A stretch of 64,000 bases of DNA from Polytrichum commune (Eukaryota > Streptophyta > Polytrichopsida > Polytrichales > Polytrichaceae): contig OX485807.1 of assembly GCA_950295325.1 (NCBI GenBank), positions 2,296,501 through 2,360,500 on the forward strand. Reading direction: 5' to 3'. This document shows positions 1 to 64,000 of this stretch, piece after piece. The translations under genes were made by a program, and so were the position numbers. Under the pieces are notes generated by a model. It was not told the origin of the DNA. It worked only from the letters and a program-made list of their open reading frames with translations, and ran no database searches. Each line of letters starts with the position of its first letter. Positions within the stretch are counted from its first letter, which is position 1.

Positions 1-234
1 ATGATAAATGTCCCGACTTCAGTAGTCTTATTGGAAAAGTTCAAGCCCTATGAAATGTACAGATTTCTTTAATGCAGTTTGTTACCAACTTCGGTTCGAG
101 GTCATCTTATCTATAATCCCTTCAAAGATTGCTAAAATATTTTGTTCGATCCAGTCCAAGCATGTCCTCTGGTCAACTCACATAAGGATTGTAATCCGAT
201 TTTGAATCTTTGTCAGTTGTCACCTCCCATGCAG

Positions 235-2001
235 TCATCTTGGAACATTCTTATGATCATCTAAAGTTTGAGCGATCGAGCTCAACTCTATACTAGAGCT
301 CGATGGTCCTGTTCGCAGCCTTGCTTGGTCACTGATCTCATTTTCTTCCATCATTTCCAAGCCTGATCCTTGAACTGCCAATGACATTTTCATGTACATC
401 GAGCTTTTTTGATGTTGAATTTCTACACCATCCACCTCCAAGTCACCTTGGAGCATTGCAAGTACCTGTTCCATGCTTGGTCTTCTTTCAGGTGCGTCCT
501 GTACACACATGTGTGCTACTTTGATCACCCGTAGCACCTCTTCTTCTTCATCGCCGCTCAACTCAAGTGTTGGATCAACAATACCCATGGGCATATTTTC
601 TTCAAGCATTTCCAAAGACTGCACATGCCAAAATGCAACGTCCGTACCACAATGATCAGTGTCATTATTTTTAAGGCTTGGCTCTTGTTGACTTTTCTAT
701 CATACCTATGATTATGGAAAGATCTGCATATTACGTTCAATAGACTATAATAACCAAGAGTTCAAATAAGTCCTTACACGGAACATGCTGATGTATGCAC
801 CCTATTAACTAGGAATTTCAGTCAAATCTTGCAAAGATCAATATGTAAGTACTTTTTGGGCTTACCCATCGAGGAAGATAGATTTTCTCTGGAGACAAGT
901 TGGGATTGATGTTCTTTCTTCCACTTACAACCTCAAGAAGCACAACTCCAAAGCTATAGACATCCACTTTGTCACTAAGTCGGCCCTCAAGCACATACTC
1001 TGGTGGTAAATAACCTCTACACAGACAATCCGATTTGATTTGTTGTCAACTTATGAGCATAAAATGTCTCTGCACACAATTTTTGAACATGAATGACATC
1101 AAAGCTCACTATGAGGAGAGAACTTAGAGGAATGGTAAGATATGCATGAAGGATCCACTTACTTGGTTCCTGCAACCGAGGTTACCAAAATATGGCTTTG
1201 AAGACTGTCCTTTGGAAATAATAATGCCAAACCAAAGTCTGCAATTTTTGGTTCCAAATTTTTGTCCAAAAGAATGTTACTTGCTTTGATGTCTCGATGG
1301 ATGATTCTTGGTGTCACAAGCGCATGCAAGTAGTGTAAACCTCTAGCCACTCCCAAACATATGTTCATCCGCTTCGGCCAGTTCAAGGTTTGATTACCAC
1401 GTCGTTTTGCACAAACATGTCATAAGTAGGGCCATGATTAGAAGTTTCCTAATCATGTTATAAGTAGAAAAAAAACTGAAGTCCTATTATGAACAAAATT
1501 TTGGAGAGTGCCTAGAAATAAATACTAGCACCGGCTCACACATGTCGAAGTGTGATACAACAACATGATAATAACCTCGCAGCCTGGATGGAAAAATAAA
1601 ACATGATATCTAGAAAGTCTGAGCGGCTTCTTAAGCTTGATTGATGAAACTTCCACAACTCCTCGACAACATACAAGAGCACATTTTGAGTTATCACCTT
1701 GACACCCGCTTGGAATTTGGAAGTCTGATTTCTAGGAGGTGGACTGGAGCTACACTATTAGGCCCATATGGTGTAGAATAGACTAACCTAGAAGAAAATA
1801 CGGAAGGTCATTGTTTTCAACAAACTCGTACACTAATAATCGCTGAGTTTCCCGTAAGCAACATCCTTTTAATTTCACAAGATTTTTGTGTTTGACGGCA
1901 CTCAAGAGAAAAACTTCGTTGAGAAAGTCATCTAGAGCACTGTGTTGCACTCCCATGTTGAGTTGTTTAACAGCCACCTCAAAATGACCTTGAAGATATC
2001 C
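235..2001 (-). CDS. Receptor kinase: protein kinase domain exons
   Basis: Four exons with consensus splice sites. 2001-1802 has the ATP-binding lysine (VAVKQL) and alpha-C glutamate region through the hinge (LLVYEFVEN). About 1386-1159 has the catalytic loop HRDIKASN and the Mg-binding DFG (IADFGLAL). 1016-866 has the P+1/APE segment (GYLPPEY, then [15 protein letters not shown]). 618-235 has the C-lobe with [12 protein letters not shown] and a Ser-rich tail ending at the stop. The join 866/618 keeps the frame (R-W-S-L-E-M). HRD and DFG are intact, so the piece would be catalytically competent if the missing N-lobe start exists. It is a Ser/Thr kinase of the plant RLK/Pelle type; the subfamily is not assigned. 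Confidence 0.8.
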
Positions 2002-5000
2002 CTGTAATGATTGAAGCACAAACATGTCCAAGCTGTAATCAATCATACACAGTATTCAATAGCATGAAGCTATTTCATGTCAGTTTCTAAATACAACATA
2101 TCATTGCTCAGCTGATGTCTTGTACGTGTTCATGGGTCCAACAATAGATTTGAGAATAAAGACTCCGGATGTCGGAATCCCACTACTTTAGATTGAGTTG
2201 AAACCAAGACAACTAAACACAATTCATCAACATAGTAATGTTATGAACCCCTCCCTCAATATTGTAGAGACAACAAAATTCAAGCCCAATCATCCACTGG
2301 CAGACCTCCCCACAATAAATAGATGTGAACATGTGTGTTGAATCTGACCTACGTAATCAAGATCACCAACCTAACAAGTAACCAAGTGCAATTTTAATCC
2401 TTCTCACTGCTATTGCTAATAAGCACCTAAGATTGACACCTCATCTACTAAACGTGGCTTACACTTCCACTCATGTTCAAATTCCCAAAAGTGTAGACCT
2501 AGTGTATCATTCCTACGTCAACTTCTACAAGTATTTCAAAATTGGTGACTTGTCAACATTCTTGAGGTTTTTTGAACCTCATGAAGAGATCACAATAGTT
2601 GCAAACATAATCTTAGAGGAAGAAAAGAAGAAAAGAAGCAATTGGGTGAGATCAAACCTTGTAGACCGCACCGAATCCACCCTCCCCAAGTTTCATAGAT
2701 GTATGGAAATTTCGAGTAGCCTTCACAAGATCATTGTATACAAAAAGCGTGGGTTTCAACTCGTGCTCTGCAAATTCTGTAAAAATTGATTTGAAATATG
2801 TGCAGTCAAAACTCATACATAAGAATGATAGCTTGGTATATACTTGTCCTTATTTGATTTGTTTGAACTGTCAAAATGCTTATAGTTGAGTTTGTGTGAA
2901 ATCTGAACTTAGGGCCACTCCACAGTAGAGCTCAAGGGCCCTTGATGCATGATATACAAATTATGGGATTGGTTGGAAGCCGGAGATGGTCCAAGTTAAT
3001 TTTACACTAGACCTTGAAGACTTGATGGACCAAAGAAATTGGATTGGATGCACAATCTACATGACATCCTACATGGCATCAAGTGGCATGGATAATGTTT
3101 CATGGTCTGTTGGATGTTACATTAGGCCCACGAAAAAAGGTGGGTCTAACACAAAACTCGATATTGTGGCAATCACTTGTTTTGTCATTGGCTTCTAGAA
3201 ATTTTAATATCATCATGATGGGGACCCAAACCCGAATATATGTTGCGGTCCCTTAACATGGTCTACTTTTACTTTATACCAAGCTTGAGGGCCCATGAAT
3301 TGCAAAATTGAACTTCTACTTCCCATGGTACAACCTTTGGATGCTTTTCATGCTCACGGCTCTTATTGATGCTCTTGTTAATAATTTAGAAGATGCATAG
3401 CATTATTCATTGGTCATTGCAAGCTGGGTAGGGCCGGGGATAAGTCTAATGGTTTTTTGAAGTATACCTTGCTTATTTTCTCTTACCAGCAAATTCAACC
3501 TTGTAAACTCGAGTGAAGCACTCTCATTGATATTATGAGAATGGAATAGTTGATAGCAGCTAAATAATGTTATATGAGCAAACACCACAATGTCTAGAGT
3601 CTTACTTTGCTTCAGCTGAAGCATGAGGTAGTTTCTGTATCTTCTACTCCTCTGGAACAAGAACACTGCAATGACCACCACCACCACACAAAACAAGGCA
3701 CTGGTGCTTGCTGCGATTGCAATGATTCTGTGGCTTGATGCATTGCTCCCATTTGGGGCTACTGAACCACAATATTCAAAGTCATCAATTACGGTGACCA
3801 ATATAGTTGGTCGCATTTGTAAAATTAAAACAAGCATTAGAAAATCTTGGGCAGTAGAGTCATTTGTGCTTGTTTATATTGTTAAACGGGAAAGAGTTTT
3901 AACACAACCAATCAAGACTTCAACGGTTTATGAGAACAACTCTTGAGCTTAGGTGTCTGGTGAACACTAACTTCAATTACCCAAAGGAAGTGAAATTTGA
4001 TTTATTAACCCTTAAACATCAACAAAGTCCTGATGGGGGGTTTGGAGAGAAGAAGAATGAAGTTTTGTTATTGAGAACTTTATTTGTAGTCATTTCACAA
4101 GAAAATATACCTTCTTAGAATAGTTTTCTCCTTCCTCAATGAGATACTCTAATTGAAGGATTAAGGTGAAAGAGATGTAAATATAGGCCATATACTTTCA
4201 AAGAATCCAACATATAATTCTATGCGATCTCTAGTATTTTGGCCATCATTTCGACAAATTATTGTACTTTTTCTTCCTTTGAAACTATGTTGTAGAGATT
4301 GGAGCCTTGCAATACAAAACTTTCATCCAGTAATACTTGCTATGATTTCTTATTGATTGTATGCAACTGGATATCTTATGTGTATGCTTTTATGGCATGT
4401 CAAGATGTCATATTTAGCTTTCAAACAGAAGGACATCAATTATGAGTGATAAACAACATTTCTCTCCCTTAATGCAAACAACATTTGCACAAATTTAGTA
4501 GTCTTTCATCTCAAGTCATGTCAATTTTCAAGACATCCTTTGACCTTTATGGGTTAACATGCACAATAAATAGTTGATGCTTGGGGGATTGTACCTGGGT
4601 GACAATATCCTTCACATAAACATCTTTGCAAATCAGTTTGTGGTGTCCCGGTGGAGTTCTTACAACATGGATTGCCTTGGAGTCTAGAATATTTGTCACA
4701 CCCACATTTTAGTACACATATGGGCGCCAATAGTATATTCAACTTCCAAGGGACCTATGTTGCACTACCAACATATAGTCCCAAAGCACAACTCTTAATG
4801 TGAAGTTGAAAAGGGTGGCTCAAACCCAAGGTTTTTACCCAAATGATCCTATGAAATCTCTGAGATTAAGCTGCATAAGGTTAGCATAGTTGATTTTCAA
4901 TTCAGCCTACCATCTATGTTCCACCCAATCGTAGTGGCGATATCCGGGCGAACCAGATATTTTCAACCTTACATTCAACCTAGGGGACTTGTTGTTCAAG

Positions 5001-8000
5001 ACAATAAGTGCGGTGGCTTGTCCGTGGCCATTCACTTATAAAAAGAGACAAGAGTCTTTGAATGTCCTCTAATTCTTGTGATGCCCGTTTCAAGATTACA
5101 TATAGATTTTAACCAACTCGAAGACAATTCAACAATACCTTAATCCAAGCCAGTGGCAACATGTCATCTCTTTTGCAACTTAAAAATATACAAATCTACC
5201 AATGCAAATTTCTCCGATTGCACAGTTCGTGTGCCCTACGACTTGTACATTGGTAGGCACCACACCAGGTGAAATTTTATAAGAAGTGCTTGCAATAATG
5301 ATGAGGCAAAATTCCACAAAAAGTGTCTTACTTGACGATGGTATTAAAAGTCAATGAGCCTCCATACTTAACAGACGTTATTTGATTGTTCATCAAGCTT
5401 AATTCAAGTAGGCTGGAGTTGGAAGACAGAATGTCGTCAAGGCATAAGGTACCAGTGATATTGTTATCATCCAGATACCTGCAAACAATGTGTTCTCACA
5501 CAAAGTATATGAGTTGCTTGACATGATATAAGAATGTTTCCAACTCACGTACAACAACTTTTTTCCGCATTTTTCACATCCATTAGGTGCTCAATTACGT
5601 GAATTTTGCACGTGACCACCACCAAATTTGATATGTGGGGTCTGGTACACAAATTCTTTGGCAAATCCCCTTTTATTTCCATGTTTGTAACTCAAGCGTG
5701 GTGTGAGCCAACTTGCCATCAGCTGTCATACGCAAGGGATGGTAATGCACTCGAGCCACACACCAAACCTAGGTTCTAACAGTGCAAATCATTAGAGTTA
5801 TGACGTGTCACATTTGCATACAAGTCATTTAAATAAGCTCAATAGTCAATAGGTATGCCACTTTGCATCATAAAACCATTGCTCTCAAAATGAAGTTTAC
5901 ATATTTACAAGAGGATATGAAAGGAATTCTTACAGATAATTCAACTTTGTAAATTTTGTAATAGAGGTGGATAAATTTAGGTTGATATCCATCAAATTTA
6001 TGCCTTGTAACCCCCTGCAAAGATCAAAGTTTAGTCAATGATTGGAAATCTAAAACTAGAAGAATAAAGGCATGGGTACACTGATGTGAACAAAAGCCTT
6101 CCCATGTTAGCAACAATCTCATCATTGTTTTGTTACTAATCTTCTATATAATATTAGGTTTATTGATGGCAACACTCAAATGGTTGTAGCTAGGACACCC
6201 ACAATTTTAAGGATGATCAAAACTCCGCTAACTTCTCTTGCATTCATTGGGTGGACTATAACCAGTGTTACAAGGAATCTTGCTGACTTTAAGTGGCTGC
6301 TAAGAAGATGATTATAACCCATAGCCATATACCCTCATCATTAATGCACACACTACTAGCAATGTGGCTCTTAATAAACAAGCGCCATGTTGGAAGAGAC
6401 ATGTAGCGAAGACCATATACCTTCTATCATTTTGTTCATTTTTTTTGGGGGGGGGGGAACACAAGAAGAATATGGCCACCTGGCTAGTTATTCCGTCAAA
6501 GTAGAGGGAGTATTTCACGGTCGGGAATCGAACCACCAACCATTGCATTTGGTTTTGGGTACCTCTCCACTATCATTTGGTACTTTAGGGTCATCTCAGA
6601 CCGTTCGCCATTCTCTCTTGCCGTCTATACTAATACTATTGAAATATGACACCCATGATGCCACTTGCAAGGTAGAGAGAGATGAACCACTACTAAATCA
6701 TTTGAACATAGAGGGGATTTTGTACATCCCAAATTTCTCTTTCCATGTATGATTGCATCAAATCATCATACACTGACCAACTTACTTAGTCATCGAGTGC
6801 AACTTTGGACAAAGATATACCACTCACATGAATTGTAGTTGAGACCCATTCAACTTTGCAACCAATTTTGAAAATGACTTTGAATCAAAATGTCCATTGT
6901 AGCTTAGGTTACTGCACACATTCCAATAAACAACTCTTCTCAAATTCATGTTTTTGTTTTCATTGCAGTATCCATCATAATAAACACCGATGAGCAATCC
7001 ATACTATATTATTAAATGATCTATGAATAATGAAGAGAGACAAAGTATCCAAGTAGCATGGTTGCCATTCTGCAAAAACCAATTTGTGTGATCATGTCAT
7101 GTGCTATTGTACGCAAAAAATTTCATAGTACTCTCGAACATAACTTTATAATATATGCCCGATTATGGCAAAAAGGCACAAGGCTATGGTTTCTATATGT
7201 AACATGCAAGGACTGTCCACTTTCCTTCCAACACGTGAAGACATATGTCAACAATGCATGAGGGGGTAGAAGTTGTTGACACTCACATGACTTGTAGAGC
7301 TGACCATGAGCTGAAGTCAGGGAGGAGCCCAGAGAAATTGTTTGTTGAGAGATCCAGTCTTGTAAAATTAGATTCTGACGAGATATTGAAAATGGACAAG
7401 TCCACAACCCCGCTGAACTGGTTCCCACTCACATTCCTAGAGTGAAATTTGAAGTGTTCGTAGGACATGTCAGAAGGAGGCTTTGATTTCACTTGCACAA
7501 AAAAAAACTTGACAATCAGAGTAGCTCTTGCAGATCAGAAACATTTTCCAGAAAGTTTCCATGTGGAAGTTATCAGCCTGTGACAAACAAGTTCTGTGCA
7601 CTTTGAAGTCAAGCATCCAATGAAGTGAGAATTGGGGGGAAAAAAGGTCAAATAAATGAACTCACAGTCTATGAAGTTGTGGAGCTGATGTAAGATTAGG
7701 GAGCGCACCAACAAACGCATTGCCAGACAAGTCCCTAAGTAGAGGTGAAAACAAATATAATCAGCAGATGTTAACACAGTTACTTTAGTGTTCTGTAAGT
7801 GTGAGGCAAACCAGAATGAACTAAGTCAGGAAATTCAGTGACACTGAACATAAAGTGCAAAAAGTATGATCTCTAATAGCATTTGAGGATTTGATGGTGA
7901 TTATGCACTGAATAGCATCTGGCAGGTTAAAAGCTCATGAATTTGTCACACATGTGCAACTTTATATCATGATTATCCTAGCTGTAACTTCTGGGAGCAG

Positions 8001-10506
8001 AATCAGGGCTGTTGTTTAGATCCATTATCAGAGCATGGGATGGATCACATGCATAGAGCCGAGTACGAGTAATCACAATTCTACTGAAGTTGCTGGAGCC
8101 ACTAAGTAGCGGTTGATTTGGAGACAACTGCTGTAACCTACATAAAGACACAAATTGTGGGCCTTACACTGACACCAAATATGGCAGATGCTGGAGAAAG
8201 TTGCCAGTTACATTCCCAGTGAGATTGTTATTTGACAGCTTCAATGTTCGCAGCCACTTGAGATTTTTCATCAACTCGATTGGCATTGGGCCAGTTAAGG
8301 AGTTTCCACTCAAGTCCCTGGAGAGCAAAGGCACAGCCAGATCAGCACCATGAGTTATAAAGAAATATTCTCAATATATTCAAATATGTTAGTTTATATC
8401 GCAGACTAGATTGGGCACCCCTTTGCACTTCAGGAATTGCTGGGAGATTCGGGATCCTGCAACAATGTATGATCTTAAATTTTGGAAGAATCGAGAGTTA
8501 CATCACTTTTCAACCCACTAAACTTAGTGTAAAACATGTGGATGATTTACATGACTGATTGACACGAGCTAGTGACTTCCAAGTCACCTTCTGTCAATCA
8601 GTCACGTCAAACCATCCACCTGTTTTCAACGGGTGAACATCATAGCACCTACTGAGGGGGACGACTATCCGGGGGAGGCGGTGAAAATGCTGATTATTAT
8701 AATAGCTATTTTGAGTTAAAATTACCCCTGAGTCAAGGTCAAAGACCCTGTATTAGTCTAGTGAACTTAAGAAGGAATGAATCAACAACCAACCTATAGG
8801 CAGTCAATTTCTACTATTATTTCCTTGGTAGGTGTTAGAAACCAAACTGGTTTTTGACTAATAACCTTTCACGACAAATTCACTCAACGACGACATGTGA
8901 ATACTTGCGCTACAAAGTCAGACTGTTTTTCGAGGTAGATTACAGATTTTGAAGGTATGTCAAATTCTGCAACTCTTCCGGTATTAGTCCTGTGAATCCG
9001 TTGTCGTGCAGGTCCCTGTGTTTTAGCCATGGCCACACAAATCAAGACACTATCAGTAATGTCAATAACTTCTGATGCATGGTATGTATGTCAGATACGC
9101 ATCATTCTTGTGCCATAGAAAATATCGACACACACAAAAAGTAGAATCTACTTGGACATGAGAATGCGGTTACCAATCCGTACAGGATGTTAGCATTGGT
9201 TAGGTTTCCGAGCTCTGGAGGAAGCGGTCCATTTAGCTTTGAATTTCCTGTCAGCGATCTGGACATGGGCATACATGGACTCGTATCAGCAGCCCATCAT
9301 GAGATTCCATAGGGATGCATGCATTCAAGATTCCAAGCAGTACTGATTATCATTATACTTTAGAGTGATCGGGTTTGGAGTTGATTGAACAAGTAAACCT
9401 TGAAAACGGGCATGGAGGTGATATCGCAACGAGGGATGTAATAAATCACTGAGAGCTACATATTTCATTGAGTTCTTGTAACAGTTGGAAGCAAGACAAA
9501 ATGGATCAGTGATGCCTTGCCAACTCACAATGTGACAAGGTTGCCGAGGTCCCCGATTGCCGGTGGCAAAGTGCCAACAATGGATGCATCACTCAGTGTC
9601 CTGTACAAGAGCATCACTCATCCCAATTGAGGATATTGTCTCAAACTTCAAATCGTCCTCAAGACATATCCACAGTGAAACAGAATCACAGGTCCCAAAA
9701 CTCATTACATCATCCAAACTCTCCAATACCAGAACAGCAACAGGAGACCCCATCCCTCTTTGCCCTCTGTTTTCTTGGGTTCCGTCTTCTACAACTTTCT
9801 AACCTCACTACAATAAGTAGTCTTATTAAGTAGTCTGGATTACCACATGTAATTATGCATTGCTGCAACTTTTCTACAGAATCATCATTTATTACCAAGC
9901 TATAGTTTGTTCCTTGATGTGCATACAAAGTATTTATGTTGTGTGGTCAGAAAGTGATAATGTTAGTAAAACGTTACAACAATACGCAACCAACACTAAT
10001 AGGACATTCTAGTGTATCTTCTCCCTGCTCATTTTCTACTAAGTAGGTGCACCTATTTCGGTTTGTGATCCATTGTGCATACCGAAAAAGCAAGGGTAAA
10101 GTAGGTACAAAGCATATGATAAATGGTCAGATTCTCCAACTTGTGACATAAGTAGCATGTCATTGACTTATAAGAAACTCCAACAAGTTGGACCAACCCT
10201 TCAGAGTACCTCTAAGAGCCTTACAATAGGATGGAACATGCACGCTTTGGCAGAGTCTTACAGGCCGATGATATAGACGTTCCAGTGTGTATTCGAATTA
10301 GGCCATTGTTGATCCCAACACAATACACCTTGCCAAGAGTCAATGAAGCAAGGATAAGCATCCGACCCACTTTTCCAACCTGCTAAGTTGATTTCGGGGT
10401 CTGGTGTATTGCCATTCCATGCTTTCCAAATACTCTGCAGTGCGTTCACTGTCATGGCCCCAACATCCCACATTGAAACCATCAAAATGATCATGCACCA
10501 CTCCAA
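235..10506 (-). CDS. LRR receptor-like kinase gene, many exons, possibly damaged
   Basis: Overall gene model for a plasma-membrane receptor kinase: signal peptide exon (about 10497-10263), a run of single-LRR exons, a Cys-rich exon, a transmembrane exon and four kinase exons ending at 235. LRR-type exons bounded by AG..GT can be read near 9600-9533, 9263-9180, 9021-8945, 8322-8190, 7735-7670, 7435-7285, 6017-5932 and 5479-5333; they carry the usual xLxxNxLxGxxP pattern, for example [12 protein letters not shown] near 8310. One LRR per exon is typical of plant LRR kinases. I could not find the exon carrying the glycine-rich loop between the transmembrane exon and 2001, and the upstream ATG is absent in this copy (see the second copy at 54.3 kb), so it may be a pseudogene. 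Extracellular ligand unknown. Confidence 0.75.
3605..3837 (-). CDS. Receptor kinase: transmembrane exon
   Basis: The translated minus strand has an N-glycosylation-like NGSNASS, then a strongly hydrophobic stretch ([20 protein letters not shown], about 20-23 residues) followed by a basic stop-transfer run (FQRSRRYR). This is the expected single-pass segment between the LRR ectodomain and the cytoplasmic kinase. It lies in the right order between the Cys-rich exon near 4.7 kb and the kinase exons below 2.0 kb. Confidence 0.7.
4567..4720 (-). CDS. Receptor kinase: Cys-rich juxtamembrane exon
   Basis: Minus-strand open segment with closely spaced cysteines ([16 protein letters not shown], then RCLCEGYC). 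It ends at a GT donor after YCHPG. A Cys-rich stretch just outside the membrane fits the gap between the last LRR exon and the transmembrane exon of this gene. The exact 5' boundary is uncertain. Confidence 0.5.
6415..6615 (-). repeat. Probable tRNA-derived SINE remnant in an LRR-kinase intron
   Basis: The minus strand contains a perfect pol III B-box-like GGTTCGATTCC (around 6530), with an A-box-like TGATAGTGGAG upstream near 6570 at tRNA-like spacing. A G10 run and A-rich tract end the unit near 6440. I see no clear target duplication, so the ends are approximate. Confidence 0.4.
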
Positions 10507-10548
10507 ACCTATTTTTTGCTCACTTATTACTCAGAAGCGGCTAAACCT
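9561..10548. repeat. Segmental duplication, copy 1 (5' end of receptor kinase gene)
   Basis: Nearly the same sequence recurs in the same orientation at 53622-54996. It covers part of LRR exon 2, intron 1, exon 1 and some 5' flank. Copy 1 lacks about 390 bp present in copy 2 (54566-54955), replaced by a few bases, and the deletion removes the start codon. Confidence 0.85.
10263..10506 (-). CDS. Receptor kinase: signal peptide and N-cap exon
   Basis: Encodes a hydrophobic leader (from MIILMVSMW) followed by an LRR N-terminal cap: [10 protein letters not shown], then [26 protein letters not shown], here split for length, with the paired cysteines and W-x-G-V-x-C of LRRNT_2-type domains. It ends at a GTAAG donor. 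In the duplicate at 54.3 kb the first methionine codon is ATG; here the same codon reads TTG because a deletion ends exactly there, so translation would have to begin at the next in-frame ATG four codons later. Confidence 0.7.
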
Positions 10549-10659
10549 CCTATAAAGGAAGAAGAGTCAACTGAACATCTCAGCCATTGGCAAGAATATT
10601 TGTTGCAATGTAATGGCAGGTAAGGTTTTCAAACCTTGGACAACTGCCAAAATAACTAT

Positions 10660-11110
10660 AATCAACTACATTATTTTCAAGACATTTTAAGGAACAATTA
10701 TAGTTAACTAGAAATTTCTAAGAGCATATTCAAGAACAACTTTAGTTAACAAGAAAATTTCAAGTATTATCATGTATTCAAAGAAGTTTGCCTCTCGATT
10801 TGTTTCAGTTGATGGTCTTTAATATGCTCGGGCCACTGAGGATTATCAAGAAACGTCTTTATACGATAACTCAAAGTGTTGGACTCCGGAACAACTTGCA
10901 TGTACACCATTAACACAAATAACACACTAGTGCCACTACAACACTACAACAAAATTTTGTGAATATGATGTGCTCAACTTTAGCTAACTAGATATTAAGT
11001 TAACTAGATATACCTATAGTTAACTACAATTTTTGGCAAGTCAAATCGTGAATTACTATAGTTACAAAAGACAACTAGTTAACTAATAGTTGCATTAGTT
11101 GGTTAGTTGT
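10660..11110. repeat. AT-rich region with repeated TAGTTAACTA-type motifs
   Basis: No coding signal. The self-complementary GTTAAC core occurs repeatedly in contexts such as atagttaactaga and tatagttaactaca between about 10.7 and 11.1 kb, giving a weak cluster of short palindromes. Function unknown. Confidence 0.4.
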
Positions 11111-11570
11111 CTAAGGTTTGAAGGTTATATATCTGGCATATTCATCAAAAGGTGAGGCCACCAGAATATTTCAAAATGAAAGGCGAGGATGTTTTCTATG
11201 CCATGATCTACACAGTAAGCAATCATGGCAGGGATATATATGTACTGGCCACTGCAATATTAACAGGCAGGCCGATCCGATTGAGCCCCTGCATTCATTA
11301 TTACTCATATACTGCAGATTCTAAACCACACATCAAATAATTGCATAGCTCACAATATAGACCCGCGAGACATACATTTCAAAGCTCGATATGATGATCT
11401 GTTTATGTGCAAGATTCATCTGGCAACCTATAACCCTGACTAAAGCACAGATACTACAAACTATCAATACCTAATGGTCTTGACAAGAATGAGGTCTCTT
11501 GCTCTTCAGGATGTAACCTAAGCAGGCGAAAATGTAGCTCTCTTGCCACCAGCACTCGCATTCCGCCCAA

Positions 11571-11790
11571 TGATCGGGGAGAACCAGCAGTTAGTTACAA
11601 ATGAACTGGTTGAGTTTGAGAAATACCCGGTTGAAGTTCGAGACTGCAGGAAAATTACCAATCATTTTATTGGAATTTATAGAGTATACCCCAATTTAAT
11701 CAAGGAAAACCGGAGGATGTCAACATGTAACTGGTTGGACTTGCAAACACTCGGATCTCAACCGATTATGCCCAAAAATCTCCCCGATCA
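11571..11790. mobile_element. Small TIR element (MITE), copy 1
   Basis: Bounded by TGATCGGGGA and its reverse complement TCCCCGATCA. About 220 bp, no coding capacity. A close relative lies at 30655-30882 with the same ends and nearly the same interior. Flanking duplication is not clear here, so this copy is older or degraded at its edges. Confidence 0.75.
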
Positions 11791-11799
11791 CGGATATCT

Positions 11800-12780
11800 A
11801 TACCCGAACTTTCACCCCAAGAATTCTACCACACTCTAATTATCAAGAGCATTGGTGATCAGACCGCGTGGGACAACTCGCAGACATACTCAAGAATATA
11901 CCTCTGAACCTTAAGTTCGATCTATCAATTCGATGATTCCATGTCCACAAATTCCTCGGTCATCTGATCCGAGTACTTGGAAGCTAGCGTCGAGTCTGCT
12001 GAAAGTATGGAAACCTGGCATCTTTTCTACCGAGGAGAGTCAGCTGAACTTACGATCGTACTGACTATATATATAATAGTCGGTGGTTTGACTTGAGAGC
12101 ACAGTAGCTTGCTGGAATGATAGTTGATCGGGGAAGAGAGCATGAACGCACAACACGACCAGTACCAAATTTCTCACATCAACCTGCTGCTGCTTGCATA
12201 CCGACCGCCCCATTCTGTACCCACTGCGGCCTTACCTACCCCTCTCAGCCCCTTCACCAACTGCTACAATTTGTCATTGAGATTGTTGCACAACTTCACG
12301 TCAGTCCTTGATGGGTGTGTTTTTCGTTATTCATTTGTCGCCAGCACATGTCAACAAGATCCTCGGTTGCATGAATAGCTTGTGATCTGATTGCAAATTT
12401 TATCTCTCAAAGCCTAGCGTTTACGGTTTTGCAAAAATGGTAGAGACTTTGTGGGTTCAATCTACCACACGACAACCACAAGTTTTGGACACTTTATCAT
12501 AGAATCGAGTTTTAGCGTGGGTCATTTTCTATAGAATTTAAAAGGAATGAAGGTGGATGTAAAGGTACCACAAACAATGAGGTGTGTTAAGTGTCATCCA
12601 ATATCATCCACTCCAAGTGTGTCTAAAGGGCAAAGCTTCATTGGCTCACAACCTACTACATGTTCTAGTCAAGGGTTTCTTAACTACAACCCTACATTGA
12701 ATCTACCTCTATGATGAAACATGTCATGAATGGCCACATTGCCAATATGGAGACTGAGGTATAAGGAAGTGATGCACAAG
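11800..12780. other. Non-coding stretch, nothing recognised
   Basis: Short ORFs only, no family recognised, no obvious repeat structure. Confidence 0.4.
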
Positions 12781-12799
12781 AAACAAGACAAAATGCAAG

Positions 12800-13231
12800 A
12801 AAAGGATGTAGGTGATCCCTAGTGCCATAATTGAATGCTATGATAATACTAGCCCCAATGGGAAGAATGATGTAGCACAACAAAGATATTTGGAGGATCT
12901 TGTTCTTTATATTGCGAAAGAATACATAATTGCATTGTTTGCAAAGGAGAATTCATGGTTTCATCATTTGGACTTGCTCTGGCCTGATTCGAAGGTTAAG
13001 TTCTTTACAAGGAAATAGTTGGCCAAGGAGATTATCCCCTCTATATTGCAAAAGACCATGGAACATTTTGTGTTGCCAACATTGGTAAGTTGTGCAACAA
13101 TCTCAACGACTTTTGATCTCTGGATGTGGCATACGGGAGTGGACACTTCCTTTTGAGTTTTCAACTTCATAGATAGCAATTGGGAACTACTTTCTAGCAT
13201 ATCATTTTGTCTTATGCAATATCATTACATG
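12800..13231 (+). pseudogene. hAT transposase pseudogene, N-terminal part
   Basis: Degenerate reading across stops gives KEIIPSILQKTMEHFVLPTL and then TISTTFDLWM, which matches the conserved pattern of plant hAT transposases of the BED/DUF659 type (a region leading to T-T-F-D-L-W-M). The frame is broken by stops (for example at 13018). The matching downstream part lies at 17861, so the gene has been split by a 4.6 kb insertion. The role would be cut-and-paste transposition; this copy is dead. Confidence 0.6.
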
Positions 13232-13480
13232 GTGCAGCCCCCGGGGGGTGCACTACAATATCTCATATGGAATCACGTGAGTGAACAAAAGGGGTATTAA
13301 TTGTGGGGTAGCCTTATAAAATATACATGAGCTTAGGGTATTACTTTGGTCAATTTCATAAATATACATAGCCCATTTTTAATGTGATATGAACTATAAA
13401 TTTACACATAGGGCCATCCCTTATAACATGTAGGTAAGAAGTAACTCTTAGGCCTCTTCATTGGCAAAAAAATTAAAAAA

Positions 13481-13502
13481 ATGTGTGTGTGTGTGTGTGT
13501 TT
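13481..13502. repeat. (TG)n microsatellite
   Basis: Run of about ten TG dinucleotides. Confidence 0.9.
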
Positions 13503-13640
13503 ATTTTATTTTTGTGGTTTATTTTTTTTTAAATTATATTTTAAAGATAAAAACCATAATTACCGACCCACAAATTCAGTCTAAAGACAACACACAACTT
13601 CCCACTATGCGCTTGCCCATTCCCAGTCCACCCGCCTTGC

Positions 13641-14075
13641 TTGCTACCACACTGCCACATGCCTCCCACCTACCCATGTGAGATATGCATAGTTGTTGGA
13701 GAGTTAGCTAGTGTAGGTGTGAGACGAACTAAAATTGAACCTAGATGTTGGTGGATAGCTCCTTTGGTGCATGAGAGGCAAATGGAAGCTCAATTATTTA
13801 AGGTCATGGGAGAGGACACTTGTGACTTTCATCATACCACTGGTCATTTTGATTTAGCCCAAAATGATGCAACTGGTCCAAGTTCAAATTGGCCATCAAA
13901 GAATGTTGACATCCACGAAGAACCAGTTACTAATGCATCCAATTTGCAATCTAAATTAAGACATGTCTTGTATAGTATGCTTGATGAGCATGAAGAAATT
14001 CCTTTGGAACATTGTGTGGTGCCATTTGTTGTTGTTGATGATTCTAAGATCTTTAAAAGTACCTTGATTAGTTAG
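13641..14075 (+). CDS. Uncharacterised ORF within the insertion, probably partial
   Basis: 144-codon open frame inside the insertion that splits the hAT gene. Reading continues past the stop at 14075 into similar-looking sequence (KDRLTRIDSSMLYTKPKKK), suggesting a longer decayed coding region to about 14230. I do not recognise the family. It has no membrane segment or obvious motif. Most likely a remnant of a transposon-encoded accessory protein. Confidence 0.3.
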   Translation: MLPHCHMPPTYPCEICIVVGELASVGVRRTKIEPRCWWIAPLVHERQMEAQLFKVMGEDTCDFHHTTGHFDLAQNDATGPSSNWPSKNVDIHEEPVTNASNLQSKLRHVLYSMLDEHEEIPLEHCVVPFVVVDDSKIFKSTLIS

Positions 14076-14707
14076 TTAAATGGCAACCCCACATTGTCCA
14101 AGGATAGGCTGACTAGAATCGATTCTAGTATGTTATATACCAAGCCTAAGAAGAAAGTATCAAAAGCTGATGATAATGATTTCAATCTAAAATTGGGATG
14201 TCATTGTGCTATGGTTTTTGTCACTTAAACAATGACTGAAATATTAAACAAAAAGGAAGACCAAGCAAATCAAAAGGAATGACCACTAAAACTTGGTATT
14301 TAGGAAGGGTTTATAGAATGCGTAGAAAAATTGGTAATAGATGGGTTGATACAGAGAATCAGTTGATTTGTTGGATGGACCATCTCATATGGAGATTGGA
14401 TTATGTTGGTACCAAAAAGATCAAGGATAACTACGGACTTATGACTTAACATATCATATCATAATAGACTTAGAAACTATTATTGCGCTAGCTACAATAA
14501 CTTTTGTAGTAGAAAAAAAACTTGTATGAGTTACATCCTGGGGATGAAAACGTGTTTAATGATTTTATCAATGATAAACAAGTACTTTTAAAGTGAAAAC
14601 GTTTAGGCCTATGTTTTAGACCATGTTTGTCATTGTATACATTATATGTTAGGCTTTAGATTTTAAATTTACTTTGAACATGCATATATACGTTAGGCTT
14701 CTTATAA

Positions 14708-14714
<7 letters not shown>

Positions 14715-14742
<28 letters not shown>
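14715..14742. repeat. (AT)n microsatellite
   Basis: About 14 alternating AT/TA units. Confidence 0.9.
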
Positions 14743-14747
<5 letters not shown>

Positions 14748-15673
14748 CATTTTCTATGAAAAAATGTGTATATAGGTGTGAGCGTCAAAATTGCCCCCAA
14801 AGGCAATTTGGCTCACAATTGAGGTGTTTTAGCAAAACCCTTAGATGAATAATAGGGAAATTTAGCACAAACCGTTTAGATTAAGGTAGGTTGGCTAAAG
14901 GAGCTTCACCCTTGGGTTAAATTCTTGGGCAAATAGAAATTAGAAACCAAAAGGGTTAAAAGGGAAATGCCCTTTACCCGAATTGGAAGCGTGAAGTAGT
15001 GGGCTAGTTAGTAGGTAGGTTAAGTTAGGAACAACCAAATCAAGCAAGCAAAAGTCAAGTGGCGGCAAAACAAGGGTAATTCCGAAAGCGGCCAAGAAAT
15101 AAAAGAAAGTGACAACTACGAGCGTAAGGAATTTTGCCAACTAAGGCAAGGGGGCCATGTTGCCATCCTTGCCAACCAAAAATGAATTCCAAATGGAAAT
15201 GGAAAAGCCTTTCTAAGGGCTTGAGCAAGTGGGGTGCGAGGTGGCACCCCTCACCCCCATTCACCTCCAAGGGCTTGGTTGCCACTGTTCAAGGAACGGG
15301 ACCCCTCGGTGAACGGAAGGGAGAAGGGGTCCAACCCTTCATTTTGAAGGGTGATAAAAAACCCCTCTTCCCCTTTCAATCTCTCTCTAATTTTTTCCAT
15401 TTTTTGCACGGCGAAGCCCTCTAGAATTGTAGTTAGAAGGAGAAAACCATTCCCACTCATTCACGATAGGCATAAGTTAGAATTCTAATAGTTAGAACTC
15501 TTGAGAGAAGGTAGTGTGTTTTTGAACACACCCCTAAGTTACTGTGTCACTTTCAAGCAAGTGTTGTGTACACAAAAATTAAAATTTAGCCTTCAGATTT
15601 TGAGTGAATGTAGCCCTTTATGTTAGCTTTCCAAAAAGCCTAAGATGGTTAGAATCAGAGTTAGGGAGCAACC

Positions 15674-16741
15674 GTTATGAGTGTTTGAATGAAGGTGTCT
15701 CAGCTGCCTCTTAATTTACAAGCGCTGACTTTGCAAGCACATAACTAAAACACAAATCATTCAGTTTCTTTTGTATTTACGTATATTATAGGTCTTGTTG
15801 TTAGTTTTTTAGAATGTATAAGTATGCTAGAATCTAATTTTATTTGTGAAAGTTATGAGTGTTTTAATGAAGGTGTTCTAGCTGCCTCTCAAACTACAAG
15901 TACTGACTTTGCAAGCGCATAACCAAAAGACAAGTCATTTTGTTTCTTTTGTATTTACGTATATTATAGGTCTTGTTGTTAGTTTCTTAGAATGTATAAG
16001 CATGCTAGAATCTAATTTTATTTGTGAAAGTTATGAGTGTTTTAATGAAGGTGTTCTAGCTGCCTCTCAAACTACAAGTACTGACTTTGCATGCGCATAA
16101 CTAAAAGAGAAATAATCCAATTGCTTTGATATTTAAAGATGTTATAGTTCTTGTTGTTAGCTTTCTAGAACGTATAAGTTTGTCACAATCAGATTTAAGG
16201 AGTGAAAGTTATGGATGTTTGAATAAAGGTATCCCAGCTGCCTCCTAAAATATAAGAGCTGACTTTGTAAGCTCATACCTGCAAGAGGAATCATGCTGTT
16301 GTTTTGATATTTGGGGCAGTTGTTGATCTGATTTTAAGGTTTCTAGAAAGTCTAAGCTTGCTAGAATCTAAGTTAATAAGCAAAAGTTATGGATGTTTGA
16401 ATGAAGGTATCCCAGCTGCCTCTAGAATTTTAAGAGCTGACTTTGTAGGCTTATATCTTTAAGAAGGTACATGCAGTTGCTTTGATAATTGGATGAGTGA
16501 TAGTTCTTATTGTTAGCTTTCCAGATTACTAATAATTGTTGCAATTGAAGATTTTGGACAAAAGTTATGGCCGTTTAAGCGAAGGGGTGTCTGCTGCCTT
16601 ACAAGAAGAGGTTTGTCCATCCAAAGGTGGCGGGTACGAGTTGGTGTTGTGGGCGGCCGAGCGATGGAGTAGGGGTTCCGCACCAACCATCGCCAAGCCA
16701 AGATGGGAGTCAATCGGTAAGCATTTTAATCCTACACCCTT
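15674..16741. repeat. 178 bp tandem repeat, six units
   Basis: The landmark GTTATG(A/G)(G/A)TGTTTGAATGAAGG recurs at 15674, 15852, 16030, 16208, 16386 and 16564, exactly 178 bp apart each time. Each unit also holds AGCTGCCTC and GCTGACTTTG blocks. Units 2 and 3 are nearly identical; later units diverge. The constant length despite divergence suggests that period is maintained. It lies in a retrotransposon-like context (LTR-like sequence upstream). Confidence 0.9.
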
Positions 16742-16839
16742 CAATTTAGGAATGGAGGGAGCGCGACAAAGGTATATTTTCACCCCAACCCAACTATCCA
16801 TGTAAGGCTAGGGGGACATCACCCACCTAGCCGCCGAGG

Positions 16840-17780
16840 GGAAGTCCAACTCCCATGTGTGCGGAGCCTCTCGGTTAAATGTTGTGGTAGTAGCTTTCTA
16901 TTCATAGCTCGTTCGTGTGTGGTGAAGCCGGATTAATCACCGGCATGACCATTCTGTATGTTTGTAGGTGGTAAGGTGGGAGTAATGACCCACGAAACCA
17001 CCATCATGTTGTTGGCCCCAAGGGTTGGAGGTGATGGCCCCAACCCTTGAAGATTGTGCAACAGGTTAAACACACAGGTTGCCTTATTTCCCAGTCCCAT
17101 CAAAGTGAATTTTTGTGGTCAAAACGTGTTAAACTAATTAATAACCAACACAATTTGTACGACCCCCGTGGGCAAAAAACCAACCGGAAACTTAACTCAG
17201 AGGATTGAGACTACCCCTCCGACGGCAAAGATCGGAGGGTGTAAGTATCAATCAACCTTTAAGAGACCCGCACAGGGCCTTGAAGGGTTCGGGTTAGGGC
17301 GTGCACCAAACAGGTAGGTGGTGATGCCATAATTTATGAACTTAGTAATATAGGCTTTGTTCAATTAACCATAAACTAATAATGTTGAGAGGGTGAGACT
17401 TAATTAAGGTCCCCCCGTTTAGATAATTTAATATAAAAGAAGTAAAGAATTAGAGGTGGCCCAAGGTAAAAGGTAAGGTTATTTCATCCAGTAGGGTTAG
17501 GTTGCCTTGATCCCAAGGCTGGTGCGTCTGCGCGTAGACTAGGATAGAGTAGACATTAGGTTAGAAAACTTGATAATTATCCTAGACACTTAATATATAG
17601 GCACAACCTATCGGAAGGATACGACGCGATTACCAAATCCCTCCACTAACACCACACACCCATTAAATATCGTAACAACCGGATTCGGCTTGGACACCTG
17701 CTAAGGTAGGCCACCCTCACCGAAGGGATTGTGCGGTACTTTTAGGCTCCCTCGGAGGGGTGTGCCCAAAAGCACCACAA
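16840..17780. other. Retrotransposon-like non-coding sequence
   Basis: GC-balanced stretch with no ORF of note, following the 178 bp repeats and ending at the resumed hAT remnant. The texture resembles LTR or leader sequence, but I cannot set borders. Confidence 0.3.
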
Positions 17781-17860
17781 TAGGGGTATTTAATTTGGAA
17801 GTGACGCATGCACATTATATTTGACTTTCAGTACTAAGTGCACTCCCCGAGGGTGCAACT

Positions 17861-18690
17861 TTAGCAATTATTGTGAAGAGGTTGCTTTTGGATTTCCACC
17901 TCATAAACAAAGTATTTTGTATGTGAGAGACGAAGGTAGTAATTTGAGAACGTTGGCATCAACTTTAACTTCAGTTGTGTCTTGTAAGCCTTTGGTTTTG
18001 TTGCAACCTTACCCTCGAGTGTGTTTTAGGCACATTATATTGAAGGTATGCCAAAACTCTACACGGGTAGATCACTTAGTGCATTTTAAAAACAACGTGC
18101 GGCATAATGTAGAAATGATTAAAATCATTTGAAATAAAAATTATAAAGGAATTCCAAATAATGAAGGGGCCATTAAATGTAGACAATCCCATTATAAGTA
18201 AGTTAGATGAACATAGAACGTGGGCCATTATATTTTTGTAAAATTAATATAGGGGCTGAAGATAAGGATCCTAGAAGGTATGTTTAGTATGTTTGCTATG
18301 GTCTCCTATGTGTTTCTTCATAACTCTGTTTGCAATGGTATTACTGTTTGCACCCTTTTTTGTTTCCATGCTTTCCCTCAACAATCGTCAATTGCGTTAG
18401 GAAGTAGATTAGTTTTTATTACTTAAAAGGAATATAAAGTACAAAAAATTACAGTGACTTGGACAATATAAGTAATGGAAGGGTGCAAACAAATGGGCCA
18501 TTTTTGAAATTTAAGTAATTTTAGGGAGGCTTTAATTCAGCCCTTGAAGGTAAATAGCCCCAAAACAAAAAACCCCAGCCGCACGTGGTGCACAAAAATG
18601 CCTTAGAGTGATCTACCCGTGAAACTCTACGGATGACACAAAAATGTGTGTTGGAATGAAGAAGGTATTTATTTCACCAACATTATAGAC
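17861..18690 (+). pseudogene. hAT transposase pseudogene, central part (MITE-interrupted)
   Basis: Reads LAIIVKRLLLDFHLINKV and then, after a frameshift, YVRDEGSNLRTL and LTSVVSC, followed by CFRHIILKVCQ. This matches the hAT segment with the pattern YVKDEGxNLxTL..LTSVVSC..CFGHxMSKxCQ. The coding sequence is interrupted at 18062 by a MITE and resumes at 18630 with TDDTKMCVGMKK, the expected continuation. It is the C-terminal partner of the fragment at 12.8-13.2 kb. Confidence 0.7.
18062..18621. mobile_element. hAT-type MITE, 560 bp, with 8 bp target duplication
   Basis: Terminal inverted repeats CACGGGTAGATCACT (left) and the complementary AGTGATCTACCCGTG (right, 18607-18621). Flanked by AAACTCTA at 18054-18061 and again at 18622-18629, the 8 bp duplication expected of hAT-superfamily insertion. 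No coding capacity. Inserted into the hAT transposase pseudogene, whose reading resumes right after the second duplication copy. Confidence 0.92.
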
Positions 18691-18699
18691 GAAGACCCC

Positions 18700-19480
18700 T
18701 TGCAAACCCATAATTAGTCTTTTACACTTTACCATTTTGTATTCAAGGGCTTCGTCATGGGGGGTGGACTCTACATACCACGTACAAACTACCGTGAGTG
18801 TAAGAAGGGGTATTATTGAGGCATTAGCATACATAGTATACATAAGGGATAGGTGTTGTTTTTCTGTAGTGTATACATTTAGAAAGGCTATTAAGAATTT
18901 TGAAGGTATATGTACAAAAGGAAAGCCTAAGGGTTAGAGGAAAATTAGCAATAATTGTGTTAGTTTATCTAATACATACTTTCATCGATTGTTGTCATAT
19001 GGTAATAGTCCTCAATGACTACCTTATCCATGCTTGTTAGGGTTTGCATTTGGGTTCTAGGTTTTTACCCATGAGGCTCTTGAAACGCTCATGAACTCCC
19101 TTGAGTTTTTCTTTACATATTAGAGCTAAGCTATTGTGCTCTTGTCTTCATTTGTTTGATATAATTGTTGAGTTACATGCTATGGATAAGAAAATGTTCA
19201 ATAACATTCTCATTGGAAAATGAAAGTAGACTTTATATTATATATTGATTCATGATTCAATATTTTGTATACTTAGTGGAGGCAGTTATCACATTAATTT
19301 TTTAAAACTTAATATAAATAGACGAGTCAATTTTCTAGCATGCCGTTAGTATGTATACATTTGTTTTTCTTTATAAATTTCTTGTATATAGGGGGTTTAA
19401 TTTCATTGTGACCCACGCATGTCATTTAGGTTTCCGATGGAGAGTGTACCCACAAGGGGGCTTTGTAGTACTTAATACAA
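18700..19480. other. AT-rich stretch, no gene recognised
   Basis: Probably the decayed 3' part and flank of the hAT gene. Short ORFs only. Confidence 0.35.
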
Positions 19481-19494
19481 TATTAGTCGCACAA

Positions 19495-19865
19495 TAGGCA
19501 CCACGGGCCTTGGCTTGGTGGTTAGGGCTCATGGCCCCCAATGAGGAGGTTGTGGGTTCTATTCCCCATGCCGGCGTGGTGCTCACCACCTTAGTCCACC
19601 CAACTATGATGGGGGGTCCTTGGACCTTGTTGTATGGGTACCTCAAAGCCTTTTGGGGGGATACCATGTCCGGTATCTTCAAGGCACTAGTGGCTAGCTA
19701 GGAACTACTAGTATAGTGTGTCACTATAGTGTCCATCCTCGAAAGGGGAGAGTAGTATTGTCCCAATGTCCCCTTGTCCAGTGGGCATCGGGTCATTGGC
19801 ATTACGAACGGACACTTTATTCACGCCGGCCCCTTGCTAAAAAGGGACCGGAGTTTCTATCTATC
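19495..19865 (+). mobile_element. tRNA-derived SINE with 12 bp target duplication
   Basis: The head has pol III promoter-like elements: TGGCTTGGTGG (A box) and GGGTTCTATTCCC (B box) about 35 bp apart, as in a tRNA. The 371 bp unit is bounded by TTAGTCGCACAA at 19483-19494 and again at 19866-19877, a perfect 12 bp target duplication, so the borders are exact. The body is tRNA-unrelated and has no coding capacity. There is no poly-A tail; the 3' end is TCTATCTATC-like. Confidence 0.9.
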
Positions 19866-19929
19866 TTAGTCGCACAACCCCTTAGTAGCAATGTTGTGTC
19901 TTTGCCAATTTTTACATATAATTGCTAGT

Positions 19930-20880
19930 TTATCACAATCATGTGAAGATGCATCGTCAACTTAATGGGACTACACATAATTCAATGAATTAATGTGCAG
20001 TGCACATGAGGCATTAAATTACACAAGTGTGTAAGGTAAATGGTTCTTGAATGGTTAATTTTTTCCAACTCGCCCGCTTCTCCAAGCATATGAAACATGT
20101 GATTAGCACAAGACAGTTAGCAAATCCAAATTGAGGTTGTTGCCACTTTCCTTGTACTTTTTAGGATCTCTACGAATCTTATTCACTACCAAAGTGAAGA
20201 TTCTTGTGCTCATCAAATGCCTCAATCATGTTGACTATTGAGCTTAAAATGATTATCATATTTTAAATGCGTGGTCCAACCTCTTGTAAGACTTTTGTGT
20301 TTGTTCTTGGAGCCATGCCTAACCAAGTACCACTAAAAATAGATGTCCGATTAGGATCGATATAGTTGGATAGCCAATTTGGCACAAACGTAATCCTAAA
20401 ACTAGATGCAATACAATCTAGAAAATTTAAGCACATTTTTCTATAAATACTTTTCAAATTCCTTACAAATTTGTCGAAACATGGAAATATCTCACTCCAC
20501 ACAAGCTTATGCAATGTTAACAATTCATTATAGGATATTAAGTTAAGAATGGATTCATATTATATTCCAAGTTATCCTTAGTTAGTGCAAAGAGTATGAA
20601 TCAACATGGAATTTATGTAGATAGGTGTTCAGGATGGGGTTTAATTTAACAAAACAAGATTTGGAAGGATAAATAAGTGTCACTATTAAGTGAATTGATA
20701 GGTCTTGGTGAACTTTGCATATAAAATGTAGAAAATTCTTAAGTGATACACTATTTCATATGACTTTTTATAGGTTAAGGTAGAATGATCATATTAGAGG
20801 TCACTTAATGCAGTATATGCAAATGCACAGTTTCTCCCTTACAACCAGCCATTGTCAATGCTACAGTTAGAAGTTAATGC
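19930..20880. other. Stretch without recognisable genes
   Basis: Holds an 86-codon minus-strand ORF (20523-20263) with no family I know. No clear repeat borders. Confidence 0.3.
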
Positions 20881-21099
20881 AATACCTCGCAACTCCTTCC
20901 CACTCAAGCTCATTCTCCAAGGTGGTACTTGCACCTGGCTCACCATCTCACTTCCTACATTCACCAGTGTTTCAGTCTACAACCATCAATCATGCTCATA
21001 AATTGCATTTTTTTTCCACATATGGTTTTATCTTGGAGACTATTGTCACTCCATGACAGGGTCTAATCCCCAAAGGCTCCTTCCTTTGGCGATCCTCTA

Positions 21100-22140
21100 T
21101 CACCACCATCGAAGCTGAGAAGGTCCCTCCAACCATATTTGCCAAATGTTCCTACATGATCAAGGGGTCGCCCTTGACATAGAACATGTAGGTGATGTTA
21201 ATAGTTCAAACTGACCCATGTGGGTATATTGTTTGATGTACAACAAATGATCCGCTTGGATCCTACAAAAGCCCTCGTTAATGAAGAATGAGTCGATACG
21301 GTGGTACATTGGCAATTGCTTAAGCCTGTACAAAACTTTCTTGAGTTTTACACAAGATCTTCTTACCCCTCTTGTACAAAACCCTCCAATTGATCCATAT
21401 AAATCTCCACCTCCAATGTTCCATTCAAAAACGCCGTTTTTACATCCATTTGGTGGATCTCCTAATTTATGGCCGCTTCTAATACGAGTATGCATCTAAT
21501 GGTGATAAACTTGGCCACGGGAGCAAAGGTATCATTAAAATCCACTCCGGCTACTTGAGAATATCCCTTTGATACTAACTATGTTTTATACATAATAATT
21601 TCTCCCAATGTATCCTTCTTGGTGCGGAACATTCATTTGCATCCTACACTCTTGCGATTCTTTGAAAGCTTGGTCAATACTCACGTACCGTTGGCCATGA
21701 GCGAATCATACTCCTCTTGCATTGCGGCCTCCCACTTGCTCGTATCTTTGGATCTCAACGCTTCGCATAAATTCAAAGGATCATCCAATAATGCCACATT
21801 GTTTTATTCTTCACCATGTTGAGATAGAATATGATTCTTCCACCACTCTCCGGGCGGACGTTGCTCCCTTTTAGGATATTTGTCATCATTGCCGAATCTC
21901 TCAATGTGGCCATCATTGTCCACGGGAATTTCAATAGCCTCCTCATTTGCAATCAAGTGATCTCCCACTTGCTCTTCGCGCTCTTCAACATCCTCACAAG
22001 AAGATGATTTGGAAGGTTCGTCTACAACAACCACCGTAGGGCCTTCATTTCTCCCACTTGGACAAATCTCCAAAGCGTTTCCAACGCTCGTGCTATCTTC
22101 CATGAATACCACATCCCTACTTTTTATGATCTTTTTAGTT
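21100..22140 (-). pseudogene. Ty1/copia polyprotein fragment (linker and reverse transcriptase start)
   Basis: The minus strand reads an acidic integrase-RT linker (IEIPVDNDGHIERFGNDDKY and REQRPPGEWW), a segment resembling SKWEAAMQEEYDSLMANGT, and then the RVT_2 signature [16 protein letters not shown] with EGFVQEG and KKVLYRLKQ. Several frameshifts and stops break it, for example between the TAFLNG and LKQ segments, which lie in different frames. Gag, protease, integrase core and the catalytic YxDD region are not here. A dead fragment of a copia retrotransposon. Confidence 0.8.
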
Positions 22141-22639
22141 TGTTAACACATTAGCCTATAGGCCTTAGTGCCCTCACAATAATAAGAAAACAAATATTTT
22201 ATGCCTTATGCATTGAGTATACCCCTTTGTTCATCCCGTATCATTGCGTAGGTAACGCACCCAAACACACAGATGTGTGCAATGCAAGGCCTTAAAACAT
22301 TCAAATAATATATTTCTCACTCTAAATGCCTTACACTCTTAAATATCTCAAGTTAGATCTTCTACACCTCGTAAAAGTTTTTAAGGCACTCAAAACACTC
22401 AAATTGAATCTTCTTCACTTTAAATGCCTTACACTTTCAAATCATTCAAATATGATTTTCCACACCTCAAGAGAATTCCAAAAACACTCAAATCATTCAA
22501 ATAAGATTTCTTTCACCTCAAATGCCTTATATTCTTAGATTATTCAAATAAGATTTCCTATACCTCAAGAGAGTTCTGAGGACATTCAAATCCTTCAAAT
22601 GAGATATTCTCAACTCAAATACGTCTCACACTCTTAAAG

Positions 22640-23090
22640 AATCTTCTCGAAACTCAAGCCTTTCAAGTCATGTGATATTAGAGTCTAAACATCTTCAAAG
22701 CTCTCAAAGAAACTCATAAACTTTCAAAATATTCAAGCCAAATGTTTTAAAGTCTAAACACCTCCAAATATCTCCAATAAGTTTCTCAACACTCAAATTT
22801 ATCAAGTTATGTGCTATTAGAGTTTAAACACCTTCAATATTCTCAAAGAGACTTTTGAACGCTCAAAACATTCAAGTCAAATACTTTAAAATCTTAACAC
22901 CTCCAAACCTTTCAAATAAGTCTTTCAACATTTAAATCACCAAGTAATGTACTATTGGAGTCTAAATACCTTCAAAGCTCTCAAGGAAACCCTTGAACAC
23001 TCAAAACACTCAAGTCAAATGCTTGAAGTCTACACACCTGCAAACTTCTCAAATAAACCTTTCAACACTCAAGAAACTCAAAACACTTAC
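22640..23090. repeat. 138-139 bp tandem repeat, about three units
   Basis: GAGTYTAAA(C/T) landmarks at 22681, 22820 and 22958, followed by matching CTTCAAAGCTCTCAAAG and CACTCAAAACATTCAAG blocks. Upstream, 22320-22640 is made of shorter, more diverged CACTCAAA-type repeats, apparently the same satellite-like family in decay. Confidence 0.8.
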
Positions 23091-23149
23091 ACTTGCATCA
23101 AACTTACATTCAAACAAAAAAAAAACAAAAAATACTTACAACAATAAAA

Positions 23150-24845
23150 TGCGCCCTCGGACACCTTCAACGCTCCGAAGTGCCAACTCCTCGAGATCCA
23201 CTTCACAGACTCAAATGCAATCAAATTTCTAGGCATTTTACTTGCATGATGAGCCCATAACCTATAGGATTCAATAGGAGATAAGATTGCACAAGCATAG
23301 ACACCTATACAAAGGCATATGAACAATGCTTGGAGTGAGATGGTCTCATGCTCTCCTAGCTTTGCCTTTTATTGATTTTTTTCTCTTCATTAGTTCACAC
23401 AAACAATATGGGATAACTCGTATCCCTTTTTTGACTAGCATGGTAGCCTTATTTTAACCTTATTCTTTCTCGTACTTCTTCCTTTATATTTCTATTGACT
23501 ACGAGCAATCTAATGCTCTACCTTCTACAAGGTCCTCTTGGTTGCATTCCCATTGAGGCCTAGCTATCTTCACGCACTTGGAACATGAATGAAACACGCC
23601 AACATTTGGTCGTTGAAATTGTCTTGGGATTGTGCCGCATGTACATCAATCAAGCCAACATGCATTTGTCATTTATAGATTGGGACCAAACAATCTATCA
23701 TTGGATCTATGTTGATATGGATATTTACACATACTTATGAATTCCTCTCAACGTCACCAACCCCAAGTATTTGGGACTCAATCCGACCAAGAAATTAGCT
23801 TGGCAATCTCTTCATGACTTTCCTATGCAACTTATTTGCAATTCGACCACATGTAGTATGATTGAAATTGTTGATGATGTTGACACCTGGGAACAAAATT
23901 GGACTTCGATCTATGTAACTGTCAAACAACAAGTTCATCACAACCCACTGAACACCACTGAAGATGATGATACACGGGTCCCTTTCAACGGGGGCATCCG
24001 TTGTCCCATCACTATGGCCTCCTACATTTGCATATCCTCTCTTGGAATCTAAAGAGCACCAGCCAGGGAGAGGATGGTATTCAAAATTGGTGTGCTTTAG
24101 TAGACTTCTTAAAGAGTGCTTGGCTCCAACTGAAAGTTATGCTTTTCCAAAATTGCATATCTCAAATAAAGATCTTTTATATCCAAGCTTGGCCCTCTTG
24201 AATTCCAAGTGGAGCTACCTATTGGAATAATGCCACATACCGCCTCCAAACTAGTGGCTTTTGGGGCAGTACGACCATTGTCCAAGGCAGTCGCCTAGCC
24301 CCATTGGTGGTTGCACATGGCATCATTGGCACTTCATGAACACAATATGTGGTTTTACAATTCTCTTCTCATTTTTGCCTAAACATCCTCAATATTATTT
24401 TTAATGACTTTGCAGTGTGTGTCCCACAAAGGGATCCATTCAGTTGACCTTCCCACCCAATCCATGGTGTCAAAACAACTTGTTTTCTTGAGCCCCCACC
24501 CGCTCAGTTTTCAAGGGTTATCTTGGGATCAGGTCAATCCTCTCTTCTTCCAAGACCGGATGTCCTAAGGGGTGACCAAGGTCGATGATGTATGGGATGC
24601 TTCATCGTTCTCATGGCAACCAATAAGTCATATTCATGTTGCGCCCTGGTCAAACCTATGGACCTTTGCTATCAACAACATGGTAATGTTTTAGACACTT
24701 TATATCCATCCCCTTCCCCGGTGATTGGCAACTAGAAGCTTTTCATTTCCTACCACTTTTCCCAGTTGTTACTTATGTCAACTTGTTAAATCTTCACTAC
24801 CAGGTACATAGATTTGATGTTTTATCCTCTCATCTTTTGGATTAT
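23150..24845. other. Decayed coding sequence of unknown family, target of element 1
   Basis: A 93-codon plus-strand frame (23771-24052) continues, broken by stops and shifts, toward 24845 (for example VHRFDVLSSHLLDYQ). Across element 1 the sense appears to continue after 28960 (TIQLYQLVEAPD). I do not recognise the family. Confidence 0.3.
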
Positions 24846-25279
24846 CAAGATGTGGGAGTCCAAATTCGACGGAAAGACGGAAATACGGAAATACGGATTC
24901 AATTTCCGTATTTTACCTTGCTTATCTGAGGATAATAGGGTCTATTAGGACAAAATTAATGGTACTAGGAAATAGAGTAGTCTAACCCCGCCTTGTGCGG
25001 TAAAACGACTCTAAATAAGTACTATGACCGGTCCGTCAAATAGGATGGGCGGACCATGTAATCATGGTCCAAACCCTTGGTCCGGACCAAGTGATGGACG
25101 CGCCAAGATTACCCAACGGCCCGGAAGTGGCGGTTACAACGGGCCTTATGGCGGTTGGGGGAAAAGAGAGCCGTTGGTGAAAATGTTAGTAAAACCGTTG
25201 GTGGGAACCGCCGGAAAACGGTTGGTAACCGTTTTCCGTTAAACCGAACGGTAACAGGGGAAGGAAGAGGGAGGAAGGA

Positions 25280-25287
25280 TATTTAAG
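25280..25287 (+). promoter_or_regulatory. TATA-like box of element 1 ORF
   Basis: TATTTAAG about 230 bp upstream of the ORF start, followed by a pyrimidine-rich leader. Position and context suit a pol II core promoter inside the element. Confidence 0.45.
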
Positions 25288-25517
25288 GGTCCCTTCCTTC
25301 TCCCTCACACTCTTTTCTGGAAAAAGGCAACCTGTTGAGAGAACGAGTGGTGAGGTGTTCCTTCTTTCGAGCCGCCAGCAGTTGGATTGCTGGGACTCAG
25401 CACTTTTCAGTCACCGGCAGTGGGCTTGCCGGGACTTTGTGGCACTTAGACGGAAGAGAAGAACTCCGGAAGAGAGAGAGAGAGGTTGCAAGCCAGAAAG
25501 GGTGAGAGGAGAGGAAA

Positions 25518-27569
25518 ATGCCGGAAGCACGGGAAGAGGATCAGCGGGAACCCATCCCGATTCCGCTGAAAGCCCTCACCCCTGCAATTCCGAGGGAGGA
25601 TAGAGAGCTGCAGGAGCTCGCGGAGGATCTCAGGGTCATGGGTTGTGCGGGATTGCTCTCCAAACCCTGGAATCTCAGAGCGGAAGATACCCTCCGCGAG
25701 TTTAAATTCGAGAGGGGAAATCAGTGGCTAGGCACAAAGAGGAGGGATCCGGAACATTGGACTCCGGATACGTGGAACAGGGTCTACGGGTTTCCCAGGG
25801 GAATCACGGAGGGGTGGGCTGGCCGCCGCGACGGCCTGTTCGCCGGGAAATTCAGAGGGGACGCGGATCCAAAGGACGGGTTTCACCCAGGGAACTGCCG
25901 GAATATTAGGGAGCGGAGAGTGCTAGAGTTTCTCCTGCCCATTCTCAATCCGGACAAGCCGAAGCGGATTAGCCTCACCATGGCTAACACGCTGTTTGGT
26001 GCAATGTCCGGAGTCCGGCCGGTGAATTGGGGCCTGATCATCCAGGAGATAGTCGGACGGGCCCTCCCCCATATTGGCCGGAAACCCTCCTTCCTCTCCC
26101 CCTTCATTTTGCACCTCTACCAGCATTTCGACTGCATCACGGCAGAGGAGGAGGACCTGCTCACAATAGCGGCGGATGAGGTCACCTACAAGCTGCTCCC
26201 GGAAGCCGGAGACGTCGAGACGGAGACCTCCAGCGACCCTATTCTTCCGGAAGCACCTCCCTCGTCACCCGGAAGCCCGCCACCAACCGTCTCGAGGCCA
26301 CTCTCTCCCCCTCCCCCGCACCAACATCCGGAAGCCGGACCCAGCCGGGAGACCCCATGGCGAAATGTGGACCTATCCGCGTGGGACTTCCCGGAGAATC
26401 CATTCAAGCGGTTCCAGGAGGGGATGGAGGACCTCAAGACCCAGTACTACCGACTGGAGCACATCGTCAAGGGGGCGAACCATGCTCTGGACGACTGCGG
26501 ACCCGGAAACATTCTCCGGGAATTGGCAAAGAGGGCGGACCGGAAGGAGCTGGAGCAGGCCAAGACGGAGAACGCCCACCTCACCGCACAGGTAGCGGCT
26601 ATGACCCAGGAGCTGAGTCAAAAGAGTGAGGAGATCCGGAAGTATCATGCGGAGCAGGCAGTGCTCTTCAGCCGGATCCGGGAGCTGGTGGGTCATCCGG
26701 CGGAGATCGTGAACAAGGCACATCTCTACGACCGGATGATGGAGTCAGGAGAACCGGCTTCCGCCAGGCAGACCCTCCCCATCCTTGTGAAGTATTCACG
26801 GACGATGAAGGATCTCCTGGCGGAAATCCAGAGGGTGGTCCCGCCAAGCGGAACACCGCGGAGAGTGCTCTATCCGGGTCCGCCAGGGTCACCAACCGGA
26901 ACCCTCTACGAGGTGGTTGGTGAAGTAGCCCTGGTTCAGAATCCGCCGGCCTCTGCAGGACCCAGCCAGCAAGGAGGCGGCTCTCGGCCTGGTCATTCCG
27001 GAGGGGCTCCGGAAAGGGTCCATTCTCCCCAGGTGAGGCGGAAGAGCACCGGGTCGGTCCGATCCGGAAGGGGCCAGTCCCCTGTTCCGCGGAACTCGGA
27101 TAGGTCCCGGACTCCGGATAGGGCTCGGACGCCGATCCGGCACCAGACTTCCGATCGGGAGGCCACTCCGAGTAGGGGCAAGGCTCCTATGACCCACGCC
27201 TCGCCATCGTCTCCACGGGACTGCCAAGTGGTGAGTCCATTTCCTCCGCCACACTCGAGAGCGGCCTCCAACAGGGATCCGCGGACGGCTTCACTCTCGG
27301 GTGGACGGAATCCGGAGCAGGGCACCGGAAGCGATCCTTCTCCAGTCCGAAGCATCCGGATGGGGACAGCTTCCGGAACCCCAGGGACCGCTACCCCACG
27401 GACCGAGAGGGCAGCGGATTCGGAGGACGAGGTTGCTCCGTCTCCGAACATGAGGAGGATGCTCACGCGGCTGCAGAAGGCGTCGCCGGCCGGGGGCTCA
27501 TCCGCCGTCAGCGGGTTAGGGAGTCACTCAAAGGAGGGATCGGCTCCGAAGAAGCACCGGTCTTCTTAA
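25518..27569 (+). CDS. Element 1 ORF, 683 aa, coiled-coil / Ser-Pro-Arg-rich protein
   Basis: Intact ATG-to-TAA frame filling the middle of element 1. Residues about 1-240 form a globular region (PVNWGLIIQEIVGRALPHIG, then FILHLYQHFDCI) that resembles the N-terminal domain of plant 'putative transposon protein' / gag-like ORFs; I recall this pattern but cannot confirm it. Residues 245-300 are proline-rich. About 300-440 are charged and heptad-like (ELEQAKTENAHLTAQVAAMT), a probable coiled coil. The last 200 residues are Ser/Pro/Arg-rich with RTPDRARTP-like repeats. There is no Cys-knuckle, protease, RT or integrase. A structural, nucleic-acid-binding role is plausible. The element 2 copy is broken. 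Confidence 0.75.
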   Translation: MPEAREEDQREPIPIPLKALTPAIPREDRELQELAEDLRVMGCAGLLSKPWNLRAEDTLREFKFERGNQWLGTKRRDPEHWTPDTWNRVYGFPRGITEGWAGRRDGLFAGKFRGDADPKDGFHPGNCRNIRERRVLEFLLPILNPDKPKRISLTMANTLFGAMSGVRPVNWGLIIQEIVGRALPHIGRKPSFLSPFILHLYQHFDCITAEEEDLLTIAADEVTYKLLPEAGDVETETSSDPILPEAPPSSPGSPPPTVSRPLSPPPPHQHPEAGPSRETPWRNVDLSAWDFPENPFKRFQEGMEDLKTQYYRLEHIVKGANHALDDCGPGNILRELAKRADRKELEQAKTENAHLTAQVAAMTQELSQKSEEIRKYHAEQAVLFSRIRELVGHPAEIVNKAHLYDRMMESGEPASARQTLPILVKYSRTMKDLLAEIQRVVPPSGTPRRVLYPGPPGSPTGTLYEVVGEVALVQNPPASAGPSQQGGGSRPGHSGGAPERVHSPQVRRKSTGSVRSGRGQSPVPRNSDRSRTPDRARTPIRHQTSDREATPSRGKAPMTHASPSSPRDCQVVSPFPPPHSRAASNRDPRTASLSGGRNPEQGTGSDPSPVRSIRMGTASGTPGTATPRTERAADSEDEVAPSPNMRRMLTRLQKASPAGGSSAVSGLGSHSKEGSAPKKHRSS

Positions 27570-27642
27570 TTAGGGGAGTGGCTAGATTGATTAGGCAGAA
27601 GGGAGGTAGGCAGGTAGGACTTAGGAGTTTTTGAAGATGATT

Positions 27643-27648
27643 AATAAA
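27643..27648 (+). terminator. Polyadenylation signal AATAAA after element 1 ORF
   Basis: AATAAA about 75 bp past the stop codon; another occurs at 27852. Confidence 0.5.
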
Positions 27649-29236
27649 ATTTTCCTTTGGTAGTGTCAGCGGAAAACCCGGATCTGGATCCGAGAAATCC
27701 AGGAGACCGGGGGTAGTTAGGGTTTTCTTGAGCGGCGGCCGCTTGGGCCGCCGCCCTCAGTTTAGGGATTTTTGAGCCTCTACTTAAGGCTGAATAAGGA
27801 GCTTGGGGGGGGTTCCTTCTCCATTGTTGTATTGTGGTTACTCCTACCCTGAATAAATGTCTTTTCTTCTCACCCCTTGACTTCTCTTGATTGATGTGTG
27901 TGTGAATGACCCGGAGATCGTTAGTGGAAGAGAAAGGGAGAGCATGAAGGATAGGAGTTCCGGATAGGACATGAGAGAGGAGACCCGGATCAGATCCGGT
28001 TACCGCCTTGTAGATCCTCTCTGAGTATAGTGGGAGGGAAACCTCACTAATCCGGTAGGTTGGGTAACGTCTAGGTGGGATAGCCGCTGGGAAGATTGGG
28101 TGAGATCCGGAAGGAATCCGGACTTACGCCAATCTGATCTTCTGAAGAGGTCCCACCGTCCTTAGACGGACCTGCCCAGATTAGTGGTACGGATCGCCTA
28201 GTTATCTCAGATTGAGTAGAATCCAAGGTAAAGGTAGCCGGACAGATCCGTCAGACGGAGAAGGAGAGGTCCGGATCAGTAAGGATTCCGATAGGAGGCC
28301 ACCTCCGGAGTGCAGTAGGAAGAGATCCTCATTGTTCCGAATGCCTGGGTAACGTCCATGTGAGATAGCCGTCGTTAGGACTGGGCAAGATCCGGAAGGT
28401 GCCGGACTTACGCCATCCGACCTTCTGAAGAGGTCTCACAGTCTTTGGACGGGGTAATCCGGAAAGTGGTACGGGTCACCTACTCATCCCGTCGAGTTAG
28501 ATCTCCGGTTGGAATCCGGACTCCTCTGGCCACTTTGGTCCCAAGAAACAATCCAGATCTCTCTGCGTGACCTGCCAGGACGGACCTGATCAATCCGGAT
28601 TGGTTGTGAGGGAGTTTCCGGATTCTAACCTTATCAAGGACGTCTTCACCGGAAGAAACCAATTATTCTAGAGGGTAGACGTAAAGGGGTGGGTAAGTAT
28701 TATAAAGAGGACCTAGAAATAACATCCGGAGAGGTACCCTCCGGAAAAAGGCTAAGAATGTCCCCAAAGACCAAATATCCGGAAATTAGGATTTCCGGAA
28801 ATTTGGCTAAGGAAGAAGAAATAAGCAGGTACGGAGAGTTTTAGACCTCCTACACTTCACAGAATCCCTGGACGATACTAAGGTCACCCGGAAATATCCG
28901 GATTTGGCACAAAAACCCGCCAATCCGGAACTTTTGGTGTTTGTGGGTTCCCACACAAGATACTATTCAACTATACCAATTGGTGGAGGCTCCAGATGTT
29001 CACATTATTCAGACATAAGGCTCGAAAGGTGTTGTGGTTGCATGAAATCCTACCTATCCACCTATGTTTGGTTTGCACCTTCGGTAGTATATCCATCTCC
29101 ATCTCGTCACCTTACCTTTTGATCCCCTTGACTAAGTACGGAAGAAATATACGAATTTGCCAACCACACAATTTTGCAAGCATGGAGGTGTATGGTGGGA
29201 AATAGTTTCCAGTGGCAAGCTGTCTCTTTCCTTAAA

Positions 29237-30214
29237 TGTCGCAACCCTTGCTAGCTCCCCTTAACTAACTCGATTAATTTTTTTTCAATTCTAGCAAGGG
29301 TCATAGCACTAACCCTTTGCATTCCGCCATACAAGTGGTTAGCTCCACATACTGCAAACCTTATAGTTCATAGGAGGGGAACCAACCCTCTTACTTTGTT
29401 TTTGAGACTCACCCCTTACTCAATAACCAATTCTTAGATGTGGACTTTTGTTCATGAAAATCCAATCTTATGTTGATCATCGCGTTGCCAGAGCAACACT
29501 ATAACAACCTGAATCGTACTAGGCAACTATGCCCTCACATTGGGCCAATGCCCATGAAGGCCGTGCCATTCAGCCTCGGGTGGGTTTGGCCACACCACCT
29601 CACCCATATAAACCTTTAGGACTTTTGGTAGGGCCCCTACCCCACCGTCAAGAAACCTTTTGTCTCTCTATTAAGAGTTAAGGCCAAGTAGACATTTTCT
29701 TTTAGCCATTGAGGTTGGAAGCCCCTAGCAGCTTCAAAACATCATAACTTCCTTGTATGATTTTTGATGCTAACAAACAACGACTTCATTGTCATCTACG
29801 CTTCACGTAGATACCAATGAACTCCTTATTTGCCCCATGTGGGCAAGTGTTGAGGAAGTTATGCGTGTTCAAACCTTGGCAGTCCGTGGAACCACTCCCA
29901 TGAAATTGCTGTACCAAGGCGTTGTCTTGGAACAACGCCCCACTCAAATGGCCATATCTCATAGCTCACACCTCCGATTGAGGTGTTCTTGAGCAGTCTA
30001 CAATCAACATGCCATAACCTATGCATAGCTTATGGTCTTATCCTTGTGACTCCTAGTCTCCATGGGTGGGAAGCGTTCCCAATGCTCGGGGTCCTCACCC
30101 ACACTAAGATCACTTGGGCCCTCTCACCAACAGTGCCACAAGTCCTGGTGTCACTCCAGGGTCCCCCTCGTGCCCATGGTGTTGTGGGCACTTGTCATGG
30201 AGAGGTGTGCAACA
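29237..30214 (+). mobile_element. Solo-LTR-like element, 978 bp, copy 1
   Basis: Begins TGTCGCAACCC and ends GGTGTGCAACA, flanked by TTAAA and TTAGA (4 of 5 matching, a decayed 5 bp target duplication). It has a TATA-like catataaa near 29626. The same sequence sits inside element 2 at 34272-35244 with a perfect duplication. TG..CA ends, a promoter-like core and no coding region suggest a solo LTR of an LTR retrotransposon. Confidence 0.75.
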
Positions 30215-30469
30215 TTAGAGTAGACAACCAAGGTTATTTGCAATATTGTAAATCAAAATGGAAGACAACCTCTAATTCATCACTCTAAGATTGAAGTGGA
30301 TAGGCTCAAGCTTCTAAAAAAAGATTTGAATGAGTATGTGGTGAGAGATAATGTCTTATCCTTCAAGGGAAAGGCCAATTTTGGAGTGGACGAAAAGAAT
30401 GGGGTTTCTAGATGCAACTTGGATGTGGTTCTTTTGAGAAAAATATCTATTGCTGGGATTATCACTTCA

Positions 30470-31445
30470 AAAAAAATCTTTAAGGTTGTGGACACCTATT
30501 TTGTATCTCAATTGTTGAAAACTTACCTTCTCCAAAGGTTTTGTGAAGAAGTCGGATTTTTGTTCACTAGTGTGAATGTAGGTCACCTCAATGTTACTCT
30601 CTTTGACTCTTTCTTTGATGTAGTGATGTTGCAACTAGATGTGTTTAGTTCTCGCCAATGATCGGGGAAAACCGGCAGTTAGTTACAAATGAACCGGTTG
30701 AGTTTGAGAAATAACCGGTTGAAGTTAGAGACTGCAGGAAAATTACCGATCATTTTAGAGGAATTTATAGAATATACCCCAATTTAATCAAGGAAAACCG
30801 GAAGATGTCAACATGTAACCGGTTGGACTTGCAAACACTCGGATCTCAACCGATTATGCCCCAAAATCTCCCCGATCACTGGTTCTCGCATGTAGAACTA
30901 GGTTCTTGAAAACTTTGATTGAGTTTTGATTGTCGCAAAATATCTTTGTCGATCTTGCTTGTCCTTTACCTAACTCAAACATTGATGTGCGCACCCACAT
31001 GATTTGATTTGCACCATCAAAGAGGGCCCCATATACCACCTCTAATGTAGAAAGGGTAACTATGGGTTGCAACTTGCTACTCCATTGTAGCAACGCGTCC
31101 CCCACCTTGCATGGCAATCTTGATGTTGATCTTTGGTGTCCAAATTTTGTCCCCATTTGAATCTACAAACCCTTGGAATTCTATTGTGGTGTCGCTTGGT
31201 ATGAATAGCCCATATTATTTGTCCCCTTTATGTAATGGAGGACTCTTGTAGCGGCATCAGGGTGTAGTTGTGGAGCCGGTATTGAGTAAGAGATTTCAGG
31301 TTTGATACGTGCGAGATATATTAGACTCCCTACCAAGCTTTGATATTTTGTAATGTCTATAAATTATGCTTCCATGTTCATGTGAAGTGTTATGCGTTTC
31401 TCCGTTGGGGTTGTTGTTAGAGGACGATTTGTCATGTCAAATATC
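30470..31445 (-). pseudogene. Ty1/copia RT-RNase H fragment
   Basis: Minus-strand reading with frame breaks: LVGSLIYLARIKPEISYS, then HYIKGTNNMGY, WSSKLQPIVTLSTLEVVYGA, TKIFCDNQNSIKVFKN and HAR, continuing after a MITE with TKHI..QHHYIKERVKE, IEVTYIHTSEQKSDFFTKPL. This is the classic copia RNase H end, including the catalytic D of FCDNQ. A 228 bp MITE splits it at 30655-30882. It has several frameshifts and is not functional. Distinct from the copia fragment near 21 kb. Confidence 0.85.
30655..30882. mobile_element. Small TIR element (MITE), copy 2, with 6 bp duplication
   Basis: Ends CCAATGATCGGGGA and TCCCCGATCACTGG. TTCTCG at 30649-30654 and again at 30883-30888. Removing the element and one TTCTCG restores the copia RNase H reading HAR-TKHI, which fixes the borders. 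Close relative of 11571-11790. Confidence 0.9.
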
Positions 31446-31485
31446 TCAAAGAGATTTAGTACATAACACTATATTCGTTAATCGG

Positions 31486-31503
31486 AGACTTTCGAAAGTC
31501 TCA
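31486..31503. repeat. Isolated 18 bp perfect palindrome
   Basis: GAGACTTTCGAAAGTCTC, perfectly self-complementary, in otherwise unremarkable AT-rich sequence. Confidence 0.8.
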
Positions 31504-31867
31504 AAATAAAATACGCCCATAGTTTGGGATGCCAATATTGTGGGCATACGGAATATTGGGAACATCAAGAACATGACGATTTAAAAATTTGCACGTGAAG
31601 AATATTCTCATTGCTAAAAATAGAGAATGTCAATTAAATTGAAAACTCGAGCTCCATGTGGAAAATAACAATCGACTTTGAAAAAACAAATGGTTTATGT
31701 CATTATAGAGTTTGGGGTGCGCATCCCATAAGTAGGGCTCTTATGAATTTGGATGGCACATCCCAAACGTATACCACAATGGAGTGTGACAAGTCCACTA
31801 AGTCTATTAAAAACCAAGTCTACTAAGCGTCCATGTTTTTCGCCATGAACTCCCACCTATGTTATGT

Positions 31868-32170
31868 TTACACATCTCCGTCTTCCGCTTCATATCCATT
31901 CTCGGCGTCATTTTCCGTAGCTGCAATACGTGCCAAGTTGTCTTTGGCAAAATCTATATGTTTTTGGGGGATGGTCATTGTTTCTGTTTTGAAACCTTTG
32001 CGCGGCTTCCAAGCACAAAGTATAGTATCCGTGTTTATCCAAACCGGTGTGTACGCTAAGCCAATGTCCACTTAAAATTCTTTTTGGTGTCCCAACCTAA
32101 ATAAGTGCGTAGCACGTTATGGTCTTTGGTACTTGGACGACAATATTCCACCTCAATCTGACAAAAGTTG
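31868..32170 (-). pseudogene. Severed 3' end of the DUF7869-like gene
   Basis: The minus strand reads NFCQIEVEYCRPSTKDHNV with LRTYLGWDT, then in a shifted frame GLAYTPVWINTDTILCAWKP to the end at 31868. Joined across element 2 (dropping one GGGCT duplication) this continues the transposase-like gene that ends at 37247 on the other side (PNFVRTS|PNFCQIEVEY). It is thus the C-terminal part displaced 5 kb by the insertion. Confidence 0.6.
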
Positions 32171-33562
32171 GGGCTTGTGGGAACACGCGAACACCAAAAT
32201 ATCCGGATTGGCGGTTTTAAGTGCCTAATCCGGTTTTGTCCGGATGACCCTAGTATCGTCCAGGGATTCTGTGAAGTGTAGGAGGTCTAGAACTCTCCGT
32301 ACCTGCTTATTTCCTCTTCCTGAGCCAAATTTCCGGAAACCCTAATTTCCGGATTTTTGGTCTTTGGGGGCACTCTTAGCCTTTTCCGGAGTGTGCCTTT
32401 CCGGATGGTATTTCTAGGTCCTTATTATAATACTTACCTCCCCCTTTTACATCTACCCTCTAGAATAGGTGGTTTCTTCCGGTGAGGACGTCCTTCATAA
32501 GATTGGAATCCGGAAACTCCCTCACAACCAATCCAGATTGATCAGATCCCTCTTGGCCGGTCACACAGAGAGATCCGGATTGTTTCTTGGGACCATAGTG
32601 ACCAGAGGAGTCCGGATTCCGACCGGAGATCTGACTCGACGGGATGAGTGGGTGGCCCGTACCACTTTCCGGATTGTCCCATCCACCAGTGAGACTACCT
32701 CTTTGGAAGGTCAGTAAAGTCCGGATCCCTTCCGGACCTTTGCCTAATCTCCCACGACTGTCTCACCGAGATATTACCCGGACATCCGGAACAATGAGAT
32801 TCTCTTCCTACTTCACTCCGGAGGTGGCCTCCAACCCGGAATCCTTACTGATCTGGAACTTCCTTTCTCCTCCCGACGGATCTGTCCGGCTACCTCTACC
32901 TTGGATTCTACTCAATCTGAGCTAACTGGGCGATCCGTACCACCATCCGGATAGGTCCGTCTAAGGGCGGTGGGACCTCATCAGAAGATCATATTGGCGT
33001 AAGTCCGGATCCCTTCCGGATCTCACCCAATCTTCCCAGCAGCTATCCCACCTAGACGTTACCCAACCCACCGGATTAGTGAGGTTTCCCTCCCACTACA
33101 CTCAGAGAGGATCTACAAGGCAATAACTGGATCTGATCCGGGTCTATTCTCTCATGTCCTATCCGGAACTCCTATCCCTCATGCTCTCTCTCTCTCTCTC
33201 TCTTCCGCTACCAATCTCAGGATCATTCACACAAACATCAATCAAGAGAAGTCAAGGAGTGAGAAGCAAAGGCATTTATTCGGAGTAGGAGTAATCACAA
33301 TACAACAATGGAGAAGGAACCCTTCTCAAGCTCCTTATTCAGCCTTAAGTAGAGGCTCAAAATCCCTAAACTGAGGGCGGCGGCCCAAGCGGCCGCCGCT
33401 AAGAAAAACCCTAACTACACCCGGTCTCCCGGATTTCCCGGATCAAGATCCGGGTTTTCCGCTGACACTCCCAAGGGAAAATTTTATTACTCATCTTCAA
33501 AAACTCCTAAGTCCTACCTGCCTACCTCTATTCTGCCTAACTAAACTAGCTATTCTCCTCTA

Positions 33563-36500
33563 CTAAGAAGAGCGGTGCTTCTTCGGAGCCGATCCCTCCT
33601 TTGACTGACGGCCTAACCCACTGACGGCGGATGAGCCCCCTCCCGGCGATGCCTTCTGCAGCCGCGTGAGCATCCTTCTCATGTTCGGGGACGGGGCAAC
33701 CTCGTCCTCCGAATCCGCTGCTCTCTTGGTCCGCGGTGTCCCGGTCCCTGGTGTCCCGGAGACTGTCCCTGGGGTTCCGGAAACTGCCCCCATCCGGAGG
33801 CTCCGGATCGGAGAGGGATTGCTTCCGGTGCCTTGCTCCGGATTCCGTCCGCCCGAGATCGAAGCCGTCCGCGGATCCCTGTTGGAGGCCGCCCTTGAGG
33901 GTGGCGGCGGAAAGGGACTGACCATTTGGCAGTCATGCGGAGACGATGGCGAGGCATGGGTCATAGGGGCCTTGCCCCTACTCGGGGTTGCCTCCCGATC
34001 AGAAGTCTGGTGCCGGATCGGCGTCCTAGCCCTATCCGGAGTCCGGGATCTATCCGAGTTTCGAGGAACCGGGGACTGGCCTCTCCCGGATCGGACCGAC
34101 CCGGTACTCTTCCTCCTCACCTGGGGAGAACGGGCCTGTTCCGGAACCCTCCCGGAACTAGCCGGCTGCGAGCCGCCTCCTTGCTGGCTGGGTCCTGCAG
34201 ATGTCGGTGGATTCTGCACCAGGGCCACTTCACCAACTACCTTATAGAGAGTTCCGGTTGGTGACCCAGGCTGTCGCGCACCTGTCCATGAGGAGTGGCC
34301 GAAACACCATGGGCACAAGGGGGACCCCGGAGTGACACCCGGGACTTGTGGCGCCGTTGGTGAGAGGGCCCAAGTGATCCTAGTGTGGATGAGGTCAACG
34401 GGCGTTGGGAACGCCTCCCATCCACGAAGACTAGGAGGCACAAGGGTAAGGCCATGAGTTATGCGTAGCTCATGGCGTGGTGATTCTAGAAAGCTCAAGA
34501 ACACCTCAATCGGAGGTGTGAGCTAGGAGTTATGGCCATTTGAGTGGGGCGCTGTCCCGGGACAGCGCCCTGCTACAGCAGTGCCTGGGAGTGATTCCCG
34601 GGACTGCCAAGGTTCAAACAGGCATAACTTCCTCAAGAATTCCCCGAATGGGGCAAGTGAGGAGTCCATCAGCATCTACGTGAAGCGTAGATGAAGATGA
34701 AGTGGTTGGTTGCTGGAATCAGACATCATACAAGGAAGTTATGATGGTCTGAAGCTGCTGGGGGCTTCTAGGCCCAGCGGCTAAGGGAAAATGTCCACTT
34801 GGCCCCAACTCTTGGTAGAGAGACAAGAGGTTGGTTGACGGTGGGGTAGGGGCCCCGCGTAGAGTCCTAGAGGCTTATATGGGTGAGGTGGTGTGGCCTC
34901 ACCCACCCGAGGCCGAACGGCAAGGCCTCCATGGGCTTTGGCCTATTGTGAGGCCATAGTTGCCTAGTATGGTTCGGGTTGTTGTAGTGTTGCTCCGGCA
35001 ATGCGATGATCAACATAGGATTGGACTTCCATGAATGGAAGTCCACATTGGGGAAATGGGTTACCGATTAAGGGGTGAGTCCCGAAAGCAAAGTAGGAGG
35101 GTTGGTTCCCTCCTATGAACTATTGGTCCGGGGTAAGAGGAGCTATCCATTAGCATGGCGGAATGCGAAGGGTTAGCGACTCGTAACCTTTGCTAGAATT
35201 GAAAATTGGCAAGATTATTAAGGGACCTAGCAAGGGTTGCGACACAGGCGGACCCGGATAGAGTACCCGCCGGGGTGTTCCGCTTGGTGGGACCACCCTC
35301 TGGATTTCCGCTAAGAGATCCTTCATCGTCCGTGAGTACTTCACGAGGATGGGAAGGATCTGCCGGGCGGAAGCGGGCTCTCCGGACTCCATCATCCGGT
35401 CGTAGAGGTGTGCCTTGTTGACGATCTCCGCCGGATGCCCCACCAACTCCCGGATCCGGCTGAAGAGCACTGCCTGCTCCGCGTGGTACTTCCGGATCTC
35501 TTCACTCTTCTGACTCAACTCCTAAGTCATGGCCGCTACCTGCGCGGTGAGGTGAGCGTTCTCCGTCTTGGCCTGCTCCAGCTCCTTCCGGTCCGCCCTC
35601 TTTGCCAACTCCCGAAGAATATTTCCGGGCCCGCAGTTGTCCAGAGCCTAGTTCGCCCCTCGGAGGATGTGCTCCAGCCGGAAGTACTGGGTTTGCAGGT
35701 CCTCCATCCCCTCCTGCATCCGCTTGAAGGGATTTTCCGGAAAGTCCCAAGCTGATAGGTCCACATTTCGCCATGTGGTCTCCCGGCTGGGTCCGGCTTC
35801 CGGATGATGGTGAGGAGGAGGGGGAGAGAGTGGCCTCGAGACGGTTGACGGTTGGCGGTGCTTCCGGAAGAATGGGGTCGCTGGAGGTCTCCGTCTCGAC
35901 GTCTCCAGCTTCCAGAAGAAGCTTGTAGGCGACCTCGTCCGCCGTTATCGTTAGCAGGTCCTCCTCCTCCGCCAAAATGCAGTCGAAGTGCTTGTAGAGG
36001 TGCAAAATGAAGGGGGAGAGGAAAGAGGGTTTCCGGCAGATGTGGGGGAGGGCCCGTCCGACTATCTCCTGGATGATCAGGCCCCAGTTCACCGGTCGGA
36101 CTCCGGACATTGCACCAAACAGTGTATTAGCCATGGTGAGGCTAATCCGCTTCGGCTTGTCCGGGTTGAGAATGGGCAGGAGAAACTCTAACACTCTCCG
36201 CTCCCTAATATTCCGGCAGTTCCCAGGGTGGAATCCGTCATTTGGATCCGCGTCCCCTCTGAACTTTCTGGCGAACAGGCCGTCGCGGCGGCCGGCCCAC
36301 CCTTCGGCAATCCCCCTGGGAAACCCGTAGACCCTGTTCCAGGTATCCGGAGTCCAATTTTCCGGATCCCTCCTCTTTGTGCCTAACCACTGATTGCCTC
36401 TCTCGAACTTAAACTCATGAAGGGTATCTTCCGCTCGGAGGTTCCAGGGTTTAGAGAGCAATCCCGCACAACCCATGACCCGGAGATCCTCCGCGAGCTC

Positions 36501-36594
36501 TTGCAGCTCTCTATCCTCCCTCGGAATTGCAGGGGTGAGGGCTTTCAGCGGAATCGGGATGGGTTCCCGCTGATCCTCTTCCCATGCTTCCGGC
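33563..36594 (-). pseudogene. Broken copy of the element 1 ORF
   Basis: The first part (ATG near 36594, MPEAWEEDQ) runs to about 35850 in frame, then a deletion in the proline-rich region shifts frame. A TAG lies in the coiled-coil part (minus strand, near 35649). The solo-LTR-like insertion at 34272-35244 splits the frame after LYPGPP, and the Ser/Pro/Arg-rich C-terminal part resumes at about 34266 and ends at 33563. Otherwise the residues are highly similar to the 25518-27569 protein. Three independent lesions mean it is not functional. Confidence 0.85.
34272..35244 (-). mobile_element. Solo-LTR-like element, 973 bp, nested in element 2
   Basis: Reads TGTCGCAACCC to GTGCGCGACA on the minus strand, with CAGGC at 34267-34271 and 35245-35249 as a perfect 5 bp target duplication. 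Element 1 has the uninterrupted target, which confirms insertion. Same family as 29237-30214. Confidence 0.92.
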
Positions 36595-37246
36595 ATTTTC
36601 CTCTCCCTTCTAACTTTCCGGCTTGCAACTCTCTCTCCCTCTTCCGGATTCCCTCTCTTCCGTCTAACTGCTACAGAGTCCCGACAAGCCAACTGCCGGT
36701 GACTGAAAAGTGCTGAGTCCCAGCAATCCAACTGCTGGCGGCTCGAAATGACAACAACCTCACCACTCGTTCTCTCAGCAATTTCGTCGTTTGTGAATAA
36801 AAAAAAAGTGGGAAGGAGAAGGAAGGGACTCCTAAATAACCCTCCCCTGTTACCGTTTGGTTTAACGGAAAACGGTTATAACGGTTTTCCGACGGTCTTC
36901 CCCCAACCGTCATAAACCCGTTATAACCGCCACTTCCGGGCCGTTGGGTAATCTTGGCGCGTCCGTTACTTGGTCCGGACCAATGGTTCGGATCATGATT
37001 ACATGGTCTGCCCATCCTATTTGACGGACCGGTCATGGTACTTATTTTAAGTCGTTTTATCGCACAAGGCGGGGTTAGAATACTCTATTTCCTAGTACAA
37101 TTAATTTTAACCTAAAAGACCCTACTATCTTCAGATAAGCAAGGAAAAATATGGAAATGGAATCCGTATTTCCGTATTTCCGTCTTTCCGTCGAATTGGG
37201 ACTCCCACAGGGCTAGTTCGAACAAAATTGGGTGAAGACAATGCTT

Positions 37247-39988
37247 TCACCAACCAAATTGGCTTGGGATGTTCCTCACCGTCACGGGAAGAGGATCAGC
37301 AGGGCCAACGTAATGCTCGTCCATTGCGAACTCTTCACAAACGTCTCCATTGCTAAAAACCATGTTGTCGGACTCGACAACCGTCAAACGACTTTGTGAC
37401 CAAAATCCTTGTGTTAAAATTGTACGGGTGTCACCACCAAGTGTCATTAGGGCCGAGCGAATGCGATCCCAATACGCAATCAAAGGTTCATGAGTATCTC
37501 TAACACGTCTAGTGATGTCCTCCTCACACAACTCTTTCCAATATTCAATGAATCCGGATATGCCTTTGATGATTTCCGGCCCATTCCTCATGGGGTCGGG
37601 TTTGCAAGGCTTTGGATCCCCATCCGGGAGCAAACATTTCCCATCATTGTCTTGACGCCATACAAGTATACCATCATCCGGGCCCCAATTAGGAGATGTG
37701 CACAAAAGCTTGAATTGCATGGCAAGGAGACCATCATCCCTTATATAGAATCGGAATTGTTGTGCTTTGGTATGCCCCACCAAACGGTCCCCTCCCTTCA
37801 ACATGTATGACTTGATGAAGGCCTTGAAATCTGGTACTTCCTCAATCATGTGCGGAATTACTGGCATATGGTCCAAATCCATATACGATTTCATAAGAAG
37901 AGGTATGGTTGGAAAATCTTCTTTATGCAACTTCATGCTCCACTGTCCGAATGATGCATCAATGTCGTCGTGTGTATGTCCCACCATCAAAAACGACACA
38001 AACACCTCCTTGAATATTCCTTTCGCCACGAGCAATGACCAAAAAAAAATACGTATCGACATTTGTTGTCTTTCGCGCAATTATTAAGTTGAACGTGAAG
38101 AGTTGGAGGCAATGGTTTTGCACAAATAGGTTCTCCCGGTGGTTCTGGCAATGACGACATACAAACCTCCTTCCCCGCAAACACTGCTTCGTAAAGGGGT
38201 GTCGTTCCACAACCATCAAAAAGTGCACGTGATGAATGTAACGGTGGTTTCTCCAGATCGCGCAAGAGTTTTGCAAATGAACCCACTGTGTGGTTAGCAT
38301 CGCCAGGGTAAAAATCCAACCCATAATGGACATACTTTACGTCTCCATGGCCGTGGGCAATCATCCCTGCGGAAAAAAACAAACGATGCTTGAACAGCAA
38401 CAATAACAACGACAACTCCAAACGGAGGTATGAAATTGGACATTTGGCAAACACACCCAATAAAATTTGAGAGAATTTGAATACATATTTGTGATTCAAT
38501 ACAAACCTGTGACAGATACGGGCAACTTGAAGAGACCATCCGTGGCCTTTATTTTGCGTGCATAACAAGGGCATGCGGTCTTGGCATGGTCCATTTTATC
38601 ATGGATGATTGTTAGAACCTCAGTAGGCCTCATTATGGATAGAGCACGGTTCTTGTAGTAATCTTGACGGTGAGCCTCTTGGTTGTTGACATGTTCAATA
38701 TATTTTGCTTGGTGTCTAGTGTGGGATTCGGTGCCTATGGGGTGGGCGTCTCGAAGACCTTTGTATTTTTCACACGTCGTACACCTAGCGAACTTGTCCC
38801 CAGGTCTCTTCAAAATGTATTCGACAAACTGTTGGTTTTTAATCACACTCAACTTGGACAAAGAAATGGGCCCACATCCCGCTATGCGACCCACTTCGTT
38901 GATGTCCGTTAATATGTTCTTCCATTTTGTACCCGTGGGCAACACCATTTGTACAACTTTCTTCCCTGACGACAATGTCCTCGTCTTGTGAGGCATTGCA
39001 TCGGCCAATGGGACTATGATGGTGGAGAGTGTTGCGGAGGCTTGGAGTGTAGCCTCCCCAGGTTTCTTTGTGCCCGAATTGCCATGAAATCGAGAGCGGC
39101 GACCCAACAATGAATATTTTTGAAACCTATAAAAGTCAGATTTTGACACGGCGTGGATGGTATACCACGCAGTACAACACACTTCCACATTCTCAAGTGT
39201 GACCACCTTATGCCCATGGGTGTCAATGTGGACATTTCTGTGGACCTCGAGTTTCTTTGCCGATCTCATACGGAAATCTGCAAACCACATCTCTTGACGT
39301 AGGGACTTAATTTTCTCCCGCGGGAAACATTGGCAATATTTCCTCTCGCAACAGTCCTTGGCGGACACAAGACGGATAGATTCGTCTCCCAATATACGAT
39401 CCCGTCGACGTTCCTTATCTCCACGAGGCACACGGTTAGAATCATATCTGCGTAGGCCTTTGCGAGGACGTATTTTGGCCAACAAAGCTAATTGCGTTTG
39501 CTTATGGCGGCGCTCATGGTCCAACAAACTTACTCCGTCATGGAGAACCCGACAAAGAGGCCATCGACGCAAGGAAAATCTCCATGTCACCGGGACGTCA
39601 AGCGGAAGCAAAGAATTCAAGATGCACACACCCACATCATCGGGACCAAGGGGGTTGGCATCCACACAATCACGGGGATCGGAGTTTCTACATCTGCCAT
39701 CTGCCACCAGGACACCAACATCGTTGAAAAGAACAACATCAAGGCCCACCCATTGCTCCCTACCGAAACCGGCACATAACGGAATGTCATCATTGTCATC
39801 CCCGGAACGTATAGATTGTTCGTGCGCTTCAAATGATTCGTGGGAGGATGCATCCACAAACCCACCCATGGCATTTGCCATGCCATGATTACCCGCCGAT
39901 GGCGAAGATAGTTCACAGTCACTATCGGAAGAGGAAGCTTTTGTGGATAACTCCAATGAACTATATCCAACGTGCATCGCCATCCAAC
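37247..39988 (-). CDS. DUF7869-like transposase-related gene, interrupted
   Basis: Two exons with good splice sites: 39988-38507 and 38366-37247, joined in phase (V-T-G-M-I). An earlier intron acceptor precedes 39988. The first exon has a Cys-rich segment (KDCCERKYCQCF) and a CTTCEKYKG knuckle. The second has VQLNNCAKDNK and FLMVGHTHDDIDASF, the hallmark of a widespread DUF7869-type family with an RNase H-like look (conserved D/N and H-T-H-D-D-I-D). The frame breaks at a T9 run (38041-38049): one base is missing relative to the resumed frame. The 3' end is cut off by element 2. Probably a transposase or helper of a DNA transposon; inactive here. Confidence 0.7.
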
Positions 39989-40431
39989 CTAAACAAACCA
40001 CCAATAAATGACCAACACAACAACCACCGCAATGCATACAAAAGCGGATACGAGATATGCCTACATATATGGCTAAAAAATCACAACCAACTCTCGCCAC
40101 ACCGTTGCGGGACCTCACATATGAAGACGAACGTGCGTTCGACAACAGCCCCATGACATGCAAATCGTACACGGGACTCAAACGTCCCTGCACAACGGAA
40201 CCCCATTCCGAAGGGCTTTGGGTCGAGTCGCTAATAAAACATCGGAAGGGTTGTCCACCACCAAAGGACAATACAAGCACATATATTTACGAACGCGCGG
40301 ACGAAAACATCAACCCAATATACAATAAAATCTAAATGGGACATATTATAAGAACATCTAAAATATACTTGCCACATTATCCACATGCAGTAAGCATCAT
40401 ATTTGAGGGGCGTGTATTTGATGGGCAAGTG

Positions 40432-41251
40432 TTTACGAACGATCGTTCGTTAGCTACAGCCGAAATTGAGGGCTTATGCACACAAACGATCGTTCGTAAG
40501 TTCCAGCCGAAACTTAGGGGCGGATGCATACGACCGATCATATGTATGTTACAGCCGTGACAGTGTTTGGCAAAAATGATTGGACACGTCCGAATAGAGA
40601 TATCTATAGCCACGTTACAGGGATACATGAAATCCAATATCCAGTGGAAAATGGCAATCGACATCTATCACTAAAATAATGATTGCATAGATACGAACGA
40701 GCGTTCGTATCTATCCTAAACATGGTGTAGTCCTCTACACATGCTTGTGTCAACAGGTCTGTTGGTGGATGCGTGGACGGTGGACCGGTGGTATTTACGA
40801 ACGTACGTTCGTAAATTTGGAAAACCTAATTCTTAGTAGACACAAATGGTAGTGCGAAATATGAATGCCCGTTCGTATTTAACTTCCATATTGTTAACGT
40901 GGCCAATGCAAGGAAGTGTATAAATTAAGGGATGTTTATGGATTCTTGAAAAATTATCCCAGTTGATATTTACGAACGTACTTTCGTAAATATCCCATCA
41001 TTAGATGTTCCGTTGGAGAAAACGGTTACATGGGAACTTATGCGCGTCTGGGTCTTGAAGGCAGATATACGAACGTACGTTCGTATATCTTCGACACAAT
41101 TTTTGCGCCTAGTTCTGTCTATAAGTAACTCAATGTCGAGTACGGTTGTGATCAACTTACGAACGCACGTTCGTAAACAACTCACATCACATGTATGTAC
41201 CTTTTGTACATGTGCTACCAACTCACGTTTACGAACGTGCATTCGTAAACG
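40432..41251. repeat. Palindrome family A, cluster 1
   Basis: About eight good and three degenerate copies of TTACGAACGNNCGTTCGTAA in 0.8 kb: near 40432, 40483, 40527 (poor), 40691, 40793, 40860 (poor), 40967, 41063 (28 bp, perfect), 41155 and 41226. The central NN varies (AT, AG, TA, AC, TG), whereas the CG-flanked arms are conserved. It lies upstream of the DUF7869-like gene (minus) and downstream of the MULE gene. Confidence 0.9.
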
Positions 41252-41309
41252 TCCGGTATTTGCGGCGGTATATACGGGTATGTGCAGTCTGTAGGAGGGA
41301 AGCTATCTT

Positions 41310-41395
41310 ATGAGCGATGAGCAGTGAGCGGTGAGCGGTGAGCAGTGAGCAGTAACACATGAGCAATGAGCAATAACATATGAGCAATGATTCCA
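41310..41395. repeat. GAGCAGTGAGC-type minisatellite
   Basis: Short degenerate repeats of GAGCRRTGAGC and GAGCAATGAGC. Confidence 0.8.
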
Positions 41396-41529
41396 AATTT
41401 AGTAAAGACACACGGGTTTAGGGTACACAACCAAAATTTTGACAAATTAATTGCATATTTTCAATTGTAAATTGCCAATATTTTAAATGAAGCACAAGTG
41501 AAAGGGCCCTATTTCCATGGATCATTTAA

Positions 41530-41765
41530 AACACTTTCAATTCATTGCTGATTTTTATTATAATAATCCAAACCAATACATGTCATTTATTGACATCCTT
41601 ATACATGTAGTTACAACCAACACTTGCACAACTACTCACATTCCACAACACCAGCAAGTTCAAGTAGGTGCATAACCTCATTATACGTACATGTAGGTGC
41701 CATAATTGTGAGCCACTCAAACTGCTCACGGGTTGAATTAAGGCCCAGAATCTAGAAATGAAAGG
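41530..41765 (-). pseudogene. Duplicate of the MULE gene's last coding segment
   Basis: The minus strand reads APTCTYNEVMHLLELAGVVE and then the stop, matching the end of the MULE gene at 42208 (APTYTYNEVMRLLELAGIVE). The 3' flank (AATCCAAACCAA.. block) is duplicated too. A partial tandem duplication about 560 bp downstream of the original. Confidence 0.8.
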
Positions 41766-41811
41766 AAATTAGATATTAGAAATAGTCAATATGTAGGTAA
41801 CTACTAGGTTT

Positions 41812-42005
41812 TGAGACATCCGCCTGTGGATGCGAGTTGTGTAAGAGACTGGTATTAGGTCTGTATCAACCCGGGTTCGAATCCGGTTGGTTACATTGAC
41901 TCGTGCTATCCCAAATTGAGCTAGTGATAAAGCTGGAATAATCTATAGGCGGATACCAAGAAGACGTTAGTACGCGGATGTGCGTAGAATCTTCTCAATT
42001 ATTTT
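41812..42005 (+). mobile_element. Probable tRNA-derived SINE
   Basis: Contains a perfect B-box-like GGGTTCGAATCCGG near 41872 in a short unit between two duplicated 3' segments of the MULE gene. The A box is less certain. Ends with a T-rich tract near 42005. Target duplication not resolved. Confidence 0.5.
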
Positions 42006-42207
42006 TTATTTTTAGAAATTTGTTATTATTTATCCATGTCAATCAATCAAACCGCTCACGGTTGGGTCGTAGTCTAAATAGAAATGAAGTTACTGAATCA
42101 TTTGAAATACTTCCAGCCCATTGCAGATTTTTATTATAAAAATCCAAACCAAAACATGTCATATTTTGACATTCAAATATATGGTACTTAATAGACCATT
42201 TGCAATA

Positions 42208-45200
42208 CTACTCACACTCTACAATACCAGCAAGTTCAAGTAGTCGCATGACCTCGTTATAGGTATATGTAGGTGCATGAATGAACTTGTCACTCTCGTA
42301 ATCCACCTTGCACAAAAATCTAAACACATAATAAAGATGTTTACAATACACCCATTTTCATTTCTTTCCCAATGCATGGGAGGACATTTTCGTGAAATCC
42401 AGGCATGTGCAATGCGGGATGTCGCCAATTGTGACATGATATATGATATCATGCTTGGAGACAATGTTGATTATCACTCCAAAGCCCGGATATGGAATGG
42501 CAGTGACCCCAACCACATAGTAACCCTCCATGAGTCCGGCACTCTCCCATTTGTTTTTGTGATCCGGTAGCGGTGCTGTTGGATTACGACGCACTGTCTT
42601 CCCAAACCTGAATGTAGGGTGGGCATCCGGGTTTCGTGGCATAGAAAAATGCGAGCGAGGGATGGGGAGAATTACAATTGTTGAAAGCCTACGACGAGGG
42701 GACAATGCCTCCCTCTGCTGTAGTTGAAATCCAACATCTTCAAGTGCCAAAACATCCTCTCTCAATAGATTGGTGCCTATCTTCACCGGCCACGTGTTGG
42801 GTACTATAGGCCAGTCCAACACATATTTCTTCTTACTGCCACTCACACAACGCTTGATGTCGTCAGGGCAAAACCAAAATTCATACTCCACATTGTTGGG
42901 AGATCGAAATTCCTTCCTGAGCCCTTTGTATGTTGGGGCAGGTGTGCCATGTTTCCCAGTCCCGATTTTAGCATTGCACATAGTCCCTGTAATGGCCTGC
43001 AGTGCCCAACATCGTTTGGCTGAGTTGGGTGGTAATCTTGCAATGTGCCAATTGGAAGCAAGATAATCAGTCTCTAACACGGATGTAGTATGAGCCACAC
43101 CATGAATTGCAGAACTCAACGATTCCTCTATGCGTTGACGAGTTGCTCGGGTGTTGGGACGAGGAATGGAATAGTTTACTTTGTCGAGTCGATGAGAGTC
43201 ACAATCAGCACCTGGTGGTAGGTTGAGTTTGCGTTTGGTGGAACCAAAGAGTTCTGACCCTTCCAATCCACAATTTCTAGTGTTGACGTCTTCTGCCCCT
43301 GGGTAAGACTTCATGGCATCAGCCAACATTTTTAGATCTCCACACCTGGCAGTTGCTTTGAGTTTCAAGGAGGCCGAATCAGGACCTTTACCATCAGACC
43401 CCCCTTTCAACCATGTCCAGTAATTTGCAATTTGCATGAAGGCACGGATCATGTTCTCCACTGTAGCTTCATATAAACAAGTCATCTTGTTGCCGGACTG
43501 TTGGAGCCATTTGTTGTGTACAGTCTCTGCAAGGTTGCATGTTGGCATTTCCGAACGCTCTTCTATTGTTATATCCTATGAACAACACACAAATACAAGG
43601 ATAAGACAAATATAAGATAGATTACATATCTAGGTTTGGGTCGTTCGACCCAAACTGCATACAAGGTTTGGGTCGAACGACCCAAACTGTTTGTTGTTTG
43701 TTGTGTACAGTCTCTGCAAGGTTGCATGTTGGCATTCCCGCACGCTCTTCTATTGTCATATCCTATGAACAACACAGAAAGACAAAGATAAGAAAAACAT
43801 AAGATATATTACATTGAATAATGAAGTTTGATATGTACTTACAAGTAGCATATAGCCACCCCATTGTTTGTAAAGAAAGTGCCAAAATCCCAACCACTCT
43901 GAAAGGCCAAGGATGCCTTCTTCGGAGGCAGCTCCAAATGACAACCACCAAGAACGAATCACATGGTACTTGGTCTCAGCGTCGTCCATTGTTTTCGCGT
44001 CTTTGTAATCCTTGTATATTTGTTTGTGTTGAAATTGCAAGGATGGTTTGATATACTTTTGGGTCACCTTATCCAAGCCTGCGGACCAATGGAAAAGACA
44101 TGTACGCTCACATGCAACCATGGGTAGACTTGGATCACCATCCCCGTAAATCGCCCTTACCGCATTCCAATTAGCTTGAGCACTATCAGCCATAAACCCT
44201 TTGAAGTTTACGTTTGGTACACCATTTTCTGCCATGACAGCATTCAAATTATCCCAAAAGAGAATTTGTGCTGCACCATCTTCAAATTGCATGTCACAGC
44301 ACACAATAGTCAACACTTTACAGTATCGACTGTCGTACACATGGCAAGCCATGGTCGTCCAGTCCTTCAAACGTTTGACATGGTCAAACATAATCCATGA
44401 ATTCTCCATATCCCCACCGACTTGCATCCTCTTCACAAGCTCCACACCACTACCTAGAAGGTCTACAGACATCTTGAAAACAAACACTTTGTCCTTTGAC
44501 TGCCCTGGGAACCAACTACCATGGACGAATTTGAAAGCAGAGTGGTCTTTGAGCGCCATAATACTATCCATAGTTCCCATTTCACTACGCAAAAAATACT
44601 TTGATCCAGATACAAAGTTACGACAATTTGGAGACGCAAGAGTGCTGAATTTGTCCATGACGACCTCTAGGGATGAACCAACCAAGTGATGGCCTTCGAC
44701 ATTTGCGGGAGATTTGAGAAGGTAATCGGCCAAGAATTGTTTGCTCGCCGCCATAACTATGGCTGAATTTTTTGCTGTGGGTGTTTTCAATACTTCATTT
44801 GCAACGCATTGGTATGCCATGTCCAATGATTCACGGCATGTGCCATTGGCCACATGGTGATCATGTACACCAAGATGAATGCAAGCCCTGGACATTCCAA
44901 CGGATGTGGAGTGAATGTATATGATTCGAGCATTACACAAAGCAATGCACACAGGTGTGGAACGACATACCTTACACTCGACAGTGGACTTAGTAGGGGG
45001 AACAACACCCACAGCAAATGGGATAGGAGTTGAACCGGCCCATTCAGTGTTGTTCCGGAGGCCCCCATTGCGATTTATGTAATCACAGTAGTCATTATGA
45101 CATTGGAGATGACCAGCACAAGTAGAGCGCCGGAAGGACAGTCCAAAGTCATTTTGGATATTCGTGGTTTTGGTGGTGCACCAAGGGTGACCGTCACACA

Positions 45201-45978
45201 TCTTGTCCAAGCCGTCCATTGAGCGACCATACGTACTTGGAGCTTTGAGTGCCACAGGAGGCAAGAGAAACAAAACATCACCATTAAAAGAAGATGGTAA
45301 GTACTTGACTTCACGAACATCTATACTGTCAAAATCAATGGATGCAAGATCGGACTTTGATCTTTTTCTTGATTTTGTCAGCTTCAAGGCATCAACCATA
45401 ATCAACCCTGTAGATGAAAGTGAAGGGTGTAGTGGAGGACGTTGAGAAGGTGAGATTTGGGGAACCACCTTCTTGTACATAAGACCGCAAGGGGATTTGG
45501 CTACATGTATAGGAAGTTGGGAAGGAGTAGAATGAACACTTCTAAATGGAAATGGCGATGTGTTTGAAAGATCAACAGATGCACAAATGTCATCTTTTGA
45601 ATCTGATAGCACAAACACACTATCATCAAGGGGTTCCACCTTAACAGGTGCGATAGAGGGAAGTTGAACTGTGGATGTACCGGATTCGTTTGTCAAAATG
45701 ACAGTTCAAGCTTGCATCTGAGACTCAGAAAGTCCTATCACCCTAAATGAACCAGGTCCTAAGATCCACATAAAACCAACATCAGTTCTATTTTTTGGAA
45801 CCAAAATCGTTTCATACACCTCTCCATCTGCAGAGTACATCTCATGCTCTAAATACATGGTTCCTATCTGGAGGTTGAATATCAAACTAAATAAATCCTT
45901 TGAAACACTCACATGACCATCACCTTGGAGTGGCAAGATGAAGGGAACAAAAGATCCATGAGCTCTAATGGTAGCCAT
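42208..45978 (-). pseudogene. MULE-type transposase gene with SWIM zinc finger
   Basis: ATG at 45978 (MATIRAHGSF), exon 1 to 43843, one intron, exon 2 from 43575 to the stop at 42208. The central part of exon 1 (FKGFMADSAQANWNAVRAIYG, here followed by MVACERTCLFHW) fits the MULE DDE transposase region with its Asp and a C..H motif. Exon 2 ends with CTCLDF and then VYCKHLYYVF, a CxC..CxH SWIM finger. Two in-frame TGA codons, at 45706-45708 and at 42358-42360 just before the C-x-H, interrupt an otherwise open frame. The intron holds two family B palindromes. Probably a recently silenced transposase. Confidence 0.75.
43497..43842. repeat. Duplicated exon-intron junction with two family B palindromes
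   Basis: The start of MULE exon 2 plus its upstream intron sequence is present twice (acceptors at 43575 and 43762, 187 bp apart). Between them lie two copies of TTGGGTCGNNCGACCCAA (43633-43656 with TT centre, 43665-43688 with AA centre). Confidence 0.85.
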
Positions 45979-46500
45979 AGAAAATCAAAAGAACATATGA
46001 ACAACACATCACAAAAATATGGGGTGAATATTGCTTTTGTATAGAATTGTGTGAAGAAATGAATGGAAATGAAAACGTGTGATACAATAATGGATGGAGA
46101 TGAAAGCGTGTGATATATAACATCTAATAATACAGAAGTGGACATAACACAATAATAGTTAGAGAATATTTACGAGCAAGATATACACAAAATGACATCA
46201 AATACTAAAAGTGTTGGTAGAAATTTAAAATATATATGTGTGGACTGACGTAGATGTAGAAAGAATTAAAATTGGTTGGAAAAATAAATTATTGATCATT
46301 ATGAATAGAACAAAATAGGTGTCACAAAATTTTGGCGGATATAACAAAAATAAACACATAATGACAAACGCGTCGAAATATCTCGTTCATTGAACGCCAA
46401 TTACAACATGTGATCGTAATATACGCCGGATTTTGTGAGATAGATACATTGGAAGAATAAATCATAGTACCTGATAGAAAACATATCATAGACACCAACG

Positions 46501-46780
46501 ATGGTGGACGATGTAGAGAGAACACCCGTGAGGCCGAAGAGAAGACGTACGAAAGCTTTGTATTTCACTTCCGAGAAAAAGAGGTTCAGACGTGTGAAAA
46601 AGAATAATGCAAATAAGGAAGGGAAAAGAGACTTGTTGAATACGGTAGAAGAAACTGTGAAGACACTGGATTTTGATGCGATGGAGGATGATGAAGGTGC
46701 AAAGAGCAAAGAAGATGTAGACTATCGTATATCAAAATCCGAATTGAAGACGGGTTCAAAGAAGACGACAAACAAAAAGG
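46501..46780 (+). CDS. Putative first exon of a basic nuclear protein
   Basis: Starts ATG, encodes about 93 residues with a basic cluster (RPKRRR, then KKRFRRVKK) typical of nuclear localisation, and an acidic stretch (DAMEDDEGAKSKEDVD). It ends at a strong donor (AAAAAG|GTAAGT). Divergent from the MULE gene, about 520 bp apart, so a shared promoter region is possible. The next exon is not identified; it may belong to the DGNHR gene that starts 1.7 kb downstream. Confidence 0.4.
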
Positions 46781-47030
46781 TAAGTCAGTTCAACGTTCAC
46801 ATAATTTGATAGTGCATAAGTTGTAAGTTAGGACGGAGAACCTTATACGTTCACTCACATGTCATGTAGTAGCAATTTATAGAAGTTATAAATTGGAGAG
46901 AAGAAACCCTATACGTTAATGCACAACAGCACATGGTATATAACATAAATTTAGGAAGGCTAGAAGTCAGGAGGAGAACGCACAAGGTTTATAAGAGCAA
47001 CTTAGGGAGGCCAAAAGTTGGGAGCTAAAA

Positions 47031-47119
47031 CCCTGTGCGTTAACGCATAGGGTTTGTAAGCGCAACTTAGGAAGGCCAAAGTTGGGAGGTAAAACCTTGT
47101 GCGTTAACGCACAAGGTTT
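47031..47119. repeat. Palindrome family C, first pair
   Basis: CCTGTGCGTTAACGCA.. at 47031-47052 and a perfect 28 bp palindrome centred on GTTAAC at 47092-47119 (CTTGTGCGTTAACGCACAAG core). They lie in repeated ~55 bp units (GCAACTTAGGAAGGCCAAA) that run from about 46.97 to 47.17 kb; earlier decayed versions are at 46.84-46.95 kb. Confidence 0.85.
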
Positions 47120-47576
47120 GTAAGAGCAACTTAGGAAGGCCAAAAGTTGGGAGGTAAAACGATTAGGAAAGCCTAAAAGTAAAACAAATATCTATTGTAT
47201 GAATTTAAATCGATATTCAGAGCGTAGGAGCAAAAAAACTATTCAAAACGGGGTTAGAATGCACGAAATGAGAAATATGTCTACTCAAGTATTCATGCAA
47301 TACGTTATAGGAGCTAGAAAATGACACAAAATAGCATAATTTTTTTTTTGCCCCAAAACCCAAAATCTACGAGGTGGCCGAAAACAAGGAAATAGATAGA
47401 AGAATGAAAAAAGAAAATGATTTCAAACCAAAACAAAATATGAGAAGAATTTGTAGCTACGGAGATTTTGATAATATAGCATTTTTTATTTTTTTTTGGG
47501 ACCCCATTAGCATTTTTCCAGATTTTATAAGTTTTGGCAAATCTACCAATTCCATGTTTTCAAATTCATGTCTCGG

Positions 47577-47659
47577 CCCTGTGCGTTAACGCACAGTGGC
47601 CTCAAAGTTGCCAGCGCAGACCCTGTGCGTTAACGTACAGGGTCTACGCTGGCAACTTT
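47577..47659. repeat. Palindrome family C, 56 bp near-perfect inverted repeat
   Basis: One copy at 47577-47598, then 47604-47659 forms arms of 28 bp with two mismatches, centred on GTTAAC and extended outward by AAAGTTGCCAGCG and its complement. It could form a long hairpin. Confidence 0.9.
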
Positions 47660-47879
47660 CTAGCGGCTATGCGGGGCCACGAAGAGCCACGCTAAATATG
47701 GCTCCAGGAACGAGTAGTATAAATTGCCACACCCCCAAAGCATTCAGTCTTTTTTTCTCTCATCTGTCGGACCTGAGATCATCGCTGCAAGCTCTCTCAT
47801 CTACATGTGCAGTACAAGGTTTGTTTGCATTTTCGTGATGACAGGGTAATTGCGCATAATCAGGCGTAAATTACGGACA

Positions 47880-48226
47880 GTTTAGGTCGTTCGACCCAAA
47901 CTGTGAGCGTGGTTTGGGTCGTTCGACCCAAACTGTTTGCCTACTTTGGGTCGAACGACCCAAACTATGAACATGGTTTGGGTCGAACGACCCAAACTGT
48001 CTGCCTCGTTTGGGTCATTCGACCCAAACTGTGAGCATGGTTTGGGTCGCTCGACCCAGACTGTCTGCCTAGTTTGGATCGAACGACCCAAACCACGCTC
48101 ACAGTTTGGGTCGTTCGACCCAAACCACACGCAGAAAGTTTGGGTCGTTCGACCCAAGCTGGCTGTAGGCGGTTTGGGTCGCTCGATCGAAACCGCGTGG
48201 ACAGTTTGGGTCGTTTGACCCAAACC
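47880..48226. repeat. Palindrome family B array: 11 regularly spaced copies
   Basis: Eleven copies of TTGGGTCGNNCGACCCAA start at about 47880, 47911, 47942, 47974, 48006, 48038, 48070, 48103, 48137, 48170 and 48203, i.e. every 31-34 bp. The spacers alternate between two types (GTGAGCRTGG and GTYTGCCTAS), giving a 62-63 bp higher-order unit. From the seventh copy on they include the reverse complement (CCACGCTCAC), so the array turns around midway. It lies immediately upstream of the DGNHR gene. Confidence 0.92.
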
Positions 48227-48262
48227 TCTCGCCCAACTTTGGTAGTCCTGTAGTCGGACACA

Positions 48263-48292
48263 CAGACCCTGTGCGTTAACGCACAGGGTCTG
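48263..48292. repeat. Palindrome family C, perfect 30 bp copy
   Basis: CCTGTGCGTTAACGCACAGG core extended to 30 bp of perfect self-complementarity, between the family B array and the DGNHR gene start. Confidence 0.92.
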
Positions 48293-48460
48293 CCCTTGTA
48301 GTTTGGGGTGAGCGGCCACCCTAATCGTACAATATTTAAAGGTGCAAATGGCAGTGTCTAGAATAATTTTTGTCATTCTTCTCTGTGTTCGTGGTATTCT
48401 GTTGTTATTGTTGTTGCTGTTGCTATTGCTATTGCTATTTCTACTGATGATGATTCTACA

Positions 48461-50014
48461 ATGCAATTAAATCAAGATCGTCCATCTCAACAAGTTCATC
48501 ATCATCAGGACATGTCGTCAAATCTTCATAATAAGAAAAAAATAAAAATAAATGAATCCCTCGATGATTTTGACTCGGATGAAGATAATGATGGTGACAA
48601 TAAAACTTATCAAGAGAAAGTGTGGGAGTTTACGAACAAACGAAAGGTCAATTCCACTTCCACAATTTCCTCCATCCGTACTGGACCTAATGCTCGCTTG
48701 CGTGTACCCTTATGTCACATGGTTCCTATGCCGATTGTGCGTCCTGCTTTGAAGGGTAACATTACTAAATTGGAGGCTGATTTTTTAAATGGTTATCGTG
48801 ATGGTGACCGTGTGTTTTATATATCGGCCACCGATTCTAAGGGAAACTTTCAATTCGTGGATGATGAGGTTCGCGCATCTTGGAGCCCAAATTGGGCTCA
48901 AGCCAATGCCCTGTTTGAATCTCAATTGGATACAGATTTGTCATTGACGTCATACAAGAACAAGATGTTTTTTATATGGGATGGAAATCATAGATTTTTT
49001 GCTTGGAGAAATTATATTAACTGCGTATATACCGAAGATTATGAACGTCATGTCTTTGTAGATTCTATCATTTTGGCGCCCGAGTCTGACGACATTCCAA
49101 GTTTGTTGACTACTATGCATGACATCAACAAGTAATGTTCTTACCTATTTTTAGTTTATATTTTGTTTTCCAAATTATATCATCATGAATCTAATCAATT
49201 TAATATTTTTTTCAGGTCAACCGAAAATTCTCACGTATCCACCAATTTGGTGCATACTTTATATCGGATGCAAAGTATTGGCACCATGCCTTTGACTTCC
49301 TTCAGAAAGCAACTGGATCCAAAGAGTTATAAACGATGTGAAGAGAAGTCCGTCGAAACTTGGTATTCTTTTACACGACCAATTTTTTTGGATTACATGT
49401 ACAGTGTAAGTTCTTCTACCATTGCTAATATGTGCCTTTTGTTTATTCATCTTCATTTTATATTACATCTATATGTACTTATAAATATTGACTTTTGTTT
49501 GATTTTTCAGTAAGAACTTGCTGAGGCTAGTGATATTGCTCTCAACCAGTACAATGAAACTCATCCTCTTGAACGTATATCAGACGGAGTTTCAAAAGCA
49601 ATATCCGCAGCTGTCAACAAAAAACGTGCAATGTTATCTTCTAGTTTTACGAAACAACTAGCGATTGCCGACATCAACCTTACCTCTGCTTTCCCTGAAC
49701 AAGTTAAGCACCATTGGGGTTCATTTTCGGTGCCTGAAATGCTCCAAGGGAAACTTCATCATGTTGCTGTCAGTAATGTGGATGCAGAAATCAAAGTTGG
49801 ATGGCTCAAGCTTTGAAATGGCAACAGATTTGACAAAGATGTATTGCATTTCCCGAAATCGCCCCTCTCTGATTCTGCACTTGATGATTGGTTATCAAAG
49901 TCTACATATTGTATTCTTTCATCTCCTCTTCAGTTGCCTGTAGATGTGCCTACTCTCTCCGAGTATATCCAAACCTGGAAGTTTGCGGCTTTCAATTCAA
50001 TATTCTATCGTGAA
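48461..50014 (+). pseudogene. ParB-like DGNHR protein gene, truncated
   Basis: Exon 1 48461 to about 49133, exon 2 about 49217-49407 and exon 3 from 49511. Exon 1 has an acidic/basic leader, then IVRPALKGNITKLEADFLNGY and KMFFIWDGNHRFFAW, followed by VFVDSIIL. The D-G-N-H-R box after a hydrophobic strand resembles ParB/DGQHR-type domains (DNA partition and DndB-like proteins). This is motif-level only. Exon 3 opens with an in-frame TAA after the AG acceptor and has a TGA at 49814-49816. Reading then continues (NGNRFDKDVLHF, ALDDWLSK) to about 50014, where it runs into Ty3 RNase H. A damaged mobile-element gene whose upstream region is packed with palindromes. Confidence 0.55.
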
Positions 50015-51685
50015 TCTAATGTGGCAATAGGGAGTGCGCTTTGTCAAGCAACGGGAGAAAAAGAGAAGGATCAACCTATAGCTTATGCGAGTAAGCAATT
50101 GACCCCCGCCGAAAGAAACTACTCTACAACGGAGAGGGAGTGCCTAGCCATGGTGTTTTCCGTTAAAAAGTTTAGGCATTACCTCATGTGCAACCCGGTT
50201 GTATTTTTTGTTGACCACATGGCTATCAAGTATCTAATTAACAAGGCGGAGTTAAGTGGTAGGTTAGCTAGGTGGGTTTTGTTATTAGAAGAATTCGACT
50301 ACACGGTGGAATATAAACCGGGTCGTATGCATTTACAAGCGGACCACTTGTCTAGGTTGTCGGAGGAGATAGGAAAAAATCCGGTAAATGATATGTTAGT
50401 AGATGATAGCCTCTTTGTGGTCACTTCTACACCGGAGTGGTATGCGGGCATAGTGGAATTTCTAACAACCCACAAGTTGCCCAAAGAGTGGACAAAAGAA
50501 GAGAGAAGGAAGGTGAGGGTAAATAGTAGGCAATTTGTTGTAGTGGGCCATAGGTTGTTTAGAAGGGGGTCCGATGGTATTTTACGACGATGCGTGTCAA
50601 AAACGGAGGTTGAAGCGATTTTAATCGCTTGCCACGATAGCGCTTGCGGCGGTCACTTCTCGGGTCAACTCACCGGGCAAAAAATACTTAGAGCGGGCTA
50701 CTTTTGGCCTACACTATTTAAGGACGCCCATGACTATGTAAGGAAATGCGACGCTTGCCAACGGTATGCCCGAGACGACCTTAGAATGGAGATGCCTTTA
50801 CATGTATCATTACCCTTAATTCCTTTCGAAAAATGGGGCATCGACTATGTGGGTGAGGTCCATCCCCAATCTTCAAAAGGAATGAAATATATTGTGGTGG
50901 CAACCGAGTACCTCACCAAGTGGGCGGAAGCCAAAGCGGTGAAGACCGACACGGCGGAACACGCGGCAACATTTATGTACGAAAACATAATTTCGCGGTT
51001 CGGGGTGCCGAAGATCCTAGTAAGCGATAGGGGTACTCACTTTTTGAATGACTTGATTCGAGAGATGACAGAGAAATTTAAAATTGATCACCGGAAGACT
51101 ACTTCCTACCACCCACAAACCAATGGACAAACGGAAAGGGTTAACGGAATTTTGGTGAGTATACTACGCAAGACGGTTATAGACTCGAAGCGGGATTGGG
51201 ATACGAAACTAACGGCGGCACTTTGGGCATACCGTACAACCTATAAGGTAACTACGCGTGCTACACCATTTTCCTTAGTCTATGGTCTTGAAGCGACACT
51301 ACCAATCGAATATGAAGTCGAGTCACTTAGGGTGGCCGTGAGTACGAGACTTACCGAAAGTCAATCCTTACGAAATCGACTAACCGATTTGGAAGCACTT
51401 GACGAAGGGAGGAGAATGGCGGCTCAACATATTGAGGCAATCCAAAGAAGGAGAAAGATTACTTTCGACAAACGACATAAGAGAAGGGCCCTAACACCGG
51501 GAATGATGGTCATGATTCAAGACGCACGAAAGCTTGAATTTCCGGCGAAATTCAATGCGGTATGGTTAGGACCTTACCTTGTCTATGAGGTCTTTCCTAA
51601 TAATTCAATTCAATTGGAAACGTTGAATGGTGAGCTCTTTCCTACCCGTACATCGGGAAGTAGATGTAAGGAGTACCGAGCTTGA
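50015..51685 (+). CDS. Ty3/gypsy polyprotein, 5'-truncated: RNase H to integrase
   Basis: Open frame beginning inside RNase H just after its first catalytic Asp position (SNVAIGSALCQ), then YASKQLTPAERNYSTTE and VEYKPGRMHLQADHLSR. Next come the integrase zinc finger (ACHDSACGGHF and KCDACQRYA, HHCC) and the core with D, D, E in IDYVGEV, SDRGTHFLN and TNGQTERVNG; the last D and E are 35 residues apart (DD35E). The C-terminal end has LGPYLVYEVF. Gag, protease and RT are absent. The frame is fused without a stop to the tail of the DGNHR gene. The integrase residues look intact, but the element is not autonomous. Confidence 0.9.
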   Translation, partial: SNVAIGSALCQATGEKEKDQPIAYASKQLTPAERNYSTTERECLAMVFSVKKFRHYLMCNPVVFFVDHMAIKYLINKAELSGRLARWVLLLEEFDYTVEYKPGRMHLQADHLSRLSEEIGKNPVNDMLVDDSLFVVTSTPEWYAGIVEFLTTHKLPKEWTKEERRKVRVNSRQFVVVGHRLFRRGSDGILRRCVSKTEVEAILIACHDSACGGHFSGQLTGQKILRAGYFWPTLFKDAHDYVRKCDACQRYARDDLRMEMPLHVSLPLIPFEKWGIDYVGEVHPQSSKGMKYIVVATEYLTKWAEAKAVKTDTAEHAATFMYENIISRFGVPKILVSDRGTHFLNDLIREMTEKFKIDHRKTTSYHPQTNGQTERVNGILVSILRKTVIDSKRDWDTKLTAALWAYRTTYKVTTRATPFSLVYGLEATLPIEYEVESLRVAVSTRLTESQSLRNRLTDLEALDEGRRMAAQHIEAIQRRRKITFDKRHKRRALTPGMMVMIQDARKLEFPAKFNAVWLGPYLVYEVFPNNSIQLETLNGELFPTRTSGSRCKEYRA

Positions 51686-51746
51686 CTAGGCAACTTACCC
51701 TTGGAGCAAGAGATGTTTGGATTCATCCCCCGATGGTCGCCAATTA

Positions 51747-53410
51747 TGTGAGCCCAAAAGGGTGCCCACATTTAGTCTTAGACCCTTGAAACGTTAGTTG
51801 ATGCACTTTGAAGTAGCATGTTACTTCACAAAAATATAAAAAGAGTGAAATGTTAGTCTTAGAAGTACCATGTTGTAAGAGGCTAGGATGTGAGTTGTTA
51901 TTGTATTTTTACCTTCGGAAGGATTTGAGTGAATGAGGATAGGTAAGGAGAACTTGGATTGAGTAGTTAGTGAGTAGGCTAGTACAAATGGATGGAGACA
52001 ACCAAAGTGACTCAAGAGGCAAGTGCATTCGAATTGGGATGAATGGAGGATCACATGGAGCGCACAAGTGGACCACCTCATCATGGCCACTTAATGGGGA
52101 AGGCCCAAGGAAGAATGCAAGGTGGAGGATAAGCAAATTCTCAAAGCACCAATCAAATCACGAGTTAAGCATCGTGGTTTGAATTAAGTGGTGAGCGACG
52201 ATTTGGGAAAGTAAGGGGAGAAAGTTATGGCGGCGGAAAGCGAAGGAGGCTAAGTTTGGGTTGAAGCATCCCAAGTTTGGTAAAGTGTGGTAGGTAGAAA
52301 GCCAAGGCTAGTTAAATGTTCGAATTAGGATCCTTGTTGATCATTTGAGGGAGGAAGGCTTAGAAGATAGGATTGGCGCCTACTAAGTAGGAGGAAATCT
52401 CAAGGGCTTATCGTGAGCCTTGAGGGTGCTCACCCCCTCAAGCTTACTATATAATCCCTCATTCTTCCCTCACTCATCCTCTCTTTCCTTTGTGCTCCAA
52501 GGCACCCCACGAGTTATAAGTGTGGGTGTGGGAAGCCATATTGGAGCACATGTGTGTGCTTAGTTTTTAGTTTGAGAGCCAAGGCTTGTTAGCCTTGAAG
52601 AGGGCTTGACCTCTTGGTAGAATTAGTGTTGACGTGAAGGATTTTAAAGTTAATTTATGATTCCAATTTGTGGTACTTTAAGTTCATGTTTTGAATACAC
52701 GTGGTTGCAAGTTCCATGTTTAAGAGTTGAGCACTTGATGTTGTGATGAGTGCAAAAATATACTTGTGTGAATTAGTTAGTCTTAGTGAAGTTAGGAAAT
52801 TCTCTCTCCCCCTCTCCTCTCTAGGATTTTAGGATTTTAGGATTAGAGAAGAATTGTGTGATTAGAAAGGGGTTGTTAGTAGAATTAGGGAAATTAGGTA
52901 GGAAGATTAGTTAAGGGCTTGAATAATTAGTGAGGTAGTTGGGGATTACAACTACAAAGTTCTGGGTTCATGAAGGAGCCGGGTTTATGAAGGAGCTGGG
53001 TTTGTTTAGTTAGAAAGTAAAGAGCTGGGTTTATGAAGGACCTGGGTTTGTTTAGTTAGAAGCTAAGGAGCTGGGTTCATGAAGGAGCTGGGTTTGTTTA
53101 GTTAGAAGCTAAGGAGCTGGGTTCATGAAGGAGCTGGGTTTATGAAGGAGCTGGGTTTGTTTAGTTAGAAGCTAAGAAGCTGGGTTCATGAAGGAGCTGG
53201 GTTTATGAAGGAGCTAGGTTTATGTAATTAGAAAGTAAAGAGATGGGTTCATGAAGGAGCTTAGTAGATAGCCTACCTAATTAGCTCATAGACAAGTAGT
53301 TAGTTACATTATGCTAGTTAGTGTTATGTGTGGCTTTCACAAGTAAATGTATTTGAGATTGACTATAGAGAATAGTGTTTTTTTAACACTTGCATCCTCT
53401 CTTTAAAAAT
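51747..53410 (+). repeat. Probable LTR / 3' region of the Ty3 element
   Basis: Follows the integrase stop by about 60 bp and starts TGTGAGCCC. It has a TATA-like ctatataa near 52448 followed by a CT-rich leader, as in plant LTR promoters. The 3' border is not defined because no second LTR is in the window. The insertion near 14776 starts with similar TGTGAGC. Confidence 0.45.
52959..53260. repeat. GGAGCTGGGTTYATGAA minisatellite
   Basis: Two interleaved units: a 17 bp GGAGCTGGGTTYATGAA and a longer unit adding TTGTTTAGTTAGAAGCTAA. About ten imperfect copies, inside the LTR-like region. Confidence 0.9.
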
Positions 53411-53621
53411 AAACCACGTGCACAACTTAATGGAGAATGTGGAGCACTCTCGCGATGGCAAGACAAAGGAAGCAAAGACCAAAGTTAAATCCAAGACCAC
53501 TTGAAGGGTGAACCTTGCACTATGGACTCATCCAAGTCCAAATCCAATACCGCGGAGGAATGTGAGCCCAAACCCACTACTCGGACTACGGACGCTTAAG
53601 GGTGGGGGGTTTGGCCTCACA

Positions 53622-54996
53622 CGGTGGCAAAGTGCCAACAATGGATGCATCACTCAGTGTCCTATACAAGAGCATCACTCATCCCAAATGAGGATATTGT
53701 CTCAAACTTCAAATCGTCCTCAAGACATATCCACAGTGAAACAGAATCACAGGTCCCAAACTCATTACATCATCCAAAATCTCCAATGCCAGAACATCAA
53801 CAGGAGACCCCATCCCTCTTTGCCCTCTGTTTTCTTGGGTTCCGTCTTCTACAACTTTCTAACCTCACTACAATAAGTAGTCCTATTAAGTAGTGTGGAT
53901 TACCACATGTAATTATGCATTGTTATAATTTTTTAACAGAATCATCATTTATTACCAAGTTATAGTTTGCTCCTTTATGTGCATACAAAGTATTTATGTT
54001 GTGTGGTCAGAAAGTGATGATGTTAGTAAAACGTTACAACAATAAGCAACCAACACTAATAGGACATTCTAAGTGTATCTTCTCCCTGTTCATTCTCTAC
54101 TAAGTAGGTGCACCTATTTCGGTTTGTGATCCATTGTGCATACCGAAAAGCAAGGGTAAAAGTAGGTACAAAGCATATGATAAATGGTCAGGTTCTCCAA
54201 CTTGTGACATAAGTAGCATGTCATTGACTTATAAGAAACTCCAACAAGTTGGACCAACCCTTAAGAGTACCTCTAAGAGCCTTACATTAGGATGTAACAT
54301 GCACGCTTTGGCAGAGTCTTACATGCCGATGATATAGACGTTCCAGTGTGTACTCGAGTTAGATTGTAGTTGATCCCAGCAAAGTACACCTATCCAAGAG
54401 TCACTGAAGCAAGGATAAGTATCCCACCCACTTTCCCAGCCTGCTAAATTGATTTCGGGGTCTAGTGTACTGCCATTCCATGCTTTCCAAATATTGTGGA
54501 GTGCGTTCACTGTCATGGCCCCAACAGCCCACATTGAAACCATCAAAATGATCATGCACCACTCCATGTTAGTAATTGTCATGCTAGCCACAGTGAAGTA
54601 AGCGTGTGTATCAACATCCTGGTCCAAAGTAAACATGTGGTGCGCCCACACGATAAATCTAGTTGTTCCAACCCTTTATAGTCGCCAGAGATGACAAAGA
54701 AGTATACGACATCTTAAGCCCTATAGCTCACAAGTAATACCAGCAAGATCCAACCATACACTATCATGGTCCGAGTTGGTTTCCCCACATGTGGCTCGTC
54801 CATGGCAAAAAAAAATTCAACTTTTGCGGCTTCTTGCCGCATAAGTGCGATCGTGATAATCACCCCGCAGGAATATGCGTGCGCCCTTGACGGGCAACTA
54901 CAACCATTTACAGAGCCACATTTTCAATGACTTAATTAGCTAAGGACTCTCTTCCCTTTTTTGCTCACTTATGACTCAGAAGCAGCCAGGCCTCTA
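53622..54996. repeat. Segmental duplication, copy 2 (receptor kinase 5' end)
   Basis: Same orientation as 9561-10548. It begins abruptly inside LRR exon 2 ([13 protein letters not shown] equivalent). It retains about 390 bp (54566-54955) that copy 1 lacks. The left edge abuts unrelated retroelement-like sequence. Confidence 0.9.
54321..54582 (-). pseudogene. Orphan first exon of a receptor kinase copy
   Basis: Encodes [18 protein letters not shown] leader, then [19 protein letters not shown], and [13 protein letters not shown], the LRR N-cap. The start ATGs are intact, unlike the copy at 10.5 kb. Only a piece of exon 2 follows (near 53.64 kb), so this copy cannot make a receptor. It preserves what the full gene's 5' end looked like. 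Confidence 0.75.
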
Positions 54997-54999
54997 ACA

Positions 55000-55385
55000 C
55001 TATATTCGGTATTTGGAGACTTTTTGTTGATTATGAGACTATATAAGGATGCACCTTTCAAAATTGGACCAGTAATGACGACTAAAAATTCCATATGTAT
55101 AATGGTATGCTACTATTATTATACATAAAGGCATGGAAGTGAACAAAAATGTGAGGCATACATGAAAATAGTTGCGTATGAAATGACAACTCGTTATGAA
55201 TGGAAGGGAAGGTGCGAAGAATGAATGGAAGTTGAATGAATTAATTGGGATTGAAATACAATTATAATGGAAATACCATCAATGTCTTGAGTAACTTGGA
55301 ATAGCATAGAAAGTAAGCACTTAAATATGTTCTACACCTAAGCCCATTTAGGGAGTCCGTCCCACTAGTACGCTTCTAGACGTCA
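55000..55385. other. Intergenic, AT-rich
   Basis: No gene or repeat recognised between the kinase duplicate and the 3' end of the GC-rich gene. Confidence 0.4.
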
Positions 55386-55387
55386 CA

Positions 55388-56364
55388 CTAGTCCGACCCA
55401 TTATTTTTTTTTGCGGCTAAGCCCTTTTTTTTGGCGGCCTCCATGGCTCTAAAAATCTCAGGCCCACGACTGTATCCTTGTGTGTTGCCTGGACAGGAAT
55501 ATGTGTCGTTCTTGCATGTTTCAGGACGCGCTCCCGAATTGTAAGAGGTGGTATTATAAGTAGAATGCGAGGGTGTTTGCGAAAGGGAACGTCTTGCGCT
55601 TCTCCGGAGGGCCAGACAACGATCGGACTCGGAAGATGCGGCCTTGAGGGCGTGCCTATCCAAGGAGGACGTGGAGGAGGGCCGGGCACCAAGCGAGCGG
55701 GTAACCACCTGCGAAACAACGTCATAGGAAGATAAGAATAGGAATGGAGTGGGGAAAATAATGAGGGCGGTTTGGGATGGGCGCTCGTAAAGAGAACGGC
55801 ACGCAAACGGAAGACAAGGAAAGCAAAAGCGAGAAAGGGGTTCAGGGTTGAGGAGGGCACCTTGGCTTTGGGGACGTCCATGCGGGGAACGGTGGGAACG
55901 AGGGGGGCGTCGACGGGAGCATCCGGAGCCGATGGAACTATTGCAATTATGTTGGATGACGGGGGGGAGTCGAGGCGTGGAGGGCCCACGATCGCGGAGG
56001 ACGTTGCGGGGGGAGGAACGGAGTCGGCGGGGGAGGTGTGGCAACGGGGGCCTTCCATGCGGAGACGCCGGCTCGGCCCGCGACGAGCGACGGCGTCGTC
56101 CCTCGAGGGCGAGAGGTGTCCCAAACGAACGAGCGTCCGTTTCTCCTTGGAGAGGGGGGAGGGCGACGGGGCGTAGGCGCGGGCGACAAGTGGTGGGGGC
56201 GGGCTGTTGACGACGCCGTCGTCGATGCCGACGTCGCGGGAGTAATCCACGGCCGAGGCCGCGTCGACCGCCGAGAACTGGTAGAGGGATGGCAATTGGA
56301 AGCCCGTGACGTCGCGGGAAGGGGAGGCAGGGGGCGAGAGGGGACGGGAAGGGCCGTCGACCAT
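55388..56364 (-). CDS. Pro/Ser-rich uncharacterised protein, two exons
   Basis: ATG at 56364 (MVDGPSRPLSPP), exon 1 to 55861, intron 55860-55709 (GTGCCC..TTTCGCAG, T-rich), exon 2 from 55708 to the stop at 55388. The splice is phase 0 (MDVPKAK|VVTRSLG). The intron explains why two frames both look open. The protein is rich in Pro, Ser, Ala and Arg with a Lys-rich end (AKKKGLAAKKNN). No domain is recognised. A T-rich acceptor just upstream (near 56392) suggests a further 5' exon, so it may be the tail of the FCP1-like gene next door. The GC content is far above the flanks. Confidence 0.5.
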
Positions 56365-56499
56365 AGGGGCGTCGCATATGGGGGCAGACTATGGGCAAGA
56401 ACAACAACAACAACAATCACAACAACAAAAGACATCCAAAAACGAAGCAAGCATTAGTAAATGTGAACCACATGATACAAGCAAACACATGGAGGCATT

Positions 56500-57267
56500 T
56501 CAAATCAATTTATTGAGTTTGGCGAGCCTCATGATGCTCTTGAATACATTATCGCGGGGGCTTAGCGCCGCATTGCCGAAGGGGTTGGACCTAACAAAAA
56601 ATGGTATGCTACCGGCGTGGAGCACGAGCCTTCTAAGGTAGGGGGCTAGCCTATCGACCAAAAATGTGTCTTGCCTATCGCCGGTCCAAGTGTCCGGGAA
56701 GATGACGTTGCCCGGGGGGTTCAAGACGCTCTTGGTGGGGCTGTCGTCGATGAGGACGGTGTTCTCTGGAGTCGGCCACCACCCGTGCGGCGTCCCTTGC
56801 AGACGGGGGACGCCTCGCCAGAGTCTCGAGCGGAGGACCTTGAGGAACTGTTGTCCTCCGCCCCGACCGCCAAACTTGGGCACCGGTTGACCTTTCTCGT
56901 CGAGCAGCTCGTCGCAGTCCTCTTGGCCGAGGACGAGGCAAGGGCTCGGGAGATCGCGGAACAAGAAGTGCACGATGGGCTCGGTGTTCTCCATGACCAT
57001 GGAGCTCCACATAATGACGTGAGCGAACTCGACCACCTCGCGAAGGAAGTCACGCAAGCCGGGACGGGCGCGGACAGCCTTGCGGTTAATGAGGGTGTCG
57101 AGCTCGCCGTCGTAGTCCCTTTCGTCGGGGTGACGGAAGGGACGCGTGGGGACCCTTGGGATGTGTTGGGTGTGACACAACACCCCGTTGAGGTCAAAAA
57201 CGATGAAAGGTTTGTTCCGGGTGGGAGGTCCACTGGTAGAGGGGTTGCGACCAATCTCCGGGGGGTC
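56500..57267 (-). CDS. FCP1/HAD-type phosphatase-like domain gene
   Basis: An exon opening at an AG acceptor (CATCACAG, exon from 57267) reads PFIVFDLNGVLCHTQ, the HAD motif I region of FCP1/TIM50-like phosphatases. VIMWSSMVMENTEPIV follows, then GWWPTPENTVLIDDSP with GNVIFPDTW, matching the later FCP1 motifs (I-D-D-S-P). The second acidic residue of DxDxT is replaced by Asn (D-L-N), as in some plant HAD-like families, so activity is uncertain. The 5' exon(s) lie upstream of 57267, where family A palindromes cluster. Known relatives act on phosphoproteins such as the RNA polymerase II CTD; the substrate here is unknown. Confidence 0.75.
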   Translation of the reverse strand, partial: DPPEIGRNPSTSGPPTRNKPFIVFDLNGVLCHTQHIPRVPTRPFRHPDERDYDGELDTLINRKAVRARPGLRDFLREVVEFAHVIMWSSMVMENTEPIVHFLFRDLPSPCLVLGQEDCDELLDEKGQPVPKFGGRGGGQQFLKVLRSRLWRGVPRLQGTPHGWWPTPENTVLIDDSPTKSVLNPPGNVIFPDTWTGDRQDTFLVDRLAPYLRRLVLHAGSIPFFVRSNPFGNAALSPRDNVFKSIMRLAKLNKLI

Positions 57268-57400
57268 CTGTGATGAACAACGCGACTAGTTTAATTCTAT
57301 GATCCAATAATGAAATTTTGCGTAGAAAATGAAGACGGTGCATTATGGGGAAAGACGAGGAAGTGAGGAGAGTGCAAGGAAAATGTGCTCAAGGGCACAC

Positions 57401-57556
57401 TTGCGAACGAGCGTTCGTGAATGAAGGCTGCGGGGGCGGTGCGCATCATTTACGAGCGCTCGTTCGTGAGCGCGGCTACACGTACATTAATGAGCGGTCA
57501 TTCGCGAATGAGGTGGACAGTGGGTCGCAGCCTTTCACGAACGAGCGTTCGCGAAT
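57401..57556. repeat. Palindrome family A, cluster 2
   Basis: Copies near 57401, 57449, 57489 (poor) and 57532, with variant arms (GCGAACG, ACGAGCG) compared with the consensus. It lies between the FCP1-like exon and the 3' end of the DGQHS gene. Confidence 0.85.
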
Positions 57557-57717
57557 GAGGTGGGTATGCAAGAATGAACATAATCTCATCAACATATACA
57601 ACATACGAGAAGGGGTCGAGGGCAGAGAATTTGAAGCAACGCGATGCAGATAACATAGGCTCATATATTAATCCGTTGAATATTTACATTTCTCACGTGA
57701 TAGTCTATCACATTTTC

Positions 57718-60700
57718 CTAAGGCAAAATGATGCCGTGTCCTACAAAACTGTTCGGCCCTAAGGGGGACCGCTGAAGAGGGCTCTCGCAAGGCCACTGGA
57801 TGTCGATGAAGAGAAAAACATCGCGATGTTAGAGAGGTTACGAACGCGCGTTCGTAAAAAAATGGTATTCTCAGAGGAGAGTTACCTCGTCATCGGGGGG
57901 AGGGGTAGCGGCGCTGGACCGAGCAGCAGGTCCCTCCTCAACGATTAACGAACGCGCGTTCGTAACCTCCACAGCTGCAGCCGCCTCTGTCTCCATGGCC
58001 TCTGCCTCACGCTCCGGTTGAGAGGCCTGTGTCGCCTGGATGCGCAGCGCGTCTTCTTCCTCGGCGCCCAGGTCGAGCGCGTCCATCCTGACATCCTCCA
58101 TCTACGCCGCATGGGTTTCTTCCACGTCCATCCCATGCACCCCTGGTGCGTCATTGGGGCTCCCCTGCGTGTCCTCCACAATGACCATGTCAGTGTGTCG
58201 CGCAGAGTCATCGCCATGTCTGTCTACTACCCTGGGGACGACGGTGAAAGACGATGCATCGGTGTATGAGGGCAGTCCTACCCTTGAAGGGGGAGGGGTG
58301 AGGACTGGAGGACCTGAAGATTCACGAACGCGCGTTCGTAAATCCTCGTCCTCCTGGATGGCCGCCGCCACAGCATCGTGGGAGGTGGTCGAGGGAACCT
58401 CTGGTGGCGGAGGAGTGCCAACAGGCGTGGGGTGGGGCGCCTGCTGGCGGGAAGGCCCTCCGGTGAACATGCCCGGTGGAGGGGATTGGGAGGGGTATCC
58501 TCCAGTGAAGGGGTAGGCCGGCTGGGGGGGCGCCGAGAAGCTCTGCATACGCTGGAGCATGGCGAGGATGGCGTCCGTCTTCTCGTTCGACTGCCTCAGC
58601 TCCTCCTGAATTGCGAACATTTTCTTGGCATTCTCCTCTGCCGCCTTCGCCATGTCCTCCTTCATCTTTTGCTCGAGCTTGGCGTTAAGCTCGGCGACGG
58701 ACAACGCCTCCTCTTTGACCCTCTTGTTTTTGTCAAAGTCTACCCCCAGCTCGACCATGATCTCCATGTCGCCCTCGTCCTCATCGGAGACCTCGATGAT
58801 TGCCCCCGGAGGCAGCTCCACGTAGGGGGTCTTCTTCATCCTCCGCCTCGTGTTGCGGTAGTGGTCCAACGTCGGTTGGGACCGTTGGTCCAGAAGGTCG
58901 AGGTTCTCCATCTTGGGAACCACGATCGGCCTGGGCGACACGGATGTTGAGCATCCCCCGGGAGTGCCGAATGCCTCTGCTCCAGACGTTCTCGCGGGGA
59001 GGACATCTTGGGTTGTCCCCGCCGACGACCCCGTGTATCCACCCGGAGTCCCTTGCACGTCGGATGGATTTCCCGACGGCGCCAAAATGCGGAGAGGAGT
59101 GACGTCCAAGGATCGGAGGATCGCCTCGACGTTGTAGGAGGGCGCGGGCTCGTCGTCGTCCGTCTCCATGGCGGGCATGCCTTCGTCGACGGGCATGTTG
59201 ATGTCCGTCCTCGGGAGGGACATGTCCTCCAGGTCCATCGTGGAGGCCTTCGCCCTGTGCACGTGGAAGTCCTCCTCGTCGATGGCTTCAATGAAGCTGT
59301 TGACGACCAGCCCCAGCATCTGAGATTCAAGCAAATACGTTAGAAAATACGAACGTGCGTTCGTAAACATCAACGACGAGAAACAATGTCATCAAACCCA
59401 AGACAAGTTGAGGTGAACTTTACGAACGAGCGTTCGTAAATATTAGTTGGAGAGCTTACCATCGCAGCGTACATGAACTTGCTGCCGCCACAAACGTTGT
59501 ACACGGTCTCTCCGCTTATTGCCACGCTCTGCAAAACGGAGACGTAGAACTCCAACCTGAGTTCCATCGCCGGGAAGACAGTGTACAAGGTCTCCTGCAG
59601 CAGATCCTTGGGAGGGGGATGGGGGATGTTGTAGATCTTCTTGAACGTAGTGTTCGCCTTGACAGGGGCTCGCCCATTCCGCAGCGCGTTGTACGTCAAG
59701 AAGACGAGGCTGACCGCCCCCACCTGTTTGTTCCCCCTGGCCTCGTTGATGGCCACGATCCCTTCCGTCTTGGCGGGCACGTAAGTGCTGTGGAAGATGC
59801 TGTACTCAAATTTGATCGACTTCTCGTACAGGTCGACTACAGCAGAGAGCTTCTCCTGCTCGACTATCCACAGCCAAACGTGAGGCTCCCTCATGTCCGG
59901 AGACTTGTGCTCCTTGAACTTGGCCATGAAGGGGTCGTAGAAAGGTATGTCCTTCCCCCCCTGCCTCGACGCACCGGGGATCCCCCTGAAATCGATCAGG
60001 GCAAATGGGCACCCCCGTCGATCCTCCCTCACCTCGGCCCTGCTCATGGTCCGGTCCCACTTGGAAAATGTCACCCTCTCCACTCCTTTTGTCAACAGAC
60101 AAAATCTGGCCACTCCTTCGAATGTGGCCAACCTCTTCCGCGTCAAAAAGCTTCTGTATTGCTCCACCTCCTGGGGATCCGTCTCGGTTTTCTTTGTCCT
60201 CTTGTTCCCCTTCTGCTTCAAAATGGAGGCGTGCTCCTTGACAAGACAACGCATTGAGGGTCCGGAGATGTTGTAGTCGACCTTGAACATCTTCCAGCTG
60301 GCCCAATTAATGTCCCCGTCGGCTAGGATGAGTGCGTACTCTGGTATTAGGGCGCTCAACTCCCTCATTGCAGCAGTCTTCAGCTTGCGGTGTTCGCACC
60401 ATTCCTTGATGGAATACGTGCCGGGCTTGTGTCTTGGCCTCTTCAAAAATATCTTCGGGTATGGGATGGTTCTTCCCACAGTGTTCCCAAGAAGATGCAC
60501 CGCGCACCTCTGCAACTCGGACTCTGTTAACCCTTGAAGGGACCTGAAGAACTCCCTCAGTAGTGGAGGGGCCTCCCCGGTCTTCTCCGCGCTGTACTTC
60601 TCCTCGGTGTCGGGGTTGACCAGATCGCCCGAGCTGTGCGCATCAAAAAATTGTGTCCACAACTCCCAAGTGTCCCTGTTGCAACAGATGAGGCGGAGCT

Positions 60701-62202
60701 CACCCTTGAGCTCCAGGACAGACTTGGTTGTTGTAGACTTCATGTCGATGGAGGAGAACTTGTCCACCATCGCGTCGCAGAATGCCTGCAGCAAGAAAAA
60801 CATCAGTAACGCACAAAATACGAACGCACGTTCGTAAGTTTGAATGTCAAAGAACTTGAAAATTTGAATGTCAAAGATATTTACGAACGTTCGTTCGTAA
60901 ACTCACCTTCCATTGTGGAGACGGCGTCTTCGCGTTCTCCCTTTCTTTAGGGGGGCACCCGTGGGCGACCCAGACGTCCCTTGCAGCCACTATGTTGGCT
61001 GCCCACGACGCCTCGAAGGCCTTGATTTTGTTGCCGGAGTTGAGGAAGGTGGATATCTTCCGCAGCTTGTCCCAATCGTCCGACCACACCAAGAACGCCT
61101 TCCAGTAGCGCAAGTCCTCCTTCAGCTCATGCTGGAAGTTGTCGTCCTTGAGAATTATTTGGGACGCCTCCAAGCTGTGTTGGCCGTCTATGATCCAGAA
61201 CTCTCCATTCTGGATCCGTGGCCAGTCCTTCTCCGTCGGACGGGATGTCAGCCCCTTCGGCATGACGCAGACGGTCTGCCTGTCCCACTTGACGTTGTTC
61301 ATTAGATTATTTATCTGCCACTTCACACCACCGCTTTCGCGAGAGCGAACCACCCATTTGTTGGGGGACATCTCGCACTTGAAGCAGTCCACGTTGAATG
61401 TGAAGTGGCGTCCCATGGGCCAGCAATCCTTCGAGTAGTTGTTGAAGTCTCGAAGGATCCTCGTGGCCTTCACAGCGTCAGGGTTCTCACCCTTTTTCAA
61501 GGGGGTGGGCATTACGACAGGCGAGGTCACCTCTGCGGTCTCCGTTACTCCCGATTTCTCCATCTCCTCCCTTGTCCTCTTCGATGGCGTGGAGTGTCTA
61601 CTGGGGCCCTCCGTCGCCCTGCTAGCGGAAGGCACAGGCCTGGGTGCACTTCTAGATCCTCCTGCCCCTGATGTGGATGGTTTCCTGGGGCTCTTCTTCT
61701 TCTTGTTTGCCTCAGTGACCACACTGTTGTATTTGGAGATGTTCAATGCCAGGGCGTTCAATTTCCTTGCAGTCCAGTATGGGCTCAACGCATATTTGGA
61801 GAAGAGGCCGTCCAGGTCGAAGTGCTTGGCATCTTCCGCTACGTTATTGGTGGCGTATTGGTAGGAGAAGGTATTTTTCTGAAAATGTAACAAGAGGTTG
61901 ATATGATCCTTCTTGTTCTTCATGTCCAGAATTACATACTCCCCCTGGGCCTCTATGGACTCTATCTCCCACGTCTTCATTTGAACCCACTGTTCGGGCT
62001 GGTCCGGTCTTGTCTCCAGCTCGTAGGTGAAGCGCATGCAGAAGAGGCCGTCCCCGATCTTCTCTGGCAGTGCCGTCCACTCCCCCATGAAGTCTTCCTT
62101 GGGGACATAGTTGTCGTTGCCGTTATCGTCTAACACCGACTCTGGGAGGCCATCGACCTTCACCGCGAACATCTCAATGGCGCTTCTGCTTGATCTTGCC
62201 AT
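57718..62202 (-). CDS. ParB-like DGQHS protein gene, four exons, 1,377 codons
   Basis: Exons 62202-60907, 60785-59460, 59319-57886 and 57795-57718, all with GT..AG introns in phase 0 (121, 140 and 90 bp). Exon 1 begins MARSSRSAIEMF and has a Ser/Pro/Lys linker and then FWIIDGQHSLEA, a D-G-Q-H-S box after a hydrophobic strand, like the D-G-N-H-R box of the gene at 48.5 kb and resembling ParB/DGQHR domains. Exon 2 is 442 codons of unknown fold. Exon 3 has an acidic region and a charged coiled coil (ELNAKLEQKMKEDMAKAAEE). An in-frame TAG at 58102-58104 interrupts exon 3 near its end. An AG acceptor directly before the ATG implies a 5' UTR intron. Every intron contains family A palindromes. Confidence 0.6.
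57796..57885 (-). other. Intron 3 of the DGQHS gene, with one family A palindrome
   Basis: 90 bp GTAACT..ATCCAG intron. The palindrome TTACGAACGCGCGTTCGTAA is at 57838-57857. Confidence 0.7.
57945..58343. repeat. Two family A palindromes inside coding exon 3
   Basis: 57945-57966 and 58321-58343. Both are read through in frame, giving VTNARSLIV and DLRTRVRES. They differ from the intronic copies only at the outer arm bases. Confidence 0.85.
59320..59459 (-). other. Intron 2 of the DGQHS gene, with two family A palindromes
   Basis: 140 bp GTAAGC..CTCAG intron. Palindromes at 59419-59440 and 59347-59366. Confidence 0.75.
60786..60906 (-). other. Intron 1 of the DGQHS gene, with two family A palindromes
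   Basis: 121 bp GTGAGT..GCTGCAG intron. Palindromes at 60880-60901, starting right after the donor, and at 60819-60838. Confidence 0.8.
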
Positions 62203-62230
62203 CTGCAACAGAATATAAACAATTAGTGAC

Positions 62231-62862
62231 TTTACGAACGAACGTTCGTAAGTGACATGCATATCCCACAGACTACGCAGTGTTAATGCGTCTTTGCAAT
62301 TGATGTAATTATATTTACGAACGTTCGCTCGTAAATGAGGGGTTGCAAGATCATATAAATTTTTAGTATTGAGTTTACGAACGAGCGTTCGTAAAAGATA
62401 TGAAGATCAAAGAGACTACTCGTCATGAATGTGTTTGTAATATATTTGGTTATTTTTACGAACGATCGTTCGTAAAAGATATAGGTTTTATAGGTTTGGA
62501 TTCATTTACGAACGTGCGTTCGTAAGTATGTCCATTTGGTCTATCTTTTCGGATATTTGGTTGATTTATCTTTCGTAAGTACATGTGATTTGTCTTATTG
62601 GTGTTCGCAAAATTGTATTTGTTCTTTAGATATTCATAGAGGTTCATATTTAAGTTAAGGTTCTTTCTGAGTGATATTTTGAGTATATTTACGAACGTGC
62701 GTTCGTAAATATAGATCATCTCAAAGAACGTGGAGTGCGTATTTACGAACGCACGTTCGTAAATGGAGGTTCGGTATGCAGTGTATGTCCATTTACGAAC
62801 GAGCGTTCGTAAATGGAGGTGGGTATGCAGTGTATGTCCATTTACGAACGAGCGTTCGTATA
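62231..62862. repeat. Palindrome family A, cluster 3 (upstream of DGQHS gene)
   Basis: Nine copies: near 62231, 62313, 62373, 62453, 62505, 62685, 62741, 62791 and 62840. Most are perfect over 20 bp or more, and 62685-62712 spans 28 bp. The last two sit in a 50 bp tandem duplication (GGAGGT..GGTATGCAGTGTATGTCC). They cover the likely promoter and 5' UTR intron of the DGQHS gene. Confidence 0.92.
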
Positions 62863-63339
62863 TGTGATGGTTTTGGGATCCCCTGTCCGTACATATATGT
62901 ATTCGTGTATATACGAATACGTATATGTATATAACTCACTTATTAGTTACTCTGCTTGCAGCCGTGCCTGCAAAATTTTGGTCAGAATGATGCAATTCTT
63001 CAATCATAAAGCAATTGAGATGCAGAATGAGATGCAGAATGAAACATGAAGAAAAGAGTGATAGTTCACATTGCATGTAACAAAAGAAATTGAATTCAAG
63101 AAGCAACATTTTCAGAATGTGAGAGGAGTTGGAAAGGATAACAAATTACATTGAAATGCTGCACACTGCAATCCCTACTTCTTCTCTTTCTGAAAATCCC
63201 AGAAATCCTCACAACTGCACACTCAATTGCCTTTCAAATGCACACTCAGATAACTCTCTAATGCAGACCTCAAGCCTTCACAGCTTATATACAAACCCTA
63301 GTATACTCCTATGTACACAAAACTCACAACCTTGTAGCT

Positions 63340-63690
63340 CTCAAGCTTCTGAACTCTTAAGCAAACCCTAAACTCTCAAGCTTCCCTAAACTCTCAAGCT
63401 TCACTTCTGAAGCTTCCCTAAACTCTCAAGCTTCACTTCTGAAGCTTCCTTAAACTCTGAAGCTTCAACTCTGAAGCTTCCTTAAACTCTGAAGCTTCTA
63501 AAGATCACCCTCAAGCTCTCAATCCGAAACTCTGAAGCTTTCCTACTCAAGCTCTCAAGCTTTTGAAACTCACAAACTCTCACACTGAAAGCTTTCACAA
63601 ACTCACAAGCTTTCACAATGAAAGCTTTCACAAACTCAAAAGCTTTCACACAAGCTCTCAATCTGAAATCTCTCAAAACTTGCAACAAAA
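63340..63690. repeat. AAGCTT-rich degenerate tandem repeats
   Basis: Repeats of the CTCAAGCTTCNCTTCTGAAGCTTCCTAAA type, listed here with N for variable bases, grading into CACAAACTCTCA repeats. No gene. Confidence 0.8.
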
Positions 63691-63865
63691 CTAATTTAAA
63701 ACTTCAAGACTAAAAAAAGCAAGAGCTTCGCTCTCTAAACGCTCCGCTCCTCCTCTCCTCGAAATGACAAATGAGGAGAAGAGGAAGGGGCGCGGGGAGG
63801 TAGGTGCGCCGCTAGGGTTTCCCAGCACCTGCCACGTGGCACAACTCCACTGGCTAGGGTTGGGA

Positions 63866-63950
63866 GAGAGATGGGATGGGATGGTATGGGAGGTGATGGG
63901 AAGGGATGGGATGGGATGGGATGCGATGGGAGATGGGAGATGGTTGTATA
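63866..63950 (+). repeat. GGGAT-type simple repeat
   Basis: Many GGGAT(G) units; at least eight GGG tracts within 85 bp on the plus strand, able in principle to form G-quadruplexes. Confidence 0.8.
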
Positions 63951-64000
63951 TTGGAACCCTTCATGTTATTCTCATGCTTTGACATATTTATATGTAATGG

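Follow-up and report, generated by a model that had tools for sequence, protein, structure and literature searches.

Results

The palindromes dispersed through this region are probably a transposable element's own recognition sites, read on DNA by a protein which the element encodes, the best candidate being the ParB/methyltransferase-like protein specified at 57.7–62.2 kb. Within the window, that is, the entire 64-kb stretch analysed, 28 copies of TTACGAACGNNCGTTCGTAA (family A) are detected at three or fewer mismatches, 12 of them exact, against a mean of 0.02 and a maximum of one in 100 dinucleotide shuffles. This agrees with the initial annotation, which had estimated ∼25–30 dispersed copies. 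The copies extend from 40287 to 62861, the 40287 copy lying just outside the start of the interval annotated previously, and form clusters at 40.29–41.25, 57.40–57.55 and 62.23–62.86 kb, located as originally described, together with single copies. A scan of the window that presupposed no motif (2-bp spacer, arms of at least 8 with at least four G/C) detected 33 two-base-spaced palindromes where five block shuffles averaged 0.4, the majority belonging to family A or to a second family, B (GTTTGGGTCGNNCGACCCAAAC).

Conservation and surroundings of family A

The central dinucleotide is free to vary, as had been claimed, nine different pairs being observed among the 28 copies (AG 7, CG 4, TG 4, AT 3, TA 3, CA 3, TT 2, CT 1 and AA 1). 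Strong conservation of the arms was likewise confirmed, the inner seven bases, ACGAACG, being retained in 51–54 of the 54 half-sites of 27 copies, a count from which 62842 was left out as a member of a tandem pair. Further out, left and right arms match at positions 8–9 in 45 of 54 cases as opposed to 40.7 when permuted (p 0.026), and the corresponding comparison for positions 10–14 gives p 0.093. Each consensus palindrome holds four CpGs. The sequences surrounding the copies are unrelated, mean flank identity over 378 copy pairs being 0.293, compared with 0.289 when sites were drawn at random from those regions, with only three pairs exceeding the 99% point of the control; local tandem duplications are present at 40438–40557 and 62741–62864. 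The unrelated flanks contradict an origin of the copies from one larger repeat and bear out the earlier description of their surroundings. In prokaryote genomes four exact matches occur in 257 Gb, ∼3.7 being expected for 18 fixed bases, and a further four occur in viral contigs, each of these matches being the sole copy at up to four mismatches in its stretch. Combined, inner bases that are invariant rather than merely paired, unrelated flanks and a palindrome class that tracks protein clade at two introns (see below) support sequence-specific selection on the family-A palindromes, as the initial annotation had suggested in proposing selection for a symmetric protein site or a hairpin. That annotation also pointed to the DGxH gene at 57.7–62.2 kb as a possible source of the binding protein.

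Position of the palindromes relative to genes

Family-A copies reside predominantly in non-coding DNA (26 of 28), and 21 lie in 5′ flanks, up to ∼660 bp ahead of the ATG. Nine copies, beginning at 40287, 40433, 40480, 40691, 40795, 40970, 41067, 41157 and 41229 (40287–41248), are situated in the 5′ flank of a DUF7869-domain gene, and three, at 57401, 57450 and 57535 (57401–57554), in that of an ORF for an NLI-interacting-factor-like (NIF) phosphatase. The ParB/methyltransferase-like gene has nine in its 5′ flank or leader (62232, 62315, 62375, 62456, 62506, 62689, 62743, 62793 and 62842; 62232–62861), five in its introns and two in exon 3. The intronic copies comprise two in predicted intron 1 (60786–60906; copies 60818 and 60881, spanning 60818–60900), two in predicted intron 2 (59320–59459; copies 59347 and 59420, spanning 59347–59439) and one, 57838–57857, in predicted intron 3 (57796–57885, borders read by eye). 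On the gene strand the first intron-1 copy begins at intron nt 7, directly after GTGAGT. Of the exonic pair, 58322–58341 is in the coding part of exon 3, where it reads ..DLRTRVRE.., and 57946–57965 is in the open frame downstream of an in-frame TAG. This TAG, at 58102–58104, could be either the true stop or the mark of a disabled copy.

The ParB/methyltransferase-like gene

The gene is encoded on the minus strand in three exons whose splice sites were predicted by eye. Exon 1 (60907–62202) is an ORF specifying a PH-like N-domain, a weak match, and a ParB/Srx-fold domain with a DGQHS motif, the predicted model of its product matching the ParB/Srx N-domain fold. Exon 2 (59460–60785) contributes a helical part and a domain whose predicted model matches the N6A/N4C amino-methyltransferase fold, and exon 3 (57886–59319) completes, as judged by eye, the methyltransferase-like domain and adds a low-complexity C-terminal region. 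A ParB-like and a methyltransferase-type domain are thus found in one gene, exons 1 and 2 being joined by the predicted intron, and metagenomic relative P0002 continues from exon 1 into exon 2. Proteins of the ParB family use palindromic sites. The arginine of the GxxR motif, which binds CTP in ParB/Noc CTPase clamps, is replaced at the position assigned by eye by S in 53, T in one and N in one of 55 rows. DPP[YFW] is the catalytic motif of N6A/N4C DNA methyltransferases, in which motif I is also recognised. Where by-eye placement puts DPP[YFW], as the matching strand ends, D-F-R is present in 37/37, 37/37 and 36/37 rows, respectively, and K replaces the last G of motif I, also placed by eye, in 35 of 37. 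The catalytic motif therefore looks lost, as judged from the alignment. No Pfam match to a methyltransferase domain was obtained, including for the 37 exon-2 rows, and no VANC-type Pfam domain, which we take to be DUF1985, was matched at E ≤ 1 by 15 exon-1 relatives and the 37 exon-2 rows.

Element context and CpG content

All three palindrome-flanked genes are on the minus strand. The DUF7869 gene (37247–40280; ORF pieces 38496–40280, 37987–38574 and 37247–38080) matches Pfam PF25273 with E 1.5e-23 and 1.2e-10, and its product may have a transposase-type role; the NIF ORF (56500–57183) matches PF03031 with E 8.8e-13. Between them, the 41.3–55 kb interval is occupied by other elements, and a Ty3/Gypsy-type pol is identified from Pfam domains at 49844–51685. 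With this pol, interrupted genes and a background poor in CpG, the window has a eukaryotic appearance. We infer that the DUF7869, NIF and ParB/methyltransferase-like genes constitute a single transposable element that nested insertions have interrupted. Comparison of 36600–37350 with 62850–63200 reveals no inverted terminal repeat (14 bases, up to two mismatches), other elements intervening. Elsewhere in the window, a direct repeat (9561–10310 and 53622–54371), 93–99% identical and ∼44,061 bp apart, represents either LTRs or the same element present twice, and a GC-rich element at 25518–27569 (+), with a 683-aa ORF, has a broken, similar inverted copy at 33563–36731 (−), as judged by eye. This GC-rich element is probably young, since it mostly exhibits little TpG/CpA excess.

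CpG observed/expected ratios in 1-kb windows carrying family-A copies are 0.79–1.58, and 0.74–1.10 in the flanks once the palindromes are masked. The background is CpG-poor, at 0.24–0.69 over the first 25 kb, but the Gypsy element likewise comes close to 1, and a value of 0.59 is obtained for the family-B stretch (43–44 kb). Past 63 kb the ratio drops sharply, to 0.25 at 63000–64000, and both low-CpG stretches (63000–64000 and 1–25000) mostly exhibit an excess of TpG/CpA, low CpG mostly accompanied by this excess pointing to methylation decay outside younger elements.

Palindrome class corresponds with protein clade

Searches with exon 1 yielded 38 and 48 metagenomic proteins, 77 of them different, and the predicted reading frame of these often continues beyond the 5′ splice site of intron 1. 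The peptides of this intron read-through, in one of three frames, gave the palindrome class of a relative. Three classes of half-site are distinguished, TTACGAACG (A), TTTACGGACG (C) and GTTTGGGTCG (B), all arranged around CG-NN-CG. Relatives 70–96% identical to the window protein carry class A peptides (TNxRS and YERxFV, with RTxVR common to A and C). Those 42–46% identical carry TDxRP, YGRxSV or LRPRGRK, frames of TTTACGGACG or TTACGCCCG arms (C and C′), and those 32–37% identical carry V-W/S-x-x-RPK, FGSxDPN or GRSTQT, which GTTTGGGTCG-type arms (B) encode in their different frames, sometimes three times per tail (P0055, P0061). In a tree of 55 rows, the window included, built from exon parts only after 23 fragmentary or truncated proteins were left out, class A was assigned to 12 rows (the window among them), B to 21, C to 7 and none to 15, with no mixed row. 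Each class is monophyletic, forming one side of one branch, an arrangement equalled by 0 of 500 label shuffles. Class differs among clades and no tail mixes classes. The class patterns, which were partly written after the tails had been viewed, match 5 of 10,800 shuffled flanks.

The way in which the patterns were written gives importance to the replicate provided by exon 2 and intron 2, in which 53 relatives were tallied by hand. Among the 27 relatives 61–90% identical, 12 are class A, six A-or-C and nine carry nothing; the 25 that are 45–60% identical include eight with C or C′, two A-or-C and 15 with nothing, and the single relative at 38% identity is class B. No clash between class and clade is observed at intron 2. 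The places of the palindromes are also retained, considering rows with a palindrome peptide sorted to clade by identity. In intron 1 the first palindrome starts at nt 6–8 in 11 of 12 clade-A rows, at nt 17–21 in all 8 clade-C rows and at nt 9–10 in 15 of 21 clade-B rows, and in intron 2 at nt 17–23 in 15 of 17 clade-A and nt 35–49 in 9 of 9 clade-C rows. A second intron-1 copy follows the first by 48–64 nt in 8 of 12 clade-A tails. The intron places are inherited, and inherited places, unmixed tails and classes that differ among clades are what would be expected of sites that diverge together with their reader.

Other palindrome families in the window

Family B is represented by 13 copies in the window at four or fewer mismatches. 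Two of the palindromes (43634–43687) lie between ORFs 42358–43548 and 43756–45696, which appear transposase-like by eye and for which Pfam gives no match, and 11 form an array at 47880–48225, mostly 32 bp apart, or approximately three helical turns. Where distant relatives of the ParB/methyltransferase-like gene read into their introns, the class encountered is also that of family B. The array is upstream of an ORF at 48461–49135 (+) with the motif IWDGNHRFFAW, which by eye seems to be exon 1 of a gene that the Gypsy insertion has disrupted; no similarity of this ORF to the DGQHS family could be detected. A third palindrome family, around TGTGCGTTAACGCACA, extends over 47033–48292 on both sides of the array, with five copies having CTGTGCGT arms at up to two mismatches, arms of up to 15 bp and a fixed GTTAAC centre.

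Discussion

Possession of a separate palindrome class by each protein clade suggests that site and protein diverge together. In the mechanism proposed, recognition sites would be kept in the non-coding DNA of the transposable element, its 5′ flanks and introns, and would be read there as DNA by a dimer of the ParB/methyltransferase-like protein. Binding along these regions would relieve host silencing of the element, the expected outcome being relief of silencing rather than methylation, comparable to VANC and VirB. Since each consensus palindrome contains four CpGs, the bound protein could also shield them from methylation. More tentatively, self-recognition may resemble ParB-parS, a ParB/pseudo-methyltransferase protein loading at numerous clade-specific palindromes, spreading across the element and preventing its silencing, with new classes and new clades arising together. 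If true, this joint rise would insulate sister families.

Alternatively, the palindromes could function in RNA, hairpins or paired intron copies joining intron ends or generating small RNAs. The two copies in intron-1 RNA do pair (−29.4 kcal/mol, z −1.96, 8 of 200 shuffles being as good), the first clade-A copy is directly behind the 5′ splice site, and the left-right matching at outer arm positions 8–9, with the p of 0.093 for 10–14, is in the direction expected of pairing. This reading nevertheless appears unlikely, as the inner seven bases are near-invariant rather than co-varying, three quarters of the copies (21 of 28) are in 5′ flanks at up to hundreds of bases before the ATG, and offsets from the splice site vary among introns and clades. 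A function on DNA leaves the identity of the reader to be considered, which could be a different element protein, for example that of the DUF7869 gene acting on dispersed sites, or a host transcription factor driving the element's promoters. Because the genes of one element share a history, all of them would co-diverge with the motif, making another element protein, along with the RNA role, one of the two main rivals to reading by the ParB/methyltransferase-like product, and the copies flanking the DUF7869 gene and NIF ORF are compatible with it. Intron and exon copies would however be unusual for promoter elements, classes A and B coexist in the window beside different genes, and clade-specific classes are not what a host factor would lead one to expect, so that a binder of either kind is regarded as quite improbable.

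Palindromic elements of Rickettsia are very small repeats capable of inserting on their own, and similar repeats could be riding in this transposon. The two copies in the exon 3 open frame (58322, 57946) and the unrelated flanks would fit such mobility, as would GTGAC on both sides of the 62232 copy, which resembles a target duplication by eye. The other copies lack a clear duplication on the same inspection, intron places are the same in relatives whose proteins have diverged by up to 30%, and class switches with clade, which leaves self-insertion with very little probability. We give equally little credence to an active DNA methyltransferase that marks the palindromes as self by modifying them. 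The predicted model of exon 2 does have the amino-methyltransferase fold, palindromes are suitable targets for methyltransferases, and according to a suggestion in PMC12477816 proteins of this kind bind the transposon that carries them and modify it epigenetically. Against this reading stand the replacement of DPP[YFW] by D-F-R in 36–37 of the 37 rows, the altered motif I and the lack of a Pfam methyltransferase match.

Recognition of the palindromes by the ParB/methyltransferase-like protein, the reading we prefer, has counterparts in several known systems. The sites of ParB-parS and the KorB operators are palindromic and occur in several copies, and the present system shares with these a ParB-N fold and multiple palindromic sites; it differs in being a eukaryotic gene with predicted introns, for which no partition role is expected. 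VirB, a ParB-family anti-silencer of H-NS-silenced DNA, is similar, as far as described in the relevant passages of PMC10653881, in its ParB-type fold, palindromic site and location of the gene on a mobile replicon. VirB is however bacterial and binds CTP (same passages), whereas here Ser stands in place of the GxxR arginine and a methyltransferase-like domain is fused. Methyltransferases of dinoflagellate and charophyte retrotransposons, in the portion of PMC5890265 concerned, also represent DNA-methyltransferase-type genes on eukaryotic transposable elements, but those enzymes are C5 (cytosine) methyltransferases in retrotransposons, and that portion mentions neither a ParB-like domain nor a palindromic motif.

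The closest protein class is that of the ParB-like/DNA-methyltransferase accessory proteins of algal transposons, for example Sola1-1_Ec32 of Ectocarpus, described in a passage of PMC12477816 which also cites two works for green and red algae. Shared features are the eukaryotic transposon context and the combination, within a single gene, of a ParB-like domain with one of N4C/N6A methyltransferase type; here, in contrast, the catalytic motif looks lost, DUF7869 is a neighbour and we propose a target motif with clade-specific classes. That passage names no target motif and treats the role of these proteins as a suggestion only so far, and in the parts seen of the literature outside subscription papers no target motif for ParB-type transposon proteins was found. 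Candidate motifs with matched protein clades make the suggested binding or modification directly testable, and the matched proteins and sites of classes A, B and C offer a natural series for how a ParB-type protein reads DNA. With VANDAL/VANC, as presented in passages of PMC5735166 and PMC10398659, the system has in common short, family-specific non-coding motifs, often repeated, that diverge with the element's protein, a feature found here as well. VANC motifs, in contrast, are 8–9 bases in those passages, the word palindrome is absent from the main texts of both papers, and the proteins here have no VANC-type Pfam match. Thus, both the protein class and family-specific address motifs (VANDAL) are known, and what is new is the link between them. 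If true, transposons would be known to have evolved private address tags in two independent cases, VANC/VANDAL and the present one.
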